Translations under genes and position numbers: made by a program
The notes under the pieces: model-generated
The model's database searches: none
What the model was told of the DNA's origin: nothing
What the model saw: only the letters and a program-made list of their open reading frames with translations
Assembly (NCBI GenBank): GCA_029891345.1
Contig: CM057009.1
Coordinates: 301,855,466-301,919,465, forward strand
DNA: 64,000 nt
From: Dryococelus australis
Taxonomy: Eukaryota; Arthropoda; Insecta; Phasmatodea; Phasmatidae
Direction of reading: 5' to 3'
In this document: one piece after another, positions 1 to 64,000 of the stretch
How the letters are laid out: every line of letters starts with the position of its first letter
Position numbering within the stretch: position 1 is the stretch's first letter

Positions 1-261
1 AGGTACTGAAGTGAGTGAAGATATTTGGGCAGCTCTTAACAGCGAGGTCTTGAAAGCCGATAAGGGTGACTGAAGTGAATATGGTGTGGCATCGGAATAA
101 AGGAGCGGGGAAATGGGAGATCCCCGAGAAAACCCACCGACCAGCGGCATCGTCAGGTAAAATTTCCACTTGCGAAAATCCGGTGACCCGGCTGGGGATT
201 GAAACCGGTTCGCCTTGGTGCGAGGTGAGCCTGCTAATCGCACAGCCACTGCGGCCCCTAG

Positions 262-425
262 AGGTAATGAAGATTGTGTTCAGAAGAAAAGCAGTTCAAA
301 TGAAGATATTCATAATGTTTTTTTTTTTCAAGTACCTAGTAATGTGCAAAAACGACGGAAATGTAGTAGTGATAGTACCAAACATCGGAAGGCGGCCTCC
401 AATGAAACACAATGTCGTGAAGCAG
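262..425 (+). other. Putative first visible exon of the piggyBac relic
   Basis: The reading frame is open from 203 to a GTAAAT donor after 425. A candidate acceptor, CCCCTAG, ends just before 262. The protein is low-complexity and rich in Lys, Ser and Asn, like the poorly conserved N-termini of piggyBac proteins. It ends in phase 1, which matches the next exon. The true start codon is not visible. Confidence 0.4.
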
Positions 426-1000
426 GTAAATAAATCAGTTTCAGCTAATATTTTTCCAGCATTGTAAAACAAAGATGTGGTTAGCTATCTTGCTAATAAC
501 AACAATATCTTAGGTTGTTTCTCTGGCATGTTGATGTATTTTTTGAAATCATAATACGAAAGTTGTGTCAAACATTACAAGTGAAGGCTTTCCCAGTGTT
601 TTTCATTGTATTTTCATTACAGCGTTATGTACTAAAGTAACCCTAAGAAAACCTCATTATTCATTTTACTTTTCATGTAGAGAATGGCATGGTTGATAGT
701 GTTATTCACTGACGCATTTCCTAACTAAGACTTACTCATCATTCATGTAAGTGTATCATGTATCTAAAAGAAGACACTTAACTGAGTATACTTTTGACAG
801 TTCCATCACTTTATATTTAGTGAAAAATTAATTTTGTACACTAATAAAAACCTATATTTATGTTATAATTACTGCCTACAGGTTCACTTGCTGAATGAAG
901 TTAATTTTATTCTTTGTTTGATAGTAAAAGGCATGTTGCATTTCTGCTAATATTTTGGGATATGATATGATTGTAATGTAAAATTAAACTTCTGTTATAG

Positions 1001-1126
1001 GAAAAGACATCGGCACATACAGCTCACTTACAGCATCCACTAGTTCTGGTAGTGCTGTTGAGGAAGTGGACTTGGAAACAGATGGGACTCAGTGGCATAA
1101 ACTACAGCATTCTAAAACATCTGCAG
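1001..1126 (+). other. Putative second exon of the piggyBac relic
   Basis: This is a 126-nt open segment preceded by TGTTATAG and followed by GTAAAT. It enters and leaves in phase 1, so it joins the segments on both sides without a frameshift. It encodes an acidic stretch containing DGTQW, an N-terminal landmark of piggyBac-derived proteins. Confidence 0.55.
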
Positions 1127-2535
1127 GTAAATGAAATCATAGAAAAGTGAAGCAAACATTTTTTCTAATTTTTTTTTCAATTATGAAATGTCATGATTTT
1201 GTAAAATGTTACTTTCAGGTAGACTCTGTTAACAAAATGTTTTTCGTGAGGCGAGTGGTGCTACAGGTCACACGAAGAGCAACACCATAGTTGGTAACAT
1301 GTCAAGTGCTTGGCGTTTGATGGTAAGTGAAGGTATGCTACATCACACCAAGCATTGTACTGAAACTTAGGCTCACAGAATACTAAGTAGTTCATACTGG
1401 GAAATTACGTTGAACAAGCACGATGCATTTACAGAAATATTTTATGAACAAGGTGTGTATGGAGCAAAGTATCTTCCTGTTGTCAGCTTATGGTCCTACA
1501 CATTGGGACCAACATTTTTTGCCCATACGATGAGTCGAGATATATTAATTGAAATAATGAAATCTATTCGATTTGATGTCAAAGAGAAAAGCTCTGAACG
1601 CCTGACAACGGATAAATTTGCACTCGCATCTGAACGGGAAGAAAACTTAATAGAGAACTATATTATTTGTAATAAACCAGCTAAAAATGCGACCATCGAT
1701 GAAACGCTCTTCCCCAGTAAATCCAGTTGCCCTTTCACACATTACATGGCAAACAAGCCAGACAAATTTGGCATAAAGTTCTGACTTGCAGTGGATGTTG
1801 TTTTACGTCTTATGGACACATTTACAAACAAGGAGCGAAATGTAACAAAATGTAGGTTTTTTTATATCTACAAAGCTTGCCAAAAGCTCAAAGTGAAGAA
1901 AACATGTCTTGTAGGGACAATTATTCGATCCAGAAGAGAACTGCCAAAATCAGTAAAGTGTGTTCGTCAAGCTCTTTACCACACAACAGTATTCAAGAAC
2001 AATGACATAACACTTGCCGTCTACCAAGGTAAGGCCAACAAAAATATAATTGTCCTGAGCACACTTCATACATGTGTAGAAATTGCAGACAGAAAGTGTT
2101 TCGTATCATAACAACTTTAAGTATGGTGTGGATATATTGGATCAAATGGCACGACAGTACTCTGTGAAATCTGGACCTCAACGGTGGCTACTTCATGTGT
2201 TCTTCAATATTTCGTACCTAGCGACAATAAATGCATGGATATGGTATTAGCAAATGACTGGCAATTGTGATAGCAGGCGAATCTTCATTCTCAAGCTATG
2301 TGAAGAAATTATAGAATAGCATATAAAGTCACAGAAAATGGTTACTCACATTGTACCACAACGAGCTAATGAGACTGAGAACAGTTCTGCGACAAAACGC
2401 CATAAATGCGAAACAGGCAAATGCAGTGGAAACAAAACAGTATCTACTTGTTTTCAATGTTACAGAGCTACATGCGGAAAGTGTACAAGAAAACATCAAG
2501 TCACTTGTGTTGACTGTTTTCAAGGCAGAGATTAG

Positions 2536-2880
2536 TTGGCCTGAAGCTATTTCTGCGAGATATAGTTATGACATGACACACATCCTGATATAAAAAATAA
2601 ATATTGTTTTTTGAAAATTTCACAAGGAAAGTATGTAGATATTACTTAATATAAGAGTTTTGAGAAAACAGGGAAAGTTATCTTGTTTTGCTGTACATTA
2701 CTTAATATCATAAATCTATAAATGTTGTTTTGAAATATTAATTTTAATCTTTTGGTTTGTATTTGTTCTAATTAAATGTTAATTGTAATATTATGTTACA
2801 AAAATTGATTAAATAAAATTATAGTGTTAAAATGACCACACTCAGTAATTATAGGTATACACCAATTGCCAGTAATTCTA
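2536..2880. other. AT-rich stretch, no gene seen
   Basis: This is AT-rich DNA following the piggyBac C-terminal zinc domain. It has AATAAA-like strings at about 2596 and 2812. No terminal inverted repeat could be paired with an upstream copy, because the left end may lie outside the window. Confidence 0.5.
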
Positions 2881-2929
2881 GTGTTTACAGAAGCTGAACG
2901 GAAACAGGGAATTTATTATAAGGGAATTT

Positions 2930-3165
2930 TAAGTGTGCCTCTTCGAATTAGAAAAATTCTTTTCATATATCGAACATGACGAATACGACTTATACACCTC
3001 TAACAAAGCTCTGTGTTGGGTGCTCAACCAACCCCATAAGTTGGGTAAATTGGGGCATTGGGTTTTCAGACTTTCCAGGTTTCGCTGTAAGGTGTTTCAT
3101 AATCGCGGCTCCGAGAATGAGGTAGCAGCCGCCCTCTCACGTATGTATGAATTTAATTATTTTAC
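2930..3165 (+). pseudogene. Ty3/gypsy RNase H C-terminal fragment
   Basis: The fragment carries the family string DLYTSNKALCWVLN, then GKLGHWVFRLS, and the closing ALSRMYE, which is typical of the RNase H end of gypsy-type pol. RNase H removes the RNA strand during reverse transcription. No reverse transcriptase is recognisable upstream, because the piggyBac relic and AT-rich DNA come first. The fragment is followed by integrase zinc-binding and core pieces of the same kind of element, so this is the 3' part of a 5'-truncated gypsy pol. Confidence 0.8.
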
Positions 3166-3404
3166 GATGGGGTTTCGGGGAGGGGGGAGGTTTGGCAGTA
3201 AGGCGACTTTAAATATTATTCATTGGTTTCCCGAATGTTTTATATAGCTCCGTGAGAGTCAGGCTAACAATAGGTGGTGTGTGCAAATGAGGTTAGATTT
3301 GGCAGCTGGTGTGGTGCTCCCCTATGTGGAGAGAAATAGTGTATTTTACTGTACTGAAAAACATCTATGAGGTAGGAAAATTGTAGCTCTTGTGTACTTG
3401 AACC

Positions 3405-3576
3405 CAATGATGTTACATAATTTTCATTATTCAGTGATTGGTGGGCATTTAGGGATAAGCAAAACTTTACAGAAAATTGCTGTACATTTTTCCTGGCCAA
3501 CTTTAAATGGAGATGTAGCAGCATATGCAAGGTCATGCAATAATTGTTAAAAAATGTAGAAAGGCTTTGCAGACAA
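3405..3576 (+). pseudogene. Gypsy integrase zinc-binding (H2C2) fragment
   Basis: Translation gives YSVIGGHLGISKTLQ, then FSWPTLNGDVAAYAR and SCNNC with a stop before a second Lys-rich turn. This is the His-His-Cys-Cys zinc-binding module at the N-terminus of retrotransposon integrase. It continues the RNase H fragment upstream, with decay between them. Its last residues run into the R1-like insertion at about 3577. Confidence 0.75.
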
Positions 3577-4250
3577 ATATTGTCCAGTCCTGCCCATCCT
3601 CACGTACATGTGTTGGGTGTGGTACCCGGAAGCAGAGAGTGTCCATGGCAAAAGGAGATTGATCAGTGCACAGAGAGCAGCACTGCTGGGGGTCATGAAG
3701 GCCTACAGGACAGCTTGAAATGAGGCCCTGCAAGTGGTCGCTGGGGAAGTACCACTAGACCTCTTGGTAATTGAAAGAGGTGAAATTGCCGCAAGGAAAT
3801 GGGGAGGAATATCCCCCGAGAAACTGAAGGCAAGGAAAGAACCCACCATAAGAATGAGGCAGGCAAGATGGGATAACTCGGATAAGGGAAGAACGACGCA
3901 TGCGATCTTTGCAGGTGTCCAGGAGAGGCTGCGTATGGGGAACGGCTTGTAATAGTCGACTACTCTGCACAGTTCGTGACTGGACATGGAAAGTTTAGGG
4001 AGAAGCTGTCTTCAATGGGCCTGGTTGATCACCCATACTGCGTGGTGTGTGGGTGGCCTGACAACCCAGCCCATGCAGTAGAATGCCCCAAGTATGAAGT
4101 GTGACTTGACAATGCCCTCTGCGCCCGGGGCTAAGTGGTGGGGAATGTTTCTGGTTACCGGGCATTCCCCAAAACTAAGTATGTACACAGTCGAGCGCAC
4201 TGGGCTGCGAAAGCATTTAATGGGGTACCATCATGCTTAAATTTTAATGA
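3577..4250 (+). mobile_element. R1-like non-LTR retrotransposon 3' fragment, inserted
   Basis: This looks like the C-terminal region of an R1-clade reverse transcriptase/ORF2. Translation gives LPILTYMCWVWYPEAE, then AQRAALLGVMKAYRTA, VVAGEVPLDLLVIERG, and a decayed Cys/His end region with CVGG and NPAHAVECPKYE-like residues. Frameshifts and stops (for example at about 3719 and 3950) make it dead. It sits between the zinc-binding and catalytic parts of a gypsy integrase, so it probably inserted into that element. 5' truncation is usual for non-LTR insertions. Exact ends and a target duplication were not resolved. Confidence 0.75.
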
Positions 4251-4530
4251 GAAGGATATGAGCAGATGCGGTAATTAGTTTTGTGTGAGTGAGTAGTTTA
4301 GTGTAGTGTTCTTTTTACTCTTTCGGACAGCATGACGGTTCAAAATTGCAAAGTTCCCGGAAGACCCTGAAGATCAAAGAGCTGATTTAGCTTTCGCTTT
4401 GCAGGGTTTAAATGTAACGGTTAGAAAGTAGTACTCTAGGTATGACCTGTTAATAGGTATCGGCCACCTAGATGGGAGGATGGAGAGGCCAGCACCGGTT
4501 CGACTGGGATATTGTCGGTCGGTGGTTCAT
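4251..4530. other. Unassigned spacer between the R1-like and integrase fragments
   Basis: This may be the 3' tail of the R1-like fragment or rearranged gypsy sequence. A short open stretch at about 4336-4430 is protein-like but was not recognised. Confidence 0.3.
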
Positions 4531-4715
4531 GTTTCTTAAGGTCCCTTTCAGGTTGTGCATTTGGACATTTTTGGGTTGCTTATTCTGTCGAAGAAGAGAA
4601 TTATCTGCATTTCGATGTTGCTAGATACATTTACTAAATTTGTTATTATTTTGCAGTTTCGTATTATGAAATTGCCTATTATAGTTAAGGCTCTGTCAGA
4701 ACCGTTGGCATGTAA
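4531..4715 (+). pseudogene. Gypsy integrase catalytic-core fragment
   Basis: Translation gives PFQVVHLDIFGLLILSKK, then a Leu-Leu-Asp-Thr-Phe-Thr-Lys-Phe-Val run. These match the first part of the integrase core: the first catalytic Asp lies in VHLDIFG and the conserved DTFTKF block follows. It continues the zinc-binding piece that ends at about 3576 and is separated from it by the R1-like insertion. The rest of the core, including the other two acidic residues, is missing. Confidence 0.7.
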
Positions 4716-5029
4716 TTAATGGTATTAAAACAATATAATTAATTGTAATCACTGAAGGTAAAAATAATTAAGACTGTTACTGAATGCTTCAGTGATTTCT
4801 ATATGAATAAACCAACATTATGCTTGTAAGAGCTCTTTATTCTACGGCGACGTACAATGCACAGCCTCGTTCCTGGCTGCCTCCCTTCAACTGGTCAAGA
4901 ACAAAAAGGGAGGGGAACCAATTTAGAATACCTTTCCCCTCACAAACCTGCAGCTTGTGTAACCTGGTTGTATCACAATAAACTCTCTAAACATGCAGAG
5001 AGTTCACACAATTCCAAACAATCATAGCA
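4716..5029. other. Non-coding; possible LTR or leader of the second gypsy element
   Basis: The stretch lies directly before a gag-like frame. It contains a GC-richer block at about 4830-4990 and two AATAAA-like strings (about 4805 and 4977). A leader or LTR would be expected here, but no second copy was found downstream, so this is positional inference. Confidence 0.3.
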
Positions 5030-5278
5030 GTGAATGTAAATAAAAACATGTCTGAAGTACTGGAAGTACTGCGAGCATTAATTGAGGTATTCGATAGACA
5101 AGTGAGCACAAGCATTAATAACCTCGATAGCAAAATTAGTAGTGTGAAAGAAAGGGTAATTGAAAATCTAAATAACCAAATTAGTTCTATAAAAGAAAGT
5201 GTAAATGAAACTGTAAATAGTGCAAACGAGAATCTAATTAGTCAGATGAATAAAATTGATTTAGTAGATAGGATATAA
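5030..5278 (+). pseudogene. Coiled-coil N-terminal segment of a gag-like protein
   Basis: An 82-residue frame is rich in Asn, Glu, Lys and Ser, with hydrophobic residues spaced as heptads, consistent with a parallel coiled coil. A degenerate continuation beyond the stop (to about 5515) repeats Asn-Glu/Asp-Arg-Met-Asp-type units, so the coiled coil was once longer. It lies upstream of capsid and zinc-knuckle pieces in the same orientation and is probably the start of the gag protein of the second gypsy element. No database match was checked. Confidence 0.5.
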
Positions 5279-5699
5279 GACACAGTTAATGAGAATGTGG
5301 GCAAGAAAACAGATAATGTAGACAGGAAAATAGAAGGCATTATTGAGTTAGTAAATACAAGAGATGACTTATGGACGAGAAAATTGACTGTGTAAATGAA
5401 AAAATGGACAGTGTACCTGAAATAGTGAACAAGGCAAATGACAGGATGGACACCATAAATGAAATAGTGGACAGTGAAAACGAAAGAATGGATATTGTCA
5501 AGAATGGTTTAAAACAATCAGTGCATTAGAGAAGGAATAAAAATAATTTATTGATCATCAGAGTTCCTCTACAACCACACTAGAAACCGAGAGAAGTGGA
5601 GAAATCGTGCAAGTCGTACAAAATACTCCACCTCGGAGGTTATCCAGTAGATCTATGACACAGGTGTTGCGCAACCAGGTGTGAGGGAGGGGGTCACAA

Positions 5700-6405
5700 T
5701 TAAGTCACCCTTTAAGATGGCATGACATCTTGGTAGGAGTACCAAAACCACTTTGAAATAGTTGCCACTCTAAATGGCTGGTCAGACTAGCAGAAAGTGA
5801 ACTACCTCGCCACTGTACTGCCCGACCATACACTGAGCATATTGCAATCTCTGCTAAAGGGTCAGCGACTGTAGTGTTACATAATGGTGTTAGACTTGGA
5901 CCTAATTTTCAGTGACCGATACCAGCGAAATGCCCATCATGCACAACTGCAAAGCCGCATCCAGCATCCAGGCAATACACTGCAGCAGCTATGACAAGAC
6001 ATCGTGCAGCTCTCTCACATATATCTGTTAATGTACCCAAAATAGGCTTGCGACATAATCGCAGTCGGCTACTTCATTAATTCCATCGCCGACACAGAGC
6101 TATAGCAAATGCCAAGTGGTATGTGTGGCTGCAACCCACCACACACAGGATGCCCAAGTCTGAGCATTGTAGGTGGCGTCAACAAAAGGGGGGTCTGCAA
6201 CACAATGTTCAGTACATTCTGTGATGCTGAACGAATGCGACGAAGAGACCATGAAGAAGACACTGGAAGAGTTACAGAACGGTGTGAGGGACATCGCTTC
6301 CAGAGTACATTCTATAGAGCTTTGCCACCCCAATCCAAACGGCCCGAGTGTTACCTGTGTGGGGGGCTGGGGCACCTGAGAGCCTACTGCACACAGCAGC
6401 AGTAA
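5700..6405 (+). pseudogene. Ty3/gypsy gag: capsid and zinc knuckle
   Basis: Around 5730-5870 a frame reads Trp-Gln-Glu-Tyr-Gln-Asn-His-Phe then LNGWSD and YLATVLPD, matching the pattern of the retrotransposon gag capsid. At about 6345-6390 there is a classic CCHC knuckle, CYLCGGLGHLRAYC (C-X2-C-X4-H-X4-C), the nucleic-acid-binding end of gag. Stops and frame changes separate the two parts. Gag packages element RNA in virus-like particles. The order coiled coil, capsid, knuckle and then protease fits one gypsy element. Confidence 0.75.
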
Positions 6406-6497
6406 CAGAAGCAGCAGCTGGAAAAGAGGCAGCGAGAAGTGAGTGAGAATAGAACACATTAGGAAAACTTGTAAACACAGGTCTTGGTAGACAAAGT

Positions 6498-7290
6498 TTG
6501 GTGACTGCTGGAGGAAAGACCCCAAAGTTCTTACATATACGGTTGGTAAAACATAATGTGAAGTCAATACTGGTGGAGGGGAGCTTAAATGATTTTCCTT
6601 GCCAACAGGTCGTCGACACTGGTGCAATCTACTACAGTAGTACCAGACATCCTCGAGCCTTCCACCCAACGATGGTCTGATGACGGTATGGAATGATTCT
6701 ATTTGACTACAGTAACAGGCGAAACTACATTGTGAGAGGTAAGAGAAAAGTGAAATTAAAAGCATGGTGACCATGGCCTAGAGCACGTTATTCACACAGT
6801 ATAAATAGTGGATTAATTTCTTTTGTGTTTTGATGTACTATGTAGTCTAAGACTTGTAATGTTACAGGTATGCAGTTCCAAGTTGGTAGTGTCAACATTG
6901 CATGGTCTGTCCTCGCTAATTAGCTGCCCATTAGTCTGTTGCAAACCCTCTCTGCTACATAGTTCTAGTGAAATTGTCATTACAGCCAGAAGTCAAGGAA
7001 AATTTGCCCCATATTTGGGGCTAATTGAGCCAGTCGATAAATTTGGAATTCTGCTATGGAGTATCATCGTAGCAATACATTTGGTCCCTTCAAAATCGGA
7101 ACATTTTATAGCTAGAATGACAAATTTGTCCGATAGTGCCACCCATCTTGATGATTCGGCCATGATAGGGGGTTTCGAGTAGGTCATACAGGTACTTACG
7201 AATGTGCCAGAAGCTTATAGACTAAATCATTTCGAATGCCTGTTACCAGAATTACTGGAGGAACTGCTGGAAAGAATCATGGAAAAGCTT
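6498..7290 (+). pseudogene. Gypsy retropepsin and following spacer, decayed
   Basis: The frame SILVEGSLNDFPCQQVVDTGA carries the aspartic-protease active-site motif D-T-G-A at about 6615-6627, which processes gag-pol. A degraded tail follows: an open stretch at 6823-7182 with PSKSEHFIARM and a Leu/Glu-rich segment LPELLEELLERIMEKLN at about 7245-7290. This resembles the region between protease and reverse transcriptase of insect gypsy elements. Several stops are present. The reverse transcriptase expected next is absent. Confidence 0.65.
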
Positions 7291-7599
7291 AACTGGTGAC
7301 ATGACAGGACAGAGTAATAGAGATGCCTTCTCGTGGGCATGAAATGACATTGGATGAACTAATGTGACCTGCCAGCACATTTATACTCGCAAAATTGCAT
7401 TACAATACTTCCGGGAAACATTCCACACATCTGGTGGATGAAAAAATATTAAATTAACATAGGTCCACAAACGCTTCATTTCTTTACTACAACCCATAAT
7501 ACATAACATACAGTGTATGGTCTGCAGGCTTGATCATGTTACTATGGAATGCCATCTCATCTGTAATTGGCAGCCCAATACCAGCCCCCGAGGAGCCCT

Positions 7600-7835
7600 T
7601 CTATTAATACATGGGGAATTTATTTGTGGGGACATTTTAAGGAACTTGTGTGTATAACTCCAGTGGACGATGTGGGCACCCTCCGTAACAATATCGTGGC
7701 GGGTTGCGAAACATCAGGAATTTTCTAGGGATTCATCAAAGCATCCGGATGTCCATGCAACAGTGGGTTGATGCATGTGTTGGTGCTGATGGAGGGCATT
7801 TTGAACATTTCTTTAGTACCGACGATAAGCTTTCA
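7600..7835 (+). mobile_element. DDE_3 (mariner/IS630-type) transposase C-terminal fragment
   Basis: Translation gives IYLWGHFKELV, then ITPVDDVGTLRNNIV, and after a frame change SIRMSMQQWVDACVGADGG followed by HFEHF. This matches the end of insect DDE_3 transposases: a FFLWG-like block, a TPV..L..L..I helix and a closing GGHFEHLL-like motif. It lies where the reverse transcriptase and RNase H of the second gypsy relic should be. Insertion plus deletion is the likely history. Upstream transposase parts (7300-7600) are not clear. Confidence 0.65.
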
Positions 7836-7989
7836 CACATGTGTAACTCTTTGCTGTGCAGTTCCTACTGTTCTAGGTGTAGTGTCGTAGTGTGAAGTGT
7901 TGTGTATCATGCAAACGAATGCTGCGAACACTGAAGAATGGCATAATTTACAGGAACTGGGAAAATAACGATTAAAACAAACATGCTTA

Positions 7990-8500
7990 CAGTTGGTCCT
8001 TCAAGATTGCAGGGTTCTCGAGGTCTTGAAGGAACTGCATTATGCATCAGTCAGTGGGCATCTTGGTGTCAATTAAACCTTTAACACAGTTAGACCGAGA
8101 ATCTAATGACTTCATTGTTGGAGCGATGATGAGATGTGGTGTCAAATATGCGAGTTTTGTACTGTGAGGAAGCATCCGAGGACCAGGGCACAAAGCTACC
8201 TCCATAAATACAATGTTGAAGCACAATTCGAGAGGATGGCAGTAGATATTCTGAGACACTTGCCTGTCACAGTGACAGGTAATTAGTATCTACTGGTGGT
8301 CGGGGTTTACTTTACTAAGTGGCCCGAGGTCATTCCCATCCTAAACGATGAAGCACATTCCGTCAACGATGCACATGTAAAGCAAGTCTTCTCGAGGTTC
8401 GGTGTGCCACTAGAACTCCATTTCAATCAGGGCAGAAATTTCGAAGCTGTTTTGTCCCAGGATGTAACAATGATTCTGGGAATGAAAAGTCTATAAATAC
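7990..8500 (+). pseudogene. Gypsy (mdg1/412-like) integrase, broken
   Basis: The frame starts with VLEELHNASVSGHLGVN (zinc-binding His pair), continues with the Cys pair ICEFC and RKHPRTRAQ, then FERMAVDIL (first catalytic Asp), YLLVVGVYFTKWPEV, and RFGVPLELHFNQGRNFEA. In relatives the last block contains an Asp-Gln-Gly; here it reads Asn-Gln-Gly, so a catalytic Asp is replaced. Stops occur at about 8064, 8284 and 8494. Integrase joins the cDNA to host DNA. A weak continuation (GGMVERLN at about 8519) carries the area near the third acidic residue. Confidence 0.8.
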
Positions 8501-8822
8501 AGCCTTAATGTCAGTCAGGTGGAATGGTAGAGAGGCTTAACCTCCCTCTAGAGCAGTATACTTTGATCTTGGTGGCAGACAACTAGAAGAACTGTGATTT
8601 AAATAAATATGCCATTGTTTATCCCTACTTACCGATCGGAAGTTCACAATTCTACAAGGGTAACAGTATCCAGGATGCGGTTGGAAAGAGAGCTATGCCT
8701 TCCTAGTGACCTGCTGTTTGCCCGACCTACAGAAGAGGAAACTGCTGCCCCTAAACGTGGCAGCGAATTACGTCACAGACAAATTGATTTTATGTTTCTG
8801 CTGGCCAGCACATCAAGGTAAA
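8501..8822 (+). pseudogene. Gypsy pol C-terminal tail
   Basis: This is an in-line continuation of the integrase. The frame at 8609-8821 reads AYRSEVHNST-like residues followed by RELCLPSDLLFARP, a block found after the integrase core in mdg1/412-like pol proteins. It ends in a stop at 8819-8821, plausibly the original end of pol. Frame breaks upstream make it non-functional. Confidence 0.65.
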
Positions 8823-9135
8823 TATTGGCAGGATGATGATGCGGAATGACAGGGAAATGTGATGTAATTTATTTTTTTAAACCGCATGTGGAAAAAAACT
8901 AACTATAGTCTATTCACTGTTTCACTCTAACTTTCTGAAGCTATGCTAAAGTTCTACTTCCAGCATATTCCTTTGCCTCATGCAAACAAAGCTTAGAAAA
9001 TTACACCAGAAGGCCAACATGCCAAATAAGTGCATGGTCAGTGTAATTATATTTTGCGTAATTTATATTTATTACAAAGCATTACCAACACACCTATTAT
9101 CTCTCTGCTTTTTTTTAATGTTAGACATAAATGAA
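8823..9135. other. AT-rich non-coding, possibly 3' end of the gypsy relic
   Basis: No open frame or RNA gene was seen. It has a T-rich run at about 8868-8880 and AT-rich sequence after. A 3' LTR would be expected here but no partner copy was identified. Confidence 0.3.
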
Positions 9136-9139
9136 GTAT

Positions 9140-9510
9140 TTTAATTTATAGATACAATATAAATAAAAGTTTAATTTCAACAAATAATAAGGTTATTTAA
9201 TATTAGGATATATTGTATAAATCGATTGGATATATGAAATATTTAGGAAGAAATCAAATACATCATAATTGAGGTGTTTTTTCGAAGGTTTGATTCAAAA
9301 GTGAAGAAACTGCGAATAGACTGTAAAGTCTATTCGTAGTATTTTCGCACTGAACAAGATATTTGAAAAATCACCTCATATATCACGTGTTTAATTATAT
9401 CCTTAATATGTTGTGTATTTGTTACAAACTTTTTATGTCTCTATTAACATAAAAAATATTTATTTGATTAAATTAAATTTTTACTTATAATATATGTGTA
9501 AATTAAAATA
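9140..9510. repeat. Long imperfect inverted repeat (foldback), centre about 9324
   Basis: The core is an 11-bp stem around a 4-nt loop (GAATAGACT, loop GTAA, AGTCTATTC). Pairing continues outward: GAGGTG about 50 nt left of centre pairs with CACCTC about 60 nt right, and aligned blocks extend at least 85 nt on each side with small gaps. Weaker AT-rich matching may reach 9140 and 9510. It could be a foldback element, or a MITE with long terminal repeats. The central 170 bp is convincing and the outer limits are not. Confidence 0.6.
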
Positions 9511-9983
9511 TTCAACTCATAGCTGATATGATTAAAAATACAGAGAAAATAGCTATGTTAGTAATGATAGTAAGGAATAGTTATGATACAAAATACTATT
9601 AAACTGAGTGTGCATGAATGCGGCGCATTGTTCCTATGGTCTAATTTTGTAGACATAGTTAACTTTTTTTGCATCAGGCGAAAGAATATCCTGAAAGTTG
9701 AACTTAGCAGGGGCTTCAGAAAATCTTGAAGTAACCATGAATTGACTGCAGAAAATTTACAAAGATTTCACGGATTCACGAGAAGTCCATAATTTGATAA
9801 TAAATGCATCCATATATTTACGGATAGTTTGGAGATCTTTTTTTATTAGCGTATTTCCATAAAACGACAGAACAATTCTTGAACAGTGAAATGACATACA
9901 AATTCATATACAGGACTGTAGAGGGTCTAGAAAAATATATTTGTTTATCGACAGTGAGTTGTAAACATTCCTACTGGAGTCAG
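9511..9983. other. AT-rich non-coding before the Tc1-like relic
   Basis: No gene is recognised. The region before 9984 may contain the 5' untranslated part and terminal inverted repeat of the Tc1-like element, but no pairing end was found. Confidence 0.3.
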
Positions 9984-11010
9984 AATGCCTTACCGACACG
10001 AAAGGGCGCCTTTTAAGCAGGTTACGGACTTTGAACGGGGCCGAATAAAATGCTTGCGTAAAGGAGAATTTTCGTACTGCGAAATTGCTAATCATAAGGG
10101 TCACAATGCCTTGACATTGATGCGAGTGTGGAAGCTGTTGACTGAAGAGAACAGGGCGAGTTAAAAACCCGGAACTGGCATTCGAAATATGATTACAGCA
10201 TGGGATGGCAAACACATTATCCGCATGGCATTGACGGATCATTCAGCTTCGTCTCAAGTATTAGTAGAATTTTGGAACACTGCAATATGTCTGACATGGT
10301 CTACTTACACGGTTTAGTGGTGTCTGCTTCGCAGAGAACGGTGTGCATCCATTCTTGAGTGAATGGTTCCCTCGAGCTTGATCTATAAATGCCTTAGGCT
10401 ACAATCGGCTCACGAACATACCCACAAGCATACAGACTGGTAACATGTGTTTTAGGACGAGTGCTGCTTGAATTTGGATTACAATGTTTGCCACAAACAC
10501 ATTTGACAAAATCAATGTTAGTGCTATCTTGCAAAATACATTGTCCAACATCATATTGTACGAACAGTGGGCATGATGGTTAGGGATCAATTACGTGACA
10601 TAGGGGATCTCGGTTGCTACGAATTGTCGACACTCAACAACAACCGATACATCAAATCGTGGAGTCTGACGCAATTCCCTACCTTCAGCACCCTCCTTGA
10701 GCAATATTCAAGCAAGACAATGTCCGACCACATGAAGTGGGAAATAACCAAGTCGTCTTCGAAGCAAGGCAAAAACCGCTTCTTCTCTGGCCTGCACGTT
10801 CGTTCGATAAGTCACTTATGTAACATGCCATTGTCATTTAGAAACTGGCCAATCATGCTCATTCAACAGTCAATACCGATGACCAATGGACTCGGGTGGA
10901 AGCAGCCTGGCAGGCGATTCCCCAGAAATTCATCCAAGGCCTTTTGATTCCATGCTACAGAGCATGTAGCATCTCTTATTGAAGCTCATGGAGGCTTTAC
11001 AGCATACTGA
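9984..11010 (+). pseudogene. Tc1-like transposase, near full length, broken
   Basis: It begins MPYRHERAPFKQVTDFERGR, a helix-turn-helix start typical of Tc1-like transposases, followed by SYCEIAN, VMRVWK, KPGTG and MALTDHSASS. The C-terminal half carries NNNRYIKSW, AIFKQDN (second catalytic Asp at about 10,715), WPARS, then RVEAAWQAIPQKFIQGL and ends AHGGFTAY with TGA at 11,008. Its span of about 1,027 bp is what a 340-residue transposase needs. A stop at about 10,162, others at about 10,315 and beyond, and several frameshifts disable it. These enzymes move elements into TA sites. No terminal inverted repeats were found in the flanks. Confidence 0.85.
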
Positions 11011-11131
11011 TATTTTGCTATTAATTGTGGTGCATTGCCCTGCAAATATAGTATTTTTGTTGGCCAAAAATATTAATTTAAAGTGTAGACTATGGCTGGA
11101 TTAATTACTTTATTTCCTCACCCTTCATGTA

Positions 11132-11280
11132 CTGTGGCCGGCAGTTATCTGGGCGCGTCTCAGCGCGGTGAAACGGGAAACGGGGTCGGCGGAGAAAGGG
11201 GAAAAAACGGGTTGTAAAGGGGAAAGGGGACACTCCACAAGACTATGGAGCTCACGCGCCCGGTTACTTGCCGGCCACAG
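11132..11280. mobile_element. 149-bp MITE with TA target duplication
   Basis: The ends begin CTGTGGCCGGCA and finish TGCCGGCCACAG, with pairing extending to about 29 bp (GGGCGCGT left, ACGCGCCC right) and only a few mismatches. TA flanks both ends (11,130-11,131 and 11,281-11,282), as expected for Tc1/mariner-type transposition. The interior is G- and A-rich and codes for nothing. It is much more GC-rich than its surroundings, which suggests recent or foreign origin. Confidence 0.75.
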
Positions 11281-11282
11281 TA

Positions 11283-12802
11283 TGTGTACACATGTGTATA
11301 CACATAGAGTGAGGGCACGGGTAGCAGAGAGGTGAGGAGGTTGTTCACATATGGAGGAAGGCGACTCAATGTGCGCTGTCTACGCATTTGAAATGTAGTA
11401 TTTGTTCGAGAGTTTTCACGTGTGTTCGCGGTGGTGAGGCGAACATTGGCAAACATGTGTGGAAGACTTGGCAATATCCAGCAATATGGAGCAAAAATTT
11501 TTAATTATAACTTTGTTGTTTTCTCGCAATAATTATAAGATTGCACACTTTTAACAGCCCGGCTGAGTTTTACTTTTCAATTAGTTATGCATCTTCAGTT
11601 GCAAGTAAAATTAACCTTGTAGTGGACGTAATGATTGGTAACAAGACGACGATACACTGACTATGTGAAAATGTTAGAAACGTACATATGTTATTACTGA
11701 CAGTTCTTATTCTTATGGGTAAAAAAATCATTTTTAGTGGCATACATAAGGACACAGAGAGAAACAGGAGAAGTGACAGAATGAAGAGGTATTGGGAAGA
11801 GCGAAGGAGCCCTGAATAAATCACTCGTGATCCTGACGCGTCATAACGAACTAGAAGAAGAAAGACGCTGATCTACATTTCCTAATCAGCTTCTGTCATT
11901 ATTATAAGTTATCCAGTATAAGCAGTTAGTGGAGGGCATTTTTCAAGAATTTATTTTTAAATGACTCAACCATGAACCCGCCCACCTGTAGTGTTCTTAT
12001 AGAGCACTTCACTCAGTCATAGAGAACTCCCATGTGTTTACCAGGAATATGGGCAATTTTTGTAAGTTAGTGCAGGTAAGATCATTTTCATATAAATGGG
12101 GATGGAAATACATAGGTATAAACCTTGTCTAAAGTATCTCCATGTTTCTTTCGAAAGGATGCACAGTAATTTTTAATGGAAATCATCCAGTAATGTAGAA
12201 AAATGGTTGTCATTGCTGTTTAGTTATTCGCCTGTATTGAGGACAATATAAAACATTAAATAAAATTGTTGGCGTGCCTGAAAAAATATAACTTGTGCAA
12301 CCTTATGTTTTAATGTTAAAGAAATTACAATGTACAGGGAATATAATAATTAAATATTAGTAATATTTACATGTTTAAACTAGTTTTATTCACTTTAATT
12401 TTAGCCATGAGCGTCTGTTTAGTAAGATTGCTAATGTTCAGTAGTAATTTTTTCTAGATAGCACGATCACTCAAAGTAATAAATAGAAACTTTATGGCCA
12501 GATCTAGTTGATTCAGATATCGAATTACATGAAAATATGCTAAGACAGAAAAGTTAATAGTTGCATATTCCCATTCCTTGCTTGTTTGCTTCCCTACTTC
12601 TGCGAGAATGTTAACCAAACGTTGAAAATATTCCAGCCTATAGAAGCATACAGTATAAAATAAGCACCCAGTACATATCTACATTAGTATGAAGAATAAT
12701 TATATGGTTTAATGCCTTACTAAGACAGATTTCAAAATTGTTGACTAATAAAACTCATTTTTATGAACACTACAAAAAGAATTGATGACATGTATTTGTA
12801 TA
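11283..12802. other. Non-coding, AT-rich, no gene seen
   Basis: Open frames are short and not protein-like. A small near-palindrome of TGTG/CACA type lies at 11,281-11,306. Nothing else was recognised. Confidence 0.5.
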
Positions 12803-13227
12803 GGCTGTTCACGGTTAAATGAGCACTTTTGAAAGCCCTGATTAAGATTTACTTTTATAAACGTTGTGTATTCTTCCGCCTGTTGTAAAATTAACGTTGC
12901 CCTGGGTCTCAGCACTTTATTCACGCGTCGGTCAAATGAAAATGTGAAATTATTAAATAAGAAAATTATCAAAACATTTTACAAATCTGCTCATTCTTAC
13001 ACTCCGATGCACTAAGAAAACAGAGAGCGAATAAATAATCTTAAGTTATCGCAAATAGTTACCAAACACTTTTAATTCGTCGTTAAGATATAGAATAACT
13101 ACCCATCCATCGTTACCAACTTTACTGTGCAAATGTCACTCGGTGCGTATATTAATATATATAAACACAGGGGCAGTGACTTTTTTCAAAGGTTCATTTC
13201 TTAAGGGCTCACTTTATCGTGAACAGC
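12803..13227. mobile_element. MITE copy A with about 30-bp terminal inverted repeats
   Basis: The left end starts GGCTGTTCACGGTTAAATGA and continues GCACTTTTGAAA. The right end is the reverse complement with few changes: GGGCTCACTTTATCG, then TGAACAGC. A shorter relative with the same ends and the same internal blocks (GTTGTGTATT, CATCCATCGTTACCAACTT, GGGGCAGTGACTTTTTTC) lies at about 24,076-24,326. Copy A has about 150 bp of extra interior. No coding capacity. Target duplication unclear. Confidence 0.7.
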
Positions 13228-13512
13228 ATTTCAATGTGTGTTTTCTAATATTTTTAGAGTACTTAATGAGGGCGAAAATTATAGTCTATTTTGTCCATGG
13301 AGATGTTAATTTTACATGTGGCTGTGTAACGTTACACGGTGAGAAGACAAGAGAATATGAGCAGGGCTCTCGGAATACTCAGCAAACAGTGAAAGCAGCT
13401 GTACTAGTGCAGCCACGCATCTAAAAACAGCGCCGTCTGTAAAGGAAGTGAGAGAGTTAGGAGCGAAGGCGAGATCAATGAGAGACCGGAACATGTGCAC
13501 AAGCAGGTAGTC
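13228..13512. other. Spacer and probable downstream region of the lipocalin-like gene
   Basis: It lies 3' of the minus-strand polyadenylation signal at 13,513. The open frame at 13,143-13,424 on the plus strand runs over MITE copy A and is not protein-like. Nothing else was recognised. Confidence 0.4.
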
Positions 13513-13518
13513 TTTATT
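13513..13518 (-). promoter_or_regulatory. Polyadenylation signal AATAAA
   Basis: AATAAA on the minus strand lies 26 nt after the stop codon of the C-terminal lipocalin-like exon, a position fitting the end of that transcript. Confidence 0.5.
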
Positions 13519-13543
13519 CGTGGATAAGTGAGACAAGTACAGC

Positions 13544-13674
13544 TCAGCGGTGCTCGTGTGCAGGGCAGTCCGCTTGGTCGTTGGTGATGTATTCGGCCGT
13601 CGGCAACAGTGCACTTGCCTGCTGCAGCACCGAGGCGCTGGGGTTCTTATCTCGCGTTAACAGGAAGTCCACCT
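13544..13674 (-). CDS. Lipocalin-like C-terminal exon
   Basis: On the minus strand an acceptor (pyrimidine-rich, ending GTTGCAG) precedes an open exon that starts two bases into a codon and ends with TGA at 13,544-13,546. It encodes VDFLLTRDKNPSASVLQQAS, then LLPTAEYITNDQADC and a short basic tail. This matches the end of insect lipocalins: a strand with L(S/T)R, a helix beginning at an Asp/Pro/Ser turn, and a final Cys-containing D/NQ.DC segment that forms a disulfide with an early cysteine. Lipocalins are secreted barrels that carry small hydrophobic ligands. A GKW-motif exon on the same strand at 36,033-36,169 could be the front of the same gene. A pseudogene or a separate paralogue is not excluded. 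Confidence 0.6.
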
Positions 13675-13889
13675 CTGCAACAGCCACAGATCACATCACT
13701 GCCAAATTTACACTGCACCGCCCGGGCAGAATCACCTGTACTCTAACTAACGAAATCCATGATTTGGCAACTATCGCTCGGATGTCGCAGAGCCAAACAA
13801 TAAGATTACTTACAACATTGTTAATAACGTAGAAAATAACTGTGAGTTAAACTCCCAGCCCCTCCCTGCGCCACACACATCGCGACCCT
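13675..13889. other. Intron-like sequence upstream (minus strand) of the lipocalin exon
   Basis: It is GC-richer than average near the exon and AT-rich after 13,790. No gene was seen. Confidence 0.4.
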
Positions 13890-14084
13890 TGCATTGTATT
13901 GTATTGGAAGGGTATATTAACGTACCTTGGTTTTATGCCTGAAGGCTTATCAGGGGACGGCTTATGAAGTAACTTGTGATCTAACTTAAACTAACACCTA
14001 TGCGTTACCTGGGATTCAAACCCAGAACCTACCCCGCCCCAGACCGGCGGCTCCCCAACCGGCTGCGCCATCGGAGGTCGGCGC
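13890..14084 (-). mobile_element. tRNA-derived SINE
   Basis: Read on the minus strand it has an A-box-like TGGCGCAGCCG followed about 50 nt later by a B-box-like GGTTTGAATCC, the internal RNA polymerase III promoter of tRNA genes. The 3' body ends in short repeats of ATACA/GCA type near 13,890. It does not fold into an intact tRNA and has a long non-tRNA tail, so a SINE is favoured over a tRNA gene. Confidence 0.7.
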
Positions 14085-14839
14085 AACTCTTGCAGGTTTT
14101 GCTGACTCGTAATGGATCTATGTCAAATAGCCATACTGCATGTAAGATTTGTAACATTTTCAGCTCTATATTTCATATTATAACACGAAATAATGATTGC
14201 ATTATTCTCCTACTGGCTACAAAACAATGGGGTGGCGGTTAATTAGTGGCACTCTCCTGATAATTTCCATTTGGCTTGACCTACATTTCACATAGTTAAT
14301 GAAATGAAAATAGTGATTACCGGTATATGCCTTGTGCACGTTTCTGTTACCGTAGAGAATGCTTGTCCAACCACCCACTATCCCAATGAAGATCTTTCAG
14401 GTTAAGGAACCTCGTACGCAAATTAAGTAAAAACACCATATATAACTGATTTTTCTCAACTCTCAATATTTGCGATATTTTAGATCAGAATTCGTTTTCC
14501 GCAGCAGTCTGCATCAGATTTTGATACACTTTGTGTAAATATTAAATATTCCTATTGCACACTTTTGAAAAGACCAACATTAACCTGCACAAAAGAGTAA
14601 GGTAAGTTAGCGAGAAGATTAAATACTGAAACATTAGAACGGAATGTCAAATAGTACTAATAAATACAAAATAGCAATATGTCATATATTATTAACTGCT
14701 GTAATGGTTACGATTGGTTTTTCTTGGTAAACAACTTATGTTTATCGCCCGGAATAATTACATGCAGATGGGTAACTGCATACTCAAAGCAACAATACTC
14801 TCATAGTTGCAACGCTGCCTCTCAAAAGGGCGAGGTAGA
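14085..14839. other. AT-rich non-coding, no gene seen
   Basis: Open frames (for example 14,000-14,242, which mostly reads through the SINE) are not protein-like. No repeats recognised. Confidence 0.5.
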
Positions 14840-14990
14840 ACTCAAAGCAGAAACCTTCATTCTAGTGTTTTTCCCGCGTTTGAGGCCTAGATGTCTTGTT
14901 TGTTGGCAAAGCGTTTACCACGCAATGACCTCTTCACTTTGGGCACAAGATCGTAGTCACAGTATTTCGATGAGGGGTAGCGCACATTGA
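14840..14990 (-). mobile_element. Mariner-type transposase scrap
   Basis: The minus-strand frame reads YCDYDLVPKVKRSLRGKRFA followed by NKQDI. This is the block after the last catalytic region of mariner-like transposases, where relatives read CDYDL.PK.K..LRG.RF. It is followed by a stop and a weak match to the C-terminal helix. No active-site set or inverted repeat is left. Confidence 0.55.
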
Positions 14991-15207
14991 CGGATCTCAT
15001 GCAGCGGATTGTATTTCCCGTCAGCTTCATCACTGACAACTAACCGTAGACAACCTTGGAGACTATTTTGAAGTATGCTAAACAGCTCGTACACCTGCGA
15101 TACGTACCTGTTCAAATGAGCGCATACAAGATGTACAAGAATACATCAATTAAACAGTGTTTTCAAGAAGCTGTGTTTGTCTTTGTTGTTTGCCGGACAT
15201 TCCGCAT

Positions 15208-15307
15208 NNNNNNNNNNNNNNNNNNNNNNNNNNNNNNNNNNNNNNNNNNNNNNNNNNNNNNNNNNNNNNNNNNNNNNNNNNNNNNNNNNNNNNNNNNNNN
15301 NNNNNNN
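15208..15307. other. Assembly gap of exactly 100 N
   Basis: One hundred N bases is a conventional placeholder for a join of unknown size. Sequence on either side need not be adjacent in the genome. Open frames running across it are artefacts. Confidence 0.98.
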
Positions 15308-15355
15308 TCGGTACCCACGAGGTTCCACTTGTTCACACCTGCAGCAGAAGACAGA

Positions 15356-15703
15356 TAGATAGAGAATGTTGCAGCGTACCTCTACTCTAGATGAGCTTGA
15401 CATCCGTAACCAATAACGCTGTGTGTTTTACTTTCCTAAGTCACTTTTGCTAGAAAGTGTCCACGAAAGTTATATTACTCTTATACAGAATGTTCGATAT
15501 ATAACCGTCACAATTGAAAATGATGATAGATAGAGAATGTTGCAGCGTACCTCTACTCTAGATGAGCTTGACATCCGTAACCAATAACGCAGTGTGTTCT
15601 ACTTTCCTAAGTTACTTTTGCTATAGAAAGTGTCCACGAAAGTTAGATTACTCTTATACAGAATGTTCGATATATAAACGTCACAATTGAAGATGATGAT
15701 AGA
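15356..15703 (+). repeat. Two-copy tandem duplication, unit about 171-175 bp
   Basis: The segment from GATAGATAGAGAATGTTGC to TCACAATTGAA is repeated with about 171-bp spacing (anchors at 15,360 and 15,531). A few substitutions and small indels separate the copies. It begins 50 bp from the 100-N gap, so more copies may be hidden there. Confidence 0.85.
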
Positions 15704-18114
15704 GGAGCCCAAGAGAGACAAGTATGTCCAGTACATATGTGATCCTATTCTGGACCATTTACTAATCACAATTTTTTTTTCGGACCTACACTTTACTACA
15801 CTAATAATGTCATGATAGTGAGAAACCCTATTGTTCTACTGAAGTGATGTATGTACAAATGGTAATTGAGTTGTGTATCCGTGTTACAAAACGCGAATCA
15901 AGTCATTGTCAATATAGCGACGTAAAAGATAATAATGGTTTTGCAGAAGTTATGACTCGTCCGAAAATTTGTCATGCGTTTACAAGCTGGAAAAAGTATG
16001 AACTAGTAATACAGCTTGGTTCGTTCTGAGGCAACGGCATGGTATACCGGTGCCAGCGGCTGAAATATTGTGACGTCACTCGGTCGCCATCTTGAAACTG
16101 GCTGACAATGACAGTGCCCTCATGGCCATCAAAATATCTCTTTTTCACTCAAAAATAACTTCAGAAACCAATGATTTTACCCCAAAACTATCTTTCCCCC
16201 GAAATTAATTTAAAAATATGTTAAAATTTTTTACATTCCTTAAATAAACAAACCCAATTTAGGGCTCTTTTATGTGAGGTATAATGTGCCAAAATCAGCA
16301 ACTTGGTGCAGAGTTTCTCTGAAAATGATCAAGAAGGGCTCGACGCTGTGCGATGCATGAATCAAAAAGCCTCAAAATCAGGAAGGAGGATTAAATACTC
16401 CGAGACAAGCCCAGCAGACCAGGACGAATATAGGCCATATTAGTTTACCCTGCAGAATATCCGCGACCTTGATCTTGGGATAAACTTAAATACAAAAATC
16501 GAGAAAAGCACAAAAAAATTCGTTAGAAAATTTAAAATAGGGGAAAAAATTCTATTAAAGAACACGAGACCTCGATGACAGTAGAAGGCAATGAACACGA
16601 AAAAAAATCAAGAAAATTTACAAAAATATTCAAAAATTCCTAAATATCGGGGCACAAATTACATTAGTAACCGCAACTGCTATTTAGGATATATGCGTTT
16701 TTTGACTCCTGGTGAACTAGAACAAAAAAGAAAAACCAGTAAAAGTGAGGAAAAATCAATAAATATTTCTATTAAAAAAAAAAAAAAAAATCGGAAAGTT
16801 ATGGGAGGTGGTTTTGAGGAATTTTTATATAAATAATTCTTCAAAGACATACGTGTTGAAGGACCAGTGTTAGATTCCCGTGATAATGGCGGAGCACACT
16901 TCCTCCTGACATGACGACATACCCAGCACCAACTATTTCAATTTTTATGTATTATTTAATCATATCTCTTCCACCTCACCATGAAATTCCACATGCTATC
17001 TATCGATTCCCCGCCCACCCAACTACACCCTTTAAATGAATCATGGGCCACTGTCACAACCCCACCCCCCCACCCCCTCATCTATCCATCACGTGTTACA
17101 CATAACAGCTCAACCCCCACCACTACCACAAGACCTCGCTAGTGATTTAACGATGTAACACTTTTAGCTAATAATTGGTTGTTGGTCATTTGATATCTCA
17201 TTCTCTACAGATAATTAACGTAGCCAAAGGCACGTCATGTCACAGTGCTTTGTCTGATGCAAGAAGTGACAGATTGCACTCTCTTCCCTGGCATGTCTGG
17301 CATTAAGTCTGGTAAGTTTATTTATGTTCTTCTCTTCAATCAAATTTAGCAGGTATTATCGGGCATGCTCGCAACTACACATATTTTTCGCCACCCACAT
17401 AAAGAAATATAAAATTTCGAATACCTGTATTGACCAGCGAGCTACTGGAGTGAAGATATAAAGATGACACATTTGTTTATTGGCATGCCTGTGACAAGCA
17501 TCCCGACTACAAATTTGGTGGAACCATCATTGACTACAGCTGAACTTACTACATTATCGATTATGCTATTCACAAACCCTTACGCCAAGGCTCTTGAAAC
17601 TTGGCATGTACGAACCCAACTCGAATAATAGGCAGTCTTATATTCCGTGCTCTTCTCAACCATAAATCCATAATTCCATCAATCTTTTCAAGTGAGTATA
17701 CATTTTAAAAACATACATAAAATCATTCTTCAAACACCTTCCTCAAAATCATTCATTCCTGAAAAAGTTGATTGCTCAAAATATTCTTCAGTTCATTCAT
17801 ACGTCAAATAGCACTCAACCGACGTTATACAACCTGAGAAAGACATAACACTTCAAATTGAACCATAGTCCTCGTGCAATCACTAGCCAAAATTTTACCC
17901 AAAAACAGACTCTTGCAATTGACTTCATATACCACTGAAATGAAAGTCTTTCAGAGAAGCAGTAGGAACTATATAAGATCTTAAACACACAATATTATGT
18001 ACATATATATATATATATTTATTGCCTCACTTTTTCCATACATTAGATCATTGCATATCTCAGATAATTGCAGATCGTGGATACTATTTAACGGTCTTAT
18101 TTTATATAACCCCT
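15704..18114. other. Non-coding stretch, unidentified repeat-like blocks
   Basis: A block at 16,060-16,100 (TGACGTCACTCGGTCGCCAT) resembles ends of dispersed insect repeats but no partner was found. A-rich low-complexity DNA at 16,500-16,840 gives a spurious lysine-rich frame at 16,591-16,836. A C-rich run lies at 17,060-17,085 and a TA microsatellite at 18,003-18,017. No supported gene. Confidence 0.4.
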
Positions 18115-18809
18115 TTATTTAAGTTCACCAACGATTGAAGATATATCCTTAATGTGAGAGAAATTACCAACTTCTTGCAAAGCGATCAAACGTCTGAGTC
18201 TATTAACATTTCCGTTTGGGTCTTCAGGAAATATGTAGTCTATGTTCTTGTATTCTTCCTTGTCTACAGAATTTTTTTCTGCAAATCCGGCGGAGATTTG
18301 CCCGAGGGCATCGACATAATCGCTACTATTTACATCACCAATACTGTCTTCATTATCGTCTCCCATCCCTTACGTTTTTCAGAGGAGGCATTGCCTGCTT
18401 CTTGGTCCGCAAACACATCAAAGATTATCCTTTGCTTTGAAGAAGGATTAGTCTTTACAGCTACTGGTGCTTCATTATTCTTTTGAAGTTCACGTGTTAG
18501 TTTAGTTAGTCTATATTTCACACAAACTTACTGTATGACATGATGAATTCAGTATGCAGCATACTGCATAGAAGGAGGAGGTAGCAACGTTGATACATGC
18601 TGTTTCACGGTAGGAGGGGGAACACACTATTTGCAGACCTTGGCATGTCTATTCAAGTTATCAATTCGAGCGAGCTCTCCAGGACAATTATCGCAGCTAA
18701 AAATCACATGTGATGGGTTTATCAAATATTCACACTTCTTGTGTCGCCACGCATTGTAGTCGAACGCATTAACTTTGTCGCTGTATCGGCACTGTTGGCA
18801 ATTCGACAA
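18115..18809 (-). pseudogene. Unknown zinc-finger/helical protein, frameshifted
   Basis: Three minus-strand frames in a row look related. 18,627-18,809 starts MSNCQQCRYSDK and holds a C2HC-type finger CDNCPGELARIDNLNRHAKV followed by C (C-X2-C-X12-H-X3-C). 18,330-18,521 is charged, with RIIFDVFADQE. 18,115-18,366 is acidic and ends in a helix NRLRRLIALQEVGNFSHIKD followed by ISSIVGELK. The frames overlap by shifts, so this may be one broken protein with an N-terminal zinc finger. Such small zinc-finger proteins occur in several arthropod mobile or viral-like elements, but I do not recognise the family. Function unknown. Confidence 0.4.
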
Positions 18810-19079
18810 TCAAGGTGTTGGGCATGACTCTATTTTTATCATGCTCAGTTGTAAGCCTTCGAATGCACAAGTAATCTTCAGTACAAGGAGGTAACTCGTA
18901 CCATAAGCTAGTGCGCAACAAATGCATAACGGAGGTCGGATTCGAGCATCAACATAGAATTTAACCAATCAAATGTTTAGTGTGATAGTGTTTACTACAA
19001 TAAAATATTTTCAGGGCCATCGTTTTGAAGATAAGTAACTGGGCCACATAAAACACATAAGTTTACATGGCCTAACGTA
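18810..19079. other. Non-coding, no gene seen
   Basis: No open frame of note. It leads into the diverged tandem repeat that follows. Confidence 0.4.
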
Positions 19080-19339
19080 GCACTACTCGTGAGCAGAATT
19101 AGGTGAAAATCAGTTGATTGGTCCCTGAAATTTGGCATAAAAGCTCAATACTTTTCATGTGACGATATTTATAAATGGAGGACAAGAAAGTTTTGTATTA
19201 GCAGATTCAATGATTGTAAACTGCCAGTATAAAAAGTAAGCTAAAATCAATTAGGCCTATGTAGTTTCGTAGATATAGCACACTAAGCTAAAATGATTCT
19301 ATAGCTGCCATTTTGAAAACGAGTGTGTAGCAGACGCAT

Positions 19340-19377
<38 letters not shown>

Positions 19378-20580
19378 CTGCTACCAAAATGCAACTCCCT
19401 CGCCAAATTTGGTAACGATGGGTTGATTGTTTCCCGAGATATGACATAAAACGTAATTTTTATTGTGGCGCTAACTTACAAAATGGCAGAAAAATTAGGC
19501 TTTTTAAAAATAAATTTAATAGTGGTAATTGGTACTGCCAGCATACAATGTTAAGTTGTAATTTGTTTAGTTTATAAAGGATATTGACAATAAATGCCTG
19601 ACCTACATTTAACATGGCAGCTTACACCACCTGATGCAGTGAAAATCGTTTGCCTAATTTGGTATACATATTCTAATTTTTCCCCCGATATTTGACATAT
19701 ACAAGTAATTTGTTTCATGTGGCATATCTTACAAAATGGCGGACAAAATATGGCCTGTGTAGACATGTTTGATTGTTTTAGTATGTATTGCAAGTATACA
19801 AAATTAAGTTGTATTGACTACATTGTTATGGCGATATAGCATTCTAACCTAAGTTGTCTATGTAGCCGGCATATAAAAATAAATGTCTGACATAATTATA
19901 ACAAACCATTTTACATCACCTGCCACAGTACTACTTGTCTGCCAAATTTGGTAGGATTCCGTCTATTGTTTCCCGAGATATTACATAAAACTTTATTCAT
20001 GTGGTGTTATCATACAAATTGGCTGACAAAAGTGGCTATGCATTGACATCTGTTATATGTCATAAATACTTTCAGCATACAACATTTGGTCGTAATACGT
20101 TAAAAAGTATATTAGAACTAAAAATAATTTTTTGATGCAATTTTAAAAATAAACATCTAATCAAGTATAATCACTAATGTTTAACTGGTCTGGCATAATA
20201 TTACTTACATAACGAATTGGGTGAGAATTGCTTAGATAGTTTTCGAGATATAATGTAAAATCTATTTTCATCTGGTGCTATTTTTCAAAATGGCGGAAAT
20301 TACAACAATATCCAAAACATAATATAATGATTACATGATGCTCTGCCAGCATACACTATTTGGTTTAAATCGGTTGAATAGTTCCCAAAACATTACATAT
20401 CCTACGTATTAAAATGGTCGCCAATTTGAAAGCAAGTGCCAGCATGATCTAAAACTATAAAAGGCAGGTGTCCGTACTAAGTAGGCATACTATGTGTGTA
20501 CCGAGTTTGGTGAAATTCGGTCAGAAATGGAAAAGTTGGTGTTAAACACACACATGCAGAGACACGCAGATACACAAATT
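19080..20580 (+). repeat. Diverged tandem repeat, unit about 275 bp built of two half-units
   Basis: A block like CCAAATTTGGTA...GTTTCCCGAGATAT recurs at about 19,403, 19,653, 19,942, 20,211 and 20,501, each followed after about 80 bp by ACAAAATGGC-type text. A second block, GCCAGCATACAATGTT-like, recurs about 130-140 bp later (19,538; 19,792; 20,070; 20,345). Units are heavily diverged. Related text appears again at about 22,120-22,420. This looks like an old decayed satellite or a repeated element tail. Confidence 0.65.
19341..19376 (+). repeat. (CA)n(TA)n microsatellite
   Basis: About twelve CA repeats pass into six TA repeats. The flanks GTAGCAGA (19,327-19,334) and TCTGCTAC (19,377-19,384) are exact reverse complements. 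Confidence 0.9.
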
Positions 20581-22090
20581 CATAGATATACATATCTCAT
20601 AAGCCTCTATTTCCTTCGGAATGTAGGCTAAATAGGGCCATTTTGCAACAATTATTCGAAATATTTAGCTGAGGCTGTTATGTTTCATCTCAACAATAAC
20701 TTCGAAAACAGGCAACAGAATATTCTTAAATTTTAACAACTAACTATGCCTTTTACCTATATCTAATTACATACCAGAATATGGTCCCTACTGGGAACCA
20801 CAGAAAACACTTTAAATCACAAATTCGTTTACTAAAAATTTTGTGAGTTCAAGAATCGGCATTCCTTACCATGATGCTTATCAAATATGTAAATGTATAC
20901 CACCCAGGATATAATCACAAATTCTAGGAAATTTCTGACATACATCTCCGTCCCTGCATACTTGTGATATTATGTATCATAGCAACACATAGGCTCATGT
21001 ACGAGGCAATAAAAACATACCAACATCAAATGGACTCTTCTGAGAAATAGTAAATCAACGCTACAATTTAACTTGGGCGTTCAAATGTCATACTGTACTA
21101 TGTACTCTTAAGTGTAGAATGGATGTAGTTTAACGCAAACTATGGTAAATGATGACTACGTGTTTATGGATGTCAATATAGAAGAGTATCATTGGGGATC
21201 AATATGTTATTTACTGTATACTTTCACCTCCGTGCTCTAGAAAAGTGACAATTTTTAACTTGCTTTAAGGTATAACAGTTGTCATTCAAATTGTGGAAAC
21301 AGTAACGAAAGACGGACAAGTACGGACAAATTCAAAGCGCGTGAAATTGAAAGACATTCAAATAAGTGTTCTAAGGTCAGTGAAGATTGTTTGTACGCAG
21401 TGGCAAATCTCCCACTGTAAGACGAAACATTTAAGGGAATTCGGAGTGTGTGATAGTTCCCCGCTGCCCTGTAACCATGCACGAGATGTTGGGAGGCTGC
21501 GAATAAGTTTAAGAAATTTGGAGCAAATATCTTGCAAAATGATGCATAACTTTCTAGATATTTCTTAATGCCATGAGTCTGCCCACGTCATTGCGGCGTA
21601 AATTATGACATTATATAATATTCGCTCACAATATTGGCAAAAGTCGATATCCAGGATCGTTCTTTATTTATTTTTCTATGCTTTAACCTAGACTTCAATG
21701 AAAACGTTAAATATTAATTATATTACACGCTCTGTTAAGTTATTGAGTTAATATTAATATACTAACTTCTTCAGTAGTGCAAATAGGTTTTCATAGCTAC
21801 CTTCTTCCACGATCGATGTCTGCTTACTAGGATATCCCAGTCACCATGGGTTGCAGTTTATTTATATAAAGACATTACCTTTATGGTTAGTATAATTTCA
21901 ATGCAACCCAATTTTTTTTACAAGAAATTATCAATATAAATAATTAGCCTAACTTCCTCTACATACCTACATATGCGAGGAAATATGATTAAATCGGCCC
22001 TACTCTAAGAAAGAGATAGATGCAACATGTCTGTCAAAATAAAAAAATTACATTGCCACCATTTAGAAAATAAGTGTCTAATTCACTTCA
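20581..22090. other. AT-rich non-coding, no gene seen
   Basis: The pair of opposing frames at about 21,282-21,568 are shadows of one GC-richer block with no recognisable protein. Confidence 0.4.
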
Positions 22091-22099
22091 ATCATATCA

Positions 22100-22425
22100 C
22101 TTCACATGTTCTACCATAGCAATACTTGTTTACTAAATTTGGTGGTAGTTTTTTGACAGAAAATCTTATATTTCATTTGGTGCCATCTTACAAAATTGTG
22201 GAGAAAGAAGTTAGAGGCTGTGTATTAGTATACCAACATTGGTCGGAATTATTTAAATATAGTAGTATATATGCCAAAATAACTTAAAATATATATAAAC
22301 CACCATGTGAAAATAAGTGGCTTGCATATTTACATCACACATTTTAACACAGCATATCACATTGTAAGTTACCTGCCAGCATGCAATGTTTGGTTGAAAT
22401 TGGTCCATTTTATGGTGTATGCTTA
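22100..22425 (+). repeat. Detached copy of the 19-20.6 kb tandem unit
   Basis: TTTACTAAATTTGGTGG..., CATTTGGTGCCATCTTACAA and CTGCCAGCATGCAATGTTTG follow in the same order as in the array at 19.1-20.6 kb, so this is one further diverged unit. Confidence 0.55.
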
Positions 22426-22509
22426 GTGTCCCATGCATTGACCACCCACAATGACTCCGTACTGGGGCTCCACATTAAAACATGTTTGACAAACATTTTT
22501 ACACGCTGT

Positions 22510-22715
22510 TTAACTGATCCATCGGTCAAAAGAAAACCGCTGAAAAACAGTGGAAAAAAACGACTGATGAATCTGTGGAAAATGTCGCAGATCAATAAGT
22601 AAGGCAAATCTGGCACTTTTCACAGATTGATCAGTTAAATTCACTGAAGTGACAGTTGAATCAGTCAGATTTTCTTGACTGATTGAAAGAGTGAAATCCT
22701 CACTGATTCAGATTT
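22510..22715. repeat. Cluster of short direct and inverted ACTGATTCA-like motifs
   Basis: CTGAT(G/T)(A/C)A-type words occur repeatedly in both orientations, including a hairpin TGAATCAGTCA/TGACTGATTGA at about 22,656-22,686. No known element recognised. Confidence 0.45.
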
Positions 22716-24074
22716 AGAGTTTAGTGCCCGAAAGGGTAGTGCATCTTTTAATAATTTTTTCGTGATGTTAAGCATGTGTAATAATGTATTTGGAGTGTAG
22801 TATGTGCCGTATAGAAACAGTTTCAGATGACATCATAAGACGTATTCGTTTACTTGCGTAAGTATAGTTACTAGAAAATGCGCAGAATGTCTCTTTGTTA
22901 TCAGATACTTTCTTTATTAGGCCTACACTGGAGAACGAAACAGTATGCCTACACTTCTTTCGTCATATTGGTTGAAAACAAAGACGGAGACTGCACAGCA
23001 AGTAAACAAATTTGACATTATATAACTTCGGTAATTTAGTCTTAACGTATTCAATATACACAGCTTAACCATGCTGCCAAGTGCACAAAACACACGCGTA
23101 TTCTACACTTATTAATGACACACCTGAAGAACTTTTGGCTCCTTAGCGTACACAAATTAACGCTAACGTGATGTCGGCGCATGAAGCACTCGATAATATG
23201 TCAATATATATATGTGATTGCACGATTTGACATGAAATGCGCATGTGTGGTGGGGCAAACTAAGCATGGCATAGGTATAATTAACTGTACACGGTTAAAC
23301 CAAATTTTGCAACACATTTACACTCGAGGTTCCTTACAGGCGTGAGCTACACAGACTGTAAACATACACTCCGCAGCAGCTGGCAACCTGTAACTCTTTA
23401 AATGACTTTTATACATGTTATATACGATAAACTGTTTTTGGGGTTCACATTTTTTCATTGTGAAACCACATATTTGGAATGTTTCTGCTATTGCGATTAT
23501 TATCAAGAAAGTTTTGATGTATTATTTATTAGTCATATACTGTGTAGTAAAATGCACGCATTAAACATGCTGTTTTTATTTTGCTATTTATACAGTATTG
23601 CAACTCTATACTCTTCCTTTCAGACTGCTACGGTAACGGCTACACATGGGTGGAGAATGTAACGTGATACCTGCAGAGCGATAACTCACGTGCAATAGCT
23701 TTGAATTTATTAAAAATAATAAGAAATTAAACGCCTTTAATTGTCCAATACAGGCATTTCTAGACTGAAGTGAAATTTTCAATTTCTATATTATTAATTT
23801 TCAAAAAGATTATTGTACTGAATTCTGAGCTTAGTTACCAAAAAAAGCGGACCTTTTACAACGTAAAATCTTTCTCGATACGCAGTTGACCCACTAGCAA
23901 TAAAAGACTCATAGAATTTGGGAGGCATTAAAATTATGTTGAAATTTCCTCATTTTGTATATCAATCTAAGGAATGTTGCGAAAAATTTCTTCTACGCAT
24001 GTAGAAACCCGATTAAAAATTAATTTGGAAATAATGATTATATAGTTTTTAGATTGGCATATCTGTTTGAATAA
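22716..24074. other. AT-rich non-coding, no gene seen
   Basis: Open frames such as 23,402-23,662 are cysteine- and phenylalanine-rich AT-driven frames without family features. Confidence 0.4.
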
Positions 24075-24075
24075 A

Positions 24076-24326
24076 CTATTCACGGTAAAATGAGCACTTT
24101 TGAAAGCCCTGCTTATGATCTACTTGTATGCACGTTGTGTATTATTCCGCATTTTGTATGATTAACATTGATGATCACTTGCCTAACACTTTTTATTCGA
24201 CGTTAAGATACGGAACTACTTCCCATCCATCGTTACCAACTTCGAGTTAAAAAATAATATACAGGTAGGGGCAGTGACTTTTTTCTAAGTTTGATTTCAA
24301 AAGTGCTCACTTTATCGTAAACAGCC
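24076..24326. mobile_element. MITE copy B, short relative of the 12.8 kb element
   Basis: The left end TATTCACGGTAAAATGAGCA and the right end AGTGCTCACTTTATCGTAAA form an inverted pair of about 30 bp. Internal blocks match copy A in the same order: GTTGTGTATTATTCCGC, TTCGACGTTAAGATA, CATCCATCGTTACCAACTT and GGGGCAGTGACTTTTTTC. It lacks about 150 bp present in copy A. Confidence 0.7.
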
Positions 24327-27097
24327 TTTATCTTTTTCAAAGATTGCAGTCGACCAAAAATAAAGTAATGGAAAATTCGGGGAATTTAAGAACTCTTTTG
24401 CAAACGAATGGTACTGCACACCCTTAAATCACACCAGAATACCGTGAGTCAACCAAAGAAAATCCGCCCATATAAAATTCATTGGCCCAAGAGGAACAAA
24501 ATACCAATTTACACTACAAAAAACAGATGGCTTCAGTTTCAGCCGTTCTGTTTTTTCCCTTGCGAAATATTTTTGTTTGAGTTGTGTCCGCGTCATAAAT
24601 TAAATAAAGCAGATTTGTATGTAACTGGATTCTAGTCACGAGAGGATGTTTGATATAGTGAAAATGACAGAACGTAACTTTTAATTAATGCTCGTTCCTA
24701 CGTGGAAGTATGTAAATGAGTGCGTATAAATACCCGTTAAGATGCCAATTTTAACGCGTAATTTATTTTGTATACAGGTAACATGGAAAAATAGGCCAAG
24801 ACAATTATGCACTTTATGGCAGTCTTAGTGGTATGCACTAACGTTCACGGCTAGTAAATGACAACTGGTTGAAGATACAAGTATATAAATAATATAATTG
24901 AAGCCAGAGTCGTCACAGATGTTCGCTCATTTTTCCATAAATTAGATACATTCTAGGTAAGTTTTATGATTCATAACTTGTCTGCGTATTATCTCTGAAT
25001 TGAAGTATTTGAATCATGCTAAATTACAGGTTTAACATTTATCTAACGTTAATAGCATTATGAAAATAATTGAATTTTAACACTATCCTACTTGGCGATA
25101 TATTTATAGTGCCCATCTTCAGTATCCTCAGACACTACGCGTACTCAATTATGATATTAAATGATTGTTTAAAAAATAATTGACCTAACCCCGTTGTGTT
25201 TAAAATATAGAAGAGTTTCAAGATTGAAGATACAATTAAACAGCATTACGAAGCGGTTTCAGGGATACCAAGGAATGGAAACGCAATCGGGGTCAACTGC
25301 TGTGCTTCGTCTGGGAACGAGTTAGCGCAACTCCATAACGTCGCGATCACTCCATTTCGTTGATATCGACCATCATTCGTTCTCCCTGGTGATCCCCGAC
25401 CTCTGATAACACAACGTGTTTTTGTACTTCTTCTAGATAATGGCTATAATTTACGTTTACGCCGTTCATTTTTATAACTGAAATTTGAGGCACAGTTAAA
25501 AAAACCAGCATCAAAAACTATCAGCTGACAAATTACAGACGTAGGACACGCATTTCACGGACATCGGCTTGGTTGAGTGTTTAGTAAACGTGAATCGTTT
25601 CGTATGGCTTGAGCTAACCATCCGCGTATTCTGGAAGCGACTGGAGTCCAGTCTGAAATATAGGCTACGAATTACAGGTCGTGGCAACCTTATGCTAGAT
25701 GAAAACATATTTAGTAATATATTTATTGTGATTTGAATTTTCACCAATTGAAAATGAATAACATGATAAGAACGATAAAATGAAGGAACTTGCTGTGTTT
25801 ACTTGAGAATCACAGCACTGGCATTAACCTACGTACAGTGACAAGACCATATAAACCATAGCTGGGAAGCAAACGGTTGGATTCGCCATTCCGTGTATGT
25901 TTTACTACAGAAATCATTAATATAAAATATAATTTATAATACGTTTCGGAGGGAATGTAAACTACATTTACTTGAAATATCTTTATAGAAGGAAATACTA
26001 AGCAAAGAAGAAAACTGACGTCATAAACTTATGTACTTTTGAGAATCAACTTGCCGGTCTTGAAACAAAAAAAATAAAAACATGGCAAGGAAATGCTCTT
26101 ATTATAATTTTTAGGAAAGCCGCAAATTATACCATATGTAAAACAAAATGACGCTATTATTCAATGAAGTACTGACTGGAGAATAAAAAAGTTTTTTTTA
26201 TATGATAATAAATAATAAATTAATCACTGTATCCATTCTCTGGTAGTTGCAAAAATTATTTGGCAAAGAAACTGTGTTACAGATGTTATACAAATTTTGC
26301 ATATATTAATAGCATCCGTTTAGACTAACTATATGTCTTTTATATATATAGTGTCTTTTTTACACGATAGGTTGAAGCATTTTAGATATGTTCAGTTGTT
26401 GTTTCATTACAAATTATTTTATTTGAAGTTCTCAGACATTTGTTCTACATTATGCCACGTTTGTCAGAAAATGAAATCGCTCTTATTCATAATAATTAAT
26501 TTGGCGTGATCTATTGCTACGTAACGGGATTTAAATTGTATCAAGTAAAACTAATCTGTATTTTTCCTCATTCTCAACTGGCTAGAAAGTCGTCATATAG
26601 ATAATGACGATATTCTAGCCAGTTGAGTTGAGTTCAAGAGGAGCGCAGTAAGATAATATATAATAAGATATGTAACAGTTGGGATTCACATTCACACTTT
26701 TCTACAGAATGTCATTTAATCTTCCTAAATAATAAGTTTTATAGCAATCGTCTTTATTAGCTGATGCGATGAAGTAGTTAGAAATACGAAATATTAACAT
26801 TTATCATCTTTGAAACTGTTTAATTTGCAGGCCATGTGTACTCATATACACAACGAAATATTTCAGTTAAATAACTATTTGTACAAACACCTTTAAAAAT
26901 AACAGATTTCTTTTTCGGGCCACGCAAATATTAACTTGCAACTCACGGAATGAAACTAAACAATTTAACTAGAACAACAATTACACGGGATAGTACAATG
27001 CCACTAGAAAGTATTTTATTAACATATTTAATGGAAATTTTTATACATTCGAAATTTGCGATTTATCGTAGTTACTTTTAAATGTTAACTGATTATT
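24327..27097. other. AT-rich non-coding with one GC-richer island
   Basis: An island at 25,240-25,420 is clearly less AT-rich and may be an old repeat or exon, but neither strand gave a recognisable protein. A strong hairpin at 26,573-26,627 is listed separately. Nothing else was supported. Confidence 0.4.
26573..26627. repeat. Short strong hairpin, 24-bp arms and 7-nt loop
   Basis: The arms start CTCAACTGGCTAGAA and pair with TTCTAGCCAGTTGAG, continuing to GTCGTCAT/ATGACGAT with about two mismatches in 24. The loop is ATAGATA. It could be a microRNA-like precursor, a remnant of a foldback element, or chance. Confidence 0.7.
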
Positions 27098-27440
27098 TCG
27101 GGGCCGTGGTGGCTGAGCTGTTGTACTGATCACCTGCCAACGAAGGCGAACCGAGTTCAATCCCCGTCCAGGCCACTCCCGGAAATTCACGTGTGGGTAT
27201 CATGCCGGACGATGCTGCTGTTTGGCGGATTTTCTCTCCCATTCATTCCGGCGATACTCCATTCTCACCTCAACCATTCCTCATCGGCTCCCAAGTTCCC
27301 GCTGTTAACTGCCACCCTAATTTCTTCACTCACTCATTTCTTATTTCGTTTACGTATGTTTTAAAACAATTATTTTGGAGTGCGAGTGTGTACGGAATGA
27401 GGGTGGGGAAGGGGAGAGGGGAGAGGGGAGAGATAAGATA
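27098..27440 (+). mobile_element. tRNA-derived SINE, plus strand
   Basis: The head GGGGCCGTGGTGGCTGAGCT contains an A-box-like TGGCTGAGCTG, and a B-box-like GAGTTCAATCC follows about 45 nt later. A non-tRNA body with CTCCCATTCATTCC-type pyrimidine-rich text follows, then a GA-rich end at about 27,400-27,440. The head is not an intact tRNA. Confidence 0.7.
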
Positions 27441-27559
27441 GTTAGGGTTTCCTGTTTCTACCCTCCTTCCTTCCCCACAGCAAAATCCGAAGAGAATACT
27501 TAAAAAAAGTCATGAAAAGGGAAATTGTATAACTGTTTACATCCAACACAATAATATAT

Positions 27560-28000
27560 TTTAAACTGAATTATGTGGTATTCAACTATTTTCAGCATTT
27601 TTATAACACGTGTGACATAAGTAAAGTAATTATCATACGCTTCTCTACAAGCCTTATCCTTAAGGCCGTCTTGCAATCCCACAACACTTGGACAAACTGT
27701 ACTAATCTTCCCTTGTGATTCAACATATAATTTTACTGGCACAGTTATGCTAATTAAGATCCCCTCTCCTTCAAATACATTTCGGCCTACGTCATTGGAA
27801 TTGTATGAACTACGGCATAGAACACATGTCATCCAAAATAACTAGTTTCGCCGTTAACAAGATTAGGATCGACTGATGATACATTACAACAGAAAAACGT
27901 AGCCCACCTGAGATCGCCATCAGAAATGGAGTAATATGTTTCAACACATAAAAAGGGTGTGCCGTAATTAGTTCTAAGGCACACGTCTGCAAAATATAGG
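27560..28000 (-). pseudogene. Protein-like region of unknown family, broken
   Basis: On the minus strand, after a TTTTGCAG acceptor-like string, the frame reads TNYGTPFLCVETYYSISDGD then SSVDPNLVNGETSYFG and a stop. After a frame change it continues SITVPVKLYVESQGKISTVC and PSVVGLQDGLKDKAC. The two halves have protein-like composition with scattered cysteines and would join with frameshifts. I do not recognise the family. It may be a repeat-derived or decayed gene. Confidence 0.3.
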
Positions 28001-28184
28001 TGGAAACTTACCGAGCGTGAGATTAGGAAAAACGAGCTCCCAAACGAAAAAAATAAATAAATAAAACCGAACAACTTTCAGAGTGGATTGCATGTAACAT
28101 AATACTGGGCGTTGTCTAGAATGGAAATGAAGTAGCTTAGTTTCAATTTCTTGAGCTTGTAAGTATTTTGCAGTAGACGTATGA

Positions 28185-28380
28185 GTGTCATTGGATCCGC
28201 GGGTGGCGTAGTGGCCTCTCCTGTTCAAGTCCGGGCTCTGGCATGTGCATGGCATGTGCGGGTTTACCCGAAGCACTCCAAACACTTCCACTGTGTTGCA
28301 ACCTCACCTCAGCCGCCATTCAGGCAGGTGTGCCCCTCAGCCCACTGTGTACAGTGTCGTAAGGCGGAGTACTAGTTAGG
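28185..28380 (+). mobile_element. tRNA-derived SINE with shortened head
   Basis: It has GGTGGCGTAGTGGC (A-box-like) and, only about 13 nt later, GTTCAAGTCC (B-box-like), closer than in a tRNA, so the head carries a deletion. The body has CACTCCAAACACTTCCACTG and GGTGTGCCCCTCAGC, GC-rich and unlike its AT-rich surroundings. Confidence 0.6.
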
Positions 28381-30017
28381 AGCAGTCAACGATGCTGACA
28401 TATGTCCGCACCCAGCTGCAAGTAGTTCAGCTATCTGCTACTAGGTAACAGCAGCTTCGAAGCAGCTATGGCGTCATTTTGTCTGCAGGGGTCGTCGTAC
28501 GTTCTGGATGTGAACCAATGTGTTAGGGTGTGTGGGGGGAAGGGGTGGGGGACTCCTTTACCTGATCTCTCCTAATCCCCTTAGACTTCGCAGTAGCCGT
28601 TATGTGTCGGAGGGACTTGGCCGAAAATACGCGATTTTCTCGCCAGTGGGGTACTTGGTTGTTGCTATGCCCATTTTGCACGCACTCCGTCGAGGATGAG
28701 AGAGTGTCAAACCAGCGGGTGGGAGGGTAGCTGCCTCTTATCCCTTTAAACATCAGCTCGTTTTTCTTGGTCACTATCCTGGCTGTTCACATGTAGATAA
28801 AGACACAAAGCACGAAAAAAACATGCAATATCTAACCGCACCAAACGACCCGACGCGCTCTTTTTGATCTTGGCAGCACGCTCTCATCTCCCATGTTAAA
28901 TTCCCTAGGTTAAATCTTTGAACGCGGCAGCTCATAATAACACTAGAGAGTTTGTCGGGCCCACAAAACTTTCTAAGTCCTTAACCTTGAAAACAAAATC
29001 GCCCATAAAATCCGAACCACTGTACCAAATTGAGACAAACGAACAGCAATGGCATCGCAATTATTACAGCAATACAATTATGACAAAGAAATGTAAATAT
29101 GAAGCATCATTAATAAATGCAAATATGAAGCATAATTATGTTACAGTCATCACAAACAACAGCCAAATACAGATATGAAATCCTGTATATTGGATCAGAA
29201 ATCAACTATCAAATTACAACCATAATACACCACAAGGGCGTATTCCTCCTAATGAGTTCCCTACATAAACTGTAATTTCACTGTCAACTGTCAGTCACGT
29301 ATGTGTATGTATAGGTGCTGTTATAACTTCATATTTCTGGGTCGTTTGGTGCAAGGGTCTACTAGGGGTTATACTCACACTTCTTTATGGCACTAACGAT
29401 ATACACAGTATAATACCAAGCACAGCATACTACGAAGAAATGTTATCTATGGGTTAATAAAAAAAAAAAAAAGAACAAAACATAAACCGATTATTACGGC
29501 AAAAATGATTTATTATGAATTAAAATACAATTCACCATGACCATGAATATGCGTACCACCAGTTTTGTATAAATCACTTTTGCATAGTTCATATACACCG
29601 TATATTTGGTATCGCCTTACTTTCTTTCTAGTTTATATACACAGGCGAATTGCAACACTCTGTTAATTCCCAAAAGTAAAAGTAGCTATCACTTCAGCAA
29701 TACTGAAACAACAAACAAATTAAACATAATATTTGGACATAAGAATCTGATTAATTTTGTACAGCACGTTCTTCCATTTATAAACCACAATTTAAATATG
29801 AAATGTGCTCATGGCCACTGAACCGACAAATTACAATTTAAATTTGAAATAATAATAAAATTATCATTAGAAAATGCATTTTGAATGTTTTTTAAAAATA
29901 ATTAATATATAATATATATGATTAATATGCATACATTACAATGCATAGTATTAACAATTATCGTAGTACATAACTGTAAAAATATTTTGACATTATTCCA
30001 ATGATTGAAGAAAACAA
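28381..30017. other. Non-coding, no supported gene
   Basis: A GC-richer block at 28,500-28,780 has a minus-strand open frame (28,523-28,774) without family features. The remainder is AT-rich, with a poly-A run at about 29,458-29,472. Confidence 0.4.
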
Positions 30018-30172
30018 ATCATGACTCCATTTTACAATCTGGAAATACAATATTTTACAATATGGAAATACAATATTTTACAATATGGAAATACAATATT
30101 TTACAATCTGGAAATACAATATTTTACAATATGGAAATACATTATTTTTACAATCCGGAAATACCATATTTT
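30018..30172 (+). repeat. 23-bp minisatellite, about six copies
   Basis: The unit TTTTACAATATGGAAATACA plus ATA repeats with GGAAATAC anchors at 30,041, 30,064, 30,087, 30,110, 30,133 and 30,157. Variation is mostly ATAT/ATCT/ATCC before GGAA. It starts where the minus-strand YqaJ reading frame breaks off. Confidence 0.9.
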
Positions 30173-30174
30173 CT

Positions 30175-30875
30175 GCGAGTAACATGTAATTGCCCTTGCA
30201 CTTGTAGGTGAAAACCATGATTTTTTTTTCATGCTAAGATGTTTCCTGACTTGTCAGTATTCCACGCCGTGACTTTCTTTTTTGTATTGCCTCTTTGGGT
30301 GTCGTATGTGAGGCGGACGATGGGCACTTAATTTCTATAATTCTCTCGTCTCCTACAAGCCCGGCTGGGGTGGCACCGAAGTAAGGAATCTCCGGATCAA
30401 TAAAAAGTCCACAGTCTAAAATGGTTAACTTTAGTTCTTGCTCCATCGCTTCCTTTGCAAGTTTTTCGTTATCAATTCCGTATTTCATTGCTTTGGTATC
30501 GATTCTGCTGTATAATATACTCTTTACTGTAGATTCACAACTCGTGTATGGGTTCATGTTACACATTCGTCCGAAATATGATGCTGTAAGTATTTTCTGT
30601 CTTCTCTCTTTCCACTCCCCACTTTCTCTTTGCATTACGGTTGCCCTTTCGACTCTCTCTTTCTCACTTTCTGTCATTTGCAAGGAGTCAATAAATTCTC
30701 TGCATTCTCTATTGAAAATCTCTGGATCCTTATCCGGTTTTTCTGCATTGGTGCCATATAAGTTATCTGAAAGCGCCCGGCGGAGTAAAGTCTTACCACA
30801 CTTCTTCACTTTTGTTGCCTTTCTTTTGGCCTTACTTGCTACAACTTCAGTTCTGCGTCTGTATTCCATACTCTT
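30175..30875 (-). pseudogene. YqaJ-type exonuclease domain, broken
   Basis: The minus-strand frame 30,234-30,869 shows YGTNAEKPDKDPEIF, then VMQRESGEWKERRQKILTAS, YFGRMC, TSCESTVKSILY, KYGIDNE, FGATPAGLVGDERIIEIKCP. This is the order of the YqaJ/lambda-exonuclease family, a DNA end-processing nuclease. The E-I-K part of the active site is kept, but the Asp usual in an S-P-D-G-L block is Ala here (TPAGL). A frameshift near 30,290 and a stop near 30,230 precede a further match, VQGQLHVTRRKYGI, which runs into the minisatellite. In insects this domain often follows a Mutator-like domain, as here. Confidence 0.8.
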
Positions 30876-30899
30876 ACAGAATTTTCCCGGGCTTTTTTG

Positions 30900-31768
30900 T
30901 ACATTGTTTTATGTAACGTATACAATGGCATCCCCGTATTGTTTTAAAACTGCTCCTGCGCATCTGCCAGTGTAAGATCGTCTAGTGGAAAAATTAATTC
31001 CCTTTCCATCAACAAATTTAGCTACTGCCGAATTGTAGCGTTCTGCGGTGTTGTTGCACACCTTGTGGATTAAACTTCTGCTGTGGTTGCTCATCTGTCT
31101 TACTACACCAGATATCTTATCATGCAGACCACTTTTAATGAGCTCTGGCACATAATTACAGTCTCTACCATCTGACTTACAAAAGTAGCCTCTATCCGAG
31201 CAGACGGAATGATCGCTAAATATATGGCTTGTACTGTTCAAGATGTCTTCCCGTAATTCTTCATCTTTTTCATGCAGTGGCCGTTCTTCTTGCCACCTGT
31301 GCTCTACAGCTTTGACAACAGCTGTTCTGAATCGAAGAATATTGTCACCAAGCTTCTTTCTCGTGACAATGTCATCAATCTATTTATTTCTTGTAGTTGC
31401 AATGTCCTTAAATTTATTACAGAAATTATGCAGAAAATGGTTTGTGCACTCAATTTTTTTGACGGTAACATTTTTGTAAGGATGCGCGTCCAAAACTCTT
31501 TTGTACATATTACTGTCACCATCAGCAATTAGTTTAGTATATTTTAAACCATACATTTCTTCCCTCTGGCGGAAACCTTCAACAATTAGCGCGGCTTCCC
31601 TACTTGATGAATTTTGGTTTTCCTCCCAGTTCTTGAAGCATGTGTGTGGCTTCGGAGTTTTCCCTAATGCTGCAGCACGGCAACAGGTTGTACAGTACTT
31701 GTTTTTTTACGCCGAGAAAAAGGACTTTTTCAGTTATGAATCCTACTATCGCAGCCTGTAAAACCACA
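30900..31768 (-). pseudogene. Mutator-like transposase domain upstream of YqaJ
   Basis: Reading the minus strand from an acceptor-like TTTTACAG at about 31,760: AAIVGFITEKVLFLGV, a shift in a run of seven A, then a Cys-rich KNKYCTTCCRA, PKPHTCFKNW, LIADGDSNMYKRVLDAHPYK, VKKIECTNHFLHNFC, one stop (about 31,380), ILRFRTAVVKAVEHRWQEE, DILNSTSHIFSDHSVCSD, YFCKSDG, VPELIKSGL, NTAERYNSAVAKFVDGKGIN and SYTGRCAGA. This is the Mutator-like/YqaJ protein type widespread in insect genomes. An Asp-Gly-Asp is visible in ADGDSNMY. Only one stop and one or two frameshifts break it, so the decay is fairly recent. N-terminal parts were not found beyond 31,770. Confidence 0.75.
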
Positions 31769-31769
31769 T

Positions 31770-34700
31770 GAACAAGTATTATTTGCGAGCGAGAAAGTAA
31801 TAACATTGATTAGGCAAGTAATAATGTAATTCACATTTGCATATATTATGTTAAGTTATGCCAATAAAACCATCAGTGAAAACATTAAGGTTAATAACAT
31901 CGCTTTGCGCTTAAGATAATGTAGTAAATTTATGGAAATGGTTTTGTGTATCATATTGTACCCTCATATCAAGTGAAACTGTCGAAATAATGAGAGTTTA
32001 CAACCGTCAACTTCTGTTTGCGTTCCAAACACAAAATCCATTTGCGCAATGGTTTTGGCTGGAAGCTGCAAATATAGTAACTCTTGTTAAGGCTTTATAA
32101 ACTTAGTTAACACTTGCGCCAAGACTAGAGTTCATTGTATAAGTTGTAATTAATAATTACGTGTTCATTAATTAGTTTTTGACCGTGTTTACAACAGTGA
32201 TTTTGTAATCAGTTTAGTGCGAAAATCCACTTAACAATTAAATTACCGAATTTCGTTAATACTGGCAGTTATTCTGACACACAAATACATTTTATAAAAA
32301 TTACTTATGCAATATGTCTCCCAAATGATTGAATCATGAGTAAATTTCGACTTTCAATTTGTCGACTCACTAATGGTAAGCCTTTGGGTACAAAACTGTA
32401 CGCCAGAAAGTTACGCGTATTTTTTGTAAGTTGTTAATTCTTTTCTACAATATTGCATGAACTACAGGCGGCATATAACCACAGTTACGCCATTCTAGAG
32501 ATGGTAATTTATTTCGAAAAAGTCGGACATCATGATAGGTGTCACCGTCCTATACGCATGCCTGCAAATATAAATAAATAAATCATGGCTTCTCTCGTCG
32601 GAATAACTGTGGTTTCCACGTCAAGTTACACACAGCAACCTTGTATTTACCCTAAAACATAGTGTTCTAACTCACACTGCTTAGCTCTTTTCTGACTTCG
32701 CATGATTATTTACACTTTGCCTTTAATCCATTAACATAACGAAACAGCAATGTAAAAATAAGCTAATACAACAAAGACATGTGCATAAAAATACGTGCTG
32801 GGAAGCAAAACTTCATATAAAAAATTTAATTTTTACTTTTCATCTTCTGTTTGCTATAGGATGATACATACCTAAGTATCAGTTTAAGAAATACCACACT
32901 CACAGCGATTTCGGAAAATCCGCTCAGTAGTTTTTGCTTGATGCCAAAAAATACAGAAAACAATTTACATTTTTAGCTCAATTTTTAATTAATATGATAG
33001 ATATTTGCATAAAATCATTAATATTTATTAAAATATTGTTTACAAAATCCTCAATCATTATTTTTTATCTGCAAAGCTATTGTGTTACCAAACAACACCT
33101 TATACTCAGAGATGCGTACGTATGTTTATTTGAACGCATGAGTTACTGTTGGAATAGCATATTATTAAGGATGGGTATATATTAATTATGTGACTGCCAT
33201 AAGTGCCATCATGCGGAGTAATAAAGACGTATAGTTTGTAATCAAGATAAATTGTGGAATTGACTGATCATTACAGCTCATCATAAACTTTTCTGGCAAA
33301 AATCACATTGTAACAAAAAATTCTACACATAGAAAGACAAAAAGAAATGAAATTTCTCTCTCTTAAAAAAGCCAAACTGTATGAATTTATACAAGCATCC
33401 ACCAATAAAAAGGTTTTGCTGCAGGTTGTAATAAATTTGCTTGTAAAAAATTTTACACTGAACAATATTTAGTTCTCTCGAACAATCTGATGTTCTAAAC
33501 ATGCAAATTTATTCCCTTTAACCAAGCGAAACATTTCAACATAACTTGTTGAGTAGAATAATTATCTGACTGTCCCAGCATCATTTTTAAAAACATTTAT
33601 GGATAAATACACAACTATTTCACATTTACATTCAAGTAATTAGTTTCGTTACCGCCCAAATTATACGTATCGCGGTAGTCAAATATTCTGTTTTAAATTA
33701 ATAAGTGTACAGTTAGGTAACTATCATATGTGTCCATTGTTATAGTTGTATTTGTGACAACAAATCAGCTTGGGGCAGTACTGGCATGCATTTGGTTGGC
33801 TGTAGCGCAACCTAATCATTTAATGACCTTCGAATTTACAGCTCGAGATTTAATTTGTATTAGTTCTGACTATTAGAACTATTGCAGTGTTTGTTAGTGT
33901 ATTTATTGATGCTCAACCGTGTCAAAAACAACCCCAATGAAACGATTTCAACCAAAAAATCTGCATAACTTGACATTTTAGCAAATCTATGTACATGCCA
34001 TGTACTGAACTTTCTGTAACAAAAAAAAAAAAGTGAACTACCAAAACGTTTACGATGGCCGTGGTTGCCAAGATACAGAATTTAACAGCAATGCATATGG
34101 GTTGGGAACCTGGTCATGTTAGATCTTATATTTATGACCTAACTGTAGTTTATGGACAGCCATAAAAATCTGAATTTGCACCAACCAAATTTTACGTGTT
34201 TGGGACATCCAAAAAACGACCAAAATAACATGTTTCAGGAGCAAAATAGTTTGTTGCACAGATAGAAAAAAAAATTAATTTTGCTGTACAAAATTGTTTT
34301 CTCATCTTCAACATAATCGTTTTCTCAGTGTAAAAAATACCTAATAATACTATTCACTCAAAGCTTATGGTTCACAATCATCAAACACAGATACCTAAGC
34401 TCTTTCAAATGAAATGGGCAATGTACATTTCCATAAAAAGTTATTGTAGTACTTTATCGTGCTGCAAGCTCATGCAGAAGATCCAAGTATAATGAAACAC
34501 AGTGTGTCAGTCTGCTTGGCCTACAGTCTACCACAGAAACCACAAGCAATCAGAAAAGTCCACTCCAAGACAGAAATCCGATCGCGAGAAGAGATAACGA
34601 GGCAGCAGTCTGGTAAGTAATTTTAAACCCTCCTACCTTTGCCGCTCTGCCAGCAACTAGCATTAAGAAGTTCCCAGACACGCCACTGCGATTTTCTGCA

Positions 34701-36032
34701 GCAGCACTGCATTTACCTGAGAATGTCCTCAAATCTGAACAGATTTGTCTTTAAAAGAATCAATTTTATGTTTCTAATGGCCATTAACTTGGTATTTTCG
34801 TAAATGGCACTGATGTGTGGCAGCAATAAAAATGTTTGTTATTATTTCTTCGGTAGAATGCCGTAGTTATTACCTTGGTACACTGTGTATGTGCTGAGTG
34901 AGAAGTAATTTCCTATGAGCCTGCACTCATCGCCAGCGAAAATGTGATGCTTTTTATGTAGACTATTTTGACTTTCTCGGATGTTGTCCTATTTTTATGT
35001 GTATCCTAGTATTGTATAATGTATAGTGGATATTTCCCCGAAGTCTGCCCACTGACCTTATGCAGAGGTTCAAATAAATATTATTTAATAACAGAAATAT
35101 TTTACTTACGTAAACCAAATTTCATGAGAACAAAGCAGACTGTTGTATGTTCACATAATCAAAACTTCGTGCACATATTTCAACAGGTCTCGTATTATAA
35201 AGCTACAGATTAGTGAAATTGATTATTAAATATCCCCACTAAATTTAAAATAATGAACAAAATCAAGTTAACACAACAAAAATATCTTAACAAAGTAGTG
35301 TACGAAATTTCATCGAGATCGGCCGGAAAACTCTAACTAGCACTCCACCTTAACGGAGCTAGATATCTGAGAGTCGTTATTTCATATTTGTATCTAATAC
35401 TGTTCGAAAAATATATACTAAACACAATGCCATTCCTATAAAATAGAATTTTGTTTCGTCTCCATAGTTCTTGCGCAGTTATATACAGGAACCACAATTT
35501 ATATATAAAAAAAAAATTTACTCTCAGAAAATAGAACGGACCTAATTTACTTTGAAACAGTTTGCTATGAAATACCTCAATGTGTGTTTCAAGTCACAAT
35601 GACTAATACTTTTGCACTTTTAATAATTATTGAATACAGGGAAATTTTTACACGTTTCTGGCCTGTGACTTTTGGTAAATTTTTGGAAGGTAATTTTAAT
35701 TTAGAAATAATAAAATCATCCTATTTGAGCTATCTTGGTCTCAATTTACAAATGATTTATTTCATTTTATTCGTGTGATACAAACACAGATAAATTGACA
35801 GGATTTGGCAAGTAACTATGCGAAAACTATGCAACCGTAAATTATTTAATTAATTTTTTAAGTTGCTAATAATGACTAGAGGTGTGATGGATATACACTG
35901 AGTAGCACGTGAGAGATATAGAATATTGAAGTTTTGCTATGCAACGGCCTTAAGGAGAAACACCACGTATGCCTACTGAATTGAGGAAACGCGAGTTTGC
36001 AGCGCGAACAGTGATAGCAAGGTTGCACTCAC
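31770..36032. other. AT-rich non-coding, probable intron, no supported gene
   Basis: No recognisable protein. A poly-A run lies at about 34,020-34,032. A weak inverted pair (AACCACAGTTA/TAACTGTGGTT) spans 32,480-32,615. An isolated exon-like segment at 34,527-34,612 is listed separately. If the two lipocalin-like exons belong to one gene, this is intron. Confidence 0.4.
34527..34612 (+). other. Isolated exon-like segment
   Basis: It is preceded by TTGGCCTACAG and followed by GTAAGTAAT, both good splice matches. The frame between is open: STTETTSNQKSPLQDRN then PIARRDNEAAVW. No family is recognised and no neighbouring exon was found, so it may be chance. Confidence 0.2.
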
Positions 36033-36169
36033 GTGGTGTTGTAGAAGAACAAGGTTACGTTGATGTCTCCGTCAGTGGCTCGGCTGTTGACGCTGTGCTG
36101 GCACTTGATAACGTTGCTGCCCGGCCACTGGAACGACGTCTGCTTGTAGTGATACCACTTGCCCAGGAG
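36033..36169 (-). CDS. Lipocalin-like exon with the G-x-W motif
   Basis: On the minus strand the 137-bp exon follows a pyrimidine-rich acceptor (TTTCTCCCGTGTGCTGCAG) and ends at a GTGAGT donor. It encodes LLGKWYHYKQTSFQWPGSNV, then IKCQHSVNSRATDGDINVTL and FFYNTT with no stop. G-K-W-Y at the start of the first barrel strand is the hallmark of lipocalins, and the Cys before a D-G-D-I-N-V strand matches the apolipoprotein D/Lazarillo pattern. It ends two bases into a codon. N-glycosylation sequons (NVT, NTT) fit a secreted protein. Base composition is far less AT-rich than the flanks, and no lesion is seen. The upstream signal-peptide exon was not found, and the satellite begins 1.35 kb further on. 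The putative last exon is at 13,544-13,674. Confidence 0.65.
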
Positions 36170-37522
36170 CTGCAGCACACGGGAGAAACTATGTCATAAC
36201 CCACCTCCATATAGAGACTGGGTACCCACAATAACACAACAACGAGTATGACGTCACAAACTGGAACTCTGGTAAACCATGCAATATCATAGCCACCACA
36301 ACTGGACCGAATCCTCCCATGTGTTTATCGAAAACAACGTAGCAGTGTTTTCATTCATAAATTAAAACAATAACTATGCTTTTTTGCGTTTTAATATGTA
36401 TTACTGTGCATTGGTGCATTAAAGCCTACCTTTCGTTAGACATTCCGAACCAGTTTCAAAGACAAGGTGCGAGATTTCCTAAAATTACATATGCAACTAC
36501 ACAGGCTATAAAATACTGCAGGAGCGTTAAAATGTACTTAGAAAAAACTATTTTATACCACGAAAATTACATATTGAGTGTTAAATCAAGAATTTATATG
36601 AAGATTTCTGGCAATTGTGTTGAGTTCTTCAGAAAATAAATAATTAATATGGTAGTGCATATAAATTACAGATACATCTTCGATTAATCTGTAGTACACT
36701 TTATATAACAATATCATGTGATTTATACTTCTCCGCAAGGTCACCAAGTTGTTCAGAACAAGTTAAGAATTTTGTCCTAACCCAAACATTTGCTTAACAT
36801 GTTAGTTATTAAATCCCGTAAATTACTTCATATTTTGGACCCTGTGTACACTCCAAAACGCATAAGTCTGTTACAATCTGAGGATTTCCACTATAAAATA
36901 AACGTTATGCACAGAATCAACTAATAGCACAGTACACAATTTGTTGTACTCTGAGGTCAATTTAAAAATTGTAAACATTGTAGCTATAATGTAGTAACAA
37001 ATTCGTATCAGTATGTTTTAATCTATGTAAAGTTGAATTTGTTTAGTAGATTCCGGCCAGGTTAGTTGAAATAATTAATTATACATACAATCATATTAGG
37101 AGTGCTGAAAAACTCATGTAATATTCCTGCCAGACAGTTCATTATTTATTTAACCACTAAAATGTATAGTATGGTGAAACTATACTATTAGATACACCAC
37201 CTATGTTTAATACTGCATGCATAATTTCATTAATATAAATATATAGCATAAAAGTATGGCGAGAATATCACACAGATTCCTTTAAGATATGTGGAAGACA
37301 GGATAATATACAAACATAGGGAAGAATATCTTTCAATTAGCAGGCACCAGAAAGAAAATTGTGGTTTCAATGACTTGCAGGATAGACTTTACAGTCTGAG
37401 GAGGATATATGCAGATATCAATTGCACATTATTTTGCTGTCACAGTAGAACATGATAAATCTAGACCATTCTCAAGGATGTGTCAACACACTTTGTGGAC
37501 AAATGGCTAATGTTATATAAAC
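36170..37522. other. AT-rich flank between lipocalin-like exon and satellite
   Basis: No gene or repeat recognised. Similarity to satellite monomers starts abruptly around 37,520. Confidence 0.5.
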
Positions 37523-39557
37523 AAAAAACTGTTTGCAAGTATCTGAATTTTTTTTGGCTCCGTCAGGTTTACCGGAAACTTCAACAACAGACATGTGCCT
37601 GTAACAAGAGTGGAACGAATAATAATATAACTAATTCTCGCACAAGTTTGTATTTTTACACAATTTGTATGCATACATTTCTAAAAATAGTTATGTTATC
37701 GTAAAGACTAAGGTTTCAACGTTCAGAACTACTACACAATTTTATACCAATATATGTAAATTTTTACACTGCAAAGTATTAAATTATTCACATATATCTG
37801 GTGAAACTATAAAGTTCAAAAACTAAGTGCACTCGAAACATGAAATTTGGGCAATGAAACTTATGCCATTTGATAACTGCAAACTTCAATAACAGTTTGA
37901 TTATATCTGAATTTTTTCTTACACCGTCAGTTTATTTTTACACTTTATCAAAGGAATATGCTTCCTATAACTGAGTGGAACAAATAATAAAATCATCAAT
38001 TCTCGCCTAAGTTTTCAGTTTTATACACATTTTGAATGCTTACATTTCTATAACTAGCATTATTCTTGTAAGGAAAAAAAGGTGTCCACTTTCAAAGATA
38101 CTACACAAATTTAGAACAAATTTTGTAATTTTAAATATGCAGAACATCAAATTATATACCTGTTACTAGAGATCGAAACATGCATAGTAGGGCAATGAAA
38201 CTCATGCTGTTTAATAGCTGTGTAATTGTAAAATAGTTTTCATTTATCAGAATTACTTGTGACACCAACAGTTTTGTTAGAACACTTAAAAAACAGGTGT
38301 GTGAGTTCTCTAATATGAGTGGAATGATGAACAAAATCATTAAATACGACAGAAGATTGTCGTTTTTTTATATACTTATGTAAGTGTGCATTTCTATAAT
38401 AAGTAATATTTTCGTAGGGAACAATGTTTCCACTTTCACATTCACTCTGCACATTTAGGATAAATTTTGTAATTTCAAACTGAAATTTATCAAATAATAC
38501 ACATATTTCTAGTGAAACAAAAAAATTCAAACACGAACTGAGCTAGAATAAGAGATAAGTGGGCAATGAAACTTATGCTATTTGATAGTTGCGATCTTGA
38601 AAAACTGTTTGCAAGTATCTGAAATTTTTTGGCTCCGTCAGTTTTATCGCAAACATAAACAACATTCATGTTCCTGTCACAAGAGTAGAATGAAGACACT
38701 ACACAGATTTAGAATACAATATCTAATTTAAAAAATTTAAAGCATTAAATTATACAACAATTTGTAGGAAAACTTTAATTTTTATAGAATAATGAGATCG
38801 AAACAGGGATAGTTGGGCAATGAAACTTATGCTGTTTGATAGAAGTGTTAGTTTGATATCTTAAATAACATTTTGCAAGTATCTGAAATTTTTTTGGTTC
38901 TGTCAGTTTTTTCGCATACATAAACAACAGAAATGTTACTATAAGAAGAGTGGAACGAAGAATTATATCACTAATTCATGCACAAGTATTTTTTTTACAA
39001 GCTTCGTATGGGTTTATTTCTTAAAAGAGTTCATTTATGTTAAGAATAAGACATCCACTTTCAAAACAACTATACAAATATATAGCAATGTATAAATATA
39101 TTTTTTAAACTACAAAGTGTCAAATTATACACATCTATCTGGTGAAACCATAAAGTTCAAGATATTGTGTGCTCGAAGAATGAAATTTGGCAAATGAATC
39201 TTATCCCATTTGATAACTGCTATCTTCAATAACAGTTTGATTATATAAGAATTTTTTCTTACACCATCAGTTTATTCGTACACTTTATCAACGGAATATG
39301 CTTAATATAAATAAGTGGAACAAATAATATTATCATTAATTCTCGCCTAAATTTGCAGTTTTATACACATTTTGAATGCTTACATTTCTATAACTAGTAT
39401 TATTCTTTTTAAAAAAAAAAAGGTGTCCACTTTCAAATATACTACACAAATTTATAATAAATGATGTAATTTTAAATCTGTAGAACATTAAATTATATCC
39501 CTGTTACTAGAAAAACTTAAAGTTCAAACACGAACTGAGATCGAAACATGGATAGTA
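37523..39557 (+). repeat. Left-edge satellite units, one internally deleted
   Basis: The array opens with a diverged partial monomer (about 37,523), then an E-type (about 37,848), A (38,190), B (38,561) and directly D (38,815). Part of B and nearly all of C are missing, so the A-to-A spacing is 1,368 instead of about 1,847. The junction is near 38,695, where AAGAGTAGAATGA meets AGACACTACACAG. Confidence 0.85.
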
Positions 39558-39929
39558 GGGCAATGAAACTTATGATGTTTAATAGCTGTGTAAGTGGAAA
39601 ATAGTTTCCATTTATTAGAATTTCTTGTGACACCAACAGTTTTGTTAGAACACTTAAAAAACAGGTGTGTGTGTTCTCTAATATGAGTGGAATGATGAAC
39701 AAAATCATTAAATCCGACAGAAGTTTGTAGTTTTTTTATATACTTATGTAAGTGTGCTTTTCTATATTAAGTAATATTCTCGTAGGGAACGATTTTTCCA
39801 CTTTCACATACACTCCACACATTTAGAATAAATTATGTAATTTTAAAACTAAAATATATAAAATCATACACATATTTCTAGTGAAACAAAAAAGTTCAAA
39901 CACGTACTGAGCAAGAAAAAGAGATAGGT
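39558..39929 (+). repeat. Satellite monomer A, first complete unit
   Basis: 372 bp. Diagnostic text TGTTTAATAGCTGTGTAAGT after the anchor, and GTTTTGTTAGAACACTTAAA. The minus strand of every A monomer gives a spurious frame of about 60-75 codons. Confidence 0.9.
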
Positions 39930-40293
39930 GGGCAATGAAACTTATGCTATTTGATAGTTGCCAACTTCAAAAACTGTTTGCAAGTATCTGAAATTTTTTG
40001 GTTAAATCAGTTTTAACGCAAACATAAACATCATACCTGTTCCTGTAACAAGAGTTGAACGCAGAAATATATCACTAATTCTCGAACTGGTTTGTAATAT
40101 TTTACACACTTTATATGAATACAGTTCTTAAAATAGTTATGTTATCATAAACGTTAAGGTCTTCAATTTCAATAGCAAAACAAAAATATTTACAATGCTT
40201 GGAATTTTTTAACTGCAAAGTATCAAATTATACACCTATAACTGGTGAAATTATTAAGTTCAATCAAATTATTGAGTTCGAAGACGGAAATAT
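39930..40293 (+). repeat. Satellite monomer B, first complete unit
   Basis: 364 bp. Diagnostic text GCTATTTGATAGTTGCCA, then AACTGTTTGCAAGTATCTGA and AACAAGAGTTGAACGCAGAA. Confidence 0.9.
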
Positions 40294-40662
40294 GGGCAAT
40301 TAACATATTGGCGTTTGATAAATGTAAACTTCAACAACAGTTTGATTATATCAGATTTTTTTCTACCATATTCATTTCATTCCGACTCTTAATGAACGGA
40401 ATATGCATCTTGAAACATGAGTGGAACAAAGAATAAAGTTATTAGTTCTCGCCGAAGTTTGCCATTTTTATTCAAAATCTGAATACTTACATTTCTAAAA
40501 CAAGTAATATTCTTGTAAGGAAAAAGGTTTTCCACTTTCACAGACACTACACAGATTAAGAATATAGTATGAAATTTTAAAAATTTAAAGCATCTAATTA
40601 TACACCAATTTCTAGAAAATTTTAATTTTTATAGAAGAAATGAGATCTAAACAGGGATAGTT
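40294..40662 (+). repeat. Satellite monomer C, first complete unit
   Basis: 369 bp. Diagnostic text CTTCAACAACAGTTTGATTA and TTCATTCCGACTCTTAATGA. It is the monomer lost from the left-edge unit. Confidence 0.9.
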
Positions 40663-41036
40663 GTTCAATGAAACTTGTGCTGTTTGATAGAAGCGTTAGT
40701 TTGCTAACTTAAATAACAGTTTGAAAGTAACTGAAATTTTTTTGGTTCAATCAGTTTTTTCGCAACCATAAACAACAGACCTGTTACTATTAGAAGAGTG
40801 GAACGAAGAATTATATCACTAATTCATGCACAAGTATTTTTTTTACAGGCATCGAATGGGTTTATTTCTTAAAATAGTTAATTTATGGTAATAATAACGT
40901 ATCCACTTTAAAAACAACTATTCATATTTATAGCAATGTATAAATATATTTTTTAAACTACAAAGTGTCAAATTATACACATCTATCTGGCGAAACCATA
41001 AAGTTCAGGAAATTGTGTGCTCGAAGAATGAAATTT
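40663..41036 (+). repeat. Satellite monomer D, first complete unit
   Basis: 374 bp. Diagnostic text TTTGATAGAAGCGTTAGTTT and AGAGTGGAACGAAGAATTAT. Confidence 0.9.
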
Positions 41037-41404
41037 GGCAAATGAAGCTTATCCCATATGATAACTGCAATCTTCAAGAACAGTTTGATTATATAAGAAT
41101 TTTTTCTTATACCATCAGTTTATTCTTACACTTTATCAACGGAATATGCTTAATATAAATAAGTGGAACAAATAATATTATCATTAATTCTCGCCTAAAT
41201 TTGCAGTTTTATACACATTTTGAATGCTTACATTTCTATAACTAGTATTATTCTTGTGAGGAAAAAAAGGTGTCCACTTTCAAAGATACTACACAAATTT
41301 ATAATAAATGATGTAATTTTAAATCTGCATAACATTAGATTATATCCCTGTTACTAGATAAACTTAAAGTTCAAACACGAACTGAGATCGAAACATAGAT
41401 AGTA
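41037..41404 (+). repeat. Satellite monomer E, first complete unit
   Basis: 368 bp. Diagnostic text GCTTATCCCAT(T/A)TGATAAC and CTTCAATAACAGTTTGATTA in most copies. Confidence 0.9.
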
Positions 41405-44400
41405 GGGCAATGAAACTTATGCTGTTTAATAGCTGTGTAAGTGTAAAATAGTTTCCATTTATTAGAATTTCTTGTGACACCAACAGTTTTGTTAGAACAC
41501 TTAAAAAACAGGTGTGTGCGTTCTCTAATATGAGTGGAATGATGAACAAAATCATTAAATCCGAGAGAATTTTGTAGTTTTTTTAAATACTTATGTAAGT
41601 GTGCTTTTCTATAATAAGTAATATTCTCGTAGGGAACGATGTTTCCACTTTCACATACACTCCACACATTTAGAATAAATTATGTAATTTTAAAACTAAA
41701 ATATATCAAATCATACACATATTTATAGTGAAACAAAAAAGTTCAAACACATTCTGAGCAAGAAAAAGAGGTAGGTGGGCAATGAAACTTATGGTATTTG
41801 ATAGTTGCCATATTCAAAACTGTTTGCAAGTATCTGAAATTTTTTGGTTCCATCAGTTTTATCGCAAACATAAATATCATACCTGTTACTGTAACAAGAG
41901 TTGAACGCAGAAATATATCACTAATTCTCGAACTTGTTTGTAATTTTTTACACACTTTATATGAATACAGTTCTTAAAATAGTTATGTTATCATAAACGT
42001 TAAGGTCTTCAATTTCAAAAGCAATACAAAAATATTTTACAATGCTTGGAATTTTTTAACTGCAAAGTATCAAATTATACACCTATAACTTGTGAAATTA
42101 TTAAGTTCAATCAAATTATTGAGTTCGAAGATAAAAATATGGGCTTATTAAACTTTTGGCTTTTGATAACTGTAAACTTCAACAACAGTTTGATTATATC
42201 AGATTTTCTACCATATTCATTTCATTCCGACTCTTAATGAACGGAATATGCATCTTGAAACATGAGTGAACAAAGAATAAAGTTATTAGTTCTCGCCGAA
42301 GTTTGTCATTTTTATTCAAATTCTTAATACTTACATTTCTAAAACAAGTAATATTCTTGTAAGGAAAAGGTTTTCCACTTTCACAGACACTACATATATT
42401 TAGAATATAGTATGTAATTTTAAAAATTTAAACCATCAATTTTTACACCAATTTCTAGAAAATTTTAATTTTTATAGAAGAAATGAAATCGAAACAGGGA
42501 TAGTTGTTCAATGAAACTTGTGCTGTTTGATAGAAGCGTTAGTTTGCTAACTTAAATAACAGTTTGCAAGTAACTCAATTTTTTTTGGTTCAATCAGTTT
42601 TTTTCACAACCATAAACAACAGACCTGTTCCAAAAGATGAGTGGAACGAAGAATTATATCACTAATTCATGCACAAGTTTTTTTTTTTTAATCTTCGTAT
42701 GGGTTTATTTCTTAAAATAGTTCATTTATGGTAAGAATAAGGTATCCACTTTCAAAACAACTATACAAATATATAGCAATGTATAAATATATTTTTTAAA
42801 CTACAAAGTGTCAAATTAAACCCATCTATCTGGTGAAACCATAAAGTTCAGGAAATTGTGTGCTCGAAGCATGAAATTTAGCAAATGAATCTTATCCCAT
42901 TTGATAACTGCTATCTTCAATAACAGTTTGATAATATCAGAATTTTTTTCTTACACCATCAGTTTATTCTTACACTTAATCATCGGAATATGCTTCCTTT
43001 AAATAAGTGGAACAAATAATATTATCATTAATTCTCGCCTAAATTTGCAGTTTTATACACATTTTGAATGCTTACATTACTATAACTAGTATTATTCTTG
43101 TAAGGAAAAAAAAAGGTGTCCACTTTCAAAGATACTACACAAATTTATAATAAATGATGTAATTTTAAATCTGCAGAACATTAAATTATATCCCTGTTAC
43201 TAGAAAAACTTAAAGTTCAAACACGAACTGAGATCGAAACATTTATAGTAGGGCAATGAAACTTATGATGTTTAATAGCTGTGTAAGTGGAAAATAGTTT
43301 CAATTTATTAGAATTTCTTGAGACACCAACAGTTTTGTTAGAACACTTAAAAAACAGGTGTGTGCGTTCTCTAATATGAGTGGAATGATGAACCAAATCA
43401 TTAAATCCGACAGAAGTGTGTAGTTTTTTTTATATACTTATGTAAGTGTGCTTTTCTATAATAAGTAATATTCTCGTAAGGAACGATGTTTCCACTTTCA
43501 CATACACTCCACACATTTAGAATAAATATTGTAATTTTAAAACTAAAATATATATCAAATCATACACATATTTCTAGTGAAACAAAAAAGTTCAAACACA
43601 TACTGAGCAAGAAAAAGAGATAGGTGGGCAATGAAACTTATGCTATTTGTAGTTGCCATCTTCAAAAACTGTTTGCATGTATCTGAAATTTTTTGGTTCC
43701 ATCAGTTTTATCGCAAACATAAACATCATATCTGTTTCTGTAAGAAGAGTTGAACGCAGAAATATATCACTAATTCTCGAACTGGTTTGTAATTTTTTAC
43801 ACACTTAATAAGCATACAGTTCTTAAAATAGTTATGTTATCATAAACGCTAATGTCTTCAATTTCAAAAGCAATACAAACATATTTTACAATGCTTGGAA
43901 TTTTTTAACTGCAAAGTATCAAATTATACACCTATAACTGGTGAAATTATTAAGTTCAATCAAATTATTGAGTTCGAAGATTAAAATATGACCATTTAAC
44001 CTTTTCACGTTCGATAACTGTAAACTTCAACAACAGTTTGATTATATCAGATTTTTTTCTACAATATTCATTTCATTCCGACTCTTAATGAACGGAATAT
44101 GCATCTTGAAACATGAGTGGAACAAATAATAAAGTTATTAGTTCTCGCCGAAGTTTGCCATATTTATTCAAATTCTTAATACTTACATTTCTAAAACAAG
44201 TAATATTCTTGTAAGGAAAAGGTTTTCCACTTTCACAGACACTACATATATTTAGAATATAGTATGTAATTTTAAAAATTTAAACCATCAATTTTTACAC
44301 CTATTTCTAGAAAATTTTAATTTTTATAGAAGAAATGAGATCGAAACAGGGATAGTTGTTCAATGAAACTTGTGCTGTTTGATAGAAGTGTAAGTTTGCT

Positions 44401-47400
44401 ATCTTAAATAACAGTTTGCAAGTAACTGAAATTTTTTTGGTTCCATCAGTTTTTTCACAACCTTAAACAACAGACCTGTTCCAAAAGATGAGTGGAACGA
44501 AGAATTATATCACTAATTCATGCACAAGTAATTTTTTAACAAGCTCCGTATGGGTTTATTTCTTAAAATAGTTCATTTATTGTAAGAATAAGGTATCCAC
44601 TTTCAAAACAACTATACAAATATATAGCATTGTATAAATATATTTTTTAAACTACAAAGTGTCAAATTATACACATCTATCTTGTGAAACCATAAAGTTC
44701 AAAAAATTGTGTGCTCGAAGCATGAAAATTGGGCAATAAAGCTTATCCCATTTGATAACTGCAATCTTCAATAACAGTTTGATTATATCAGAATTTTTTC
44801 TTACACCGTCAGTTTATTCTTACACTTTATCAACGGAATATGCTTGCTATAAATAAGTTGAACAAATAATATTATCATTAATTATCGCCTAAATTTGCAG
44901 TTTTATACACATTTTGAATGCTTACATTTCTATAACTAGTATTATTCTTGTAAAGAAAAAAAAGGTGTCCACTTTCAAAGATACTACACAAATTTAGAAT
45001 AAATGATGTAATTTTAAATCTGCAGAACATTAAATTATAACCCTGTTACTAGAAAAACTTAAAGTTAAAAACGACCTGTGATCGAAACATGGATAGTAGG
45101 GCAATGAAACTTATGCTGTTTAATAGATGTGTAAGTGGAAAAGAGTTTCCATTTATTAGAATTTCTTGTGACACCAACAGTTTTGTTAGAACACTTAAAA
45201 AACAGGTGTGTGTGTTCTCTAATATGAGTGGAATGATGAACATAATCATTAAATCCGACAGAAGTTTGTAGTATTTTTTATATACTTATGTAAGTGTGCT
45301 TTTCTATAATAAGTAATATTCTCGTTGGGAACGATGTTTCCACTTTCAAATACACTCCACACATTTAGAATAACTATTGTAATTTTAAAACTAAAATATA
45401 TAAAATCATACACATATTTCTAGTGAAACAAAAAAGTTAAAAACGTACTGAGCAAAAAAAAGAGATAGGTGGTTAATGAAACTTATTCTATTTGATAGTT
45501 GCCATCTTCAAAAACTGTTTGCAAGTATCTGAAATTTTTTGGTTCCATCAGTTTTATCGCAAACCTAAACATCATACCTGTTCCTTTAACAAGAGTTGAA
45601 CGCAGAAATATATCACTAGTTCTCGAACTGGTTTGTAATTTTTTACACACTTTATATGCATACAGTTCTTAAAATAGTTATGTTATCATAAAGGTTATGG
45701 TCTTCAATTTCAAAAGCAATACAAATATATTTAACAATGCTTGGAATTTTTTTACTGCAAAGTATCTAATTATACACCTATAACTGGTGAAATTATTAAG
45801 TTCAATCAAATTATTGAGTTCGAAGATGGAAATATGGGCAATTAAACTTTTGCCGTTTGATAACTGTAAACTTGCACAACAGTTTGATTATATCAGATTT
45901 TTTTCTACCATATTCATTTCATTCCGACTCTTAATGAACGGAATATGCATCTTGAAACATGATTGGAACAAAGAATAAAGTTATTAGTTCTCGCCGAAGT
46001 TTGCCATTTTTATTCAAATTCTGAATACTTACATTTCTAAAACAAGTAATATTCTTGTAAGGAAAAAGGTTTTCCACTTTCACAGACACTACACAGATTT
46101 AGAATATAGTATGTAATTTTAAAAATTTAAAGCATCTAATTATACACCATTTTCTAGAAAATTTTAATTTTTATAGAAGAAATGAGATCGAAACAGGGAT
46201 AGTTGTTCAATGAAAATTATGCTGTTTGATAGAAGCGTTAGTTTGCTACCTTAAATAACAGTTTGCGAGTATCTGAAATTTTTTTGGTTCAGTCAGTTTT
46301 TTCGCAACCATAAACAACAGACCCTTTACTATAAGAAGAGTGGAACGAAGAATTATATCACTAATTCATGAACAAGTTATTTTTTACAAGCTTCGTATGG
46401 GTTTATTTCTTAAAATAGTTCATTTATGTTAAGAATAAGATATCCACATTCAAAAAACTATACAAATATATAGCAATGTATAAATATATATTTTAAACTA
46501 CACAGTGTCAAATTATACACATCTATCTGGTGAAACCATAAAGTTCTAGAAATTGTGTGCTCGAAGCATGAAATTTGGCAAATGAAGCTTATCCCATTTG
46601 ATAACTGCAATCTTCAATAATAGTTTGATTATATAAGAATTTTTTCTAACACCATCAGTTTATTCTTACACTTAGCAAGGGAATATGCTTCCTATGAATA
46701 AGTGGAACAAATAATAACATCATTAATTCTCGCCTAAATTTGCAGTTTTATACACATTTTGAATGCTTACATTTCTATAACTAGCATTATTCTTGTAAGG
46801 AAGGAAAGGTGTCCACTTTCAAAGATACTACACAAATTTAGAATAAATGATGTAATTTTAAAACTGCAGAACATTAAATTATATCCCTGTTACTAGAAAA
46901 ACTTAAAGTTCAAACACGAACTGAGATCGAAACATGGATAGTAGGGCAATGAAACTTATGCTGTTAAAAAGCTGTGAAAGTGGAAAATAGTTTCCATTTA
47001 TTATAATTTCTTATGACACCAACAGTTTTGTTAGAACACTTAAAAAATAGGTGCGTGCGGTCTCTAATATGAGTGGAATGATGAACAAAATCATTATATT
47101 CGACAGAAGTGTGTAGTTTTTTTTATATACTTATGAAAGTGTGCTTTTCTATAATAAGTAATATTTTCGTAGGGAAAGATGTTTCCACTTTCACATATAC
47201 TCTACACACTTAGAATAAATTATGTAATTTTAAAACTAAGATATATCAAATCATACACATATTTCTAGTGAAACAAAAAAATTCAAAACACATACTGAGC
47301 AAAAAAAGGATAGGTGGCTAATGAAACTTATGTTATTTGATAGTTGCCATCTTCAAAAACTGTTTGCAAGTATCTGAAATTTTTTGGTTCCATCAGTTTT

Positions 47401-50400
47401 ATCGCAAACTAAACATCATACCTGTTTCCTTTAACAAGAGTTGAACGCAGAAATATATCACTAATTCTCGAATGGTTTGAATATTTTTAACACTTTATAT
47501 GCATACAGTTCTTAAAATAGTTATGTTATCATAAACGTTAGGTCTTCAATTTCAAAAGAATACAAATATTTAACAATGCTTGGAATTTTTTTACTGCAAA
47601 GTATCAAATTATACACCTATAACTGGTGAAATTATTAAGTACAATCAAATTATTGAGTTCGAAGATGGAAATATGGGCAATTTAACTTTTGCGTTTGATA
47701 ACTTTTAAACTTGACAACAGTTTGAATATATCAGATTTTTTCTTACCACATTCATTTCATTCCGACTCTTAATGAACGGAATATGCATCTTAAACATGAT
47801 GGAACAAAGAATAAAGTTATTAGTTCTCGCCGAAGTTTGCCATTTTTATTCAAATTCTGAATACTTACATTTCTAAAACAAGTAATATTCTTGTAAGGAA
47901 AAAGGTTTTCCACTTTCACAGACACTACAAGATTTAGAATATAGTATGTAATTTTAAAAATTTAAAGCATCTAATTATACACCATTTCATAAAAATTTTA
48001 ATTTTTATAGAAGAAATGAGATCGAAACAGGGATAGTGTTCAATGAAAATTATGCTGTTTGATAGAAGCGTTATTTTGCTACCTTAAATAACAGTTTGCA
48101 AGTATCTGAAATTTTTTGGTTCAGTCAGTTTTTTCGCAACCATAAACAACAGACCCTTTACTATCAAGAAGAGTGGAACGAAGAATTATATCACTAATTC
48201 ATGAACAAGTTATTTTTTTACAAGCTTCGTATGGGTTTATTTCTTAAAATAGTTCATTTATGTAAGAATAAGAGTATCCACTTATCAAAACAACTATACA
48301 AATATATAGCAATGTATAAATTTATTTTAAACTACAAAGTGTCAAATTATACACATCTATCTGGTGAAACCATAAAGTTCTAAGAAATTGTGTCTCGAAG
48401 CATGAAATTTGGCAAATGAAGCTTATCCCATTTGATAACTGCAATCTTCAATAATAGTTTGATTATATAAGAATTTTTTCTACACCATCAGTTTATTCTT
48501 AACCTTATCAAGGGAATATGCTTCCTATAAATAAGTGGAACAAATAATAACATCATTAATTCTCGCCTAAATTTGCAGTTTTATACACATTTTGAATGTT
48601 TACATTTCTATAATAGCATTATTCTTGTAAGGAAAAAGGTGTCCACTTTCAAAGATACTACACAAATTTAGAATAAATGATGTAATTTTAAATCTGCAGA
48701 ACATTAAATTATATCCCTGTTTCTAGAAAACTTAAAGTTCAAACACGAACTGAGATCGAAACATGGATAGTAGGGCAATGAAACTTATGCTGTTTAAAAG
48801 CTGTGAAGTGGAAAATAGTTTCCATTTATTAAATTTCTTATGACACCAACAGTTTTGTTAGAACACTTAAAAAAAGGTGGTGCGGTCTCTAATATGAGTG
48901 GAATGATGAACAAAATCATTAAATTCCCAGAAGTTTGTAGTTTTTTTTATATACTTATGAAAGTGTGCTTTTCTATAATAAGTAATATTTCGTAGGGAAA
49001 GATGTTTCAACTTTCACATAACTCATACGCACTTAGAATAAATTATGTAATTTTAAAATAAAATATATCAAATCATACACATATTTCTAGTGAAACAAAA
49101 AAATTCAAACACGTACTGAGCAAGAAAAAGGATAGGTGGGCAATGAAACTTATGTATTTGATAGTTGCCATCTTCAAAAACTGTTTGCAAGTATCTGAAA
49201 TTTTTTGGTTCCATCAGTTTTATCGCAAACATAAACATCATACCTGTTTCCAGTAACAAAGTTGAACGCAGAAATATATCACTAATTCTCGAAATGTTTG
49301 AATATTTTTAACACTTTATATGCATACAGTTCTTAAAATAGTTATGTTATCATAAACGTTAAGGTCTTCAATTTCAAAAGGAATACAAAAATATTTAACA
49401 ATGCTTGGAATTTTTTTCTGCAAAGTATCAAATTATACACCTATAACTGGTTGAAATTATTAAGTAAATCAAATTATTGAGTTCGAAGACGGAAATATGG
49501 GCAATTTAACCTTTTGGCGTTTATAACTGTAACTTCAACAACAGTTTGAATATATCAGATTTTTTCTACCAATTCATTTCATTCCGACTCTTAATGAACG
49601 GAATATGCATCTTGAAACATGAGTGGAACAAAGAATAAATTATTAGTTCTCGCCGAAATTGCCATTTTTATTCAAATTCTGAATACTTACATTTCTAAAA
49701 CAAGTAATATTCTTGTAAGGAAAAAGGTTTTCCACTTTCACAGAACTACACAGATTTAAATATAGTAGTAATTTTAAAAATTTAAAGCATCAAATTTATA
49801 CACCAATTAATATAAAATTTTAAATTTTTATAGAAGAAATGAGATCGAAACAGGGATAGTTTGTTCAATGAAACTTATGCTGTTTGATAGAAGCGTTGGG
49901 TTGCTACCTTAAAAACAGTTTGCAAGTATCTGAAATTTGTTTTGGTTCAGTCAGTTTTTTCGCAACCATAAACAACAGACCTGTTACTATCAGAAGAGTG
50001 GAACGAAGAATTATATCACTAATTCATGCACAAGTATTTTTTTGTACAATCTTCGTATGGGTTTATTACTTAAAATAGTTCATTTATTGTAAGAATAAGG
50101 TATCCACTTAAAAACAACTATACAAATATATAGCAATGTATAAATAAATTTTTTTAACTACAAAGTGTCAAATTATACACATCTATCTGGTGAAACCATA
50201 AAATCAAGTAATTGTATTCTCGAAGCATTAAATTTGGCAAATGAAGCTTATCCATTTGATAACTGCAATCTTCAATAATAGTTTGATTATATAAGAATTT
50301 TTTCTTACACCATCAGTTTATTCTTAAACTTTATCAAGGGATATATGCTTCCTATAAATAAGTGGAACAAATAATAACATCATTAATTCTCGCCTAAATT

Positions 50401-53400
50401 TGCAGTTTTATACACATTTTGAATGTTTACAATTCTATAAATAGTATTATTCTTGTAAGGAAAAAAAGGTGTCCACTTTCAAAGATACTACACAAATTTA
50501 GAATAAATGATGTAATTTTAAATCTGCAGAACATTAAATTATATCCCTGTTTCTAGAAAATATTAAAGTTCAGACACGATCTGAGATCGAAACATGGATA
50601 GTAGGGCAATGAAACTTATGCTGTTTAATAGCTGTGTAAGTGGAAAATAGTTTCCATTTATTAGAATTTCTTGTGACACCAACAGTTTTGTTAGAACACT
50701 TAAAAAACAGGTGTGTGCGTTCTCTAATATGAGTGGAATGATGAACAAAATATTAAATCCGACAGAAGTTTGTAGTTTTTTCTATATACTTATGAAAGTG
50801 TGCTTTTCTATAATAAGTAATATTCTCGTAGGGAACGATGTTTAAACTTTCACATACACTATACGCATTTAGAATAAATTATGTAATTTTAAATAAAATA
50901 TATCAAATCATACACATATTTCTAGTGAAACAAAAAAGTTCAAACACGTACTGAGCAAGAAAAAGAGATTAGGTGGGCAATGAAACTTATGCTATTTGAT
51001 AGTTGCCATCTTCAAAAACTGTTTGCAAGTATCTGAAATTTTTTGGTTCCATCAGTTTTATCGCAAACATAAACATCATACCTGTTCCAGTAACAAGAGT
51101 TGAAAGCAGAAATATATCACTAATTCTCGAAATGATTTGTAATTTTTTACACACTTTATATGCATACAGTTCTTAAAATAGTTATGTTATTATAAACGTT
51201 AAGGTCTTCAATTTCAAAAGCAATACACAAATATTTAACAATGCTTGGAATTTTTTTACTGCAAAGTATCAAATTATACACCGATAACTGTTGAAATTAT
51301 TAAATTCAATCAAATTATTGAGTTCGAAGACGGAAATATGGGCAATTAACCTTTTGCCGTTTCATAACTGTAAACTTCAACAACAGTTTGATTATATCAG
51401 ATTTTTTCTACCATATTCATTTCATTCCGACTCTTAATGAACGGAATATGCATCTTGAAATATGAGTGGAACAAAGAATAAATTTATTAGTTCTCGCCGA
51501 AATTAGCCATTTTTATTCAAATTCTGAATACTTACATTTCTAAAACAAGTAATATTCTTGTAAGGTAAAAGGTTTTCCACTTTCACAGATACTATACAGA
51601 TTTATAATATAGTACGTAATTTTAAAAATTTAAAGCATCAAATTTTTCACCAATTAATATAAAATTTAAAATTTTTATAGAAGAAATGAGATCGAAACAG
51701 GGATAGTTGTTTAATGAAACTTATGCTGTTTGATAGAAGCGTTAGTTTGCTACCTTAAAGAACAGTTTGCAAGTATCTGAAATTTGTTTTGTTCAGTCAG
51801 TTTTTTCGCAACCATAAACAACAGACCTGTTACTATCAGAAGAGTGGAACGAAGAATTATATCACTAATTCATGCACAAGTATTTTTTTTACAATCTTCG
51901 TATGGGTTTATTACTTAAAATAGTTCATTTATTGTAAGAATAAGGTATCCACTTACAAAACAACTATACAAATATATAGCAATGTATAAATAAATTTTTT
52001 TAACTACAAAGTGTCAAATTATCACATCTATCTGGTGAAACCATAAAGATCAAGTAATTGTATTCTCGAAGCATTAAATTTGGCAAATGAAGCTTATCCC
52101 ATTTGATAACTGCAATCTTCAATAATAGTTTGATTATATAAGAATTTTTTCTTACACCATCAGTTTATTCTTAACTTTATCAAGGGAATATGCTTCCTAT
52201 AAATAGTGGAACAAATAATAACATCATTAATTCTCGCCTAAATTTGCAGTTTTATACACATTTTGAATGTTTACATTCTATAAATAGTATTATTCTTGTA
52301 AGAAAAAAAGTTGTCCACTTTCAAAGATACTACACAAATTTAGAATAAATATGTAATTTTAAATCTGCAGAACATTAAATTATATCCCTGTTCTAGAAAA
52401 CTTAAAGTTCAACACGATCTGAGATCGAAACATGGATAGTAGGGCAATGAAACTTATGCTGTTTAATAGCTGTGTAAGTGGAAAATAGTTTCCATTTATT
52501 AGAATTTCTTGTGACACCAACAGTTTTGTTAGAACACTTAAAAAACAGGTGTGTGCGTTCTCTAATATGAGTGGAATGATGAACAAAATAATTAAATCCG
52601 ACAGAAGTTTGTAGTTTTTTCTATATACTTATGAAAGTGTGCTTTTCTATAATAAGTAATATTCTCGTAGGGAACGATGTTTAAACTTTCACATACACTA
52701 TACGCATTTAGAATAAATTATGTAATTTTAAATAAAATATATCAAATCATACACATATTTCTAGTGAAACAAAAAAGTTCAAACACGTACTGAGCAAGAA
52801 AAAGAGATAGGTGGGCAATGAAACTTATGCTATTTGATAGTTGCCATCTTCAAAAACTGTTTGCAAGTATCTGAAATTTTTTGGTTCCATCAGTTTTATC
52901 GCAAACATAAACATCATACCTGTTCCAGTAACAAGAGTTTGAAAGCAGAAATATATCACTAATTCTCGAAATGATTTGTAATTTTTTACACACTTTATAT
53001 GCATACAGTTCTTAAAATAGTTATGTTATCATAAACGTTAAGGTCTTCAATTTCAAAGCAATACAAAATATTTAACAATGCTTGGATTTTTTTACTGCAA
53101 AGTATCAAATTATACACCGATAACTGTTGAAATTATTAAATTCAATCAAATTATGAGTTCGAAGACGGAAATATGGGCAATTAACCTTTTGCCGTTTCAT
53201 AACTGTAAACTTCAACACAGTTTGATTATATCAGATTTTTCTACCATATTCATTCATTCCGACTCTTAATGAACGAATATGCATCTTGAAATATGAGTGA
53301 ACAAAGATAAATTTATTAGTTCTCGCCGAAATTAGCCATTTTATTCAAATTCTGAATACTTACATTTCTAAAACAATAATATTCTTGTAAGTAAAAGGTT

Positions 53401-56400
53401 TTCCACTTTCACAGATACTATACAGATTATAATATAGTACGTATTTTAAAAATTTAAAGCATCAAATTTTTCACCAATTAATATAAATTTAAAATTTTTA
53501 TAGAAAAATGAGATCGAAACGGGATAGTTGTTTAATGAAACTTATGCTGTTTGATAGAAGCGTTAGTTTGCTACCTTAAAAACAGTTTGCAAGTATCTGA
53601 AATTTGTTTTGTTCAGTCAGTTTTTTCGCAACCATAAACAACAGACCTGTTACTATCAGAAGAGTGGAACGAAGAATTATATCACTAAATTCATGCACAA
53701 GTATTTTTTTACAATCTTCGTATGGGTTATTACTTAAATAGTTCATTTATTGTAAGAATAGGTATCCACTTACAAAACAACTATACAAATATATAGCAAT
53801 GTATAATAATTTTTTTAACTACAAAGTGTCAAATTATTCACATCTATCTGGTGAAACCATAAAGATCAAGTAATTGTATTCTCGAAGCATTAATTTGGCA
53901 AATGAAGCTTATCCATTTGATAACTGCAATCTTCAATAATAGTTTGATTATATAAGAATTTTTTCTTACACCATCAGTTTATTCTTATACTTTATCAACG
54001 GAATATGCTTCCTATAAATGAGTGGAACAAATAATATCATCATTATTCTCGCCTAAATTTGGAGTTTTATACACATTTTGAATTGCTTTACATTTCTATA
54101 ACTAGTATTATCTTGTAAGAAAAAAAAGTTGTCCAGTTTCAAAGATATACACAAATTAGAATAAATCATGTAATTTAAATCTGCAGAACATTAAATTATA
54201 TCCCTGTTACAAAAAGACTTAAAGTTTCAAACATGAACTGAGATCGAAACATGGATAGTAGGGCAATGAAACTTATGCTGTTTAATAGCGTTAAGTGAAA
54301 ATAGTTTCCATTTATTAGAATTTCTTGTGACACCAACATTTTGTTAGAACACTTAAAAACAGTGTGTGCGTTCTCTAATATGATGGAATGATGAACAAAA
54401 TAATTAAATCCGACAGAAGTTTGTAGTTTTTTCTATATACTTATGAATGTGCTTTTCTATAATAAGTAATATTCTCGTAGGGAACGATGTTTAAACTTTC
54501 ACATAACTTACGCATTTAGAATAAATTATGTAATTTTAAATAAAATATATCAAATCATACACATATTTCTAGTGAAACAAAAAAGTTCAAACAGTACTGA
54601 GCAAGAAAAAGAGTAGGTGGAATGAATACTTATTGCTATTTGTAGTTCCACATCTTCAAAAACTGTTTGCAAGTATCTGAAATTTTTTGTTCCATCAGTT
54701 TTATCGCAAACATAAAATCTACCTGTTCAGTAACAAGAGTTGAAAGCAAAATTATACTAATTCTCGAAATGATTTGTAATTTTTTACCATTTATATGCAT
54801 ACAGTTCTAAAATAGTTAATGTTATCAAAACGTTAAGTCTTCATTTCAAAACAATCAAAATTTTAACAATGCTTGGAAATATTTTTTACTGCAAGTAACA
54901 AATTTAACCCGATAACTGTTGAAATTATTAAATTCAATCAAATTATTGATTCGAAGACGGAAATATGGGCAATTAACCTTTTGCCGTTTCATAACGAAAC
55001 TTCAACAACAGTTGATTATATCAGATTTTTTCTACCATATCATTTCATTCCGACTCTTAATGAACGGAATATGCATCTTGAAATATGAGTGGAACAAAGA
55101 ATAAATTTATTAGTTCTCGCCGAAATTAGCCATTTTTATTCAAATTCTGAATACTTACATTTCTAAAACAAGTAATATTCTTGTAAGGTAAAAGGTTTTC
55201 CACTTTCACAGATACTATACAGATTTATAATATAGTACGTAATTTTAAAAATTTAAAGCATCAAATTTTTCACCAATTAATATAAAATTTAAAATTTTTA
55301 TAGAAGAAATGAGATCGAAACAGGATAGTTGTTTAATGAAACTTATGCTGTTTGATAGAAGCGTTAGTTTGCTACCTTAAAGAACAGTTTGCAAGTATCT
55401 GAAATTTGTTTTGTTCAGTCAGTTTTTTTCGCAACCATAAACAACAGACCTGTTACTATCAGAAGAGTGAACGAAGAATTATATCACTAATTCATGCACA
55501 AGTATTTTTTGTACAATCTTCGTATGGGTTTATTACTTAAAATAGTTCATTATTGTAAGAATAAGGTATCCACTTACAAAACAACTATACAAAATATAGC
55601 AATGTATAAATAAATTTTTTTAACTACAAATGTTCAAATTATTCACATCTATCTGGTGAAACCATAAAGATCAAGTAATTGTATTCTCGAAGCATTAAAT
55701 TTGGCAAATGAGCTTATCCCATTTGATAACTGCAATCTTCAATAATAGTTTGATTATATAAGAATTTTTTCTTACACCATCAGTTTATTCTTATACTTTA
55801 TCAACGGAATATGCTTCCTATAAATGAGTGGAACAAATAATATCATCATTAATTCTCGCCTAAATTTGGAGTTTTATACACATTTTGAATGCTTACATTT
55901 CTATAACTAGTATTATTCTTGTAAGAAAAAAAAGTTGTCCAGTTTCAAAGATACTACACAAATTTAGAATAAATCATGTAATTTTAAATCTGCAGAACAT
56001 TAAATTATATCCCTGTTACAAAAAGACTTAAAGTTCAAACATGAACTGAGATCGAAACATGGATAGTAGGGCAATGAAACTTATGCTGTTTAATAGCTGT
56101 GTAAGTGGAAAATAGTTTCCATTTATTAGAATTTCTTGTGACACCAACAGTTTTGTTAGAACACTTAAAAAACAGGTGTGTGCGTTCTCTAATATGAGTG
56201 GAATTATGAACAAAATCATTAAATCCGACAGAAGTTTGTAGTTTTTTCTATATACTTATGAAAGTGTGCTTTTCTATAATAAGTAATATTCTCGTAGGGA
56301 ACGATGTTTAAACTTTCACATACACTCTACACATTTAGAATAAATTATGTAATTTTAAAACTAAAATATATCAAATCATACACATATTTCTAGTGAAACA

Positions 56401-59400
56401 AAAAAGTTCAAACATGTACTGAGCAAGAAAAAGAGATAGGTGGGCAATGAAACTTATGCTATTTGATAGTTGCCATCTTCAAAAACTGTTTGCAAGTATC
56501 TGAAATTTTTTGGTTCCATCAGTTTTATCGCAAACATAAACATCATACCTGTTCCTGTAACAAGAGTTGAACGCAGAAATATATCACTAATTCTCGAAAT
56601 GGTTTGAAATATTTTACAAACTTTATATGCATACAGTTCTTAAAATAGTTATGTTATCATAAACGTTTAGGTCTTCAAATTCAAAAGCAATACAAAAATA
56701 TTTAACAATGCTTGGAATTTTTTTACAGCAAAGTATCAAATTATACACCTATAACTGTTGAAATTATTATGTTCAATCAAATTATTGAGTTCTAAGACGT
56801 AAATACGGGCAATTAACCTTTTGCCGTTTGATAACTGTAAACTTCAACAACAGTTTGATTATATCTGATTTTTTTCTACCATATTCATTTCATTCCGACT
56901 CTTAATGAACGGAATATGCATCTTGAAACATGAGTGGAACAAAGAATAAAGTAATTAGTTCTCGCCGAAATTTGCCATTTTTATTCAAATTCTGAATACT
57001 TACATTTCTAAAACAAGTAATATTCTTGTAAGGAAAAAGGTTTTCCACTTTCACAGATACTACACAGATTTAGAATATAGAATGTAATTTTAAAAATTTA
57101 AAGCATCAAATTTTTCACCAATTAATATAAAATTTAAAATTTTTAGAGAAGAAATGAGATCGAAACAGGGATAGTTGTTTAATGAAACTTATGCTGTTTG
57201 ATAGAAGCGTTAGTTTGCTACCTTAAAGAACAGTTTGCAAGTATCTGAAATTTGTTTTGTTCAGTCAGTTTTTTCGCAACCATAAACAACAGACCTGTTA
57301 CTATCAGAAGAGTGGAACGAAGAATTATATCACTAATTCATGCACAAGTATTTTTTTTACAATCTTCGTATGGGTTTATTACTTAAAATAGTTCATTTAT
57401 TGTAAGAATAAGGTATCCACTTACAAAACAACTATACAAATATATAGCAATGTATAAATAAATTTTTTTAACTACAAAGTGTCAAATTATACACATCTAT
57501 CTGGTGAAACCATAAAGATCAAGTAATTGTATTCTCGAAGCATGAAATTTGCCAAATGAAGCTTATCCCATTTGATAACTGCAATCTTCAATAATAGTTT
57601 GATTATATAAGAATTTTTTCTTACACCATCAGTTTATTCTTAAACTTTATCAAGGGATATATGCTTCCTATAAATAAGTGGAGCAAATAATAACATCATT
57701 AATTCTCGCCTAAATTTGCAGTTTTATACACATTTTGAATGTTTACAATTCTATAAATAGTATTATTCTTGTAAGGAAAAAAAGGTGTCCACTTTCAAAG
57801 ATACTACACAAATTTAGAATAAATGATGTAATTTTAAATCTGCAGAACATTAAATTATATCCCTGTTTCTAGAAAATCTTAAAGTTCAGACACGATCTGA
57901 GATCGAAACATGGATAGTAGGGCAATGAAACTTATGCTGTTTAATAGCTGTGTAAGTGGAAAATAGTTTCCATTTATTAGAATTTCTTGTGACACCAACA
58001 GTTTTGTTAGAACACTTAAAAAACAGGTGTGTGCGTTCTCTAATATGAGTGGACTTATGAACAAAATCATTAAATCCGACAGAAGTTTGTAGGTTTTTTT
58101 ATACACTTATGTAAGTGTGCTTTTCTATAATAAGTAATATTCTCATAGGGAACGATGTTTCCACTTTCACATACACTCCACACATCTAGAATAAATTATG
58201 TAATTTTAAAACTAAAATATATCAAATCATACACATATTTCTAGTGAAACAAAAAAGTTCAAACACGTATTGAGCAAGAAAAAGAGATATGTGGGCAATG
58301 AAACTTATGCTATTTGATAGTTGCGATCTTCAAAAACTGTTTGCAAGTATCTGAAATGTTTTGGTTCCATCAGTTTTATAGCAAACATAAACATCATACC
58401 TGTTCCTGTAACAAGAGTTGAACGCAGAAATATATCACTAATTCTCGAAATGGTTTGTAATTTTTTACACACTTTATATGCATACAGTTCTTAAAATAGT
58501 TATGTTATCATAAACGTTAAGGTCTTCAATTTCAATAGCAATACACAAATATTTACAATGCTTGGAATTTTTTAACTGCAAAGTATCAAATTATATACCG
58601 ATAACTGTTGAAATTATTAAGTTCAATCAAATTATTGAGTTCGAAGACGTAAATATGGGCAATTAACCTTTTGCCGTTTGATAACTGTAAACTTCAACAA
58701 CAGTTTGATTATATCAGATTTTTTTCTACCATATTCATTTCATTCCGACTCTTAATGAACAGAATATCCATCTCGAAACATGAGTGGAACAAAGAATAAA
58801 GTTATTAGTTCTCGCCGAAATTTGCCATTTTTATTCAAATTCTGAATACATACATTTCTAAAACAAGTAATATTCTTGTAAGGAAAAAGGTTTTCCACTT
58901 TCACAGACACTACACAGATTTAGAATATAGTATGTAATTTTAAAAATTTAAGCATCTAATTATACACCAATTTCTAGAAAATTTTAATTTTTATAGAAGA
59001 AATGAGATCGAAACAGGGATAGTTGTTCAAAGAAACTTATGCTGTTTGATAGAAGCGTTAGTTTGCTATCTTAAAGAACAGTTTGCAAGTATATGAAATT
59101 TGTTTGGTTCAGTCAGTTTTTTCGCAACAATAAACAACAGACCTGTTACTATCAGAAGAGTGGAACGAAGAATTATATCACTAATTCATGCACAAGTATT
59201 TTTTTTACAGGCTTCGTATGGGTTTATTTCTTAACATAGTTCATTTATGGTAAGAAGAAGGTATCCACTATCAAAACAACTATACAAATATACAGCAATG
59301 TATAAATATATTTTTTAAACTACAAAGTGTCAAATTATACACATCTATCTGATGAACAATAAAGTTCAAGAAATTGTGTGCTCGAAGCATGAAATTTGGC

Positions 59401-62400
59401 AAATGAAGCTTATCCCATTTGACTACTGCAATCTGCAATAACAATTTGATTATATCAGAATTTTTTCTTTCAAAGTCAGTTTATTCTTACACTTTATTAA
59501 CAGAATATGCTTCCTATAAATAAGTCGAACAAATAATATCATCATTAATTCTCGCCTAAATTTGCAGTTTTATACACATTTTGAATGCTTACATATCTAT
59601 AACTAGTATTATTCTTGTAAGGAAAAAAAGGTGTCCACTTTCAAAGATACTACACAAATTTAGAATAAATGATGTAATTTTAAATCTGCAGAACATTAAA
59701 TTATATCCCTGTTACTAGAAAAACTTAAAGTTCAAATTCGAACTGAGATCGAAACATGGATAGTAGGGCAATGAAACATATGCTGTTTAATAGCTGTGTA
59801 AGTGGAAAAATGTTTCCATTTATTAGAATTTTTTGTGACACCAACAGTTTTGTTAGAACACTTAAAAAACAGGTGTGTGCGTTCTCTAATATGAGTGGAA
59901 TTATGAACAAAATCATTAAATCCGACAGAAGTTTGTAGGTTTTTTTATACACTTATGTAAGTGTGCTTTTCTATAATAAGTAATATTCTCATAGGGAACG
60001 ATGTTTCCACTTTCACATACACTCCACACATTTAGAATAAATTAAGTAATTTTAAATCCGAAATATATCAAATCATATACATATTTCTAGTAAAACAAAA
60101 TAGTTCAAACACGTACTGAGCAAGAAAAAGAGATAGGTGGGCAATGTAACTTATGCTATTTGATAGTTGCCATCTTCAAAAACTGTTTGCAAGTATCTGA
60201 AATTTTTTGGTTACATCAGTTTTATCGCAAACATAAACATCATACCTGTTCCTGTAACTAGAGTTGAACGCAGAAATATATCGATAATTCTCGAACTGGT
60301 TTGTAATTTTTTACACACTTTATATGCATTCTGTTCTTAAAATAGTTGTGTTAACATTAACGTTTAGGTCTTCCATTTCAAAAGCAATACAAAAATATTT
60401 AATAATACTTGGAATTTTTTAAATCCAAAGTTACAAATTATACACCTATAACTGGTGAAATTATTAAGTTCAATCAAATTATTGAGTTCGAAGACGAAAA
60501 TATGGGCAATTAACCTTTTGGCGTTTTATAACTGTAAACTTCAACAACAGTTTGAATATATCAAATTTTTTTCTACCATATTCATTTCTTTCCGACTCAT
60601 AATGAACGGAATATGCACATCTTGAAACATGAGTGGAACAAAGAATAAAGTTATTAGTTCTCGCCGAAGTTTGCCATTTTTATTCAAATTCTGAATACTT
60701 ACATTTCTAAAACAAGTAATATTCTATTAAGGAAAGAGGTTTTCCACTTTCACAGACACTACACAGATTTAGAATATAGTACGTAATTTTAAAAATTTCA
60801 AGCATCAAATTATACAACAATTTCTAGAAAATTTTAATTTTTATAGAAGAAATGAGATCGAAACAGGGATTGTTGTTCAATTAAACATATACTGTTTGAA
60901 AGAAGCGTTAGTTTGCTATCTTAAATAACAGTTTGCAAGTATCTGAAATTTTTTTGGTTCAATCAGTTTTTTCGCAACCATAAACAACAGATTTGTTACT
61001 ATAAAAGAGTGGAACGAAGAATTATATCACTAATTCATGAACAAGTATTTTTTTTACAATCTTCGTATGGGTTTATTTCTTAAAATAGTTCCTATATGTT
61101 AAGAATAAGGAATCCACTTTCAAAGCAACTATACAAATATATAGCAATGTATAAATATATTTTTTAAACTACAAAGTGTCTAATTATACAAATCTAACTG
61201 GTGAAACAATAAAGTTCAAAAAATTGTGTGCTCGAAGCATGAAATTTGGGCAATGAAGCTTATCCCATTTGATAACTGCAGTCTTCAATAACAGTTTGAT
61301 TATATCAGAATTTTTTCTTACACCGTCAGTTTATTCTTACACTTTATCAACGAATTATGCTTCCTATAAATAAGTGGAACAAATAATAACGTCATTAATT
61401 CTCGGCTAAATTTGCGGTTTTATACACATTTTGAATTCTTACATTTCTATAACTAGTATTATTCTTGTAAGGAAAAAAAGGTGTCCACTTTCAAAGATAC
61501 TACACAAATTTAGAATAAATGATGTAATTTTAAATCTGCAGAACATTAAATTATATCCCTGTTACTAGAAAAACTTAAAGTGCAAACACGAACTCAGATC
61601 GAATCATGGATAGTATTGCAATGAAACTTATGCTGTTTAATAGCTGTGTAATTGGAAAATAGTTTCCATTTATCAGAATTTCTTGTAACACCAACAGTTT
61701 TGTTAGAACACTTAAAAAACAGGTGTGTGCGTTCTCTAATATGAGTGGAATGATGAACAAAATCATTAACTCCGACAGAAGTTTGTAGTTATTTAAATAC
61801 TTATGTAAGTGTGCATTTCTATAATTAGTAATATTGTCGTAGGAAAGATGTTTCTACTTTCACATACACTCCACACATTTAGAATAAATTATGTAATTTT
61901 AAAACTGAATTGTATCAAATCATACACATATTTCTAGTGAAACAAAAAAGTTCCAACACGTACTGAGCTAGTAAAAGAGAAAGGGGGGCAATGAAACTTA
62001 TGCTATTTGATAGTTGCGATCTTCAAAAACTGTTTGCAAGTATCTGAAATTTTTTGGTTCCGTCAGTTTTATCGCAAACATAAACAAAATACCTGTTCCT
62101 GTAACAAGAGTTGAACGCACAAATATATCACTAATTCTCGGAAAGGTTTGTAATTTTTTACACACTTTATATGCATACAGTTCTTTAAATAGTTATGTTA
62201 TCATAAACGTTAAGGTCTTCAGTTTCAAAAGAAATACAAATATATTTAACATTGCTTGGAATTTTTAAACTGCAAAGAATCAAATTATACACTTAAAACT
62301 GGCGAAATTTTTAAGTTCAATCAAATTATTGAGCTCGAAGACGGAAATATGAGCAATTAACTTTTTGCCGTTTGATAATTGCAAACTTCAACAACAGTTT

Positions 62401-64000
62401 GATTATATCAAAATTTTTTCTACCATTGTCATTTCATTCCGACGCTTAATGAACGGAATATGCATCTTGAAACATGAGTGGAACAAATAATAAGGTTATT
62501 ATTTTTTGCCGAAATTCTCCGTTTTATATTAAAAAATTCTAAATACTTACATTTCTAAAACAAGTAATATTCTTGTAAGGAATAAGATTTTCCACTTTCA
62601 CAGACACTACAGAGATTTAGAATATTCTATCTAATTAAAAAAATTTAAAGCATCAAATTATACACCAATTTTTAGCAAATCTTTAATTTTTATAGAAGAA
62701 ATGAGATCGAAACAGGGATAGTTGGGCAATGAAACTTATTATGTTTGATAGAAGCGCTAGTTTGCTATCTTAAATAACAGTTTGCAAGTATCTTAAATTG
62801 TTTTGGTTCAGTCAGGTTTTTCGCAAACATAAACAACAGACATGTTAATATAAGATGTGTGGAACGAAGAATTATATCACTAATTCATGCACAAGTTTTT
62901 TTTACAAGTTGGTTATTGGTTTATTTCTTAAAATAGTTCATTTATGTTAAGAATTAGGTATCCACTTTCAAAAACACTATACAAATATATACCAATATAT
63001 AAATATATTTTATAAACTACAAAGTGTCAAATTATACAAATCTATCTGGTGAAACCATAAAGTTCAAAAAATTGTGTGCTCGAAGCATGAAATTTCTGCA
63101 ATCAATCTTATCCCATTTGATAACTGCAATCTTCAATAACAGTTTGATTATATCAGAAATTTTTCTTACACCGTCAGTTTATTCTTACACTTTATCAACG
63201 GAATATGCTTCCTATAAATGAGTGGAACACATAATAAAATCGTTAATTCTCCACTAAATTTGCTGTTTTATACACATTTTGATTGCTTACATTTCTATAA
63301 CTAGTATTATTCTTGTAAGAAAAAAAACCATATCCACTTCTAAAGATATTACACAAATTTAGAATAAATGATGTAATTTTAAATCTGCAGAACATTAAAT
63401 TATATCCCTGTTACTAGAAAAACTCAAGTTCAAACATGAACTGAGATCGAATCATGGATAGTAGGGCAATGAAACTTATGCTGTTTAATAGCTGTGTATT
63501 TGGAAAATAGTTTTCATTTATCAGAATTTCTTGTAACACCAACAGTTTTGTTAGAACACTTAAAAAACAGGTGTGTGCATTCTCTAATATGAGTGGAATG
63601 ATGAACAAAATTATTAAATCCGACAGAAGTTTGTAGTCTTTTTATATACTTATGTAAGTGTGCAATACTATAATAAGTAATATTCTCGTAGGGAATGATG
63701 TTTACACTTTCACATACACTCCACACATTTAGAATAAATTATGTAATTTTAAAAATGAAATATATCTAATCATACACATATTTCTAGTGAAACAAAAAAG
63801 GTCAAACACGTACTGAGCTAGAAAAAGATATAGGTGGGCAATGAAACTTATGCTATTTGATAGTTGCGATTTTCAAAAACTGTTTGCAAGTATCTGAAAT
63901 TTTTTGGTTCCATCAGTTTTGTCGCAAACATAAACAACATACCTGTTCCTGTAAAAAGAGTTGAACGCAGAAATATATCACTAATTCTCGCACTGGTTTG

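What the first reader, a model, noticed from the sequence alone, without database searches (positions are those of the whole stretch)
37523..64000. Pentameric higher-order repeat satellite, unit about 1,847 bp
Five diverged 364-374-bp monomers repeat in fixed order at least 14 times. Higher-order structure of this kind is well known at primate centromeres but described in few insects. The monomer anchors in the first complete unit (39,558; 39,930; 40,294; 40,663; 41,037; then 41,405) show it directly. A centromeric or pericentromeric role is inference.
Basis: partly seen in the sequence, partly recalled or inferred. Interest (0 to 1): 0.75.

Follow-up and report, generated by a model that had tools for sequence, protein, structure and literature searches.

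The report
Five-part repeat array, insect X chromosome
[quoted passage not shown] the order is real, the block is found at only one place in the assembly, and a centromere role is unproven and, as it stands, unlikely.

Summary
From window 37,524 a head-to-tail satellite of about 368-bp monomers runs past the window end to window-equivalent 69,392 (31.9 kb, 87 monomers). 79 consecutive core monomers follow a strict five-type cycle (0 of 79 have a nearest neighbour of another type); TRF with long periods gives one array, period 1,850 bp, 16.0 copies.

The genome is, by exact N50, Dryococelus australis; the scaffold is inferred to be its X, though the array sits in a 56-kb contig placed by scaffolding. 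Three pentamer markers (up to 3 mismatches) occur 15, 23 and 15 times in 3.4 Gb, all in this array. The wider monomer family is X-enriched: 70 of 86 near-exact hits of a family marker are on that scaffold (9.6% of the assembly). There the family has formed at least two other HORs from other monomers: a trimer (315.0 Mb) and a decamer of two pentamers (254.62 Mb, copies 99.7% identical). Seven short array samples showed no HOR signal.

Best reading: repeated local HOR birth by unequal exchange from an X-enriched monomer library; this array is ageing and probably non-centromeric. HORs are known in beetles, flies and Timema: a new member of a known kind.

The parts
37524..38805 (+). Left edge: four monomers; partial type-2/4-like (37,524), type 5 (37,840), type 1 (38,181), and a 254-bp fusion of a type-2 5' part with a type-3 3' part (38,552)
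   Evidence: profile hits, identity to types, fusion scored per type
38806..39548 (+). Start of the strictly ordered core: monomers of type 4 and type 5
39549..41395 (+). First complete intact pentamer (types 1-5: 39,549; 39,921; 40,285; 40,654; 41,028)
41396..63454 (+). Twelve further complete pentamers, uninterrupted
   Evidence: unit starts; TRF period 1,850
47307..49852 (+). Patch of the core with an excess of short deletions (6-10 per monomer) but ordinary substitution rates; probably long-read consensus error rather than age
   Evidence: per-monomer substitutions and indels; the assembly paper warns of indel errors
52073..55693 (+). Second deletion-rich patch (2-24 per monomer); it holds monomer 54,608, the source of all 7 of 585 same-type pairs below 0.79
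63455..64000 (+). Fourteenth pentamer, cut by the window end; the array continues to L009:5392 (window-equivalent 69,392), the ordered core to window-equivalent 67,890

Best explanation
This is a non-coding satellite array with a pentameric higher-order repeat, at one place on what I infer is the X chromosome of Dryococelus australis. It arose in place: a monomer pair (types 2-3) was duplicated to give types 4-5, a fifth monomer (type 1) joined them, and the five-monomer block was then multiplied to 15-16 copies and partly homogenised by unequal exchange between misaligned copies. The same process has acted independently at least twice more on that scaffold on the same X-enriched monomer family (a trimer and a decamer). 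The array is ageing: its copies differ by 2-13% and the right edge is decaying. It most likely has no centromere role and is intercalary X satellite DNA. Shown: the order, extent, single locus in the assembly, the scaffold bias of the family, the other HORs, the type relationships. Inferred: unequal exchange as the mechanism, C17 = X, the placement of this contig on it, absence of a centromere role.
For: Order and period. Each type monophyletic among 176 and then 216 monomers, with no other monomer inside any of the five clades. Types 2+4 and 3+5 pair (0.737 and 0.75 against 0.586-0.668 for the other eight pairs; the 2-3 dimer is closest to the 4-5 dimer, 0.791). Neighbouring pentamers are more alike than distant ones (Mantel r -0.33, 34 of 5,000 permutations as extreme), and a fused monomer with a deletion is what unequal exchange leaves. 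Single locus: 15 of 15, 23 of 23 and 15 of 15 marker hits lie in this array. X bias: of 86 family-marker hits with at most 1 mismatch, 70 are on C17, 3 on unplaced C221, 13 on autosomes. Other HORs: L049 lag-3 identity 0.878 against 0.765 shuffled, 0 of 2,000; L052 3,402-bp decamer, 3,389 of 3,399 aligned bases identical between the two copies compared, halves 86% alike.
Against: No read-level or population data: copy number may be collapsed or altered by assembly. The array's contig is only 56 kb (window 15,308 to window-equivalent 71,600, scaffold gaps at both ends), so its place on C17 rests on Omni-C scaffolding. The distance effect is modest and could also come from gene conversion or slippage. 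The dimer-duplication order rests on five types and on node supports of about 0.85; types 1, 3 and 5 do not form a clade without monomers of other arrays. The family marker was chosen from monomers of loci that were mostly on C17, so the X bias is partly built in, and tandem hits are not independent; the 14 listed hits with 2 mismatches are all autosomal, but that list is cut off in contig order before C17. Timema shows that centromere repeats can be chromosome-specific, so a single locus does not by itself exclude a centromere.
Confidence: 0.68

Rival explanations
1. The array is part of the X centromere or its flank: a surviving or under-assembled piece of a much larger HOR domain, with CenH3 on the youngest HOR somewhere in the missing sequence.
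For: HOR form with diverged, out-of-phase edges resembles primate alpha satellite. The contig holding the array is only 56 kb and ends 2.2 kb past it. A 16-kb unplaced contig, C221, is partly the same family. Over 1 Gb of genome is unassembled. Timema autosomal centromeres sit on chromosome-specific tandem repeats, some in higher-order form.
Against: Both ends of the array pass into other DNA within the same contig, 22 kb on the left and 2.2 kb on the right. Markers occur nowhere else among the 646 contigs searched. Copies are old (mean 92% alike) while a younger HOR of the family lies 47 Mb away. Family arrays are scattered over about 147 Mb of the scaffold. In Timema the X primary constriction is at one end; this array is placed 24.6 Mb from the nearer end.
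Confidence: 0.15
2. The dispersed X arrays are functional X-identity or X-heterochromatin elements, like the X-linked 1.688 (359-bp) satellite of Drosophila that helps mark the male X for dosage compensation; the HOR is one of many such sites.
For: Similar monomer size, strong bias to one scaffold inferred to be X, many short arrays along it. In D. australis the inferred sex chromosomes are C-band positive along their whole length (PMC10268593). Role of 1.688 repeats: PMC11228850 and PMC7072490, seen only as search listing with the start of the abstract.
Against: No expression, small-RNA or chromatin data were available. X bias also follows from local spread alone. No gene context was examined. 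No sequence relation to 1.688 was tested.
Confidence: 0.13
3. The higher-order order is an assembly artefact: one pentamer written out many times by the long-read assembler.
For: Assembly from noisy long reads; the authors note indel errors and suggest short-read polishing; deletion-rich patches in the array.
Against: No two of the 15 pentamers are the same: they differ by 2-13%, with substitutions of 1-9% against their own type consensus, while two copies of the decamer in the same assembly differ by 0.3%, so consensus error is far too small. Five types at about 65% identity in unbroken order over 79 monomers are not what read error gives.
Confidence: 0.02

Closest known systems
Alpha satellite HORs of primate centromeres
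   Same: Diverged monomers (here about 65% alike; 70-90% in alpha satellite, PMC5615363 passages) in fixed order, multiplied as a block; monomeric relatives elsewhere; diverged edges; locus-specific HOR types; hints of an older dimer inside the pentamer.
   Different: Monomer about 368 not 171 bp; copies only 87-98% alike here against above 95%; 32 kb, not megabases (the latter recalled); no CENP-B box excess; no centromere evidence.
HOR satellites of the Drosophila ananassae subgroup (PMC11917152, passages)
   Same: Insect HORs from complex monomers (99-411 bp).
   Different: There up to 2 Mb and pericentromeric; here 32 kb at one interstitial locus.
Timema stick-insect centromere repeats (PMC11691646, sections 8 and 10 read)
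   Same: Same insect order; chromosome-specific tandem repeats, some in higher-order form.
   Different: The Timema HORs combine two different families (one the telomere-like AACCT); here all units belong to one family. No sequence comparison with Timema was made.
HORs of Tribolium castaneum (passage in PMC7598501; the primary paper was not held)
   Same: Insect satellite HORs.
   Different: TCAST HORs there are described as heterogeneous and combined with extraneous elements; here regular and of one family.
1.688 (359-bp) satellite of Drosophila (listing and abstract starts only)
   Same: About 360-bp monomer, X-linked; short arrays along the X (the last recalled).
   Different: No homology tested; function in dosage compensation not testable here.
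Bag320 satellite of Bacillus stick insects (seen only in a reference list; otherwise recalled)
   Same: A phasmid satellite of a few hundred bp.

Membership tests
Higher-order repeat satellite (alpha-satellite-like organisation) | Diverged monomer types in fixed cyclic order | tested here: met
   0 of 79 phase violations; 0 of 2,000 shuffles
Higher-order repeat satellite (alpha-satellite-like organisation) | Same-position monomers much more alike than neighbours | tested here: met
   0.917 against 0.648. Tails overlap (0.733 and 0.782) only through one deletion-rich monomer at 54,608; without it the same-type minimum is 0.811
Higher-order repeat satellite (alpha-satellite-like organisation) | Near-identity (above 95%) of HOR copies, as in human arrays | tested here: not met
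   mean 0.919, range 0.866-0.980 for 15 units; met instead by the decamer L052 (0.997, two copies)
Alpha satellite proper | 171-bp monomer and CENP-B box | tested here: not met
   monomer about 368 bp, no half-monomer repeat, CENP-B box matches (motif recalled) not above shuffles
Centromeric satellite | CenH3 occupancy / location at primary constriction | not testable with these tools
   no ChIP or FISH data
Centromeric satellite | Large, homogeneous array or presence at many chromosomes | tested here: inconclusive
   32 kb and single locus in the assembly, so not met as assembled; but over 1 Gb is unassembled and the contig ends 2.2 kb past the array
X-enriched satellite (1.688-like) | Strong excess on the X | tested here: met
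   70 of 86 hits with at most 1 mismatch on C17 (counted by hand; marker taken mostly from C17 loci); C17 = X inferred from length rank and PMC10268593
X-enriched satellite (1.688-like) | Role in X recognition / dosage compensation; homology to 1.688 | not tested
   no expression data; no sequence comparison made

The most novel reading that the evidence does not exclude
The phasmid X carries its own satellite system: one X-enriched 368-bp monomer library that repeatedly gives birth to HOR arrays of different multiplicity (3, 5, 10) at different places, marking successive X centromeres or sites that hold CenH3 or heterochromatin along the X (Timema shows chromosome-long CenH3 on the male meiotic X). 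The window array would be a retired such site.
Probability: 0.1. Interest if true: 0.85.

Novelty: new member of a known kind. Interest (0 to 1): 0.5.

Why it matters
Three HOR arrays of one family on one scaffold, with different copy identities (99.7%, about 88% and about 92%) and different multiplicities, beside arrays without HOR signal, make the steps from monomer to HOR directly comparable within one insect chromosome. If the array is indeed not centromeric, it shows that regular multi-monomer HORs arise outside large centromere domains, so HOR form alone would be a poor marker of a centromere.

Tried and rejected
Half-monomer (184-bp) origin, dyad symmetry and CENP-B box: not above the shuffled controls. 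Rfam and tRNA scans of the window: nothing. Left and right flanks share only one 12-mer (E 0.53), so no sign of a duplicated insertion flank. The Tribolium madens paper gave no whole-word 'HOR' or 'higher-order repeat', although the listing counts one 'higher-order repeat...' by word start; not followed up. A first marker for the decamer array gave 0 hits because it was copied from a blended TRF consensus, not from literal sequence; a literal one gave 8, all in that array. The DNA searches did not return the query's own array (the tool skips very common words), so they were not used as a count of HORs; the literal-pattern searches were. So another strongly homogenised HOR of different sequence could have escaped these searches.

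The seven samples without HOR signal hold 6-10 monomers each and were tested at lags up to 6 at most, so longer HORs would be missed; the lowest shuffle count among them was 160 of 2,000 (L005, lag 1). L047 (5 monomers) was uninformative. L050 and L051 got lag means only, and L052 an identity matrix but no permutation test.

Dropped rows: 8 edge monomers of 87 left out of the core statistics; L002 left out of the alignments and trees because it overlaps L001; pieces under 250 bp or under 200 bp left out; of 164 family-marker hits only the 86 with at most 1 mismatch are fully listed by the tool and counted by chromosome.

Full report
What was checked. Autocorrelation of 37-64 kb is highest at 1,846-1,848 (0.375), followed by 3,697 and 5,544; single-monomer lags are weaker (0.329 at 372). 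A profile built from the five monomers of the first complete unit finds 74 consecutive + strand hits from 37,524 to 64,000. TRF run with periods up to 2,000 reports one array, 38,694-68,177, period 1,850, 16.0 copies, 92% matches; the tool's own TRF call, whose longest period is 500, lists only a 40-bp piece there.

Where it lies. The window is C17:301,855,466-301,919,465 of a 3,415,067,245-bp genome in 646 contigs. I identify it as Dryococelus australis: the paper gives 3.42 Gb (3,421,391,311 bp in 1,879 scaffolds, so the held copy lacks small scaffolds), 17 large scaffolds, N50 262,277,254 and L50 5 (PMC10268593, parts 1 and 2 of 4 read); here C4 is exactly 262,277,254 bp and is the fifth longest of the 17 large contigs (lengths). 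C17 is 326,569,885 bp, the fourth longest but placed after C16 (63 Mb); the paper identifies Scaffold_4 as X. That C17 is the X is therefore an inference, a strong one. A caveat: scaffold gaps of 100 N lie at window 15,208-15,307 and at window-equivalent 71,601-71,700, so the array sits in a 56-kb contig whose place on C17 rests on the authors' Omni-C scaffolding.

Extent. Fetching the next stretches shows that the array ends at L009:5392, window-equivalent 69,392. Window 1-37,523 holds no copy. Beyond the gap, 17 further 10-kb samples placed between 301.93 and 303.93 Mb, one just upstream of the window and one at 310 Mb hold none either. In all there are 87 monomers, 31.9 kb, 28% GC against 37% in the 37 kb upstream.

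Order. Leaving out four monomers at each edge, 79 monomers (38,806 to window-equivalent 67,890) follow a five-type cycle without exception: 0 of 79 have a nearest neighbour of another phase; same-type identity is 0.917 and different-type 0.648; 0 of 2,000 shuffles reach the lag-5 or lag-10 identity. Each type is a clade in trees of 176 and 216 monomers (support 0.71-1.0 and 0.78-1.0). Same-type and different-type tails overlap (0.733 and 0.782) only through the monomer at 54,608, which has 24 deleted bases: all 7 of 585 same-type pairs below 0.79 involve it, and without it the minimum is 0.811. Two patches (47.3-49.9 and 52.1-55.7 kb) are rich in short deletions but ordinary in substitutions, which I read as consensus error.

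History inside the unit. Types 2 and 4 (0.737) and types 3 and 5 (0.75) are closest; the other eight pairs are 0.586-0.668. The dimer 2-3 is closest to the dimer 4-5 (0.791; other dimer pairs 0.676-0.752). The simplest history is a dimer duplication plus one further monomer, then multiplication of the five; types 1, 3 and 5 do not form a clade of their own, since monomers of other arrays fall among them. Substitution distance from the type consensus rises from 1-5% in most of the array to 5-9% at the right end (61.6 kb onward). Nearby units are more alike than distant ones (r -0.33; 34 of 5,000 permutations as extreme). The 254-bp monomer at 38,552 is a type-2/type-3 fusion that keeps the phase. 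These are the marks expected of unequal exchange; the mechanism itself is inferred.

Only here. A type-1 marker gives 15 hits in the genome, a type-2 marker that also reaches type 4 gives 23, a type-4 marker 15, with up to 3 mismatches, every one in this array, with 0 hits for the reversed controls.

The family. A marker from the monomers of other arrays gives 164 hits with up to 2 mismatches against 2 for the reversed control; of the 86 with at most 1 mismatch, 70 are on C17, 3 on unplaced C221 and 13 on autosomes (counted by hand). C17 is 9.6% of the assembly. The marker came mostly from C17 loci and tandem hits are not independent, so the size of the bias is only a guide. Family arrays lie at several places between 167.9 and 315.0 Mb of C17. 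Ten sampled loci were tested by permutation: seven on C17 (L001, L003-L008; 6-10 monomers each, lags up to 6 at most) show no lag above chance; L047 is too short to tell; L048 (unplaced C221) shows a weak trimer (3 of 2,000); L049 (C17:314.99 Mb) a clear trimer (0.878 at lag 3, 0 of 2,000). L052 (C17:254.62 Mb) is a decamer of 3,402 bp whose two compared copies match at 3,389 of 3,399 aligned positions and whose halves are 86% alike; a marker of its pentamer half occurs 8 times, all there. None of their monomers falls inside the five type clades of the window array.

What it is. Best reading: local, repeated birth of HORs from an X-enriched monomer library, the window array being an old one. 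A centromere role is not supported: small, single, old, interstitial as placed. It is not excluded, because over 1 Gb is unassembled, because the contig ends 2.2 kb past the array, and because Timema autosomal centromeres use chromosome-specific repeats, some in higher-order form (PMC11691646, sections 8 and 10 read, other passages seen). A 1.688-like role in X identity is a rival that I could not test.

Known or new. HORs in insects are on record. No paper on a D. australis satellite or HOR appears among the papers listed by the searches (4 of 4 shown; 25 of 38; 15 of 15; 20 of 225; 10 of 3,787; 7 of 7; 10 of 78); the genome paper itself mentions satellite elements only in its repeat landscape (of the two parts read). 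The lists are partly capped and the library lacks most subscription journals, so this is weak evidence of novelty. I file it as a new member of a known kind.

Noticed in passing
L052 (C17:254,624,500-254,631,700): A decameric HOR (3,402 bp, two diverged pentamers with truncated ~225-bp monomers), two compared copies 99.7% identical: a cascading HOR, more homogeneous and probably younger than the window array.
   Followed up: partly
L049 (C17:314,991,700-314,997,000); related copies at C17:267.905 Mb and on unplaced C221: A trimeric HOR of the same family; the 267.905-Mb stretch matches one unit at 85%, C221 at up to 81%.
   Followed up: partly
window 15,208-15,307: A 100-N scaffold gap inside the window; with the one at L009:7601-7700 it bounds a 56-kb contig that holds the whole array.
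   Followed up: partly
L050 (C12:20,484,500-20,488,700): Two short autosomal arrays of the family joined in opposite orientation (minus then plus).
   Followed up: no
window 1410-1784 (+): Fragment of a DDE_Tnp_1_7 transposase (piggyBac-type, name recalled), Pfam E 9.1e-08.
   Followed up: no
window 30234-30869 (-): ORF with a YqaJ-like exonuclease domain (Pfam E 5.1e-14), next to a 23-bp tandem repeat at 30,029-30,172.
   Followed up: no
L017:5708-6768 and L026:1-464: Tandem repeats with a 76-bp period (14 copies, 95% matches, in L017; about 80% matches in L026), placed 86 kb and 2 Mb downstream of the window end; whether they are the same repeat was not tested.
   Followed up: no
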